This document shows positions 1-40,247 of a stretch of DNA of 40,247 nucleotides, one piece after another. The notes beneath the pieces were generated by a model. It was not told the DNA's origin. It was given only the letters and a program-made list of their open reading frames with translations, and searched no databases. Within the stretch, counting starts at the first letter, position 1, and each line of letters opens with the position of its first letter. Position numbers and translations under genes: made by a program. The stretch is taken from the NCBI GenBank assembly GCA_030696525.1, contig JAUYSB010000307.1, positions 1 through 40,247 on the forward strand. Reading direction: 5' to 3'. The DNA comes from Hydrogenophaga sp. GTDB lineage: Bacteria; Pseudomonadota; Gammaproteobacteria; Burkholderiales; Burkholderiaceae_C.

Positions 1-633
1 CTGGGCGTGAAGAAGGAAGACCTGGTCAACGTCTGGAAAGACATCGGCATGCCCAGCGGCCACGCCTACGCCAAGGCACTGCGTACGGTGAAAACCTGCG
101 TGGGCTCCGAGTGGTGCCGCATGGGCACCCAGGACAGCACCCAGATGGGCAAGGACCTGGAAAAAGCCATGTGGCGCATGTACGCACCACACAAGGTGAA
201 GTTTGCGGTGTCGGGCTGCCCGCGCAACTGCGCCGAGGCCGGCATCAAGGACGTGGGCATCATCGGCGTGGACTCCGGCTGGGAGATGTACGTGGGCGGC
301 AACGGCGGCATCAAGACCGAGGTCGCGCACTTCTTCGCCAAGCTCAAGACCGCCGAGGAAGTGATGGAGTACACCGGCGCCTTCATGCAGCTCTACCGTC
401 TGGAAGGTTGGTACCTGGAACGGACCGTGCACTACATCAACCGCGTGGGCCTGGACTACGTGAAGAAGAAGATCCTGGACGACGCCGAAGGCCGCAAGGC
501 GCTGTGGGAACAGCTGCAGTTCGCGCTCGATGGCGAACCCGACCCCTGGTTCGACTTCCAGGAAGCCGCCGTCGATACCCGCCAATTCATACCGATCAAA
601 CCCGTGCTGACCGCCGAAGGGAGCGCCGCATGA
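1..633 (+). CDS. nirB: Nitrite reductase (NADH) large subunit, C-terminal part
   Basis: This is the 3' end of the cytoplasmic siroheme enzyme that reduces nitrite to ammonium with NAD(P)H. The reading frame is open from base 1, so the start lies outside the window. About 210 residues are visible. The siroheme/[4Fe-4S] ligand cysteines are present as TCVGSEWC (visible residues 33 and 39) and SGCPRNC (73 and 77). The N-terminal FAD/NADH and BFD-like parts are not in view. Its stop overlaps the nirD start (ATGA), so the two are probably translationally coupled. The nasA gene downstream supports an assimilatory role. Confidence 0.97.
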   Translation: MGVKKEDLVNVWKDIGMPSGHAYAKALRTVKTCVGSEWCRMGTQDSTQMGKDLEKAMWRMYAPHKVKFAVSGCPRNCAEAGIKDVGIIGVDSGWEMYVGGNGGIKTEVAHFFAKLKTAEEVMEYTGAFMQLYRLEGWYLERTVHYINRVGLDYVKKKILDDAEGRKALWEQLQFALDGEPDPWFDFQEAAVDTRQFIPIKPVLTAEGSAA

Positions 634-1019
634 GCACCACGAACTGGACCCCCATCTGCAAAGTGGAAGACATCCCCGTGCTGGGCTCGCGCCGCGTGGC
701 GCGTGACCAGGGCCTGGACGTGGCCGTGTTCCGCAACGACAAAGATGAAGTTTTTGCCCTGCTCGACCGCTGCCCGCACAAGGGCGGGCCGCTGAGCCAA
801 GGCATTGTGTTTGGCACCAGCGTGGCCTGCCCGCTGCACAACTGGACCATTGGCCTGTGCACCGGCCAGGCGGCCGCGCCCGATGAAGGCTGCACGCCCA
901 AGTTCAGCGTGAAAGTGGAAGACGGGCAGGTGTTCCTGGACGCGAAAGAACTCGCGACACAGGCCACCGACCTCGTCCGCCCCATCGCCGGCCCCGCCCG
1001 GCGCACCGCCTGCGCCTGA
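630..1019 (+). CDS. nirD: Nitrite reductase small subunit, Rieske type
   Basis: A 129-residue partner of NirB. It carries the full Rieske [2Fe-2S] ligand set: CPH at residues 48-50 and CPLH at 67-70. A cluster is therefore expected; from family knowledge, some NirD proteins have lost these ligands. The ATG at 630 overlaps the nirB stop by four bases and is the natural start. A longer open frame upstream is a high-GC shadow inside nirB. The nasA start follows 12 bp after the stop, which suggests one nirBD-nasA operon. Confidence 0.96.
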   Translation: MSTTNWTPICKVEDIPVLGSRRVARDQGLDVAVFRNDKDEVFALLDRCPHKGGPLSQGIVFGTSVACPLHNWTIGLCTGQAAAPDEGCTPKFSVKVEDGQVFLDAKELATQATDLVRPIAGPARRTACA

Positions 1020-1031
1020 CACCGAAGCACC

Positions 1032-3869
1032 ATGACCGAAACGCGCTCCACCTGTCCTTACTGCGGCGTTGGCTGTGGTGTGATCATCGAGTCCGATGGC
1101 GCGCAGATCACCGGTGTGCGCGGCGACCCGGACCACCCGGCCAACTTCGGCAAACTCTGCACCAAAGGCAGCACGCTGCACCTCACGGCCACGCCCCAGG
1201 TGACGCGCCAGACCCGCCTGCTGCAGCCCCTGCGCCGGCTGGAACGTGGCGGCGCCACCAGCCCCATCGGTTGGGACGCGGCGCTGGACCTGGCCAGCGA
1301 TCGCCTGGCCGACATCGTGCTGGAACACGGCCCCGACGCCGTGGGCCTGTACCTCAGCGGCCAGCTGCTGACCGAGGACTACTACGTCTTCAACAAGCTG
1401 ACCAAGGGCCTGCTGGGCACCAACAACGTGGACACCAACTCGCGCCTGTGCATGAGCAGCGCGGTGGCCGGCTACAAACTCACCCTGGGCGCGGACGCAC
1501 CCCCCACCTGCTACGACGATGTGAACCACGCCCAGTGCCTGTTCATCGTCGGCAGCAACGCGGCCTACGCCCACCCCATCCTGTTCCGCCGCATCGAGGA
1601 AGCCAAGCGCAACAACCCGGCCATGAAGGTCATCGTGGCCGACCCGCGCCGCACCGACACCGCCGAACTGGCCGACCTCTTCCTGCCCCTGCTGCCCGGC
1701 AGCGACGTGGCGCTGTTCCACGGCTTGCTGCACATCATGTTGTGGGAGGGCTGGATCGACGCGAACTACATCGCAGCCCACACCAGCGGCTTCGACGAGC
1801 TCAAGGCCCTGGTGCGCGAGTACACCCCCGAATCGGTGGCCTTGACCTGTGGCCTGAAGAAGCAAGACCTGTTCACTGCTGCGCGGTGGTTCGCTGGCCT
1901 TGACGGCCAGGGGTTTGCCACCCGCAAGCCCACGCTCAGCCTGTACTGCCAGGGCCTGAACCAGAGCAGCAGCGGCACGGCCAAAAACGCCACCCTCATC
2001 AACCTGCACCTGGCCACCGGCCAGATCGGCAAACCCGGCGCCGGCCCCTTCAGCCTGACCGGCCAGCCCAACGCCATGGGCGGACGCGAGGTGGGCGGCC
2101 TGGCCAACCTGTTGAGCGCCCACCGCGACCTGGCCAACCCCGCGCACCGCGCCGAAGTGGCGGCGATGTGGGGGGTTGCCGATGTGCCTGAAAAGCCCGG
2201 CAAAACGGCGGTGGAGATGTTCCAGGCCGCCGCCGACGGCGAGATCAAGGCCCTGTGGATTGCCTGCACCAACCCGGCCCAGTCCATGCCCGACCAGGCC
2301 ACCGTGCGGCGCGCGCTGCAGCGGGCCGAATTCGTGATCGTGCAAGAGGCCTTTGCCACCGCCGCCACCTGCGACTTTGCCGATCTGCTGCTGCCCGCCA
2401 CCACCTGGGGCGAAAAGGAAGGCACGGTGACCAACAGCGAACGCCGCATCAGCCGCGTGCGCGCCGCCCTGCCCGCAGCGGGCGAGGCGCGGCACGACTG
2501 GCGCATTGCGGTGGACGTGGCGCAGCGGCTCGAAGCCCGCCTGCGCCCCGGCCAGCCCAGCCTGTTCAACTACCCCACGCCCGAGAGCATCTGGCTGGAA
2601 CACCGCGAAAGCACACGCGGGCGCGACCTCGACATCACCGGCATGAGCTACGCGCTGCTGGAGGCCGCGCCGGCGCAATGGCCCCTGCCCGAGGGCACCA
2701 CCCAAGGCGCGGTGCGCCTGTACGACAACGGCGTCTACCCCACCGCCGACGGCCGGGCCCGTTTCGCCGCCCTGCCCCACCGGCCGCTGGCCGAGCCGCG
2801 TGAATCGCGTTACCCCTTCTCGTTGACCACCGGCCGCCTGCGCGACCAATGGCACGGCATGACCCGCACCGGCACGCTGGGCCGCCTGTTTGGCCACGTG
2901 GCCGAACCCGCTGTGCAGCTCAACCCGCAGGACATGGACCGCCGAGGCCTCAAGGACGGCGACCTGGTGCACGTGACCAGCAAACGCGGCTCCATCGTGC
3001 TGCCCGCCCAGGGCGATGCCGGCATCGGCATGTCGCAAGCCTTCATCGCCATGCACTGGGGGCCGGAGTACCTGAGCGGTCGAAGCAGCGTGGGCGAGGC
3101 GCTGGCCGGCGTCAACGCCCTCACCACCTCGGCCTACTGCCCCAGCTCCAAACAGCCCGAACTCAAACACGCGGCGGTCAAGGTGCTCAAGGCCGAGTTG
3201 CCCTGGACGCTGCTGGCCGTGGCCTGGCTGCCCGAGGACCAGGCGCTCAGCACCCTGGCCGCGCTGCGCCAGCTGATGCCGGCGTTCGAATTTGCGTCCT
3301 GTGTGCCGTTCTCGAACCGGGTGCCGCTGGAAGCGGCACGTGGTCGTGAACGCACCGGCGTGCTGCTGCGCGCCGCCGCACACGACGCACCCGATGGCGC
3401 GCTGATCGACCAGATCGAACAGTTGCTGGGCCTGGCCACCGCCGACGCCCTGCGCTACAACGACCGCCGCCTGGGCCAGCGCCGCAGCGCGCGCTTGGTG
3501 CGCGAAGGCGAAACCACCACCCTGCAAGCGGTGGTGCTGGCCGGCGACAGCCGCGCCGAGGCCTGGATATTGCCGGTGCTGCAAGACGAATTGCCTGCTG
3601 GCGGCTACGGCCGCCTGCTGCTGATGCCGGGCGCAAAAGCCCCGGTGGCCGTGGCGCCCAAGGGCCGCCAGGTCTGCACCTGCTTCAACGTCACCGAACC
3701 GGCCATCACCGAACAGCTCAAGCGCAGCGAAGGCAGCGAGGACCAGCGCCTGGCCAGCCTGCAGGGCGCGCTGAAATGTGGCACCAACTGCGGCTCCTGT
3801 GTGCCCGAGCTGCGCCGCCTGGTGCGGGCCACGCCGGCTGCGACCCCCACAACAGCAACCGCCATATAA
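1032..3869 (+). CDS. nasA: Assimilatory nitrate reductase catalytic subunit
   Basis: A 945-residue molybdopterin (bis-MGD) oxidoreductase that reduces nitrate to nitrite in the cytoplasm. The N-terminal [4Fe-4S] motif is visible as Cys8, Cys11, Cys15 and Cys43, followed by the molybdopterin oxidoreductase core and the dinucleotide-binding domain. The last ~70 residues form a BFD-like [2Fe-2S] domain (VCTCFNV, then CGTNCGSC), typical of NasA proteins that take electrons from a flavoprotein partner. There is no Tat signal, as expected for an assimilatory enzyme. It lies directly after nirBD and supplies their substrate. Confidence 0.96.
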   Translation: MTETRSTCPYCGVGCGVIIESDGAQITGVRGDPDHPANFGKLCTKGSTLHLTATPQVTRQTRLLQPLRRLERGGATSPIGWDAALDLASDRLADIVLEHGPDAVGLYLSGQLLTEDYYVFNKLTKGLLGTNNVDTNSRLCMSSAVAGYKLTLGADAPPTCYDDVNHAQCLFIVGSNAAYAHPILFRRIEEAKRNNPAMKVIVADPRRTDTAELADLFLPLLPGSDVALFHGLLHIMLWEGWIDANYIAAHTSGFDELKALVREYTPESVALTCGLKKQDLFTAARWFAGLDGQGFATRKPTLSLYCQGLNQSSSGTAKNATLINLHLATGQIGKPGAGPFSLTGQPNAMGGREVGGLANLLSAHRDLANPAHRAEVAAMWGVADVPEKPGKTAVEMFQAAADGEIKALWIACTNPAQSMPDQATVRRALQRAEFVIVQEAFATAATCDFADLLLPATTWGEKEGTVTNSERRISRVRAALPAAGEARHDWRIAVDVAQRLEARLRPGQPSLFNYPTPESIWLEHRESTRGRDLDITGMSYALLEAAPAQWPLPEGTTQGAVRLYDNGVYPTADGRARFAALPHRPLAEPRESRYPFSLTTGRLRDQWHGMTRTGTLGRLFGHVAEPAVQLNPQDMDRRGLKDGDLVHVTSKRGSIVLPAQGDAGIGMSQAFIAMHWGPEYLSGRSSVGEALAGVNALTTSAYCPSSKQPELKHAAVKVLKAELPWTLLAVAWLPEDQALSTLAALRQLMPAFEFASCVPFSNRVPLEAARGRERTGVLLRAAAHDAPDGALIDQIEQLLGLATADALRYNDRRLGQRRSARLVREGETTTLQAVVLAGDSRAEAWILPVLQDELPAGGYGRLLLMPGAKAPVAVAPKGRQVCTCFNVTEPAITEQLKRSEGSEDQRLASLQGALKCGTNCGSCVPELRRLVRATPAATPTTATAI

Positions 3870-3905
3870 GCCAAAGTCATTTGGCCTGCGGGACAATCGC
3901 ACACC
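3870..3905 (+). promoter_or_regulatory. Small inverted repeat and -10-like hexamer before ybiB
   Basis: The 36-bp gap holds a perfect 6-bp inverted repeat, GCCAAA (3870-3875) and TTTGGC (3880-3885), with a 4-nt loop. A -10-like GACAAT at 3892-3897 follows, eight nt before the ybiB ATG. No Shine-Dalgarno sequence lies between. The spacing would allow a nearly leaderless ybiB transcript. The hairpin is too short to call a terminator. Confidence 0.35.
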
Positions 3906-4838
3906 ATGGGGATCAGCCACTACATCAAAGACATCGGGCGCGGCAAGGACGGCGCCCGTGCGCTGTCGCGCGAGCAGGCGGCCGACCTGTTCGGTCAGGT
4001 GCTGGACGGCGCCGTGACCGACCTGGAAGTGGGCGCCTTCTGCCTGGCCATGCGCATCAAGGGCGAAACCGCCGCCGAGATGGCCGGTTTTCTGGACGCT
4101 ACCCGCGCCCGCACCGCGCTGCAGGGCACGGCCGACATCGCGCCCGTGGTGCTGCCCAGCTACAACGGCGCGCGCAAGCTGCCGGTGCTCACACCCTTGC
4201 TGGCCCTGCTGCTGGCCCAGCGCGGGCTGCCCGTGCTGGTGCACAGCGCGGCCACCGATTCGGTGCGTGTGCACGCGCCCACCGTGCTCAAGCACTTGGG
4301 GGTGAACGTGGGTGGCAACGTCGCTGCGGGTCACGTCACCCTGGCGCCCACCGAAAGCCTCTGCCCCGGGCTCAAGCGCCTGCTCGACGTGCGCCGTGTG
4401 GTGGGCCTGCGCAACCCCGCGCACAGCCTGGTCAAGCTCATGAACCCCTGTGTGGGCCGCGCCCTGGTGGTGGGCAGCTACACCCACCCCGAGTACGCGC
4501 TGTCCATGGCCGCCACCTTTGAGCTGATCGGCGCCGACGCCCTGCTGCTGCGCGGCACCGAAGGCGAGCCGGTGGCCGACCCGCGCCGCGCGCCGCAGAT
4601 GGACGCCTTTGTGGCGGGCCAGCGCCAGCGTCTGCAAGACGTGCAAGCGGGGTCCTTGCAGCAACTGCCCGAACTGCCCGCGCCCGACGCCGAGGCCACG
4701 GCCCACTACACCCAGGCGGTGCTGGCCGGTGCCTTGCCCGTGCCCGCCCCCATCGCCGCGCAGGTGGAACACATCTTGCACATCCACGCGCAACTGCATT
4801 CCTCCGTTCTTTCGCACCCCGTCGAGGCCACGACATGA
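3906..4838 (+). CDS. ybiB: YbiB-family (TrpD2) DNA-binding protein
   Basis: A 310-residue protein with the fold of anthranilate phosphoribosyltransferase (TrpD/glycosyltransferase family 3). It has an N-terminal helical domain ([20 protein letters not shown]) and a C-terminal domain of about 240 residues. Family knowledge: YbiB/TrpD2 proteins bind nucleic acid and lack the biosynthetic activity, so a tryptophan role is not assumed. The ATG at 3906 fits the family's usual N-terminus. Its stop overlaps the cobA start by four bases (ATGA), which ties it to cobA, although the functional link to nitrate assimilation is unclear. Confidence 0.85.
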
Positions 4839-5641
4839 CCACCACCCTGACCCCCACCGTGACACTGGTCGGCGCCGGCCCGGGCGACCCCGAGCTGCTC
4901 ACGCTCAAAGCCGTCAAAGCCATCCAACGCGCCACCGTGTTGCTGGTGGACGACCTGGTCAACCCGGCGGTGCTGGAACACGCCAGCCCCAGCGCCCGCT
5001 TCGTGCTCGTGGGCAAACGTGGCGGCTGCTAGAGCACGCCGCAGGCCTTCATCGAAAAGCTCATGGTCATGGCCGCGCTCGAAGGCGAAACCGTGGTGCG
5101 CCTCAAGGGTGGCGACCCCTTCATCTTCGGCCGAGGTGGCGAGGAGGTGGAAAGCCTGCAGGCCGCTGGTGTGGCGGTGTTGGTGGTCAACGGCATCACG
5201 GCCGGCCTGGCCGCCGTCACCTCGTTGAACGTGCCCCTGACCCACCGCGACCACGCCCACGGCGTGGTGTTCGTCACCGGCCACGCCAAGCCGGGCGACG
5301 ACGGCACCGACTGGCCCGCACTGGCCACCACCGCGCACCAGGCCAAACTCACGCTGGTGATCTACATGGGCGTGAGCGGCGTGGAGCACATCGCCCACGG
5401 CCTGCTGGCCGGCCTGCCCGCCAGCACCCCGGTGGCCGTGGTGCAACACGCCAGCCTGCCGCATCAGCGCGAGGCCTTCTGCACCCTGGGCGCGCTGGCA
5501 CACACCGTGCGCGAGCAGGGCATGGGCAGCCCGGCGGTGATGGTGGTGGGGGATGTGACGGCGGGTGTGGCGCAACTGGCACGTCCGGGCGAAACAATGG
5601 TTTCAGGCACGGCATTTGCTGGTATCAGGCAAGCCGCCTGA
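4835..5641 (+). pseudogene. cobA: Uroporphyrinogen-III C-methyltransferase, interrupted by in-frame TAG
   Basis: This gene would make precorrin-2 for siroheme, the cofactor of NirB. The frame starts at ATG 4835 and continues without shift to 5641, but codon 66 is TAG (5030-5032), just after the conserved KRGGC. The N-terminal SAM-binding motif [15 protein letters not shown] lies before the stop. RLKGGDPFIFGRGGEE and the rest of the enzyme lie after it, all well conserved. Homologues usually have Lys or Arg here, so a single AAG to TAG change explains it. As written, the product is a useless 65-residue peptide. A sequencing error, a recent mutation or amber suppression are the alternatives. 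Confidence 0.85.
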
Positions 5642-5653
5642 ACCTTGCCCGCC

Positions 5654-6274
5654 ATGACCCACCTGCCCGCCGCCCAAGACATTTCCCTGGTCAACCTCGC
5701 GGCGCGCCAGCGCATGCTGTCGCAGCGCCTGGCCCTGCAGATTCTGCTGGCCGCACAGGGCCGCGAGGGCATGGGCGCGGCCGCGCATACCACACTGAAC
5801 CTGTTCGCCGAAAGTCAGGCCCGTCTGCTGGCCACCGTCCAGCGCCTGCCGGCGACCGATGCGGCAGCGGTACAGGCGGTTTACCAGGGGCCACAAGGCG
5901 CTCAACGCCTCATAGACGGTTTCATCACCCAGGCCAAGGACGCGCTGGCACCCGGCCCGTTGCAGGCCCGCGCCCTGGCCTGGCTGGTGGACCACATCGA
6001 CGAGGTGCTGACGGCGCTCAACGCCGCCACCACCGCCTTCGACCAGATCAGCACCCGCAAGGAGGCGTCGCTGATGAAGGAGTTGCGCGGCATCGTGGGC
6101 GACATCCAGTCCGTCGCCCGCGAGGCCAAAGTGGTGTCTTTCAACGCGCAAGTGATCGCTGCGCGCGCGGGTGCGGTGGGGCGCGAATTCGCGGTGGTGG
6201 CCTCCACCCTGTCCACCATCAGCACGGAGGTGGACACCCTGGCCCGCAAAGGCATGGCGCTGGCCACACGCTGA
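5654..6274 (+). CDS. Soluble PilJ/nitrate-sensor-like protein with minimal chemoreceptor hairpin
   Basis: A 206-residue protein without signal peptide or membrane segment. Residues 11-30 (LVNLAARQRMLSQRLALQ) match the first helix of the PilJ-type 'type IV pili methyl-accepting transducer N-terminal' domain, which is related to the nitrate-binding P-box of NarX/NIT sensors. Residues 158-186 (FNAQVIAARAGAVGREFAVVA) resemble the conserved tip of methyl-accepting signalling domains. The flanking coiled-coil arms are very short, so it cannot form a normal receptor. Its place next to nasA-nirBD suggests a nitrate-linked regulator; this is inference. The ATG at 5654 is preferred over a TTG nine bases upstream. 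Confidence 0.7.
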   Translation: MTHLPAAQDISLVNLAARQRMLSQRLALQILLAAQGREGMGAAAHTTLNLFAESQARLLATVQRLPATDAAAVQAVYQGPQGAQRLIDGFITQAKDALAPGPLQARALAWLVDHIDEVLTALNAATTAFDQISTRKEASLMKELRGIVGDIQSVAREAKVVSFNAQVIAARAGAVGREFAVVASTLSTISTEVDTLARKGMALATR

Positions 6275-6310
6275 GGCACCGGCGGGGTCACAGGCAGGGT
6301 TTCAGGGCTT

Positions 6311-6351
6311 TGCACCCCCGAGGTGCACAGGGCGGCGGGCGTTCCTATAAT
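6311..6351 (+). promoter_or_regulatory. Promoter region of the PYP-like gene
   Basis: A perfect -10 box TATAAT lies at 6346-6351. The -35 position is poor (GTGCAC at 6323-6328, 17-bp spacing). That -35 position overlaps a 6-bp inverted repeat, TGCACC (6311-6316) and GGTGCA (6322-6327), which could be an operator. Transcription would start near 6358 and read the PYP-like and GGDEF/EAL genes. Confidence 0.5.
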
Positions 6352-6365
6352 AGTTTTTGACTTTT

Positions 6366-6387
6366 GCGCTTGGCACAGTGCAAGCGC
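6366..6387 (+). promoter_or_regulatory. 7-bp inverted repeat in the leader of the PYP-like gene
   Basis: GCGCTTG (6366-6372) and CAAGCGC (6381-6387) are perfect inverted copies around an 8-nt spacer. The repeat lies just after the predicted transcription start and before the ATG at 6411. It could be a repressor operator or an mRNA hairpin. No U-run follows, so a terminator is unlikely. Confidence 0.4.
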
Positions 6388-6410
6388 CACCGCCCACCCG
6401 CACACCCGCC

Positions 6411-6803
6411 ATGAGTACAACCGCCGCGCTGAACTTCTCAGACCCGGGCCTCATCACGGCCCTGCACACCGCCACCGACGCCGCGCTCGACACGCTGGAT
6501 TTCGGCGTCATCGGCATGGACAGCCGTTGTGTGGTGCAGCGCTACAACCGGTTCGAGTCCGACGCCGCCGGGCTCTCGCGCGAGCGCGTGGTGGGGCACC
6601 CGCTGTTCACCGTGGTGGCGCCCTGCATGAACAACTTCATGGTGGCCCAGCGGTTTGAAGACGCCGAGGCCGACCAGACCCCGCTGGACGACACCATTGC
6701 CTACGTGCTGACCTTGCGCATGCGCCCGGTGAAAGTGCGGCTGCGCTTGTTGTACCAGCCCGGCATGGCCCAGCGTTTTGTGCTGGTGGACCGCGCCCCT
6801 TGA
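6411..6803 (+). CDS. Photoactive-yellow-protein-like PAS protein
   Basis: A 130-residue single-PAS cytoplasmic protein. It aligns along its whole length with photoactive yellow protein (PYP), a blue-light receptor with a p-coumaroyl chromophore thioester-linked to Cys69. By hand alignment, Tyr45, Glu49 and Cys72 match PYP Tyr42, Glu46 and Cys69 (VAPC motif). PYP Thr50 and Arg52 are replaced by Ala and Leu. The C-terminal MRPVKVRLRLLYQ...QRFVLVDR matches the last strands of PYP. No tyrosine ammonia-lyase or coumarate-CoA ligase gene is nearby, so chromophore supply is unknown. It lies 14 bp before the GGDEF/EAL gene and is probably its sensory partner. The ATG at 6411 is chosen over an in-frame upstream start inside the leader. 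Confidence 0.7.
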   Translation: MSTTAALNFSDPGLITALHTATDAALDTLDFGVIGMDSRCVVQRYNRFESDAAGLSRERVVGHPLFTVVAPCMNNFMVAQRFEDAEADQTPLDDTIAYVLTLRMRPVKVRLRLLYQPGMAQRFVLVDRAP

Positions 6804-6817
6804 CCCACCACACCCCC

Positions 6818-9553
6818 ATGAACAACAGCGTCGAACAAGAGCACGAGGCGCTGATCCAGTTCCTCTACCAGTCGCCCGTGGGCCTGGTGCAAACCGCCGC
6901 CGATGGCGAGATCACCCTGATCAACCCCATGGGCGCGCAGCTGCTGATGCCGCTGGCGCCCGATGGCCTGCTGAGCAACCTGTTCGATGTGCTCGCCACG
7001 CTGGCGCCCCAGCTGCGCGAGCTGGTGCTGGCCAGCGGCAGCCAGGCCGGCACGGTGTGTGAGTCGATGCGTCTGCGGCTGCCGCCACCGGCCAGCCCGG
7101 AAGCGGCCCGCCGCCGGCGCGTGCCCTCCACCCTGGATCTGCGGCTTGTGCGCCTGGGCCCCGACAAACTCATGGCCAGCATCACCGATGTGTCGCTGGT
7201 CGAGCAGGAAGAGCAGCAACGCCTGGCCGAGCGGCTGCGCGACGCCTCGCGCGTGGACGCGCTGACCGCACTGCCCAACCGCGCCGTGGCCATCGAACGC
7301 ATCGAAGCCGCGCTGGCCGCCGCTGCGTTGCCGCAAGGCCCGGCCTTTGCCGTGCTGTTCATCAACGGCGACCGCTTCAACCGCATCAACGTCACCATGG
7401 GCCAGTCGGGCGGCGACGAGCTGTTGCGCCAGATGGCCGCGCGCCTGATGGGCATGGTGCGCCTGGGCGACGCCGTGGCCAGCAGCGGCAACGGCAAACG
7501 CACCCCGGTGCGCCTGAGCGGCGACGAATTCGTGGTGGTGATGGAAGACCTGCGCCACCCCGGCGACGCCCGCAGCCTGGCCGCTCGCCTGGTGGAGGTG
7601 CTGGGCAAGCCCTACCGCATCGGCAACGAGCAGGTGCACACCTCGGTGAGTGTGGGCGTGGCGCCCGGCCACAGCGCCCAGGCCCATGGCGACGCGGTGC
7701 TGCAAGAGGCCAGCCTGGCCATGCGCGAAGCCAAACTGGCGGGCGGCGCGCGCTACCGCGTGTTCACCCCCGACATGAAAGAACGCGCCTGGTGGCGCGG
7801 CGTGGTGGAAGACGACCTGCGCCAGGCGGTGCAGGCCCAGCAGCTGTTTGTGGTTTACCAGCCCATCGTCCACCTGGGCACCCAGCAAGCCTCCGGCATG
7901 GAGGCGCTGGTGCGCTGGAACCACCCGGTGCGTGGCCTGGTGTCGCCGGCCGACTTCATCCCCATTGCCGAGGAAAGCGGGCTCATCGGCCCCCTGTCGG
8001 CGTTTGTGTTGCGAACAGCCTGCGCCCAGTTCATGGACTGGCACCACAGCCTGGGCGAACTGGCCCCGGGCCTGATGTCGGTCAACCTGTCGCGCGCCCA
8101 GTTGGGCGACCCGACGCTGGTGGACGCCGTGGCCGAGGTGCTGCGCAGCACCGGCATGCCGGCCGCTCGCCTGCAACTGGAGGTGACCGAAAGCCTGGCC
8201 GCACAGGATGAGACCGTGCAGGCCCGCCTGCGCGAACTCAAGGCCCTGGGCCTGACACTGGCGCTGGACGATTTCGGCACCGGCTACTCCTCGCTGGCCA
8301 GCCTGCACCAGCTGCCGGTGGATGTGGTCAAGATCGACCGCTCCTTTGTGAGCCAGCTCGAATCCAGCGAATACCACCGCGTGCTGGTGCAGGCCACGGT
8401 GCAGGTGGCCCGCACCTTGGGCATGCGCACCGTGGCCGAAGGCGTGGAAACGCGCGGCCAGGCCCAGCTGCTGTCGGCCTTGTTGTGCGACAAGGGCCAG
8501 GGCTACCTGTTCGGCCGCCCGCTCACCCACGAGCAGGCCACCGCCTGGCTGCGCCAGCGCCCACAGCAGCCGCCCGCCGCTGCGCCCACCAGCACCGCCC
8601 CACCGCTGGCCGTGACGGACACCCCCAACACCATCCCCACCACCGACATCTGCGCCCGCCTGCTGCAGCTGCTGGACGGCTCACAAATGGCGGTGGCCTT
8701 GTTCGACCCGTCCGAGCGCATGGCCTACGCCAACCGCAGCTACCGCAACCTGTACTGGGACCGCCCGGAGGACACGCCCACCTGGGAAGACGTGATGCGC
8801 GAGGCCTACCGCAGCCGCAAGGGCCTGCTGATCGACACCAACGACATCGATGCCTGGCTGGTGGACGTGCGCAAGCGCTACCGCCAGCAGGCGCTGCGCC
8901 GCTTCGAATCCGACATCGCCGACGGCCGCTGGCTGCGCGTGACCGAGGAAACGCGGCCTGACGGCTGGCAGCTCTGTGTGTCCACCGACGTCACCAGCCT
9001 CAAGTCCACCGAAGCCGATTTGCGCCGGGCGCGCGACGCCGCCCTGATGGCCTCCATCACCGACCCGTTGACCGAACTGCCCAACCGCCGCTTTGTGTTT
9101 GGCCGGCTGGAGGAACTGCTGGCGCAGGCGCTGGCCAGCCAGCGCCCGCTCGCGGTGGTGCTGATCGACCTCGACGAATTCAAGTCCATCAACGACCAGC
9201 ACGGCCACGCCGTGGGCGACCAGGTGCTGGTGGGTTTCTCGCAGCGCCTGGCGCAGTCGGTGCGCCAGCGCGACGCGGTGGGCCGCATCGGTGGCGAAGA
9301 ATTTTTGCTGGTGCTGACCGACACCGGCCACGAGGGCGCGCTGCGCGTGCTCGGTGAACTGCGCGCCATGTTCGGCACCCTGGCCCTGCCCCACCTGCCA
9401 GCGGGCGTGCGCATCGGCTTTTCCACCGGCATCGCCCAGGCCCACCCCAGCGACACCGCCGACAGCCTGTGGCAACGCGCCGACCAGGGCGTGTACCGCG
9501 CCAAGGCCGGCGGCCGGGGCCACGACGTGTTTGTGCCCCATCCCGGCCCATGA
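6818..9553 (+). CDS. PAS-GGDEF-EAL-PAS-GGDEF cyclic-di-GMP protein
   Basis: A 911-residue cytoplasmic c-di-GMP protein. Order: PAS (about 10-125), GGDEF-like (about 140-305), EAL (about 320-565), Pro/Ala-rich linker, PAS (about 605-725) and a second GGDEF (about 735-905). The first GGDEF is degenerate: SGDEF near 232, and FINGDRFNRINVTMGQ where LDLDxFKxINDxxGH is expected. The EAL domain keeps EALVRW, VNLS, EVTES, DDFGTGYSS and KIDRSF, so phosphodiesterase activity is plausible. The second GGDEF has IDLDEFKSINDQHGH, GGEEF near 824 and an RxxD inhibitory site five residues before it, so it looks like an active, feedback-inhibited cyclase. It is co-transcribed with the PYP-like gene. Confidence 0.93.
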   Translation: MNNSVEQEHEALIQFLYQSPVGLVQTAADGEITLINPMGAQLLMPLAPDGLLSNLFDVLATLAPQLRELVLASGSQAGTVCESMRLRLPPPASPEAARRRRVPSTLDLRLVRLGPDKLMASITDVSLVEQEEQQRLAERLRDASRVDALTALPNRAVAIERIEAALAAAALPQGPAFAVLFINGDRFNRINVTMGQSGGDELLRQMAARLMGMVRLGDAVASSGNGKRTPVRLSGDEFVVVMEDLRHPGDARSLAARLVEVLGKPYRIGNEQVHTSVSVGVAPGHSAQAHGDAVLQEASLAMREAKLAGGARYRVFTPDMKERAWWRGVVEDDLRQAVQAQQLFVVYQPIVHLGTQQASGMEALVRWNHPVRGLVSPADFIPIAEESGLIGPLSAFVLRTACAQFMDWHHSLGELAPGLMSVNLSRAQLGDPTLVDAVAEVLRSTGMPAARLQLEVTESLAAQDETVQARLRELKALGLTLALDDFGTGYSSLASLHQLPVDVVKIDRSFVSQLESSEYHRVLVQATVQVARTLGMRTVAEGVETRGQAQLLSALLCDKGQGYLFGRPLTHEQATAWLRQRPQQPPAAAPTSTAPPLAVTDTPNTIPTTDICARLLQLLDGSQMAVALFDPSERMAYANRSYRNLYWDRPEDTPTWEDVMREAYRSRKGLLIDTNDIDAWLVDVRKRYRQQALRRFESDIADGRWLRVTEETRPDGWQLCVSTDVTSLKSTEADLRRARDAALMASITDPLTELPNRRFVFGRLEELLAQALASQRPLAVVLIDLDEFKSINDQHGHAVGDQVLVGFSQRLAQSVRQRDAVGRIGGEEFLLVLTDTGHEGALRVLGELRAMFGTLALPHLPAGVRIGFSTGIAQAHPSDTADSLWQRADQGVYRAKAGGRGHDVFVPHPGP

Positions 9554-9577
9554 TGAGGCGCTGAACGGGCGGGTGGC

Positions 9578-9590
9578 TACACTGCCCGCC
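9578..9590 (+). promoter_or_regulatory. -10-like hexamer directly before the flavoprotein start
   Basis: TACACT (9578-9583) lies seven nt before ATG 9591, and no Shine-Dalgarno sequence is present. This spacing would put transcription start at or next to the ATG, as in leaderless mRNAs. A 6-bp inverted repeat, GGCGGG (9568-9573) and CCCGCC (9585-9590), brackets the hexamer. Confidence 0.35.
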
Positions 9591-10811
9591 ATGCAACATT
9601 TCGATGTCGTGATCGTGGGTGCCGGCGCGGCCGGCCTGTTCTGTGCCGGGGTGGCCGGGCAACTGGGCCAGAAGGTGCTGCTGATCGACCACGCCGAGAA
9701 GGTGGCCGAAAAAATCCGCATCTCGGGCGGTGGCCGGGCCAACTTCACCAACCGCGACCTCGACCCGCGTGCTCCGCAGAAACACTTTCTGAGCGACAAC
9801 CCGCACTTCTGCCGCTCGGCCCTGTCGCGCTACACGCCCAGCGACTTCACCGCCCTGCTGACACGCCACGGCGTGCCCTTCCACGAAAAACACAAGGGCC
9901 AGCTGTTCTGCGACCGCTCGGCCGAAGACCTGATCAAGGTGCTGCTGCGCGAGTGCGAGGCCGGCGGCGTGACGCGCTGGCAGCCCTGCACCGTGCACAG
10001 CGTGGCCCACGGTGCCGACGGCTACACGCTGAGCACCGCCAACGGCAGCGTGTGTGCGCCAGCGCTGGTGGTGGCCACGGGTGGCCTGCCTATCCCCAAA
10101 ATCGGCGCCACCGACTGGGGCCTGCGCCTGGCCAAACAGTTCAAGCTGCCGGTGGTGCCCACGCGCCCCGCGCTGGTGCCGCTGACCTTTGACGAGGCCC
10201 AGTGGGCACCGTTCGCAGAACTGGCAGGTTTGGCGCTGCCCGTGCACATCGAGACGGGTGAAAAAAAGGCCAAGGGCCAGTTCGACGAAGACCTGCTGTT
10301 CACCCATCGCGGCCTGTCTGGCCCGGCGGTGCTGCAGATTTCGAGCTACTGGCGCGAGGGCCAGCCGCTGCGCCTGAACCTGCTGCCCACGGCCGATGTG
10401 CTGGCGGTGCTGACCGAACGCAAACTCAGCAGCCGGCGCCTGCTGGCCAACGAACTCGCCACCCTGCTGCCCAGCCGCCTGGCCGACACCTGGGCGCAAC
10501 ACGACCCGCTGCTGCAGCGCCCCCTGAACGAGGTGCCCGACAAGGCGCTGGCGCGGCTGGCGCAGGCGCTGCAGCAGTGGCAGCTCACGCCCACCGGCAC
10601 CGAGGGCTACCGCAAGGCCGAGGTCATGGCAGGAGGGGTGGACACGAAGGCGCTGTCCTCCCAAACGCTGGAATCCAAGCAGCCCGGGCTGTACTTCATT
10701 GGCGAGGTGACGGACGTGACCGGCTGGCTGGGCGGCTACAACGTCCAGTGGGCCTGGGCCAGCGCGTTCGCGTGTGCGCGGGCATTGGCAGAGCGCGTCA
10801 ACCGCGCTTGA
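9591..10811 (+). CDS. HI0933-family flavoprotein (NAD(P)/FAD-dependent oxidoreductase)
   Basis: A 406-residue putative FAD protein of the HI0933/YhiN family. It opens with a Rossmann FAD-binding motif (VVIVGAGAAGLFCAG, about residues 6-20), has the family signature ISGGGRANFTN (usually RCN, here RAN) and ends with GEVTDVTGWLGGYNVQWAW, the second conserved family motif. The substrate of this family is not established. The ATG at 9591 gives the standard N-terminus right at the FAD motif. It appears to be its own transcription unit and is the last gene before the catabolic island. Confidence 0.9.
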   Translation: MQHFDVVIVGAGAAGLFCAGVAGQLGQKVLLIDHAEKVAEKIRISGGGRANFTNRDLDPRAPQKHFLSDNPHFCRSALSRYTPSDFTALLTRHGVPFHEKHKGQLFCDRSAEDLIKVLLRECEAGGVTRWQPCTVHSVAHGADGYTLSTANGSVCAPALVVATGGLPIPKIGATDWGLRLAKQFKLPVVPTRPALVPLTFDEAQWAPFAELAGLALPVHIETGEKKAKGQFDEDLLFTHRGLSGPAVLQISSYWREGQPLRLNLLPTADVLAVLTERKLSSRRLLANELATLLPSRLADTWAQHDPLLQRPLNEVPDKALARLAQALQQWQLTPTGTEGYRKAEVMAGGVDTKALSSQTLESKQPGLYFIGEVTDVTGWLGGYNVQWAWASAFACARALAERVNRA

Positions 10812-11161
10812 AGTCCAGCGAGACTGCGCGCACCACCGACAGGCCCAGCCGTTGGATGTGAGGTAGGTACGGGGCCCACAGGCTCCTTGTTAACCCCCTG
10901 CCAGCGAAGACGTCGGGTCCGTGTCCCAGCGGCGCGCGCCGACCGTTACTGCAATTCAACAACACAAACCATGTCGCGGACCTCAAAGCAGGAATGCGGT
11001 TGAGGGGCTCACGCCAAGCAGACAAGTGCCTACAGTCCGCCTACTGGCTCGGGCGATCGATTCTGGTGGGCACTTTCAAGATTCCCCCGCGAAAAAGGTT
11101 TTCCAGCGGAACCGCCGGCACTAGCCACCCCTCATGAGGAGACATATGTTTTTTCTGGACC
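10812..11161. other. 350-bp intergenic region: possible gene remnant, operator copy and leader
   Basis: This is the only gap over 300 bp. Near its left end the minus strand reads YLPHIQRLGLSVVRAVSLDFKRG to a stop at 10798-10800, overlapping the flavoprotein end. It looks like the C-terminal tail of a lost convergent gene, but no family was recognised. Further on are one copy of the island's 15-bp operator (10983-10997), a -10-like TACAGT (11031-11036) and a leader containing an 8-codon ORF at 11146. The rest shows nothing recognisable. Confidence 0.45.
10983..11036 (+). promoter_or_regulatory. Island operator copy F plus -10 (hydrolase/Bug1 promoter)
   Basis: TCAAAGCAGGAATGC (10983-10997) matches the island dyad GCAWAGCWGCTWTGC at 12 of 15 positions. 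A -10-like TACAGT (11031-11036) follows after 33 bp. The -35 position (CTCACG) is poor, which suggests dependence on an activator. Confidence 0.5.
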
Positions 11162-11172
11162 ATGTGGCCTGA
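11146..11172 (+). other. 8-codon leader ORF overlapping the hydrolase start
   Basis: An ATG at 11146 follows GAGGAG (11136-11141) at short spacing and reads MFFLDHVA before TGA at 11170-11172. The hydrolase ATG (11162) lies inside it in another frame and has no ribosome-binding site of its own. Termination and re-initiation could couple the two. It may also be chance. Confidence 0.3.
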
Positions 11173-12022
11173 CACCCACACCACAAGTGCAGCCCGGTCT
11201 GACCCCTGGCCCGGCCAACACGCCCACCTGCCCGGCACGCGCCTGTGGTACGTGGACACCGGTGGCACGGGCGATGTGGTGGTGCTGCTCCATGCCAACA
11301 CCGGCACGGTGCTGGCGTGGGACAAACAGATCAACCCGTTCTACGCCGCCGGCTTGCGTGTCATCGCCTTTGACCGCAGGGGTTGGGGCCGCAGCGAGAT
11401 CGATCCGACCACCGGGCCTCAACCCGGCACGGTGGCCGACGACCTCGACGCATTGATGCAACACCTGCGCATCGACAGTTTTCACCTGGTGGGCATTGCG
11501 GGGGGCGGGTTTGTGGCACTGGACTACGCCGCCTGGCGCCCACACAAGCTGCGCAAGCTGGTGGTGTGCGCCAGCAACGGGCAGTTCAACGAACCGGAGA
11601 TGCAGGCGCTGTCTGCACACATCGCCATTCCCGGGCTGACAGGCGTGCCCGCGTTGCGTTCGTTCCTAGAGGTCGGTGTGGCGTACCGGGCCGAGAACCC
11701 TGATGGCTGGGCGCGCTTCAAGGCCATCGAACACCAGGCCCAACAGGCGGGGGCGCCCGCGCAACCCATGCGCACACCCAACACCTACGCCAAGGTCGCC
11801 ACCATCCAGACCGCCACCTTGGTGCTGATGGGTGGCGCCGATCTGCTGGCGCCCCCGGCCCTGATGCGGACCTGGGCACGCCATCTGCCCCACGCCGAAC
11901 TGGCCTGCATCGAAGACGCCGGCCACGCCATCAACTGGGAGCGACCCACCGCGTTCAACACCATGGTGCTGGATTTTCTTGCGCCCCCCACCCCAACACC
12001 ACCAGGAGCCACCCATGTCTGA
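11162..12022 (+). CDS. Alpha/beta-hydrolase-fold protein with Ala at the nucleophile position
   Basis: A 286-residue cytoplasmic alpha/beta-hydrolase-fold protein with a lid-type insertion after the elbow. The nucleophile elbow reads HLVGIAGGGF where active hydrolases read HLVGHSMGGF, so the nucleophile Ser is Ala113. Asp227 (GGADLLAPP) and His255 (EDAGHAINW) keep the acid and base. The oxyanion motif HG is HA (LLHANTG). The protein at 18745-19713 shares all these changes. A non-hydrolytic role such as a lyase, a cofactor-free oxygenase or a binding protein is possible. Its end overlaps the Bug1 gene by 8 bp, so the two form an operon. Confidence 0.85.
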   Translation: MWPDTHTTSAARSDPWPGQHAHLPGTRLWYVDTGGTGDVVVLLHANTGTVLAWDKQINPFYAAGLRVIAFDRRGWGRSEIDPTTGPQPGTVADDLDALMQHLRIDSFHLVGIAGGGFVALDYAAWRPHKLRKLVVCASNGQFNEPEMQALSAHIAIPGLTGVPALRSFLEVGVAYRAENPDGWARFKAIEHQAQQAGAPAQPMRTPNTYAKVATIQTATLVLMGGADLLAPPALMRTWARHLPHAELACIEDAGHAINWERPTAFNTMVLDFLAPPTPTPPGATHV

Positions 12023-13016
12023 AACCACCCGCCCCGCCCCGCGCGCCACGCTCCAGCGCAGATCGCTTTTGTGCGCCGGCCTCGCATGCGCCTGGCCCCT
12101 GGGCGCCACCTGGGCGCAGTCTGTGGGCGTCACCAAACTCATCGTGCCCTACACGCCCGGGGCCTCCAACGACCTGGTGGCGCGCCTGTTTGCCGACGCC
12201 ATGGCCAAACGCACGGGCGGCAACTGGATCGTCGAGAACAAACCCGGTGCGGGCTCCATGCTGGGTGCCGAACACGTGGCCAAGGCCAGCCCGGATGGCC
12301 TGACCCTGCTCCTGTGCGCACCCGCCAACATGGGCATCCTGCCTGCCATACGTAAGACCATGCGCTACGACGTGGAGCGCGACTTCAGCTTTATCGGGCG
12401 CATCGCCAGCAGCCCGTTCGGCTTGGCCGTGAACACCGCGGTGCCGGCCACGAACTTCGCCGAATTCATACAGCTCGCCATATCCAAGCCGGGTGCGATC
12501 CGGATCGGTGCCGCCGGCATGGGCTCGCTCGACTACATGGGTTCATCGCTGCTGCAGGCGCAGCTGGGCATCAAGCTGCAAATCATTCCCTACAAAGGCA
12601 TGGCGCCGGTGTTGAACGACCTGCGCGCAGGGCACATTGACGCCACCATCGTGAGCCCCGCCACCGCGTTGCCCCTGATCAGGGAAGGGCAAGTCCGCAT
12701 GTTGGCGGTGCTGGACAAACAACGCAGCGCGCTGCTGCCCAACGTGCCCTCGTCGGCCGACCTGGGCCAGCCCCGGCTCCATGTGTTGAACTGGTGGGGC
12801 ATCGCGGCGCCGGCCAAGCTGCCGCCTGCCACCGCCAACACCCTGCGCCAGCACATGCAAGCGGTGCTGGCCGATCCCAGTTTCATGAAAACCCTGCAAG
12901 ACAAAGGCTTCGAACCCAGCCCGCTGATGGGCGATGCGTTCGCGCAGTTCGTCGGCGCCGAACTCGGCGCATGGAAGCAGATCGCCCGCCAGGACAACAT
13001 CAGCCTGGAAGAGTGA
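12015..13016 (+). CDS. Bug-family tripartite tricarboxylate transporter binding protein (Bug1)
   Basis: A 333-residue periplasmic solute-binding protein of the Bug/TctC family. The N-terminus has an RRSLLCAGL motif and a hydrophobic stretch ending near TWA-QS, a Tat-like or Sec signal. The mature part shows the family landmarks VPYTPGASNDLVAR, NKPGAGS and SPDG. These proteins bind carboxylates for TctAB-type carriers, but no tctAB gene is in the window. AGGAG lies about 7 bp before the ATG. The stop abuts the stop of the convergent acyl-CoA dehydrogenase with no gap. Confidence 0.93.
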   Translation: MSETTRPAPRATLQRRSLLCAGLACAWPLGATWAQSVGVTKLIVPYTPGASNDLVARLFADAMAKRTGGNWIVENKPGAGSMLGAEHVAKASPDGLTLLLCAPANMGILPAIRKTMRYDVERDFSFIGRIASSPFGLAVNTAVPATNFAEFIQLAISKPGAIRIGAAGMGSLDYMGSSLLQAQLGIKLQIIPYKGMAPVLNDLRAGHIDATIVSPATALPLIREGQVRMLAVLDKQRSALLPNVPSSADLGQPRLHVLNWWGIAAPAKLPPATANTLRQHMQAVLADPSFMKTLQDKGFEPSPLMGDAFAQFVGAELGAWKQIARQDNISLEE

Positions 13017-14243
13017 TCAGGCCCGCACCACGCCCTTGGCCAGTTCGATCTTGGCAAGGGCGTTGCGGTGCACCTCGTCCGGGCCGTCCACGATGCGCAC
13101 GGTGCGCTGGTGGGCATAGGCCTCGGCCAGCCAGAAATCCTGGCTGACGCCGGCCGCACCATGGGCCTGTATGGCCCAGTCCACCACCTTGCACGACACG
13201 TTGGGCGCCACCACCTTGATCATGGCGATCTCGGCGCGCGCGTCCTTGTTGCCCACGGTGTCCATCTTGTGGGCGGCGTTGAGCGTCAGCAGACGCGCCT
13301 GGTCGATCAGGCAGCGCGACTCGGCAATGCGCTCGTGCCAGATGGATTGCTCGGCCAGGGGTTTGCCAAAGGCCACGCGCTGGCGCAGGCGTTCGCACAT
13401 CATCTCCAGCGCCCGTTCCGCGGCGCCGATGGAACGCATGCAGTGGTGGATGCGGCCCGGGCCCAGGCGCCCTTGAGCAATCTCGAACCCCCGCCCTTCG
13501 CCCAGCAGGATGTTGGCCACCGGCACACGCACGTTGTCCAGCAACACCTCCATGTGGCCATGGGGTGCGTCGTCATAACCAAACACCGACAGGTGGCGCA
13601 ACACCGTGATGCCCGGCGTGTTGCGCGGGACCAGCACCATGGACTGCTGCGCATGGCGCGGCGCGCTCGGGTCGGTCTTGCCCATGACGATGAAAATCTG
13701 GCAGCGCGGGCTGCCGGCACCAGACGAAAACCATTTGCGCCCGTTGATCACGTACGCGTCGCCATCGCGGGTGATGGTGCACTGGATGTTGGTGGCGTCC
13801 GACGAGGCCACAGCCGGCTCCGTCATCAGGAAACCCGATCGGATGTCCCCGGCCAGCAGCGGCTCCAGCCACTGGTCCTTCTGCGCTTCGGTGCCATAGC
13901 GTTCTATGGTTTCCATGTTGCCGGTATCGGGCGCCGAGCAGTTGAACACCTCACCCGACCACGACACCCGGCCCATGAGCTCGCACAGGGGTGCGTAGTC
14001 CAGGTTGGAGATGCCGGGCACACCGCGATGGGCATGGGGCAGGAACATGTTCCACAGCCCCGCCTGGCGCGCCAGCGGCTTGAGTTCCTCGATCAGGGGC
14101 ACCACCTGCCACGGATTGCCCGCACGGCGAAAGGCGTCCAGCTCCTCGTGGTAACGGGCTTCGTTGGGGTAGATGTGCGCGTCAAAAAAACGCTGCAGGC
14201 GGTTCAACAAATCGAGGGTGCGGGGCGAGGGATCGGCAAACAT
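13017..14243 (-). CDS. Acyl-CoA dehydrogenase, ACAD10/11-like
   Basis: A 408-residue FAD acyl-CoA dehydrogenase that would introduce the alpha-beta double bond into an acyl-CoA. The all-helical N-terminal domain is followed by [15 protein letters not shown] (substrate/FAD region) and [15 protein letters not shown]. The C-terminal segment has [15 protein letters not shown], the form seen in ACAD10/11-like enzymes, with Asp where classical members have the catalytic Glu. The ATG at 14243 gives the normal N-terminus; an upstream extension of the frame has no family match. It lies downstream of the enoyl-CoA hydratase and Bug2 genes on the same strand. Confidence 0.92.
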
Positions 14244-14352
14244 GGTGAGGTCCTGGTGGGTGGGTCGCGCAAGGGTATCAAGGCGACGGCAGCGCCAGAA
14301 CCCCCGGCCTCTGTGGGCCGTCACCCGTGCGACTGGGCTCGGCCCGGCGTGT

Positions 14353-15375
14353 TCAGTCGAGGCGCACGCCGGTGCGCTTGACGACCTCGGCCCATTTCGC
14401 CAGATCGGCGCGGATGAGCTGGCCAAACGCCTGTGGTGTGCTCAACCGCACCTCGATGCCCGCCTTGGCCATCTGCTCGGCCATGTCTGGGGTGGACATC
14501 ACCGCGCCGATGTCGCGGTGCAGCTTGTCGACAAGCGCCTTGGGCGTGCCGGCTGGCGCCAGCACCCCCAGCCACAAAGACACTTCGTATTCGCCCAGGC
14601 CAGGCGTCTCCGAGATGCTGGGCACGCTGGCCATGGCGGGTGAACGCTTGCGCCCGGTCAAACCCAGCGGGACCACCTTGCCGGCCTTCACGTGTTCGGT
14701 GAAGTTGGACTGGGTGTCGAACATCATGGAAATACGCCCACCGAGAAAATCGGTCATGGCAGGTGCGCTGCCCTTGTAAGGCACGTGTGTCAGGTTGACC
14801 TTGGCCAGGCTGTTGAACAGCTCGCCAGAGAGGTGACTGGTCGTGCCATTGCCGGCCGAGGCAAAGGTCAGTTCCCCGGGTTTCTTCTGCGCCAGTGCAA
14901 TCAGCTCGGCCACGCTTCGTGCCGGCACATCGGGGTGCACCACCAGCAGGTTGGACGTGTTGTGCGTGAGCGTGATGGGCTCGAAACCCTTCACCGGGTC
15001 GTACCGCAGATTTTTGTAGAGGCTGGGGTTGATGGTCAGCGAACCCATGGTCGCGAACAGCAGCGTGTGGCCATCGGGCGCTGCGGTTGCCACCGCCTCC
15101 GCACCGATGCCGCCGCCGGCACCCGCGCGGTTGTCGATGAGCACCGGCTGGCCGAGACGCTCGGCCAGCTTCTGCCCCAGCGCGCGGGCCATGAGGTCGG
15201 TGGCGCCACCGGCGGGAAACGGCACGACCAGGCGCACGGCGCGGTCGGGGTAGTCGGCCGCGTGGGCCGGTGCGTGGGCGCCCAACAGCGCCAGGCCCAG
15301 CATGGCCAGCACCACGCGCAGCCACGGACGAACCCGGCGGGCGCCAGACATGGCAACAGTCAGTGAGGTTTTCAT
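14353..15375 (-). CDS. Bug-family binding protein (Bug2)
   Basis: A 340-residue periplasmic binding protein of the Bug/TctC family. It starts with a positively charged n-region, a hydrophobic stretch ([13 protein letters not shown]) and a likely cleavage site at AHA-AD. Landmarks are [35 protein letters not shown] and VPYKGSAPA. It sits three bp after the enoyl-CoA hydratase gene and is followed by the acyl-CoA dehydrogenase, consistent with uptake of the acid those enzymes degrade. An internal ATG at 15351 is an alternative start. Confidence 0.93.
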
Positions 15376-15378
15376 CGC

Positions 15379-16155
15379 TCAGCGCCCCGTGAACACCGGC
15401 GCGCGCTTTTCGGCAAAGGCACGCTGGGCCTCCTTGGCGTCGTCGGTCTTGGCGATGAGGGCGGTCATGTCCTGCTCGTAGCGGTAGCCGTCGCGCAAGC
15501 TCATGTCCTCGATCACGTTGAGCGTGTGTTTGCCCATGCGGGTGGACACCGGGCTCTTGGAGGCGATGGTCTGCGCCAGCGCCAGGGCCGTGGGCATGAG
15601 CTCCTCGGGTGTGGTGCAGGCCTCAACAATGCCCAGGCGGTACAGCTCTTCGCCGGGCACCCGCATGCCGGTCAACATCATGCGGCGCAGGCGCGAATGG
15701 CTGAACAGCCGCATGGCGTGGCGGCAACCGCCCAGCAGGCCCACGTCCACCTCGGGCAGGCCGAGCGAGGCCTTGTCGGACGCGATCAGGATGTCGCTTG
15801 ACGCCGCCATCGCCAGACCCGAACCCAGTGCCGCGCCGTTGATGGCCGTGATGACAGGCTTGGCGCATTCGCGGATGGCGTGAAAACACTCGCGCGTGCG
15901 GCGCGAATGGGCCGGCAGATCACCCGGCCCCTGGATGACCGACGCGCGGCCCTTGAGATCGGCCCCGGCACAAAACACCTTGCCGGCGCCGGTCAGCACC
16001 ACCACACGCACCTCGTCCATTTCGGAGATGCGGTCCAGGGCCAGCGTGAGTTCGTCGTTGAGCACCCGGGTGAGCGCGTTCACCGGTGGGCTGTTCAGGG
16101 TCAGGATGGCCACATGGCCTTGCAGTTCGCAATCGAGTTGTGTGAGCTTGTCCAT
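15379..16155 (-). CDS. Enoyl-CoA hydratase/isomerase-family protein
   Basis: A 258-residue crotonase-fold protein. The CoA/oxyanion motifs CAGADLKGRA and NGAALGSGLAMA are visible. Of the two catalytic glutamates of enoyl-CoA hydratase, the second is kept (GLPEVDVGLLGG), but the first, in GGGCELA, is Ala here (LGSGLAMA). A classical syn-hydratase is therefore less likely than an isomerase, hydrolase or decarboxylase-type crotonase. It is the first gene of a minus-strand unit with Bug2 and the acyl-CoA dehydrogenase, with its own operator and promoter upstream (16205-16259). Confidence 0.9.
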   Translation of the reverse strand: MDKLTQLDCELQGHVAILTLNSPPVNALTRVLNDELTLALDRISEMDEVRVVVLTGAGKVFCAGADLKGRASVIQGPGDLPAHSRRTRECFHAIRECAKPVITAINGAALGSGLAMAASSDILIASDKASLGLPEVDVGLLGGCRHAMRLFSHSRLRRMMLTGMRVPGEELYRLGIVEACTTPEELMPTALALAQTIASKSPVSTRMGKHTLNVIEDMSLRDGYRYEQDMTALIAKTDDAKEAQRAFAEKRAPVFTGR

Positions 16156-16204
16156 AGCGTGTCCATGTGCAGCGGCGTGCCGCGGTTGTCTCCAGCGAGC
16201 GGCC

Positions 16205-16259
16205 AGTCTAGCCCCGGCACGTGCACACAGGTAGCGCGGCGCGTGCAGGGCTGCTATGT
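16205..16259 (-). promoter_or_regulatory. Island operator copy A plus -10 (enoyl-CoA hydratase promoter)
   Basis: GCAGGGCTGCTATGT (16245-16259) matches the island dyad at 12 of 15 positions. In gene direction a -10-like TAGACT (16210-16205) follows after 34 bp, giving a leader of about 43 nt to ATG 16155. The -35 position is poor. Confidence 0.55.
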
Positions 16260-16272
16260 CTGCATGGGCAAG

Positions 16273-17241
16273 TCAGTCGGTCAGCAGCAGCAAGGGCCCG
16301 CCCAACGTCCAGGCGCGGATGTTGTCCACCACGCCGGCATAAAACGCCGCCAGGTTGTCGTGCGTGACATAGCCCAGGTGCGGCGTGAGCACCACGTTGT
16401 CGAGCTGGCACAGCGGGTGGCCGGGGGGCAGCGGCTCGTGCCAGAACACGTCCAGACCCGCGCCGGCGATGCGCCGCTGGGTCAGCGCGTCCAGCAGCGC
16501 GGCTTCATCGACGAGGCCGGCGCGGGCGGTGTTGATCAACAAGGCGTCGGACTTCATCAGGGCCAGCCGTTGTGCCGACACCAGGCCCGCCGTGCTGCTG
16601 CCCAGCACCAGGTGCAGGGACAACACATCGGCCGCCTGAAACAGCGCGTCACAACCCACCGCGCGCACGCCGTCCTGCGCCGCGCGCTCGGGTGTGAGGT
16701 GGGGGCTCCAGGCGATCACCTCCATGCCAAAGGCCTGGCCGATGCGCGCCATGTGGCGGCCAATGTTGCCCAGGCCGGCCAGGCCCAGCACCCGCCCCGA
16801 CAGCGCACCCGCCAGCACCGGTTGCCAGCGGCCCTGGCACAGTGCCTGGTGCGAGGGCAGCACCTGCTTGGTCAAGGCGAGCAACAAGGCCCAGGCCGTT
16901 TCTGCGGTGCTGGTGCGCCCGCTGCGACCACCACGTGCACCGGTGACGGTGATGCCGCGCTGCCGGCAGGCCGCCAGATCGATGGCGGCGTTGCGCAGGC
17001 CGGTGGTGGCCAGCAGGCGCAAGCGAGGCAGCCGTTCGATCACTGATGCGGGAAAAGCGGTGCGCTCGCGCATGGCCACCACCACATCGAAGTCCCGCAG
17101 CCACAACACCAGCTCGTCCTCATCGCGCGCCGAGTGCGTGAAATAACGCAGATCGGGTGGGCCGGGCAGACCACCCCAGTCGGCCAAGCCCGGCGCCAGG
17201 CCCTGGTGGTCGTCCAGCACCGCAATGGCCAGGCGGCTCAT
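16273..17241 (-). CDS. D-2-hydroxyacid dehydrogenase family protein
   Basis: A 322-residue NAD-dependent dehydrogenase that would interconvert a 2-oxo acid and a D-2-hydroxy acid. The NAD motif is GLAGLGNIGRHMA. The catalytic Arg lies in NTARAGLVDE, the Glu in DVFWHEPLP and the His in LTPHLGYVT. The start at 17241 lies two bp after the Bug3 stop; a longer frame from 17286 would run into Bug3. It ends just before operator A, so it is the last gene of the long caiB1 unit. The substrate is unknown. Confidence 0.92.
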   Translation of the reverse strand: MSRLAIAVLDDHQGLAPGLADWGGLPGPPDLRYFTHSARDEDELVLWLRDFDVVVAMRERTAFPASVIERLPRLRLLATTGLRNAAIDLAACRQRGITVTGARGGRSGRTSTAETAWALLLALTKQVLPSHQALCQGRWQPVLAGALSGRVLGLAGLGNIGRHMARIGQAFGMEVIAWSPHLTPERAAQDGVRAVGCDALFQAADVLSLHLVLGSSTAGLVSAQRLALMKSDALLINTARAGLVDEAALLDALTQRRIAGAGLDVFWHEPLPPGHPLCQLDNVVLTPHLGYVTHDNLAAFYAGVVDNIRAWTLGGPLLLLTD

Positions 17242-17243
17242 GC

Positions 17244-18209
17244 TCAGTCCAGCGTGATCTTGGCCTTCTTCACCACCGCGCCCCACTTCACCGACTCCTG
17301 CTGCATCAGCTTGCGGTACTCGTCGGGCGTGGTGGACACCGCCACCGCACCCATTGTGGCGATGCGGCTGACCACCTCGGGCGTGGCCAGGGTGCTCACC
17401 AGCGCGGCCTGCATCTTTTGCACGATGGCGGCCGGGGTGCCCTTGGCGGCGATGATGCCGTAGTTGGACTCGGACACCACCCCCGGCAGGCCCAGCTCGG
17501 CCGTGGTCGGCACGTTGGGCAAGGCCTCGGAGCGGCGCGCGCCCGACACCGCCAGGATCTTGACACCGCGTGCGGTGAACTGCAGCACCGCCGGCAGGTC
17601 GGCGGCCAGCACCTGGATCTCGCCACCGAGCAGCGCGGTCACAGCAGGCGCGGCGCCCTTGTAGGCCACATGCACCATCTTGATACCGGCTTCCTGGGCA
17701 AACAGCTCGGCACCCAGGTGCGGCGTGGTGGCGTTGCCGGCGGAGCCGTAGTTCAGCGAACCCGGGTCTTTCTTGGCCATGGCCACCAGTTCGGTCAGCG
17801 TGGTGGCCGCCACCTTGGGGCCCACCGTGATGACCTGTGGCACGCGTGCGACCAGCGACACGTACTGGATCTCATCCACCACATAGGGCATCTTCTGCAA
17901 GTGGGGCAAAACGGTGATGCCACCGGGCACACCAAAGCCGAAGGTGTAGCCATCGGGCTCGGCCTTGATGGCAGCGTCCATGCCGATGGTGCCGCTGGCG
18001 CCGGCCTTGTTGTCCACGACGATGCTCTGCCCCAGCACCTCGCCCAGGCGGGGCGCAATGGCACGCGCGAGCTGGTCCACCGGGCCGCCCGGCGGGTAGG
18101 GCACGATGAGCTTGACCGGGCGCGTCGGCCAGGCGGTCTGCGCCCACACAGGCGCCACCAGGCCGGCCAGGAGGGCCGAGCCCACCAGAAGAAGGGATCG
18201 CTTGTTCAT
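17244..18209 (-). CDS. Bug-family binding protein (Bug3)
   Basis: A 321-residue periplasmic Bug/TctC protein. The signal peptide runs MNKRSLLLVGSALLAGL and ends near VWA-QT. Family landmarks VPYPPGGPVDQLAR, DNKAGASGTIG, PDGYTF and VAYKGAAPA are clear. The ATG at 18209 has AGGAG eight bp upstream; the in-frame extension to 18272 lies beyond that site and lacks a signal-peptide start. It sits between the MaoC-like and hydroxyacid dehydrogenase genes. Confidence 0.93.
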   Translation of the reverse strand: MNKRSLLLVGSALLAGLVAPVWAQTAWPTRPVKLIVPYPPGGPVDQLARAIAPRLGEVLGQSIVVDNKAGASGTIGMDAAIKAEPDGYTFGFGVPGGITVLPHLQKMPYVVDEIQYVSLVARVPQVITVGPKVAATTLTELVAMAKKDPGSLNYGSAGNATTPHLGAELFAQEAGIKMVHVAYKGAAPAVTALLGGEIQVLAADLPAVLQFTARGVKILAVSGARRSEALPNVPTTAELGLPGVVSESNYGIIAAKGTPAAIVQKMQAALVSTLATPEVVSRIATMGAVAVSTTPDEYRKLMQQESVKWGAVVKKAKITLD

Positions 18210-18268
18210 GTCTTGTCTCCTAGGAAAAATCAACAGGGGGTTGGATTGGGATGGGATGGGCAATGCGT

Positions 18269-18727
18269 TCATTCGTCCTGCAGCAGCAGGATGAACTCGG
18301 CCACCAGCGCGGGGCGCGTCTGGCCTTCGATTTCAAACTCGCACACGGTGGTCATTCGGGTGGCCGCGCCCACACGTTCGGCCGCCTTCAGCGTCTGGTG
18401 CAGCCGCACGCGCGACCCCACCGGCACCGGCGCCGTATAGCGCACGCGGTCAGAACCGTAGTTCAGGCCCTTGCCACGGCGCGCCACTCGGAAGATGCTG
18501 CGCTGCAAGCGGGGCACCAGCGACAACACGAACAGGCCGTGGGCGATGGTTTTGCCCCCGGGCATCTCGCGGCCAGCGCGTTCGGTGTCCACATGGATCC
18601 AGAAGTCGTCGCCGGTGAGTTCGGCAAACCCATCGAGGTGCCGCTGCTCGATGGTGAACCACTCGCTGCTGCCGAGTGTCTGGCCCACATGGGCCAACAG
18701 GTCGCTGGGGGTTTGCAGTTCAAGCAT
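18269..18727 (-). CDS. MaoC-family (hot-dog fold) acyl-CoA dehydratase
   Basis: A 152-residue MaoC-type hydratase, likely adding water to an enoyl-CoA. The hydratase motif FAELTGDDFWIHVD supplies the catalytic Asp and His, and GGKTIAHGLFVLSL is the following conserved helix. With the crotonase-like protein lacking its first Glu, this may be the true hydratase of the pathway; that is inference. It lies between the alpha/beta-hydrolase-like gene and Bug3 on the minus strand. Confidence 0.9.
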   Translation of the reverse strand: MLELQTPSDLLAHVGQTLGSSEWFTIEQRHLDGFAELTGDDFWIHVDTERAGREMPGGKTIAHGLFVLSLVPRLQRSIFRVARRGKGLNYGSDRVRYTAPVPVGSRVRLHQTLKAAERVGAATRMTTVCEFEIEGQTRPALVAEFILLLQDE

Positions 18728-18744
18728 GACGCGCCCCGGCCGGA

Positions 18745-19713
18745 TCAGGCGGCGTGCCGGCGCAGAAAGCCCAGCACTGTCTGGTTGAACACGGCGGGCT
18801 GCTCCCAGTTCGCGCAGTGGCCGGCCTCGGGCACCACCACCACTTCGGCATGAGGCATGTGCGAGGCCTGCATGCGCAGCAGCGCCGGCGGCGTGTAGAG
18901 GTCGCCGTCACCGGTCATCAGCAGCGTCGGCGTCTTGATGCTTTCCAGGCGCGCCCAGGTCAGCTCAAACGGCCGCTTGGCGTTGATGCGTGGGCCGCTG
19001 CTGGCCTCCTTGGCCAGCTTGATCCAGGCCGCCATCCCTTCGGGGTTGCCCGCGCGGTAGGACGGGTGCAACTCCTTGAACTCGACCGGCAAGGCGTTGA
19101 ATTCCTTGGGGCGCAAGCGGCGGTTGGCCTCCAGGTAATCGGTTTCCGAATCGGCAATGCCAAGGTAGGACGAGGCGATGGTCAGGCTGCGCAGCTTGTG
19201 GGGGTAGACCAGGGCGAAGTCCAGCGTGAAAAAGGCGCCGTGGGCGATGGCCACCAGGTGCACCTTGTCCAGCTTCAGGTGCTTGATCAGCTGGTTCAGG
19301 TCTTCGCTGGCCAGACCGGGCTCCTGGGGGTTGCCGGCCTCGGAGCGGAAATAGCCACGCCGCGAATAACCGATGGCGCGAAAGCCGGCGGCCGCAAACG
19401 CGGGCTGCTGGTAGCCCCAGCCGGCCCCGCTTTGCGAGCCGGCGTGCATGAAGATCACCGGCTGGCCGCTGCCACCGGTGTCCCAGTACCAGAGCTTGGC
19501 CCCACCCACGTCTACAAAACCTTCGGTGGCCGGCGCCGGGCGCGGCATTTCGGCGGGCACCCACATGGGCGCGGGCGCAGCGGCGGCGGGCTGGGGCAGC
19601 GCCACCGCGCCGGCCACACCGCTGGCGGCCGCCATCAGCTTGAACAGATCGCGCCGTTGCCAGCCGGACGGTGCGGTGGGCGTGGTGTCGGGAGTGAGTG
19701 GGTTGGCCTTCAT
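18745..19713 (-). CDS. Exported alpha/beta-hydrolase-fold protein with Ala at the nucleophile position
   Basis: A 322-residue protein with a Tat-type signal (WQRRDLFKLMAAASG, then AVALPQPAAAA), so it is probably periplasmic. The elbow reads HLVAIAHGAF: the nucleophile position is Ala157. The acid (TGDGDLYTPP) and His (PEAGHCANWEQP) remain. The oxyanion motif is HA (FMHAGSQSG) rather than HG. The same changes occur in the cytoplasmic paralogue at 11162-12022. The function is unknown; hydrolysis by the usual mechanism is unlikely. The ATG at 19713 has the twin-arginine motif about 22 residues in. Confidence 0.85.
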   Translation of the reverse strand: MKANPLTPDTTPTAPSGWQRRDLFKLMAAASGVAGAVALPQPAAAAPAPMWVPAEMPRPAPATEGFVDVGGAKLWYWDTGGSGQPVIFMHAGSQSGAGWGYQQPAFAAAGFRAIGYSRRGYFRSEAGNPQEPGLASEDLNQLIKHLKLDKVHLVAIAHGAFFTLDFALVYPHKLRSLTIASSYLGIADSETDYLEANRRLRPKEFNALPVEFKELHPSYRAGNPEGMAAWIKLAKEASSGPRINAKRPFELTWARLESIKTPTLLMTGDGDLYTPPALLRMQASHMPHAEVVVVPEAGHCANWEQPAVFNQTVLGFLRRHAA

Positions 19714-19762
19714 GTTGTCTCCGTTTGAGTTGTGGGGAAAGTCGGCCCGTGCGGCGGGCGGT

Positions 19763-22057
19763 TCAGGTCGGCAAATCCAGCACCGTCTTGGCCAGGATGT
19801 TTCGCTGGATCTCGTTGCTGCCGGCAAAAATCTTGGCGTTCATAGCGTTGAACAAGGGCGCCATCACGTGCATGTCGATCTCGTCGGTCAGGGCGTGATC
19901 GCGCAGCGCGTCGTAGTCCTGCGCCGACTCGATCAGCAAAAGGGCCAGCCGCTCGTAGGTCTCGGTCGACCAGATCTTGAGCATGGAAATCGTGGGCGGT
20001 ATGGGCTCGCCGCGCTTGGCCATCTCGGCAAAACGCGTGTAGGCCGCGCCCAGGTCGGCGGTGTCGAGCTGCAGCTCGGCCAGGCGCGCCACAAAGGCCG
20101 GATCGTCGAACAGGCCACGCTGGCGCGCCAGCTTCTCCACCTGGTGCAGGGTGTGCTGCGAATGTTTGGGGCTGCCGGTGAACAGGCGCTCAAAACCGAG
20201 CAAGGCCTTGGCCACCGTCCAGCCCTGGTTGAGTTCGCCCACCAGGTTCTCGCAGGGCACCCGCACGTCGTCGAAGAACACCTCGCAGAACTCGTGCTCG
20301 GCCGCGATGTTGCGGATGGGGCGCACGGTGATGCCGGGGGTTTTCAGGTCCACCAGCAGAAAGCTGATGCCGGCCTGCTTTTTCACCGTCTTGTCGGTTC
20401 GCACCAGCATGAACATGTGGGTGCCGTCCGAGCCCCAGGTGGTCCAGGTCTTCTGGCCATTGACCACAAAGTGCTCGCCATCGCGCACCGCCTCGGTCCG
20501 CACGGCGGCGAGGTCGGAGCCGGCGTTGGGCTCGGAGTAGCCCTGGGTCCAGACGTGTTCACCCGACAGCACCTTGGGCAGAAAACGCTGGCGTTGCGCC
20601 TCGGTGCCAAACCGCATGAGGATGGGGCCGATCATCACCAGGCCCTGGTCGGGTGGGCGCGCCACACCCCAGGCTTCGCTCTCTTCGATGTAGGCGATCA
20701 GCTTGTCGGCCGGCAGCCCCAGGCCGCCGTGTTCGCGCGGCCAAGCCGGGGCCAGCCAACCCAGGCGCGACAGCGTCATGTACCAGTCGCGCGACTCGGC
20801 CCAGGTCTGGCGGTACGGCAGGTGGCGGCGGTGTTCCGGGTAATGCCGTGCGAACAGCGCGCGCACCATGGCGCGAAACGCGGTGTCGGGCAGGGTGTCC
20901 CAGTCCAGATCGGTCGGAAAGTCGTCGCGGTCCGGCACGGGCACCGTGCTGTTGTGTGCCGTGTGGGGGGCCGATGCCATCCAGCGGCGTCGGTGTGTGG
21001 CGGCGTTGCCCCAGCGGCTGGCCAGCGCCATGGCCCGCTTGAAGTACAGGCCCACGTCGTACTCGTTGGTGGTGCCAATGGCGCCGTGCAATTGGATGGC
21101 CAGCCGGGTCATCTCGGTGGCCGCGTGTGCGCAGCGCGCCTTGGTGCGGCTGGCCACCGCCGCCAGGTTGTCGTCGGTGACCGTGGCCAGCCCCTCGCGC
21201 AGGCAGGCGGCGGCCAGTTCGACCTGGATCAGGCCGTCCACCAGCCGGTGCTGCAAGGCCTGGAAACTGCCGATGGGTTGGCCAAACTGCACACGCGTGC
21301 ACAGGTAGTCGCGGGTCAGCTCCAGGCTGCGGCGGGCGATGCCCACCAGCTCCGCCGCCTGGGCGATGCGGGCGATGTCGTTGGCCTGCTGCAGCGCCTG
21401 CAGCGCCACGCTGCCGCGTGCCAGCAGCACGGCCTGCGCGCCGTCCAGCGCCAGCGTGGAGACGGCGCTGCCGTCTACCCCGGCGCCGTGGCCCAGCGTC
21501 AGGCCGGGGGCACCGGCCGCCACCCAGAACAGCGCCAGGCCGTCGTCGATTCCAGCGGCCACGATCCAGCCATCGGCACCGGGGCCGGGCCGCACAAAAC
21601 GCTTGTGTCCGGTCAGGCTGGCGCGTGTGCCGTCCAGGTTGGCACTGGTCATGCCCAGACCGGCCTCGATCTCACCCGCGCTTTCCTGCCAGGCCACACC
21701 CGCCACTTGGGCGCCTGCCTGGATGTCGGCCAGCAGTTCATCGCGCAAGCCCCCGGCAGGCAGCCGCGCCAGCAAGGCCACCGGGTGCACACCGGCATCC
21801 ACCAGGGGTTCGGGCAAGAGGTGGCGCCCGGCCTCTTCAGCGATGGCGGCCAGTTCGGACAAGCCCAGGCCCAGCCCGCGATCGGACTCGGGCACCAGGA
21901 TGGACAACCAGCCCAGCTCGGCCAGTTGCTGCCAAACCGCGCGGTCGAAGCCGCCCCCGGCGTCTTCCAGCGCGCGCACGCGCTGGCGCTGGTCGTGAGC
22001 GCCCAGGAAGCCGCTGGCGCTGTGGCGGAACATGGCAATGGATTCGTTGTCGCTCAT
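19763..22057 (-). CDS. Two-domain (fused) acyl-CoA dehydrogenase
   Basis: A 764-residue protein made of two acyl-CoA dehydrogenase units. Residues about 1-370 form one unit ending in QLHGAIGTTNEYDVGLYFKR. Residues about 371-764 form the second, with TQGYSEPNAGSDLA, NGQKTWTTWGSDG and MNAKIFAGSNEIQRNILAK. Related systems are alpha2beta2 enzymes with the halves on separate genes, or fusions like mycobacterial FadE34. Such enzymes often act on bulky or polar acyl-CoAs. It starts two bp after the caiB1 stop, so the transferase probably makes its substrate. Confidence 0.92.
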   Translation of the reverse strand: MSDNESIAMFRHSASGFLGAHDQRQRVRALEDAGGGFDRAVWQQLAELGWLSILVPESDRGLGLGLSELAAIAEEAGRHLLPEPLVDAGVHPVALLARLPAGGLRDELLADIQAGAQVAGVAWQESAGEIEAGLGMTSANLDGTRASLTGHKRFVRPGPGADGWIVAAGIDDGLALFWVAAGAPGLTLGHGAGVDGSAVSTLALDGAQAVLLARGSVALQALQQANDIARIAQAAELVGIARRSLELTRDYLCTRVQFGQPIGSFQALQHRLVDGLIQVELAAACLREGLATVTDDNLAAVASRTKARCAHAATEMTRLAIQLHGAIGTTNEYDVGLYFKRAMALASRWGNAATHRRRWMASAPHTAHNSTVPVPDRDDFPTDLDWDTLPDTAFRAMVRALFARHYPEHRRHLPYRQTWAESRDWYMTLSRLGWLAPAWPREHGGLGLPADKLIAYIEESEAWGVARPPDQGLVMIGPILMRFGTEAQRQRFLPKVLSGEHVWTQGYSEPNAGSDLAAVRTEAVRDGEHFVVNGQKTWTTWGSDGTHMFMLVRTDKTVKKQAGISFLLVDLKTPGITVRPIRNIAAEHEFCEVFFDDVRVPCENLVGELNQGWTVAKALLGFERLFTGSPKHSQHTLHQVEKLARQRGLFDDPAFVARLAELQLDTADLGAAYTRFAEMAKRGEPIPPTISMLKIWSTETYERLALLLIESAQDYDALRDHALTDEIDMHVMAPLFNAMNAKIFAGSNEIQRNILAKTVLDLPT

Positions 22058-22059
22058 GC

Positions 22060-23280
22060 TCAGATCACCTGGTTCCGTTTGAGATCGGCGATGTGTTCGG
22101 GGCTCAGCGCTAGGCGCTCACCCAGCACCTGTTCGGTGTGTTCACCCAGCAGCGGCGGCGCGCGGTGGTATTGCACCGGTGTGGCCGAAAACTTCACCGG
22201 GTTGGCCACCTGGGGCACGCTGCCGGCCGAGCTGTGGGGCAGGTCCAGCCGCATCTCGCGGTGGACGATCTGCGGGTCGGCAAAGACCTCGGCAAACGTG
22301 TTGATGGGGCCACTGGGCACACCCACCGCCTCGAAAGCGTGGTGCCAGTGGCGCACCGTTTGCTGCGCCAGCGCTTGTGCCAGCATGGGCACCAGCAGCA
22401 GCCGGTGTCTGGCCCGTTGCGGGTTGGTGGCAAAACGTTCGTCCGTGGGCAGTTCGGGCAAGCCCAGCACCTGGCAGAAGGCCACGAACTGGGTGTCGTT
22501 GCCCACCGCCACCACGATCTGACCGTCGGCGCAGTCGAAGGACTGCCAGGGGCAGGTGATGGGCGAGGCGTTGCCTAGGCGCGGCGGCTGTTGCCCCGAG
22601 ACGAGGTACATCATGGCCACGTGCGAGATGGAAGCCACCTGGGCGTCCAGCAGCGCCAGGTCGATGTGCTGCCCCTCGCCCGAGACCATGTCACGGTGGC
22701 GCAGTGCGGCCAGGATGGCGCTCACGGCGTAGAAGCCGGCGGTGATGTCGCCCACCGAATAGCCCACGCGTATGGGGCCGCCGCCGGGCTCGCCGTCGGC
22801 GTGTCCGGTGATGCTCATGAGCCCGCTCATGGACTGGAACAAGGGGTCGTAGCCCGGCAGGTGGCTGTAGGGGCCAGACTGGCCAAAGCCGCTGATGGAG
22901 CAGTACACCAGCCGGGGATTGACCGCGCGCAGCGCAACGTGGTCCAGCCCGTAGCGGGCGAGGTCACCGGCCTTGAAGTTTTCGATCACGATGTCGCTGT
23001 CGGCCGCAAGCTGGCGCACCAGCGCCTGGCCTGCAGGCTGGGCGATGTCGATGGTGATGGAGCGTTTGCCCCGGTTCATGGCCAGGAAGGACGAGGTCTC
23101 GCGGGTCTCCTGACCTTGCGCATCGCGGGCCCGCAGGCCCTGGTGGCGCACGTCGTCGCCGCGGCCAGGGCGTTCGACCTTCACCACGTCGGCACCAAAG
23201 TCGGCCAGCATCTGGGCGGCCCAGGGGCCGGAGAAAACGCGGCTCAGGTCGAGCACGCGCACGCCATTCAGACTGCTCAT
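22060..23280 (-). CDS. CaiB/BaiF-family CoA-transferase 1
   Basis: A 406-residue family III CoA-transferase that moves CoA from a donor such as succinyl-CoA to a free acid. The N-terminal RVLDLSRVFSGPWAAQ, the central YCSISGFGQSGPY and the catalytic Asp (about residue 145, PGYDPLFQ) are present. The ATG at 23280 has GAGGAG about ten bases upstream; an earlier in-frame start at 23310 has no such site. It heads the longest minus-strand unit: transferase, fused dehydrogenase, hydrolase-like, MaoC, Bug3 and hydroxyacid dehydrogenase. Confidence 0.94.
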   Translation of the reverse strand: MSSLNGVRVLDLSRVFSGPWAAQMLADFGADVVKVERPGRGDDVRHQGLRARDAQGQETRETSSFLAMNRGKRSITIDIAQPAGQALVRQLAADSDIVIENFKAGDLARYGLDHVALRAVNPRLVYCSISGFGQSGPYSHLPGYDPLFQSMSGLMSITGHADGEPGGGPIRVGYSVGDITAGFYAVSAILAALRHRDMVSGEGQHIDLALLDAQVASISHVAMMYLVSGQQPPRLGNASPITCPWQSFDCADGQIVVAVGNDTQFVAFCQVLGLPELPTDERFATNPQRARHRLLLVPMLAQALAQQTVRHWHHAFEAVGVPSGPINTFAEVFADPQIVHREMRLDLPHSSAGSVPQVANPVKFSATPVQYHRAPPLLGEHTEQVLGERLALSPEHIADLKRNQVI

Positions 23281-23329
23281 CGTTGGGTTGCTCCTCGTGT
23301 GTATCGCCACCTCGTGTGGCGTGGTCTGG

Positions 23330-23385
23330 AATCTAGGGCCAAGGCCCCCAGCGAGCCAGACACGCGGGCCGCAAAGCAGCTATGC
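23330..23385 (-). promoter_or_regulatory. Island operator copy B plus -10 (caiB1 promoter)
   Basis: GCAAAGCAGCTATGC (23371-23385) is a full match to the island dyad and overlaps the stop codon of caiB2. In gene direction the 11-mer GTCTGGCTCGC (23361-23351) comes next, then a -10-like TAGATT (23335-23330), 35 bp from the dyad. The leader would be about 43 nt. Confidence 0.6.
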
Positions 23386-24558
23386 ACCGCCGGCCTCCAG
23401 TCCTTGCGCAAAACGCAAGATGTCGGCGCGGTGCTCGTCCAGCCGTGGCACGGCCGGCAGGCGGGCCGGGTAGGCCTGGGTCGAGAGCAGGATGGGTGTC
23501 ACCGGCGCGCGCTGCCCGCCCGTGCCTTCGATCTCGGGCAACAGGCCACGGGCGGCCACCTGTGGGTCGGCCACCATGTCGGCCACATCGTTGAGCGGGC
23601 CGGCGGGCACGCCCGCCTCGTCCAGCCGCGCCAGCCAGTGCGCCACCGGCGCCGTGGCCAGCACACCCTCGATCAGCAGCTTCAAATCGGCCTGGTGGTG
23701 CACCCGCTGGGCGCGGCCGGCAAAGCGCGCATCCAGCGGCAACCCGGGCTGGCCGAGCGCGCCCGCCAGGCGGCTGAACAGGTGGTCGGAACCGGCAGCG
23801 ATCACCACATGGCCATCGGCCGCCGCAAAGGCGTCGAAGGGTGCGGTGCCGGGGTGGCGCGCGCCCAACGGCCCGGGCGCCACACCCGAACACCAGAGTT
23901 CGGGGATGGCGCCTTCGAGCAAGGCAATCTGGGTCTCCAGCATGGACACGTCCACATGGCAGCCTGTTCCAGTGCGCCCGCGCTGCAAAAGCGCAGCCTG
24001 TATGCCGTTGCAGGCAAACAGCGCGGCCGACAGGTCGCCGATGGAGGAGCCGACCCGCACCGGTGCAGCACCCACATGGCCGGTGATGCTCATCATGCCG
24101 CTCATGCCTTGCACCACAACGTCGTAGGCGGCGCGGGCGCGGTAGGGCCCGGTCTGGCCAAAGCCGGAAATGGAGGCCAGCACCAGCGCCGGGTGCCGCT
24201 GCGCCAGCGTGGTGAAACCGTAACCCAGCTTGTCCAGCACACCGGGGCGGAAGTTCTCCACCAGCACGTCGGCACGCGCCAGCAGCTGTTCAAACACCGC
24301 GCGGTCGGCCGGCTGCTTCAGGTCCAGCGCGATCGATTCCTTGCCCCGGTTGATGGCGGCGAAATACGCCGACCCCCCATCGGGCGCGGCGGGCAGGAAG
24401 TGCCGTGCCTCGTCGCCACCGTCGGGTTGTTCGACCTTGATCACCCGGGCACCGAGGTCGCGCAGCATCATGGTGCAGTAAGGCCCGGACAACACGCGGC
24501 TGAGGTCGAGCACCACGAAGCCGGCAAGGGGCCCGCCCGTGGTGGTGGCTGCTGTCAT
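23380..24558 (-). CDS. CaiB/BaiF-family CoA-transferase 2
   Basis: A 392-residue family III CoA-transferase. VVLDLSRVLSGPYCT, SISGFGQTGPYRARAAYD with the catalytic Asp near 146, and NRGKESIALDLK are visible. It is more distant from transferases 1 and 3 than those are from each other. It is preceded by AGGAG (at 24566-24570, minus strand) and is transcribed away from the fumarase-type genes, sharing an operator region with them. The promoter of caiB1 begins within its last codons. Confidence 0.93.
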   Translation of the reverse strand: MTAATTTGGPLAGFVVLDLSRVLSGPYCTMMLRDLGARVIKVEQPDGGDEARHFLPAAPDGGSAYFAAINRGKESIALDLKQPADRAVFEQLLARADVLVENFRPGVLDKLGYGFTTLAQRHPALVLASISGFGQTGPYRARAAYDVVVQGMSGMMSITGHVGAAPVRVGSSIGDLSAALFACNGIQAALLQRGRTGTGCHVDVSMLETQIALLEGAIPELWCSGVAPGPLGARHPGTAPFDAFAAADGHVVIAAGSDHLFSRLAGALGQPGLPLDARFAGRAQRVHHQADLKLLIEGVLATAPVAHWLARLDEAGVPAGPLNDVADMVADPQVAARGLLPEIEGTGGQRAPVTPILLSTQAYPARLPAVPRLDEHRADILRFAQGLEAGGA

Positions 24559-24593
24559 GGCAAGTCTCCTGCGCCTGGTGTGGGTCAGCGTGG

Positions 24594-24649
24594 ATTGTCG
24601 AAGTGCGGTCGGGCGCGAGCCAGACCTGGAACCTGCATAGCTGCTTTGC
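24594..24649 (-). promoter_or_regulatory. Island operator copy C plus leftward -10 (caiB2 promoter)
   Basis: The dyad GCATAGCTGCTTTGC (24635-24649) is a full match to the consensus and is the reverse complement of copy B. Leftward it is followed by GTCTGGCTCGC (24625-24615), the same 11-mer as before caiB1, and by a -10-like GACAAT (24599-24594) 35 bp from the dyad. Confidence 0.6.
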
Positions 24650-24688
24650 CGACCAGCCCAACACGGGCGCCCCCGCGCTGCCTACACT
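24635..24688 (+). promoter_or_regulatory. Island operator copy C plus rightward -10 (fumarase-type operon promoter)
   Basis: The same dyad (24635-24649) lies 33 bp before a -10-like TACACT (24683-24688) on the plus strand. This would give a leader of about 17 nt to ATG 24712. One operator thus appears to serve two divergent promoters. Confidence 0.6.
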
Positions 24689-24711
24689 GCGCCGCAGCCC
24701 CGACTGCGACC

Positions 24712-25581
24712 ATGCCCATCACATCCGACACCATCAAGACCGTCACCGCGCAGCTCTACGACCGGGCCTTGCGCGGCATTCCCAAAGACGCCGAACACGC
24801 GCTGCGCCAGGCCAGCGGCACCGAGCGCAACGAGACCGCCCGCCACACCCTGCGGCTGATGCTGGAGAGCGCCGAGGCCGCCGCGAGCCAGCGGCACTTT
24901 GTGTGCTCCGACGCCGGCGTGCCGGTGTACTTCGTGAAGGTCGGCGCGCAGGCCACGTTCGGTGGCCAGGTGCGCCAGGCCATCACCCAGGGTTTTGCCG
25001 AGCTGGTCGCCAGCATCCAGCCGCCGCTGCTGCCACACGTCACCCATCCGCTGACGCTGGAGCGTGGCTACCAGGGCAAGGGCATGCCCATCGTCACCTT
25101 CGACCTGGTGGACGATTGCGACTTCGTCGAGATCATCTGCTCGCCCAAGGCGCTGGGCTCGGGCCGCTGGGCCGCGCTGGAGATCTTCACCCTGCCCGAT
25201 CTGCAGACCATCGAGACCTTTGTGATCGACACCGTGATCAAGGCCGGCGCGCAGCCCTGCCCGCCGGTGGTGATTGGCGTGGGCGTGGGCGGCACCTTCG
25301 ACTACGCCGCCAAGATGGCCAAGGAAGCCACGCTGCGTCCCATCGGCCAGCACCACGCCGAGCCCATGGTGGCCGCCATGGAACAGCGGCTGGCGCAGGC
25401 GGTGAACATGACCGGCTTTGGCCCCATGGGCACCGGTGGCGACAGCACCGCCATGGCGGTCAACGTCGAGTACTGCGCCGGTCACGGTTTCACGCCGGTG
25501 GCGGTGGCCTTCAACTGCTGGATCAACCGCCGCACGCGGGCCCGCCTGCACAACGATGGCCGCGTCGAGGTGCTGGAGTGA
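24712..25581 (+). CDS. Fumarase/tartrate dehydratase-type hydro-lyase, alpha subunit
   Basis: A 289-residue alpha subunit of a class I (Fe-S) hydro-lyase. Likely [4Fe-4S] ligand cysteines lie in VCSDAG, QPCPPVVIGVG and VAFNCW. Family members act on fumarate/malate, tartrate or similar 2-hydroxy dicarboxylates. Being split into alpha and beta genes, and lying among CoA-transferase genes, it more likely handles a pathway intermediate than the TCA cycle. The ATG at 24712 is the family start; a very long open frame upstream is antisense to the caiB genes. The beta subunit follows after 4 bp. Confidence 0.9.
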   Translation: MPITSDTIKTVTAQLYDRALRGIPKDAEHALRQASGTERNETARHTLRLMLESAEAAASQRHFVCSDAGVPVYFVKVGAQATFGGQVRQAITQGFAELVASIQPPLLPHVTHPLTLERGYQGKGMPIVTFDLVDDCDFVEIICSPKALGSGRWAALEIFTLPDLQTIETFVIDTVIKAGAQPCPPVVIGVGVGGTFDYAAKMAKEATLRPIGQHHAEPMVAAMEQRLAQAVNMTGFGPMGTGGDSTAMAVNVEYCAGHGFTPVAVAFNCWINRRTRARLHNDGRVEVLE

Positions 25582-25585
25582 CACC

Positions 25586-26248
25586 ATGAGCCCACGCACC
25601 CACCGCCTCCACTTTCCCTTGAGCCGCAGCGACGCGCTCGGCCTGCGCGCGGGCGACCAGGTGGTGCTCGACGGCGAGATCGTCGTCACCGCCGGCCTGC
25701 CCACGCACCAGCGCCTGTTGCGCTGCCTGGACGGCGAGGAGACGCCTCCGATGGACCTGCACGGCGCGTCGGTGTTCCACCTGGGCAGCTTCAGCCGCGA
25801 GGTCGACGGCCGGCTCGAACTGCTCTACCTCAACCCCACCACCAGCACCCGCTTCAACCCCTACATGCCGCGTCTGCTGCAAGGCTTTGGCTGGCACGCG
25901 GTGGGTGGCAAAGGCGGACTGGACGCCACCTGCGCCCAGGCGCTGCAGGCGGTGGGCGGTGTCTACCTGTCCTTCCTCGGCGGTGGGTGCACGCTGTTGT
26001 CGCGTGCCGTCACCGCCGTGCTGGAAGTGGGCTGGAGCGACATGTTGACCCACTACCGCCTGGTGCGCCTGCGGGTGCAGGGGCTGGGGCCCGCCACGGT
26101 GGCCATCGACGCCCACGGCCGCAGCCTCTATGACGAGGAACACGCCAACGCGCAGCAACAGCGCGAACGCATCCTGGATTGGCTGGCCCAGCAGCGTCAG
26201 GCAACCGGCCCACAGCCAGCCCCCCCACCAACAAAGCTCCCACGATGA
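25586..26248 (+). CDS. Fumarase/tartrate dehydratase-type hydro-lyase, beta subunit
   Basis: A 220-residue beta subunit matching the alpha subunit encoded just upstream. It has the swivelling-domain pattern GLRAGDQVVLDGEIVVTAG near the N-terminus and GGKGGLD...GGVYLSFLGGG in the middle. Its last ~20 residues are Pro/Gln-rich and lie outside the conserved domain. Its stop overlaps the start of the tannase-family gene (ATGA), so the three genes are translationally linked. Confidence 0.9.
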   Translation: MSPRTHRLHFPLSRSDALGLRAGDQVVLDGEIVVTAGLPTHQRLLRCLDGEETPPMDLHGASVFHLGSFSREVDGRLELLYLNPTTSTRFNPYMPRLLQGFGWHAVGGKGGLDATCAQALQAVGGVYLSFLGGGCTLLSRAVTAVLEVGWSDMLTHYRLVRLRVQGLGPATVAIDAHGRSLYDEEHANAQQQRERILDWLAQQRQATGPQPAPPPTKLPR

Positions 26249-27984
26249 CCCAACACGCATTGTTTGCACTCGGCACCACGGCGCTCCTGATGGGCTGCGC
26301 GAGCCAGCCCCGACCGGCGCCTGCGCCCACCGCCATCGCACCCGTGATGGCCTGCGAGCACTTGGCCCAACTGCGCCTGCCGGCCAGCGCCATCGCCCTT
26401 CCCACGCGCGGTGCACGCATCACCTCCGCACAGTCGAAGGCCCCCACCGAAGCCCGCCCCCACCCCAGCAACGGCACCTGGCTGCACGCCTTGCCCGCGT
26501 ACTGCGAGGTGAAGGGCGAAATTGACCCAGTGGACCGCACAGCGCCGGTCATCCAGTTCCAGCTCAACGTGCCGACCGTCTGGAACGGCCGTGCAATGCA
26601 CATTGGCGGTGGTGGCCTGAATGGCAACATTCCGGCCAACCTCGCGGTGGTGGCAGCGTCTGGCAGCCCGGTGAGCGCGGCGATGCCACCTGATGTGCCG
26701 TACCCGCTCACGCGCGGCTATGCCCTGTTTGGTGGGGACTCTGGCCACCAGGGCCCTGCAGGCGAATGGGCGCTCAATGACGAGGCTTGGTTGAACTTCG
26801 CCCATGCGGGATTGAAGAAGACCCGCGATGCCGCCGTGGCCGTGCTGACGCACCTGCACGGCCAGCGGCCTCGCACCACTTACTTCATGGGCACTTCACA
26901 AGGCGGGCGTGAAGCGCTGGAGGTCGCTCAGCGCTACCCGGACGACTACGCCGGCGTGATGGCCAATGTGCCCTTGATCGGCTATTCGGCACACGTGGTG
27001 GCCAAGACGATTTTTGCCACACTCCAGACAGGCGAGGCCTGGATTTCACCCGCAGCGGCGGTACTCATCGCGCAGGAAGTGATGCGCCAATGCGATGCGC
27101 TGGATGGCCTTGAAGACGGCGTCATCAGCCACTACCGGGGCTGCAATGCGCTGTTCGCAGCAGAGCGTGGGGCCACGCCGTATCGGACCATCCGCTGCGT
27201 GGACGGCGCAAGCCCAAGCGCCCCGGCGGGTTCGCCCGCACGCTGTCTGTCAGACGCCCAGATCGCCATGGCGGTGCGTATGCGCAGCCCCACCGCGTTC
27301 GGCTTTCCGCTGGCACATGGGCACACCGCCTTGCCTGCCTACGGCACCGGTCGCGAGCACAGCGGCTGGTTGAACATCACCCCACAACCCAAGGTGGGTG
27401 AACGGCCCAGCCTGGGTCAGCCCGGCACCACGGTGCAATACGGCATTTTGAAAGATCCTGCGCTGAACCTGCTGGACTTTCGCCTGGCGGCCCACCGCGA
27501 GCGCATCCAAGCCGATTCCGAATTGATCGACAGCACCAACCCCGATCTTTCGCGCTTCCTCGGACGCGGTGGCAAGCTGATCATCAAGTCCAGCAGCTCG
27601 GACTACGCCGTGAACCCTCAGATGTTGACCGCGTGGTACGAGGCGGTGGTGGCGCGCCACGGACCCGGCGCGTTGGAACGCCATCTGCGCTACTACGTTC
27701 TACCGAACACGGGGCACGCGGGCGACGGCGCCAGTTTGACCACCGGCAAACCCATCCCCTCGCGCATCGACATGATCAAGCTGCTCACCGACTGGGTAGA
27801 GCATGACCGCGCCCCACCGGACGCGCCGGTCGGCGCCACGATGGACCCCCACCCGCCCTTCACCGTGAGGGCCACCAAGCCGATGTGCCGTTTCCCGCTT
27901 TATCCGAGATACGTCGGCCATGGAAACCCTGACCGCGCCGAAAGCTACGCCTGCCAACATGAAGCAACACCCACCCGGAACTGA
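26245..27984 (+). CDS. Tannase/feruloyl esterase-family lipoprotein
   Basis: A 579-residue esterase-family protein with a lipoprotein signal: MTQHALFALGTTALLMGC, where the lipobox LMGC would anchor it to a membrane. The catalytic Ser lies in GTSQGGREAL, the acid in SSSSDYAVNP and the His in PNTGHAGDG. Family enzymes usually carry a CS-D-HC motif, a disulfide joining the residues next to Ser and His. Here these are Thr and Ala, so the disulfide is lost on both sides together. It may release an aromatic or hydroxy acid from an ester outside the cytoplasm for Bug uptake; this is inference. Confidence 0.88.
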   Translation: MTQHALFALGTTALLMGCASQPRPAPAPTAIAPVMACEHLAQLRLPASAIALPTRGARITSAQSKAPTEARPHPSNGTWLHALPAYCEVKGEIDPVDRTAPVIQFQLNVPTVWNGRAMHIGGGGLNGNIPANLAVVAASGSPVSAAMPPDVPYPLTRGYALFGGDSGHQGPAGEWALNDEAWLNFAHAGLKKTRDAAVAVLTHLHGQRPRTTYFMGTSQGGREALEVAQRYPDDYAGVMANVPLIGYSAHVVAKTIFATLQTGEAWISPAAAVLIAQEVMRQCDALDGLEDGVISHYRGCNALFAAERGATPYRTIRCVDGASPSAPAGSPARCLSDAQIAMAVRMRSPTAFGFPLAHGHTALPAYGTGREHSGWLNITPQPKVGERPSLGQPGTTVQYGILKDPALNLLDFRLAAHRERIQADSELIDSTNPDLSRFLGRGGKLIIKSSSSDYAVNPQMLTAWYEAVVARHGPGALERHLRYYVLPNTGHAGDGASLTTGKPIPSRIDMIKLLTDWVEHDRAPPDAPVGATMDPHPPFTVRATKPMCRFPLYPRYVGHGNPDRAESYACQHEATPTRN

Positions 27985-27991
27985 AAAGACC

Positions 27992-28666
27992 ATGGCAACG
28001 CCCAACGGCTACACCTGCGTCGACGGCGAACGCCTCGACACCGAAACCGCCTACCGACTGCTGGTGGGTTGTGTGGTGCCTCGGCCCGTGGCCTGGATCA
28101 CCTCGGTCAACGGCGACGGCCTGGTCAATGCCGCCCCCTTCAGCTCCTACAACTACGTGGCCACCAGCCCGCCCATGCTGGCGGTCAACATCGCCACGCG
28201 GCCCGGCAGCGGCCTCACCAAAGACACCGCCCGCAACATCGCCCTGACCCGCGAGTTCGTGGTGAACGTGGCCACCGAACACGACATGGACCTCATGCAC
28301 CGCAGTGCCCAGGAGTTCGGCCCCGAGGTCAGCGAGCCCGAGGCCCTGGGCATCCAACTGCTGCCCAGCCGCCATGTGCGGGCGCCGCGCATTGCCAGCG
28401 CACCGGTGCAAATGGAATGCCGGCTCGACCAGATCGTCACCCTGGGGCGCGGCATCAACACGCTGTTCATCGGCGAGGTGGTGGCTTTTCACCTGTCGGA
28501 CGCGGTCTACGACGGCAAGCGCGTGGACTCGGTCGCCATGCGCCCGGTGGCCCGCCTGGGCGGACCGTTCTACGCCGGTCTGGGCGAGATCTTTCACCGC
28601 CCCATGCTGCAAAAGCCCCCGGGTGGAGAGGGCTGGACCGCCACCGATTCCCCTCCACGCGGCTGA
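27992..28666 (+). CDS. Flavin reductase-like (FMN-binding split-barrel) protein
   Basis: A 224-residue flavin reductase-like protein. The FMN-binding region is clear: VVPRPVAWITSVNGDG, NAAPFSSYNYVATSPPML and LTKDTARNI. Members reduce FMN or act as flavin-dependent oxidoreductases. No partner monooxygenase gene is in the window. It starts seven bp after the tannase-family stop; in-frame ATGs further upstream would overlap that gene. The C-terminal ~20 residues are beyond the conserved domain. Confidence 0.85.
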   Translation: MATPNGYTCVDGERLDTETAYRLLVGCVVPRPVAWITSVNGDGLVNAAPFSSYNYVATSPPMLAVNIATRPGSGLTKDTARNIALTREFVVNVATEHDMDLMHRSAQEFGPEVSEPEALGIQLLPSRHVRAPRIASAPVQMECRLDQIVTLGRGINTLFIGEVVAFHLSDAVYDGKRVDSVAMRPVARLGGPFYAGLGEIFHRPMLQKPPGGEGWTATDSPPRG

Positions 28667-28714
28667 CGCACTGTCCAACCGCGCACCTCAACACAACACC
28701 CACAGGAGACACAC

Positions 28715-29698
28715 ATGTTCAAGCCGCCCTACCCCACCACCCGCCGAACACTGCTGGCCTTGGCCGCGCTGTGCGCCCTGCCCTTGGCGCATGCGCAGGC
28801 ACCCTTTCCCTCGCGGCCCATCACCCTGGTCCACCCCTACGCCGCTGGCGGCCCGGCCGACACCATGGCGCGCGCCCTGGCCCAGCAACTGGAAGCCCGG
28901 CTGAAACAGCCGGTGATCGTGGAGGCCAAGGCCGGCGGCGCGGCCACCATAGGCACGGCCTACGTGGCCCGTGCCAGGCCCGACGGCCACACCCTGCTGG
29001 TGGGCACCTCGGCCGGACACGTGGTGACACCGCTCATGCAGCGCATCGCCTACGACGGCATCGGCGACTTTGCCTTCATCGCCGTGGTGGCCAACCAGCC
29101 CAACGTGCTGGTGGTGCACCCCTCGCTGGGGGTGGACCGGCTGGCGGACCTGGTGGCGCTGGCGCGCAAGCAGCCGGGCACGCTGAACTACGCATCGGCG
29201 GGCACGGGCGGCGCCACCCACCTGGGCGCCGAGGCCTTTGCCCAGGCCGCCCAGATCAAGATCACCCACGTGCCCTACAGCGGTGCCGCGCCGGCCCTCA
29301 AAGACCTGCTGGGCGGCCAGGTGCAAATGGGCATGCTCAACCTCGCGGCCACCAAAGCCTTCATCGCCGACGGCAAGCTCAAGGCCCTGGCCTACGGCGG
29401 CGTCAAGCCCACGCCGCTGTTGCCGCAGGTGCCAACCTTGTCGCAAGCCGGCTATGGCGCCACGGCGGCGGCCACCTGGTACACACTGGCCGCGCCCAAG
29501 GGCACGCCCGCCGCCGTCATCGAAACGCTGCGCAAGGCCGTGGCCGAAGCCAACGAAGACCCCGCCTACCTCAAGGTGCTCGACGGCATGGGCGCCGAGC
29601 GGCTGGACCTGTCCCCGGCGGACACCACCGCCTACGTGCAACAGGACAAGACCGCGATGGAGGCCCTGTTGACCCGGCTGGACCTGCTCGCCAAATGA
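28715..29698 (+). CDS. Bug-family binding protein (Bug4)
   Basis: A 327-residue periplasmic Bug/TctC protein. The signal peptide has TTRRTLLALAALCALPLAHA with cleavage before QAPF. Landmarks are VHPYAAGGPADTMAR, EAKAGGAATIGTA, RPDGHTLL and VPYSGAAPA. A strong AGGAG lies seven bp before the ATG. It closes the operator-C unit (fumarase-type alpha and beta, esterase-like, flavin reductase-like, Bug4). The other three Bug proteins of the island differ clearly in sequence, so they probably bind different acids. Confidence 0.93.
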   Translation: MFKPPYPTTRRTLLALAALCALPLAHAQAPFPSRPITLVHPYAAGGPADTMARALAQQLEARLKQPVIVEAKAGGAATIGTAYVARARPDGHTLLVGTSAGHVVTPLMQRIAYDGIGDFAFIAVVANQPNVLVVHPSLGVDRLADLVALARKQPGTLNYASAGTGGATHLGAEAFAQAAQIKITHVPYSGAAPALKDLLGGQVQMGMLNLAATKAFIADGKLKALAYGGVKPTPLLPQVPTLSQAGYGATAAATWYTLAAPKGTPAAVIETLRKAVAEANEDPAYLKVLDGMGAERLDLSPADTTAYVQQDKTAMEALLTRLDLLAK

Positions 29699-29723
29699 GG
29701 CCGGGTCCGTCTTGCGCGGGCAG

Positions 29724-29778
29724 GCATCTCAGCATTGCCTTGCAGCCTATAGCCCCGCAGCGTGATGCGACCTAGAGT
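29724..29778 (+). promoter_or_regulatory. Island operator copy D plus -10 (caiB3 promoter)
   Basis: GCATCTCAGCATTGC (29724-29738) matches the dyad at 12 of 15 positions. A -10-like TAGAGT (29773-29778) follows after 34 bp. The leader to ATG 29812 is about 27 nt, and the -35 position is poor. Confidence 0.5.
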
Positions 29779-29811
29779 CACCAGGCCACACACCGATCCC
29801 TTCACACCACC

Positions 29812-31041
29812 ATGAACACCTCCACCGGCCCCCTGTCCCACGTCAAGGTCCTGGACCTAAGCCGCATCCTGGCGGCCCCGTGGGCGGCCCAGGTCCTGGC
29901 CGATCTCGGCGCCGACGTCGTCAAGGTCGAACGTCCCGGCGCGGGCGACGACACCCGCTCCTGGGGCCCGCCCTTCCTGAAGGGCGCCGACGGCCGCGAC
30001 ACCAAGGAGGCAGGCTACTACCTCGCCGTCAACCGCGGCAAACGCTCCATCACCCTGAGCCTGGACAAACCCGAAGGCCAGCGCATCGTGCGCGAGCTGG
30101 CGCAACACGCCGACATCGTGCTGGAGAACTACAAAGCCGGCACGCTGGCACGCTACGGGCTGGACGAAGCCTCGCTGCGCCAGCTCAACCCACGCCTGAT
30201 CTACTGTTCGGTCACAGGCTTTGGCCAGACCGGCCCGCGCCGCGACCAGCCCGCCTACGATTTCCTGATCCAGGCCATGGGCGGGCTCATGAGCGTGACC
30301 GGCGAAAAGGACGGCAAACCCGGCGCCGGTCCACAAAAGGTGGGCATTCCCATCGTCGACCTGATGACGGGCATGTACACCACCGTGGCGGTGCTGGCCG
30401 CGCTCGCCCGCCGCAACGAAACCGGCGTGGGCGACTACATCGACATCGGCATGCTCGACGTGCAGGTGGCCACCTTGTCCAACCAGGCCATGAACTACCT
30501 GGTGTCGGACAAGGTGCCCACACGCAACGGCAACGCCCACCCCAACATCCAGCCGCAGGACGTGTACGGCTGCACCGACGGCGACGTGATCCTGGTGGTG
30601 GGCAACGACGGCCAGTTCGCCAAGCTCTGCGAGGTGCTGGGCCACAACGAATGGCCGCTGGACGAACGTTTTGCCACCAACGCGCAACGGGTGCGCCACA
30701 TCGCAACGCTGTCGGCCCTGCTGCGCGAAGCCTTCGGGCAAAGGCGGCGCGAGGACGTGATCGCCGCGCTGGACCAGGCCGGTGTGCCGTGTGGCCCCAT
30801 CAACAGCGTGGCCGACGTGTTCAAAGACCCGCAGGTGGTGGCGCGCGGCATGCTCAAACACGTGCCCCACCCCAGCGGCGTGGATGTGCCCCAGGTGGCC
30901 AGCCCCATGCGCTTTGGCCACGCCCAGCTGCAGACGCTGGCGCCACCACCGCTGCTGGGTCAGCACACCGAAACCATCCTGGCCGAGCTGGGCTATGGCC
31001 AAGGCGACATCGAGGCCTTGCAGGCCGCGGGGGTGGTGTGA
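29812..31041 (+). CDS. CaiB/BaiF-family CoA-transferase 3
   Basis: A 409-residue family III CoA-transferase, closest in the window to transferase 1. KVLDLSRILAAPWAAQ, NRGKRSITLSLDK, YCSVTGFGQTGP and the catalytic Asp near residue 150 (PAYDFLIQ) are present. Family members use donors such as succinyl-CoA and act on dicarboxylates, carnitine, formate/oxalate or aromatic succinates. The TGA of this gene and the ATG of the GST gene share one base, so the two are coupled. Confidence 0.94.
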   Translation: MNTSTGPLSHVKVLDLSRILAAPWAAQVLADLGADVVKVERPGAGDDTRSWGPPFLKGADGRDTKEAGYYLAVNRGKRSITLSLDKPEGQRIVRELAQHADIVLENYKAGTLARYGLDEASLRQLNPRLIYCSVTGFGQTGPRRDQPAYDFLIQAMGGLMSVTGEKDGKPGAGPQKVGIPIVDLMTGMYTTVAVLAALARRNETGVGDYIDIGMLDVQVATLSNQAMNYLVSDKVPTRNGNAHPNIQPQDVYGCTDGDVILVVGNDGQFAKLCEVLGHNEWPLDERFATNAQRVRHIATLSALLREAFGQRRREDVIAALDQAGVPCGPINSVADVFKDPQVVARGMLKHVPHPSGVDVPQVASPMRFGHAQLQTLAPPPLLGQHTETILAELGYGQGDIEALQAAGVV

Positions 31042-31649
31042 TGATGCGCTTGCACTGGTCCCCCAAGTCGCCCTATGTGCGCAAGGTCATGGTGTGTGCC
31101 CACGAGCTGGATCTGCTGCCTCAACTGGAGCTGGTGCGCTCAGTCGCTGCCATGCTCAAGCCCAACGAGCGGCTGATGCAGGACAACCCCTTGTCCAAGA
31201 TTCCCACCCTGGTGCTCGACAACGGCTTGGCCCTGTTCGATTCGGGGGTGATCTGCGAGTACCTGGACGACCTGGCCGGTGGTGCGCTGTTCCCCAAGGA
31301 CCCCGGCACCCGCTGGCCGGCGCTGCGCTGGCAGGCCCTGGGCAACGGCCTGCTGGACGCGCTCATCCTGTGGCGCAACGAACGTGAACGCGACGTGCCC
31401 CTCGCGCCGCTGATGGACGCCTTCGCGCTCAAGACCGACGCCTGCCTCCAGCAGTTGGAAAACGAAACAGCGGCCTTGACCGACACCCCGCTGTCCATCG
31501 GCCACATCGCTATCGGCTGTGCCCTGGGTTACATCGACTACCGCTTTGAGAACCTGAACTGGCGCGCCAGCGCACCGCAGCTCGCGGCCTGGCACCACGG
31601 GCTGTGCGAGCGCCCGTCCTTTCAGGCAACGGCGCCGGTGGACGGCTGA
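31041..31649 (+). CDS. Glutathione S-transferase family protein
   Basis: A 202-residue GST. The N-terminal thioredoxin-like domain has SPKSPYVRKVM with a likely catalytic Ser, the cis-Pro motif KIPTLV and the glutathione-gamma-glutamyl motif LFDSGVICEYL. The C-terminal helical domain follows. Two ATG codons in tandem (31041 and 31044) are possible starts. Coupling to caiB3 suggests it acts on a pathway intermediate, for example as an isomerase or in thioether cleavage, but no reaction can be assigned. Confidence 0.9.
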   Translation: MMRLHWSPKSPYVRKVMVCAHELDLLPQLELVRSVAAMLKPNERLMQDNPLSKIPTLVLDNGLALFDSGVICEYLDDLAGGALFPKDPGTRWPALRWQALGNGLLDALILWRNERERDVPLAPLMDAFALKTDACLQQLENETAALTDTPLSIGHIAIGCALGYIDYRFENLNWRASAPQLAAWHHGLCERPSFQATAPVDG

Positions 31650-31658
31650 GCTTGAGCG

Positions 31659-31679
31659 GCAGCGGCACCCCGCCGCTGC
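31659..31679. terminator. Hairpin between convergent genes
   Basis: GCAGCGGC (31659-31666) and GCCGCTGC (31672-31679) form a perfect 8-bp stem with a 5-nt loop between the GST stop and the convergent amidohydrolase stop. No clear U-run follows on either strand, so it is a terminator-like structure rather than a canonical terminator. Confidence 0.45.
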
Positions 31680-31686
31680 GTTGGCG

Positions 31687-32493
31687 TCAGGCGTACAAGG
31701 CGGTCGGGTTGCTTTGAAGCACCTGGTGGACCAGCACTTCGCTGCCGGTCCAGGCCTTGAAGGTGGCCAGCAGATCGGCCGCATCGGGTTCCGGTGCCAC
31801 GCGCAGGTGCGGCCAGTCGCTGCCCCACAACAGGCGCTGGGGGTTGGCCTGCAACAAGGCCTGGTGGAAGGGGCGGCCCCGTTCGAAGTCCGGCACCGCC
31901 AGCAGGTTGCGGTAGGCACAGAGCTTGACCCAGGCCTGCCCACTTTCGACCAGGGACAACAAGGCCCTGAAGCCGGGCTCGTGCACACCCGCGTTCACAT
32001 CAAAACCGCCCATGTGGTCGATGACCACCGGCACCGGCAAGGCGCGCAGGGTGGCGGCGATCCCGGGCAGCGCCAGGTGGTCGGTCCACAGTTCGGCGTG
32101 CAGCCCCGCGTCGGCCAGGCGCGGTGCCAGCGCCAACAAATCGTCCAGCGAGGCGCTGCCGGCGAAATTGGCGCCGGCGGCGCTGCGGTGGCTGAAACGC
32201 AGCGCGCGCACGCCCTGCGCACGCAGCCCGGCCAGGTCCAGCGGCGTGTCCTGGCGCAGCACCACCACGCCGCGCAGCTGGGGGTGAGCGGCCAGCGCAT
32301 GGAACAACAGGCTGAAGTCGTCACCGTAGGCGCTCGGGTGCACCAGCACGCCGCGGTCCAGGCCCAGGCGCTGCAGCAGCGCCAGGTAGGCGGCCTCGGT
32401 GGCCTCGGGCGGGGTGTAACTGCGGTCAGCCGCCAACGGGAAGTGGGCATAGGGCCCGAACAGGTGGGCGTGACAGTCCCAGCCGCCGTTCAT
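31687..32493 (-). CDS. Amidohydrolase family protein, 2-pyrone-4,6-dicarboxylate hydrolase-like
   Basis: A 268-residue TIM-barrel metal-dependent hydrolase. The N-terminal DCHAHLFGP gives the HxH metal motif; VIDHMGGFD and LLWGSDWPH provide further family residues. The best-known relatives (LigI type) open the lactone ring of 2-pyrone-4,6-dicarboxylate. Here it is coupled by a 4-bp overlap to a carboxymuconolactone decarboxylase-family gene, a pairing that suggests lactone or ring-cleavage chemistry. The substrate is not certain. Confidence 0.87.
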   Translation of the reverse strand: MNGGWDCHAHLFGPYAHFPLAADRSYTPPEATEAAYLALLQRLGLDRGVLVHPSAYGDDFSLLFHALAAHPQLRGVVVLRQDTPLDLAGLRAQGVRALRFSHRSAAGANFAGSASLDDLLALAPRLADAGLHAELWTDHLALPGIAATLRALPVPVVIDHMGGFDVNAGVHEPGFRALLSLVESGQAWVKLCAYRNLLAVPDFERGRPFHQALLQANPQRLLWGSDWPHLRVAPEPDAADLLATFKAWTGSEVLVHQVLQSNPTALYA

Positions 32494-33059
32494 GCCGGAC
32501 CCCGCTGTGGCAATGGGAAAGCGGGTGCCGTGCCTTCGGGCAAGGGGATTTCATGGGCGTTGAGCGTCATGGCCACCATGGTGTAGTAGCCCACCAGCGC
32601 GGTGAGCTCGACCACGGTGCGGGCACCGAAACGCGCCAACGCCTGGGCGTAAGTGGCATCGGTCACGGAGTTGAAACGGTTGAGTTCGGTGGCGAACTGG
32701 ATGACCGTGGCCTCGTCCTGGCCAATGCCCTCGGGCATCCGCTGCGCGAGCAAGGCCTCGATGATGGGCGCCTCAATGCCGACCTTCTCTGCCTCGGCGC
32801 GGTGTGCGTACCACTCGAAGGGCGACTCGCAGGCGCGGCCGGTGACCAGAATCGCCAGCTCCGACAGGCGCGGCGTCAGCGTGGTGTTGTAGCGCAGGAA
32901 TTCACCAAGCGCCTGCCAGCGGTCGGCCAGCTCGGGGCTGTGCAGCGCGGCGCGCAGGGGGCCGACGATCTTGCCGCGTCGGCCGGAAACCACCTTGTCG
33001 TGGACACGGCGCTGGTCCTCGTCCATGGTCTCGGGGGTGGGGAATGGAATGCGTGACAT
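32490..33059 (-). CDS. Carboxymuconolactone decarboxylase-family protein
   Basis: A 189-residue protein of the AhpD/CMD helical fold. The core reads ELAILVTGRACESPFEWYAHRAEAEKVG. It has the FEWYAH motif but lacks the CxxC pair of AhpD, so a peroxidase role is unlikely. GAGGAG lies about ten bases before ATG 33059. It heads a two-gene unit with the amidohydrolase, and copy E of the island operator lies upstream. Many proteins of this family have no known reaction. Confidence 0.88.
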   Translation of the reverse strand: MSRIPFPTPETMDEDQRRVHDKVVSGRRGKIVGPLRAALHSPELADRWQALGEFLRYNTTLTPRLSELAILVTGRACESPFEWYAHRAEAEKVGIEAPIIEALLAQRMPEGIGQDEATVIQFATELNRFNSVTDATYAQALARFGARTVVELTALVGYYTMVAMTLNAHEIPLPEGTAPAFPLPQRGPA

Positions 33060-33086
33060 GCTGGCTGTGCTCCTCTTGTGCGGGCG

Positions 33087-33141
33087 AGCTTAGCCCGGCA
33101 GGGGGTGCGCGGCCAGCGCATGGCGCGCATCTCAGCTATGC
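33087..33141 (-). promoter_or_regulatory. Island operator copy E plus -10 (CMD-family gene promoter)
   Basis: GCATCTCAGCTATGC (33127-33141) matches the dyad at 13 of 15 positions. In gene direction a -10-like TAAGCT (33092-33087) follows after 34 bp and gives a leader of about 21 nt. The site lies between the CMD-family gene and the end of the LysR gene. Confidence 0.55.
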
Positions 33142-33149
33142 GCCTGGCA

Positions 33150-34130
33150 TCACGGCGGGGCAGCCGCCTGCGACTCGGCACGCCACATGCCTTTGGCTGC
33201 CATGTCGTCCACGATGTCAACGATGCGCGACGCCACCGCCGACACCGCCCGGGCCGGCCCCTTGAACTTGGCCATGGCCATGACCACGGTGCGCTGGAAC
33301 GGCGGGTTGACGATGCGGACGGCCTGCACGCGGCCGTCGGCCACCTCGGTCCACACCGCGTGCAGTGGCAACACGGTGTAGAGCCGCTCGCGCTCCACCA
33401 GGGATTTCTGCAGCGGCAGCGAGTCGGCCTCGATCACCGGGGTGAGCGTGAGGTGCTCCTTGCGCGCAACGGTGTCGAGCGCGGTGCGCAGGCCGTTGGG
33501 TGCGCTGGGCAGGATGAAGGGCAACTGGTCGAGGGCGTTGAACGGCACCTCGGCGGCGGCGGTGAGCTTGTCGCCGCGCGGGCCGATCAGGTAGCTGTCA
33601 ACGGTGGCCAGCACCTGCTCGTGCTCGGACACGGTGCTGCCGTAACGGTACAGGATGGCGATGTCCACGCGCGCATCGGACAACCACTCCTCAACCTGGC
33701 CGCTGGAGCCTTCCAGCACCTTGAGCTTGACCTGGGGATGGTGCTCGCGGATCTCGGTGAACAGCCGGCCCACCAGCGGGTGGGCAATCGACGGCAGGGA
33801 GCCCACCGTCACCCGGCCAGTGGGTTCGCGCACGCCACCGCGGATGTCGGTCTCCAGCTGTTCGGCGGCCTCCAGCAAGGCCTTGACCTGGGGGAACAGC
33901 ACCTGCCCGGCATCGGAGAACTCGACGCCACGCCCGGTGCGGTTGAACAGGCGCAAACCACATTCGCGCTCCAGCGCGTTGATCTGTCGACTCAGCAAGG
34001 ACTGGTTGCTGTCGAGGAACAGCGCGGCACGGGTCAGGCTGCCCAACTCGCCGATGGCCACAAAGGCGCGCCACTTGTGCAGGTCGGCCGCGATGTTCAG
34101 CTTGAATTCGGTGGCTTTGGGAATGTGCAT
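33150..34130 (-). CDS. LysR-family transcriptional regulator, candidate regulator of the island
   Basis: A 326-residue LysR regulator. The winged helix-turn-helix covers about residues 17-75 (FVAIGELGSLTRAALFLDS, then QSLLSRQINALE). The effector-binding domain follows (GRVTVGSLPSIAHPLVGRL). Effectors of this family are often pathway intermediates. It is the only regulator gene inside the island, on the same strand as the CMD-family unit downstream. Whether it binds the repeated dyad is inference. The ATG at 34130 is preferred; an in-frame extension to 34274 is Pro/Arg-rich and unlike the family. Confidence 0.93.
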   Translation of the reverse strand: MHIPKATEFKLNIAADLHKWRAFVAIGELGSLTRAALFLDSNQSLLSRQINALERECGLRLFNRTGRGVEFSDAGQVLFPQVKALLEAAEQLETDIRGGVREPTGRVTVGSLPSIAHPLVGRLFTEIREHHPQVKLKVLEGSSGQVEEWLSDARVDIAILYRYGSTVSEHEQVLATVDSYLIGPRGDKLTAAAEVPFNALDQLPFILPSAPNGLRTALDTVARKEHLTLTPVIEADSLPLQKSLVERERLYTVLPLHAVWTEVADGRVQAVRIVNPPFQRTVVMAMAKFKGPARAVSAVASRIVDIVDDMAAKGMWRAESQAAAPP

Positions 34131-34161
34131 GGGTGAGCGGAGCCGTGGCGCGCTGGACGTG

Positions 34162-34223
34162 AATGCGCGCATTGTGCGCTCAAACACATCAGCGCCCCAC
34201 TGCAGCTTTTCACGTGGCAGCTT
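34162..34223. promoter_or_regulatory. Palindrome and direct repeats upstream of LysR gene
   Basis: A perfect 12-bp palindrome AATGCGCGCATT lies at 34162-34173. A 7-bp direct repeat GCAGCTT occurs at 34202-34208 and 34217-34223, 15 bp apart. These are candidate autoregulatory sites. They do not match the island dyad. Confidence 0.3.
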
Positions 34224-34347
34224 CGTCACCCAATGTGCCGCCGGCGCGGGCCACACACAAAGTGCCCTCGACAAAGTCGCTTGGATTCAGGCAACACCTT
34301 AGGCACCGGCAATGCCCACGCGCACCGTCTCTTTGAAAGGCACTTGA

Positions 34348-35841
34348 TTATTTTGCAGTTGCGCCCAGCGCCGCCTCCAGCCGCTCACACAACAGTCGCA
34401 ACACCTCGATGCGCGACCACAGCTTGTCGTCCGAAGCCACCAGGTGCCAGGGCGCGGTGCGGGTCGAGGTGCGATCGATCATGTCGCCCACGGCCTGCGC
34501 GTAGAGCGGCCATTTGGCGCGGTTGCGCCAGTCGTCTTCGGTGATCTTGTACTGCTTGTGGGGCGTGTTCTTGCGCTCTTCGAAACGTCGCAGCTGCTCT
34601 TCGGGCGTGATGGCGACCCAGAACTTGACCACCACCGCGCCGGCTTCGTGCTGCTGCTCCTCGAACTCGTTGATCTCGCCGTAGGCGCGCATCCAGTCGG
34701 CCTGCGAACAAAAACCCTCCACACGCTCGACCAGCACACGCCCGTACCACGAGCGGTCGAACACGGTGATGTGGCCGTGGTGGGGGATGTAGCGCCAGAA
34801 GCGCCACAGGTAGGGCTGGGCGCGCTCGTTTTCGTTGGGCGCCGCCACCGGCACCACCCGGTAGTGGCGGGCGTCCAGCGCCTGGGTGAGTCGGCGTATG
34901 GTGCTGCCTTTGCCGGCCGCGTCCATGCCTTCGAACACCAGCACCAGCGAACGGTGCTGGTCCACCAAGCGGCGGCTCAGGCCGTTGAGGCGCCCCTGCA
35001 GTTCTTCCAGTTGTGCCTCATAGCGTTTGCGGCCCAGGTGGCGGCTGTAGTCCTGGGCCGCGAGCAGGCTGCGGCCGTCCAGTGCCGGTGCGGTCAGCGC
35101 GGCGGGGGCGGCGGCCGGTGCACGCGCGGCCGACTTGGCTTGCAGGCAGGCGGTCAGCGCGTCCAGCAGCAGGCGCCCGGCGGTCAGCGAGCGGTAGGCC
35201 GGGTCGCTGCCTTCGATCACGCGCCAGGGTGCTTCGGCGGTGCTGGTCTTGCGCAGGGCTTCCTCGCTGGCACGCACCCAGTCGTCGTGCTGCTTGAGGT
35301 GATCCCACTCGGCGGTGCTCACGCGCCAGGCGGTGCGCGGGTCGGACCCCAGCAGCTTGAAGCGCGCCTTGGCCGCCTTTTTGGACAGGTGAAACCACAG
35401 CTTGACCAGCACCACGCCCTCGGCTGCCAGCATGCGCTCGAACTGGCGTATGCGCTCGAGCCGGTGGTGGAAGCGGTCGCGTTTGTCCTGCCCGGTCACG
35501 CAGTCGCTGAGCGGGTCGGCATACCAGGAGCCGAACAGGATGCCAATGTGCCCCTTGGGCGGCAGCACCTGCCAGAAGCGCCACATGTCCGGCCGGCCGT
35601 CGCCGCCGGCCTGCCCGAAGGCTTCGGTGCGGATGTGGCGCGGGTCCATCCACTCGTTGAACAGGTTGACCGTCTCGCCTTTGCCGGCGCCGGGCACGCC
35701 ATTGACCAGCACCACCACCGCCGTGCGCGCCTGGCGCAGCAGCTCGTATTGCGCGCCCAGCAGGGCTTCGCGCAGCTGGGGCTCCTCGCGTTTGTAGGTG
35801 GCTTTGTCGATCTGGTGGCCAATTTCTGCCGATTCGAACAT
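34348..35841 (-). CDS. pap: Polyphosphate:AMP phosphotransferase (two-domain PPK2)
   Basis: A 497-residue class II PPK2 that phosphorylates AMP to ADP with polyphosphate. It is a tandem of two P-loop domains. The first has GVPGAGKGE (about residues 48-56) and the second GMDAAGKGS (about 304-312). In known enzymes the C-terminal domain is catalytic, and here it keeps FDRSWYGRVLVERV. The length fits the Pap type. AGGAGG lies about seven bases before ATG 35841. It is transcribed divergently from rpsU. Confidence 0.93.
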   Translation of the reverse strand: MFESAEIGHQIDKATYKREEPQLREALLGAQYELLRQARTAVVVLVNGVPGAGKGETVNLFNEWMDPRHIRTEAFGQAGGDGRPDMWRFWQVLPPKGHIGILFGSWYADPLSDCVTGQDKRDRFHHRLERIRQFERMLAAEGVVLVKLWFHLSKKAAKARFKLLGSDPRTAWRVSTAEWDHLKQHDDWVRASEEALRKTSTAEAPWRVIEGSDPAYRSLTAGRLLLDALTACLQAKSAARAPAAAPAALTAPALDGRSLLAAQDYSRHLGRKRYEAQLEELQGRLNGLSRRLVDQHRSLVLVFEGMDAAGKGSTIRRLTQALDARHYRVVPVAAPNENERAQPYLWRFWRYIPHHGHITVFDRSWYGRVLVERVEGFCSQADWMRAYGEINEFEEQQHEAGAVVVKFWVAITPEEQLRRFEERKNTPHKQYKITEDDWRNRAKWPLYAQAVGDMIDRTSTRTAPWHLVASDDKLWSRIEVLRLLCERLEAALGATAK

Positions 35842-35883
35842 GGGCGTCCTCCTGGTGCGGGTGAGCAGCCACTGTAGCAGGGC

Positions 35884-35911
35884 GTGACAAGCGCACGGCG
35901 CGCGCTATAAT
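35884..35911 (+). promoter_or_regulatory. rpsU promoter
   Basis: GTGACA (35884-35889) and a perfect TATAAT (35906-35911) are separated by 16 bp, a strong sigma-70-type promoter. Transcription would start near 35918 and make a leader of about 114 nt before rpsU. Confidence 0.75.
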
Positions 35912-35930
35912 GCTGGGCTTTTCTGGCAAA

Positions 35931-35984
35931 CCCCGTCGGCCAATACTTTCACAGACGGGGAAACACCTCGGGAAAATGCTCCCG
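35931..35984 (+). promoter_or_regulatory. Structured leader of rpsU mRNA
   Basis: Two stems lie in the leader. CCCCGTC (35931-35937) pairs with GACGGGG (35954-35960), a 7-bp stem with a 16-nt loop. CGGGA (35969-35973) pairs with TCCCG (35980-35984). No recognisable Shine-Dalgarno sequence lies before the ATG at 36032. The leader could regulate S21 synthesis, but no known motif was identified. Confidence 0.45.
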
Positions 35985-36031
35985 GCACAGGGCTTGATCT
36001 ACCCGGTGCTCCAATTTGAAACCATTAGCTA

Positions 36032-36244
36032 ATGACCACTATCCGCGTTAAAGACAACGAGCCGTTTGACGTCGCACTGCGTCGCTTCAAGCGCACCATT
36101 GAAAAACTGGGCCTGCTGACCGATCTGCGTGCCCGCGAGTTCTACGAGAAGCCCACCGCCGAGCGCAAGCGCAAGAAGGCAGCTGCCGTCAAGCGCCACT
36201 ACAAGCGTGTGCGCTCCATGCAGCTGCCCAAGAAGCTGTACTGA
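36032..36244 (+). CDS. rpsU: 30S ribosomal protein S21
   Basis: A 70-residue, Lys/Arg-rich ribosomal protein of normal length, beginning [20 protein letters not shown] and ending in a basic helix ([17 protein letters not shown]). S21 sits near the anti-Shine-Dalgarno end of 16S rRNA and helps mRNA selection. The start lacks a visible Shine-Dalgarno sequence. It has a strong promoter and a terminator hairpin downstream. The yqeY gene follows, the usual neighbour in many bacteria. Confidence 0.98.
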
Positions 36245-36275
36245 GCACCGACCTGCCCTGATGGGCAGCTCGACA

Positions 36276-36308
36276 AGCCCGCTGGAGGACGCTCAGGCGG
36301 GCTTTTTT
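36276..36308 (+). terminator. Rho-independent terminator after rpsU
   Basis: AGCCCGC (36276-36282) and GCGGGCT (36297-36303) form a 7-bp stem with a 14-nt loop, followed by a run of six T (36303-36308). It lies 32 bp after the rpsU stop and 37 bp before yqeY, so it may attenuate rather than fully block read-through. Confidence 0.8.
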
Positions 36309-36345
36309 GTTTCTGAATTCCACCCCTTACTGCGAGACGAACACC

Positions 36346-36807
36346 ATGGCACTCAAGGACCAGATCACCGAAGACATGAAAACCGCCATGCGCGCCAAGG
36401 ATTCGGCGCGCTTGGGCACCATCCGCCTGCTGCAGGCGGCCATGAAGCAGAAGGAAGTGGACGAGCGCATCACGCTGGACGACGTCGCCGTCATCGCCAT
36501 CGTGGACAAGCTGGTCAAGCAGCGCAAGGACTCGATCGAGGCCTTCCAGAAGGCCGCCCGCCAGGACCTGGTGGACCAGGAACAGGCCGAGCTGCTGGTG
36601 CTGCAGGCCTACCTGCCGGCGCGTCTCAGTGCGGACGAGGTGGCGGCCGAGGTCCGGGCCATCGTCGCCGAACTGGGCGCTGAACTCGGCCGTGGTGTGG
36701 GGCCTGGCGACATGGGCAAGGTCATGGGCGCGGTCAAGCAGAAGCTGGCCGGCAAGGCCGACATGGGCCAGGTCAGTGCGGCGGTGAAAGCGGCGCTGGC
36801 CGGCTGA
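36346..36807 (+). CDS. yqeY: GatB/YqeY domain-containing protein
   Basis: A 153-residue YqeY protein. The N-terminal helical part (LKDQITEDMKTAMRAKD, RLGTIRLLQAAMKQKEVD) is followed by the small domain related to the GatB C-terminus (LPARLSADEV, GDMGKVMGAVKQKLAG). The exact role is not established; a tRNA-linked role is assumed from the GatB similarity. Start 36346 (ATG) gives the family N-terminus. Its last codons overlap the convergent YcaO-like gene by 35 bp. Confidence 0.94.
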   Translation: MALKDQITEDMKTAMRAKDSARLGTIRLLQAAMKQKEVDERITLDDVAVIAIVDKLVKQRKDSIEAFQKAARQDLVDQEQAELLVLQAYLPARLSADEVAAEVRAIVAELGAELGRGVGPGDMGKVMGAVKQKLAGKADMGQVSAAVKAALAG

Positions 36808-37873
36808 GCCAGCCGCCTTCGCCATCCAGCCACAGCGAGCGCACCACCCACAGCCCCATCTCGCGCAGGGCCGGCGGCGTGAGGTCGGCCCAGGCCAGGG
36901 CCGAGCGCTGCGCTCCGCTGGCCGCGGGCCGGGCGCGCGCGTGCCAACGGCTCACCAGAACGGCCATGGCGCTGGCCTCGTCGGCGTTCCAGGCCAGGCG
37001 GTGCACATGAACGTCCATGTCGGGCGGCCGGCTCTGGGGCGGCCCGCCCCACACACCGGCCTGCTGCAGCCGCAGCTGCGCTTCGGTGTGTACCCGGTCG
37101 CTGCGCGCCTGCGCCAGGGCCGACGCGTCGTCGGCCGCACAGCCCAGGCCGGTCACACCAAAAAACGGCCCCGCCGCCGACCACTGGAAACTCACCGCCA
37201 GCGACAGCCCGTGGGCATGGCCCACAACCAGATCGCGCACGCCCTCGTCTGGCGCCAGCGGCGGTTCGCCGGCGCGTTTCTGGCGCTCCAGCGCCTGCCA
37301 CAGGGGCAACAGGGCGCGGCGCCTGACCTGCGACATCTGGGCGCCGGCCCGCGCCGCGTCGAGCGTCCCGGCACAGGCCAGGCCCTCGTCATCACCCACC
37401 AGGCGGCCGTTGCCCAGGCGAAAAGGCGAATAGACCCGTGCGGCCGGCATCCAGACCTCGCGATCGCCATCGCCCACCCACATGCGCGCCCAAGGCCCCG
37501 GTCCGGTGCCGTGCGGCGGCTGAGGCGGGTGTTTGGACAGGGCTTCGGCATCCCACAAGCCGGCGGCATGCCGCGCCAGGCCCTTGCTGAGCGCATGCCG
37601 GCGGGCCTGGTCGGCGCTGGGCGCGGTGGCCGAGGCATCCACCCGCAGGGGCACGCCAGCCGACCCCATCACATCGGCGCCGTCCACCGCGCAGGTGACC
37701 GTGCCCTTGACCACCGAACGGTAGACCAGCCGGCGCACCGGCCCGGTCGGCAGGGCCACGGTGTAGGCCTGGTTCAGGCCATCCGTCGCCAGCTGCGCGG
37801 GATCGGTGGGTTGCAAAAAAATGGAGGGACCAGGTGGCAAGGTCTGGCCCGAACGGTGTGGCTCTGCGGCCAT
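36773..37873 (-). CDS. Degenerate YcaO-domain protein
   Basis: A 366-residue protein I assign to the YcaO family from several spaced matches: WMPAARVYSPF (141-151; family WVPAxLVYLPY), GVTGLGCAADDASALAQA (239-256) and ADLTPPALREMGLWVVR (329-345). Active YcaO proteins use ATP to make azolines, thioamides or amidines in peptides. Their Glu-rich ATP/Mg motifs are changed here: the ExxER-type helix reads ALSKGLARHA (94-103), and the SNGLA...ELIER segment reads DEGLA...QVRRRA. Catalysis of the normal kind is therefore doubtful. No precursor peptide or dehydrogenase gene is adjacent. The start at 37873 has AGGGAGAG upstream. Confidence 0.7.
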   Translation of the reverse strand: MAAEPHRSGQTLPPGPSIFLQPTDPAQLATDGLNQAYTVALPTGPVRRLVYRSVVKGTVTCAVDGADVMGSAGVPLRVDASATAPSADQARRHALSKGLARHAAGLWDAEALSKHPPQPPHGTGPGPWARMWVGDGDREVWMPAARVYSPFRLGNGRLVGDDEGLACAGTLDAARAGAQMSQVRRRALLPLWQALERQKRAGEPPLAPDEGVRDLVVGHAHGLSLAVSFQWSAAGPFFGVTGLGCAADDASALAQARSDRVHTEAQLRLQQAGVWGGPPQSRPPDMDVHVHRLAWNADEASAMAVLVSRWHARARPAASGAQRSALAWADLTPPALREMGLWVVRSLWLDGEGGWLSRPAPLSPPH

Positions 37874-37920
37874 GGTGCTCTCCCTGAATCTGCGCCCGGC
37901 TGTGTGCAACGGGCGCGCCC

Positions 37921-37950
37921 AGAATATCAAGCAAAGTCAGTCAAGGTCAA
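37921..37950 (-). promoter_or_regulatory. Promoter of the YcaO-like gene
   Basis: On the minus strand TTGACC (37950-37945) is followed after 18 bp by TATTCT (37926-37921); GATATT with 16-bp spacing is an alternative -10. The region is more AT-rich than its surroundings. The leader to ATG 37873 would be about 40 nt. The rest of the 187-bp gap shows nothing else recognisable. Confidence 0.5.
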
Positions 37951-38060
37951 TGAATCGCAGATCGTTGGCGAACATTGGTGGAAAAAAGCGCCTGATTCGC
38001 ATCGAATGCAAGCTTGGATGCGTCACTAATTTGCACTTCGGGCGCGTTCACGTCAAAAAC

Positions 38061-38954
38061 TCAGCCGCGGCTCAAAATCAGCCCACAACCCAGCACCGCC
38101 AGCAACGCGCCCCACCAGGCGCCCGCGGCCGGCCGCCGGCCATAGACGACCCACAGCAAAGGCAACAACAACACGGGCGACACCGACGACAACAGCCCCA
38201 CCAGCCCCGCGCTGCCATGCGCCAGCGCCTGCAGGATCAGCGTCATGCCCAGAGCCAAGGCCACGGCGGCGCTCACAAAGGTGAAGCCCAGGTCGCGCGC
38301 ATTGAGCGGCGCGCGGTTGCGCGCCAGCTGCCAACCGCTGAGCCAGAGCAGCGCGTGGGCGCCAAAACCCGCCGTCATGCGCACGGCCGACGCGGTCATC
38401 GGGTCCACCCCGGTGCTCATCAGCGGCTTGAGGATGAGGGTGCCCACCGACTGACCCAGCGCCGCCACCAGGCCCAGCGCCACGCCCACGGCCAGGCGCC
38501 CACGTGTGGCCTCCCAGCGGTGGGCCTCATCCTCACGTTTGCCCAACGCAATGGCCGTCATCACCCCGGCCACCAGCAAGGCACTGCCCAGCAGCGCATA
38601 ACCCTGGATGTGCTCGCCCAGAAAAGCCCAGGCCAGCACGGCCGAGAACAGGGCATGGGTGGCGAACAGGATGCCCGAGCGGCGCGGACCCAGGCGGTTC
38701 ATGCAGGCAAACAGCGCGGTGTCGCCCACAAAAATGCCGATCAAACCCGACAGCACCAGCAGGCCCACGCCGTCCCAGGCCAGGCTGCGCCAGCCGCCGG
38801 TGGCAGCCACGATGGCCCAGAGGATGAGCGAAGCGAACACCATGCGCCAGCGCGTGAACGCAAACGCGCCCATGTGAGCGGACGCGGTGGCGGAAAACAG
38901 GCTGGCCGTGGCCCAGCAGGCGGCGGCCAGCAAGGCCAGGGATTCGACGGGCAT
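38061..38954 (-). CDS. EamA/DMT-family membrane transporter
   Basis: A 297-residue integral membrane protein with about ten hydrophobic helices in two EamA repeats (first LALLAAACWATASLFSATAS, second VGVALGLVAALGQSVGTLIL). Such proteins export metabolites or amino acids; the substrate cannot be told. The ATG at 38954 is preferred because it starts directly at the first helix. The upstream ATG at 39005 would add 17 polar residues and lie within five bp of the divergent LysR start. Confidence 0.9.
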   Translation of the reverse strand: MPVESLALLAAACWATASLFSATASAHMGAFAFTRWRMVFASLILWAIVAATGGWRSLAWDGVGLLVLSGLIGIFVGDTALFACMNRLGPRRSGILFATHALFSAVLAWAFLGEHIQGYALLGSALLVAGVMTAIALGKREDEAHRWEATRGRLAVGVALGLVAALGQSVGTLILKPLMSTGVDPMTASAVRMTAGFGAHALLWLSGWQLARNRAPLNARDLGFTFVSAAVALALGMTLILQALAHGSAGLVGLLSSVSPVLLLPLLWVVYGRRPAAGAWWGALLAVLGCGLILSRG

Positions 38955-38999
38955 GGGTTCAAGCTGCGGCAAGGCGGGCCAGGCATTGTCGCCGTGTCT

Positions 39000-39005
39000 T
39001 ACCAT
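39000..39005 (+). promoter_or_regulatory. -10-like hexamer directly before the LysR start
   Basis: TACCAT (39000-39005) ends five nt before ATG 39011, and no Shine-Dalgarno sequence lies between. If used, transcription would begin at the start codon. Confidence 0.3.
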
Positions 39006-39010
39006 GGGCC

Positions 39011-39904
39011 ATGAAAATCGACTTCGACGGCGTGCAGGCCTTTGTGCTGATTGCCGAGCTGGGCGGCTTCAACAAGGCGGCCGAACAACTGCACATCACC
39101 CAGACCGCGCTGACCCGGCGCATCCAGAAGCTGGAGGCCTACCTGGGCCTCAAGCTGCTGGACCGCACCACGCGCCGGGTCGATCTCACGGCGGTGGGCA
39201 AAGAGTTCCTGCCCCAGGCACGCCACATCGTGTTCGAGATGACGGCGGCGGTCGAGCGGCTCAAGGACATGTCGCAAAACGCGCGCGGCAACTTCACCCT
39301 GGCGTGTATCCCGTCCATGACCTCGCACGTGCTGCCCGAGGTCATACGCCGCTACGCCAGCCAGTACCCCGACAACCGCATCCGCCTGCTCGACGGCGCC
39401 TCCAACGAGGTGCGCGAAGCGGTGCTCAACGGCCAGGCCGAGCTGGGCATTGCGGTGGCGGGCGACAAACACCCCGACCTGTCCGAGACCGTGCTGTTCG
39501 CCGACCCGCTGGTGTTCATCTGCCGCACGCCCCACCCGCTGCAACACCACAAGACCGTGAGTTGGAGCGACATGCGCGACGCCGAGCTGATCGGTGTCAG
39601 CAGCTTCATGGCCACGCGCGTGTTCATGGACTACCAGCTGGCCAAACGTGGCATACGCCTGCACGGCAACTACGAGGTGCAGCACCACGCTACCGCCGTC
39701 AACCTGGTGGCGGCGGGCGTGGGCAGCGCCATCCTGCCGTCCTCGACCTTCAAGACCGGCGACCGCCCCGACGTGCTGAAAATTCCGCTGGTCAAGCCCT
39801 CGGTCAAACGCAAGGTGGTGCTGCTGCAACCCCAGCGCGGCGGCCTGTCACCGGCGGCCGAGGCATTCCAGAAGCTGCTGTGCGGGATGTCGTTCAAGAT
39901 TTGA
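39011..39904 (+). CDS. tcuR: LysR-family regulator, TcuR-like
   Basis: A 297-residue LysR regulator. The helix-turn-helix spans about residues 5-62 (FVLIAELGGFNKAAEQLHIT, then TALTRRIQKLE). The effector domain begins at ARGNFTLACIPSMTSHVLP. It lies directly before a TcuA-like dehydrogenase gene in the same direction, as in tricarballylate/citrate utilisation loci where TcuR controls tcuABC. The name rests on this context and on general family form. Confidence 0.75.
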   Translation: MKIDFDGVQAFVLIAELGGFNKAAEQLHITQTALTRRIQKLEAYLGLKLLDRTTRRVDLTAVGKEFLPQARHIVFEMTAAVERLKDMSQNARGNFTLACIPSMTSHVLPEVIRRYASQYPDNRIRLLDGASNEVREAVLNGQAELGIAVAGDKHPDLSETVLFADPLVFICRTPHPLQHHKTVSWSDMRDAELIGVSSFMATRVFMDYQLAKRGIRLHGNYEVQHHATAVNLVAAGVGSAILPSSTFKTGDRPDVLKIPLVKPSVKRKVVLLQPQRGGLSPAAEAFQKLLCGMSFKI

Positions 39905-39910
39905 TGTTCA

Positions 39911-39923
39911 TGCGTCAAACGCA
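39911..39923. promoter_or_regulatory. Inverted repeat between tcuR-like and tcuA-like genes
   Basis: TGCGT (39911-39915) and ACGCA (39919-39923) are inverted around CAA, just after the LysR stop. The 100-bp gap is AT-richer than the genes around it. It may be an operator or a weak hairpin. GGAGG at 39991-39995 is the ribosome-binding site for the next gene. Confidence 0.3.
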
Positions 39924-40004
39924 ATAATTCGAACCCAGGTTTCATTTATCAAAACAATGACCAGCTAAGAGAATTCGCCCCAGACAACCTGGAGGCAAGT
40001 TCTC

Positions 40005-40247
40005 ATGCACACAGACGTGCTGGTCATCGGCGGCGGCAACGCCGCCTTGTGTGCGGCCCTCATGGCCGCCGAAGCAGGCGCCCGCGTGCTCCTGCTGGAA
40101 GCGGCGCCACGCGCCTGGCGCGGCGGCAACTCGGCCCACACCCGCAACCTGCGCTGCATGCACGACGCGCCGCAGGACGTGCTGGTGGAGGCCTACCCCG
40201 AAGAGGAATACTGGCAAGACCTGCTCAAGGTCACGGGTGGGCGCACC
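40005..40247 (+). CDS. tcuA: FAD-dependent tricarballylate dehydrogenase-like protein, N-terminal part
   Basis: Only the first 81 residues are in the window. They show the FAD-binding motif VLVIGGGNAALCAALMAAEAG and the segment RGGNSAHTRNLRCMH, typical of TcuA, which oxidises tricarballylate to cis-aconitate. GGAGG lies nine bases before the ATG. TcuB (electron transfer) and a carrier gene would be expected beyond the edge. Confidence 0.85.
   Translation, partial: MHTDVLVIGGGNAALCAALMAAEAGARVLLLEAAPRAWRGGNSAHTRNLRCMHDAPQDVLVEAYPEEEYWQDLLKVTGGRT

Follow-up and report, generated by a model that had tools for sequence, protein, structure and literature searches.

A repeated 15-bp dyad at a fixed distance from seven predicted promoters, with a LysR-type candidate regulator, in a Hydrogenophaga gene cluster

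A 40,247-nt stretch of DNA from Hydrogenophaga sp. (hereafter the window, meaning the whole stretch analysed) carries a gene cluster that looks built for organic acid breakdown, and the question it raises is whether a 15-bp dyad repeated upstream of its genes is the operator of one regulator and, if so, of which. The first-pass annotation had listed six dyads and seven -10-like hexamers, and had proposed a single regulon, possibly under the LysR protein encoded at 33150-34130. When the window was scanned with the pattern GCAWAGCWGCTWTGC, allowing up to three mismatches, six places matched and these were exactly the six listed, with no mismatch at 23371 and 24635, two at 33127 and three at 10983, 16245 and 29724. 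This search and the promoter matrix described below confirmed all dyads and hexamers in place (gaps run from dyad edge to hexamer; scores are those of the matrix):

10983..10997, + strand, dyad TCAAAGCAGGAATGC, the weakest copy, before the rightward abhydrolase-Bug unit, score 21.2
11031..11036, + strand, -10 hexamer TACAGT, gap 33 from dyad 10983
16245..16259, - strand, dyad ACATAGCAGCCCTGC read leftward, before the enoyl-CoA hydratase unit, score 31.1
16205..16210, - strand, -10 hexamer TAGACT, gap 34 from dyad 16245
23371..23385, - strand, dyad, exact copy, before the leftward CoA-transferase A / acyl-CoA dehydrogenase unit, score 38.7
23330..23335, - strand, -10 hexamer TAGATT, gap 35 from dyad 23371
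24635..24649, no strand, dyad, exact copy common to two divergent promoters, score 35.9 rightward and 30.7 leftward
24683..24688, + strand, -10 hexamer TACACT, gap 33 from dyad 24635, toward the fumarase-like alpha subunit
24594..24599, - strand, -10 hexamer GACAAT, gap 35 from dyad 24635, toward CoA-transferase B
29724..29738, + strand, dyad GCATCTCAGCATTGC, before CoA-transferase C and a GST-like gene, score 30.8
29773..29778, + strand, -10 hexamer TAGAGT, gap 34 from dyad 29724
33127..33141, - strand, dyad GCATAGCTGAGATGC read leftward, flanked by the LysR and CMD genes, score 30.9
33087..33092, - strand, -10 hexamer TAAGCT, gap 34 from dyad 33127

The genes that these sites would serve, in units whose limits are predicted, include the following, together with the candidate regulator:

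11162..12022, + strand, alpha/beta hydrolase, first gene of the unit under site 10983
15379..16155, - strand, enoyl-CoA hydratase (ech), first gene of the unit under site 16245
22060..23280, - strand, CoA-transferase family III (A), first gene of the leftward catabolic unit
23380..24558, - strand, CoA-transferase family III (B), its stop codon overlapped by dyad 23371
24712..25581, + strand, fumarase/tartrate dehydratase-like alpha subunit
29812..31041, + strand, CoA-transferase family III (C), co-occurring with the LysR gene
31687..32493, - strand, amidohydrolase family 2 protein, nearest NCBIfam model 4-sulfomuconolactone hydrolase (156 bits, cut-off 500)
32490..33059, - strand, carboxymuconolactone decarboxylase-family protein (cmd; PF02627), first gene after the 33127 site
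33150..34130, - strand, LysR-type regulator of 326 aa (HTH_1 and LysR_substrate), candidate dyad binder

The gene content described at first pass also stands, namely four Bug proteins (the Bug/TctC family, which we take to be COG3181), three class III CoA-transferases, acyl-CoA dehydrogenases, ECH and MaoC; no catABC or ben genes turned up in the part of the cluster that was scanned.

Taken alone, the six window matches are weak evidence, shuffled windows giving a mean of 3.33 matches at the same stringency and at least six in 12 of 100 shuffles. Nor do the letters stand out in the source assembly (3.97 Mb, 80% complete), where at up to one mismatch only the two exact copies match and where, at two mismatches, the dyad has 17 places and its reversed pattern likewise 17, three of the dyad places being inside the window. 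Across the family the 15-mer was found in 20 of 298 other genomes and the reversed control in 14, by a manual tally, and further counts of 15 versus 33 and 54 versus 36 show no clear excess. The dyad letters alone were therefore rejected as the definition of a genome-wide regulon. Of the 14 two-mismatch places outside the window 13 were scored with the promoter matrix, the best reaching 14.0 and none 20, and within the source genome the regulon does not seem to extend beyond this cluster. Exact dyads outside the cluster in two other genomes (L223, L224) are taken as chance, because no relatives of the targets lie nearby and one scores below 20 whilst the other, at 21.7, lacks a good -10.

The evidence for a dyad regulon is instead that of comparison with other genomes, and three tests are independent of how the matrix was trained: the ranking of window promoters, the spacing of TANNNT hexamers and the held-out loci. 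The matrix was built on 48 promoters of other genomes, picked for TANNNT, with no window sequence used. In the window it ranks the seven promoters first, from 38.7 down to 21.2, the next score being 7.1 and the top score among 25 dinucleotide shuffles 20.8; six of the seven (at least 30.7) are clear, and site 10983 is marginal, barely above the best shuffle. The spacing sample was of 49 other-genome dyads from 25 loci picked by the dyad alone and not by TANNNT, and on 31 of their 98 sides the distance from dyad edge to a TANNNT is 33-35 bp (4 at 33 bp, 19 at 34 and 8 at 35), compared with 18 at 87 other distances together. At least one side carries it in 30 of the 49 dyads and neither side in 19. 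The fixed distance claimed for the window promoters is real.

In the eight held-out loci (161,040 bases) there are 24 sites at a score of 20 or more, a count that includes both readings of one L294 dyad, against none in 86 control loci (1,457,951 bases) and none in reversed sequences; the held-out loci come in part from close relatives of training genomes, and the two V. paradoxus plasmids among them are alike, whilst L294, L295 and L296 come from other families. Furthermore, the motif is not equally common inside genes: across 19 LysR-centred loci there are 40 dyads with up to two mismatches, versus 9 for the reversed pattern, and 32 of the 40 fall between genes or at their edges, although only 11% of this DNA is intergenic; 100 permuted palindromes gave a mean of 0.2 such hits and a maximum of 2. 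The eight dyads tallied as within genes include some that tblastn places upstream, as the codon-usage gene caller errs in some loci (for example L208 and L217), and the unfavourable tally was kept. All such cross-genome counts are to be read as coming from related, non-independent genomes. In the survey of sites before orthologous genes, described next, L215/L264, L211/L265, L220/L267 and L218/L266 are each one locus taken twice, so that some sites recur and no overall site totals are drawn from it.

The sites are conserved upstream of orthologous genes. They lie 48-106 bp before cmd orthologues, which are preceded by a site scoring at least 20 in 14 of the 19 LysR-centred loci, 72-90 bp before ech orthologues, the counterparts of 16245, and 66-84 bp before orthologues of CoA-transferase C, the counterparts of 29724, with exceptions of 149 bp (L225) and of 56 bp before a 35% relative (L268). 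Dyad 23371 has a counterpart in the same place in Variovorax (L077, the same as L202), G130 (L207) and G495 (L294) carry letters identical to those of 33127, again in the same place, and for 10983 a site in G082 (L265), score 28.0, precedes a 69% relative of the alpha/beta hydrolase gene by 74 bp. In one genome of another family (G535) two opposed gene runs of the cluster are each headed by one site. Dyads below the threshold of 20 were also found, between LysR and cmd in G400 and, at only 18.8, in Comamonas endophytica, and two near acad764 in G400 (L204). CoA-transferase B was tried as an anchor for the cluster and rejected, since across 398 family genomes its closest relatives (50-59% in the 11 loci examined) lie outside the same cluster; among the 12 of 80 matching loci that were compared, L077 and L078 alone are syntenic.

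LysR operators have a T-N11-A box and an activation site around the -35 box. The 15-bp dyad here has a 4-7-4 geometry with half-sites GCAW/WTGC, and from the predicted starts its centre lies near -54, the dyad spanning about -61 to -47. The promoters have a good -10 of the C-TAgAsT type at 33-35 bp and a -35 reduced to a T.G remnant. A start 40-42 bp past the dyad edge had been predicted at first pass, which is off: if the hexamer occupies -12 to -7 with the dyad centre near -54, the predicted start is some 46-48 bp past the edge. The earlier view that the spacing disagrees with a T-N11-A box at -65 holds for the dyad itself, whereas a third half-site upstream of it gives a T-N12-A box near -65. 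In a tally of 79 sites, in which L290 14964 (18.8) replaces one of the two L294 dyad readings, the T-N12-A column pair is present in 50 and A-N9-T in 78; T-N11-A is absent as an operator feature, the best column pair outside the -10 region reaching 14 of 79, and pairs at the -10 itself 23 and 19 of 79. A weak fourth half-site at offsets 23-26 was counted in 14/48, 8/24 and 1/7 sites, all 24 held-out sites being used with both L294 readings kept, and partly overlaps matrix columns. PMC8407307 places the LysR recognition site often near -65.

The protein encoded at 33150-34130 has HTH_1 (PF00126) followed by LysR_substrate (PF03466), both above cut-off, and is thus of LysR type. Among 398 other family genomes, 16 have an orthologue with 65-80% identity, and each of these also has CoA-transferase C, found in only one other, incomplete genome (17 in total). 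The orthologues accompany the dyads and the cluster in other genomes, including rearranged clusters and other contigs. Hits of the model R1 at 1e-4 or better were obtained in 19 of 20 LysR-positive genomes versus 2 of 20 genomes free of the orthologue (G143 and G097, one of whose hits adjoins another LysR gene), counts that are not independent since matrix and R1 were trained on 19 of the 20 positive genomes (own genome excluded) with TANNNT-picked promoters; the hit in G105, whose LysR identity is 50%, just misses at 1.6e-4. A LysR gene divergent from its target with the site between them is a common, not universal, arrangement. It is seen in L212, L221 and L294; in the window, LysR gene and target run in tandem. 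Since the layout of dyad and promoter at one fixed distance is found again in relatives with the regulator gene, the dyad is very probably the binding site of one regulator; the first-pass proposal of a single regulon is supported by the conserved sites, spacing and held-out loci, and the LysR protein it named remains the best candidate and predicted binder. We consider it highly likely that the dyads are the operator of this protein and that they form one local regulon.

A chance origin of the six dyads, selected by eye in GC-rich sequence, would agree with the shuffle counts and the absent genome-wide excess. However, precisely these promoters are picked out by the matrix built without window sequence, and with the fixed spacing and held-out validation the idea is refuted for six of the seven promoters and has next to no probability for the set; 10983 alone could still be chance. 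It would also seem improbable that another transcription factor binds the dyads and that the LysR gene is a mere neighbour or itself a target. A second LysR gene does lie in the window, at 39011, and the tandem order of LysR gene, site and cmd would also fit a target unit, but of the two regulators compared the second LysR has only 30% and 36% matches (L204 and L268) and none in the held-out loci, whereas the first stands beside the dyads throughout, and the 4-7-4 geometry fits the LysR family.

A repressing or dual role of the LysR protein at the dyads is less remote, though still unlikely. LysR proteins may repress or activate and the direction of control is unreadable from sequence alone; a good -10, a poor -35 and a dyad upstream of the core promoter fit activation better than occlusion. 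We therefore favour the LysR protein as an activator, most likely inducer-dependent and replacing the -35 contact, as there is a good -10 at a fixed 33-35 bp with only the T.G remnant of a -35. LysR-type regulators are tetramers with co-inducer dependent switching. The protein, presumably as a tetramer, would bind upstream of each promoter to a row of half-sites, WTGC - 8 bp - GCAW - 7 bp - WTGC, in which the inner pair would be the dyad near -54, the outer upstream half-site would supply the T-N12-A box near -65, and a weaker fourth GCAW, 8 bp further, would run into the -35 region. Co-activation would extend to the CMD/amidohydrolase pair, all three CoA-transferase units, the beta-oxidation-like set, the unit of fumarase-like, tannase and flavin reductase genes, and the Bug proteins. 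It is an even call whether the operator should be read as a symmetric row of four half-sites, WTGC-N8-GCAW-N7-WTGC-N8-GCAW, with an OxyR-like layout and a regulator without redox cysteines, in a promoter cassette of ~75 bp kept at each unit while gene order reshuffles between chromosomes and plasmids; the whole regulon would then be readable by one matrix because the cassette is kept.

The best-scoring solved structure for the window regulator is OxyR, at 61 bits, and the OxyR model scores 58 of 329 bits on it. According to PMC5002191 the E. coli OxyR operator is ATAG-N7-CTAT, with four half-sites on one DNA face, and the likeness lies in the 15-bp interrupted dyad of 4-7-4 geometry and in having several half-sites of four nucleotides, spaced at roughly one helical turn. 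The window operator differs in its half-sites, GCAW/WTGC rather than ATAG/CTAT, and in its outer spacings of 8 bp, its targets are catabolic, and the candidate regulator lacks the redox-active cysteine pair that OxyR has in its regulatory domain, as its sole cysteine, C57, lies in the HTH domain. The sites of CatR/CatM/BenM and ClcR are given in PMC6449761 as AkACC-N5-GGTAT within T-N11-A; these regulators are likewise of LysR type, with dyads upstream of catabolic promoters, in aromatic catabolism, whereas the window regulon has neither the T-N11-A column pair nor, in the scanned part, catABC or ben. The same source describes a CatR-like Comamonadaceae regulator, found by footprinting, which shares the LysR family, the Comamonadaceae and COG3181 targets with our candidate, but its T-N11-A motif and CatA/CatB/CatC homologue targets are not those of the window regulon (PMC6449761). 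A search of the open-access literature at abstract level found no published account of the cluster, of the motif or of the regulator.

A motif seen by eye has thus become a validated, transferable regulon model with one candidate regulator, one operator and an exact promoter spacing, and the model lists the co-regulated genes of an unknown pathway. It provides a natural set of near-identical promoters for the study of a LysR protein that would act at about -54 without a T-N11-A box. Furthermore, regulon membership points to enzymes that would act together, the CMD, the amidohydrolase, the three CoA-transferases, the paired acyl-CoA dehydrogenases, the tannase and the Bug proteins, and knowing which enzymes cooperate is a usual first step to the substrate.

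The first-pass annotation had placed six copies of the 15-bp dyad and seven -10 hexamers in the window, and all six dyads and all seven hexamers were confirmed at those positions. Taken alone the dyad count is not unusual, with a mean of 3.33 in shuffled windows and six or more in 12 of 100 shuffles. In the window's own assembly no place matches with one mismatch or none other than the two exact copies, one on either side of a CoA-transferase gene; at two mismatches there are 17 places against 17 for the reversed control, and the promoter cassette was absent at the 13 places scored of the 14 two-mismatch places outside the window. The exact dyad occurs in 20 of 298 other family genomes and the control in 14 of 298. 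The 15-mer count alone is thus no proof of a regulon.

Searching named genomes for relatives of CoA-transferase B led to two clusters with the same genes in a rearranged order:

L077, Variovorax sp. BIN51 (a MAG): exact dyad between the genes for CoA-transferases B and A, the arrangement also seen at 23371
L078, a record named Pantoea sp. 18069: also with an exact dyad

The cluster is otherwise met in Burkholderiales and the name of the second record may be wrong. Both genomes hold orthologues of the window LysR gene (71% and 69% identity), which sit on another contig or ~100 kb away with a one-mismatch dyad near, at 1.9 kb from the orthologue in G399 and, as at 33127, directly after it in G400. 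Among 398 other family genomes (E up to 1e-85) LysR orthologues at 65-80% identity were found in 16, with a further one at 50% identity in G105, and CoA-transferase C (E up to 1e-165) was found in 17, these being every one of the 16 whose LysR orthologue is at least 65% identical, plus G104 (76% complete). At the thresholds used, LysR and CoA-transferase C orthologues were not found in four same-genus genomes (G114, G208, G280 and G341), whilst scattered other genera and families do carry both, and because of this distribution the cluster looks, from sequence comparison, to have been horizontally acquired.

In 19 LysR-centred loci (360,822 bases), including those of G399 and G400, there are 40 dyads with at most two mismatches versus 9 for the reversed pattern. 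The first-pass annotation had asked whether the dyad is equally common inside genes, and it is not: 32 of the 40 lie between genes or at gene edges in loci where intergenic DNA makes up 11%, and permuted palindromes gave 0.2 such matches on average. Around 49 dyads from 25 loci, three of which (L223-L225) were originally fetched for their exact dyad, TANNNT lies 33, 34 and 35 bp from the dyad edge 4, 19 and 8 times, counting both sides, whereas 87 other distances together account for 18 occurrences. In 30 of the 49 dyads at least one side has the hexamer at 33-35 bp.

A promoter matrix was built from 48 promoters of other genomes (dyad with at most three mismatches and TANNNT at 33-35 bp), free of window sequence. 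This matrix bears out the promoters of the first-pass annotation, the seven being the top seven places in the window (38.7 to 21.2) with the next at 7.1, and the best of 25 window shuffles reaching 20.8. Eight held-out loci (three of other families, four plasmid stretches from Comamonas and Variovorax, and G104) gave 24 sites scoring at least 20 in 161,040 bases; 86 control loci, retrieved for their relatives of the CoA-transferases (1,457,951 bases), gave none, and neither did reversed sequences. In G535, from another family, the cluster consists of two runs of opposite direction, each headed by one site. A site is kept before the orthologue of cmd in 14 of the 19 LysR-centred loci, and in some loci before coaT_C, ech, Bug genes, tannase, flavin reductase, CoA-transferases A and B, and abh1. 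Against this, the dyads that follow the LysR gene in G400 and C. endophytica have promoter scores of less than 20.

Searched against its own genome, a 75-position model gave eight matches at E <=0.1, the best six of which (to 0.0037) are all in the window, and the four same-genus genomes gave matches of 0.029 or worse only. A match at 1e-4 was found in 19 of 20 genomes with the LysR orthologue versus 2 of 20 without, where 19 of the 20 positives belong to the training set. Two genomes without the orthologue carry sites: G143 has one scoring 35.7 (L256 10023), where Pfam matched none of three adjacent frames as called, and G097 has a promoter-like site of 30.5 (L257 9795-12716) close to an enolase-superfamily gene and a LysR gene with 28% identity. 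In G097 a related regulator may act on a similar operator.

The logo of the 48 promoters starts with T G at -11 and -10, followed by GCAWAGCAGCYWTGC; the A at position 2 and the T at 12 are invariant (48/48), a T.G in place of the -35 lies 23 and 21 bp upstream of the -10, and the -10 element is C-TAgAsT. At offset -12, 23 of 48 promoters, 13 of 24 held-out sites and 4 of 7 in the window have WTGC (three of four letters); at offset 23, GCAW is present in 14, 8 and 1 of these, respectively. The half-site row, WTGC-N8-GCAW-N7-WTGC-N8-GCAW, is symmetrical about the dyad centre. If the -10 is assumed to occupy -12 to -7, the dyad centre would be near -54 and an outer T-N12-A box near -65, with the transcription start expected some 45-49 bp beyond the edge of the dyad. 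Several divergent promoter pairs (L200, L208, L209, L212, L218) have two dyads 22-53 bp apart, one per direction; a single dyad scores both ways at L213 1036, L214 13853 and window 24635.

The usual LysR box, according to PMC8407307, is T-N11-A near -65; the window operator differs from it in its letters, T-N11-A being no feature of the promoter set, and the earlier remark that the spacing does not fit such a box holds for the dyad itself. The candidate regulator of the window carries LysR domains and its closest solved relative is OxyR, whose operator, according to PMC5002191, is a 15-bp 4-7-4 dyad with four half-sites. The window operator resembles it in layout because both features are common to the two. 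That the regulator is OxyR itself is ruled out, however, as it has a single cysteine and reaches 58 of 329 bits with the OxyR model. None of the best 25 of the 53 models matched reached its NCBIfam cut-off (top, 113 of 309 bits), and there are 798 homologues at 1e-60, names being general or lacking among the 120 of these listed. A description of this regulon was not found in the open-access literature.

Comamonas endophytica, Variovorax sp. SRS16 and two V. paradoxus strains also carry the cluster, each on a large replicon with the label of a plasmid (L290-L293). The window encodes at 19763-22057 a 764-aa tandem of two acyl-CoA dehydrogenase units, to which pimC/pimD come nearest, below cut-off. 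In L290, the C. endophytica stretch, the match to this protein is split over overlapping frames 5199-6230 and 6220-7485.

The nearest models of the three class III CoA-transferases are succinate-glutarate CoA-transferase for two and oxalate CoA-transferase for one, all below cut-off, and the amidohydrolase comes nearest to a lactone hydrolase. Other genes encode acyl-CoA dehydrogenases, hydratases, a fumarase-like pair, a tannase-family esterase and Bug proteins. Together these enzyme types and Bug proteins suggest, by homology, a pathway that takes up and degrades an acid, dicarboxylic or lactone-forming, which an ester may release. The simplest account is a mobile catabolic cluster with a LysR regulon specific to its pathway.
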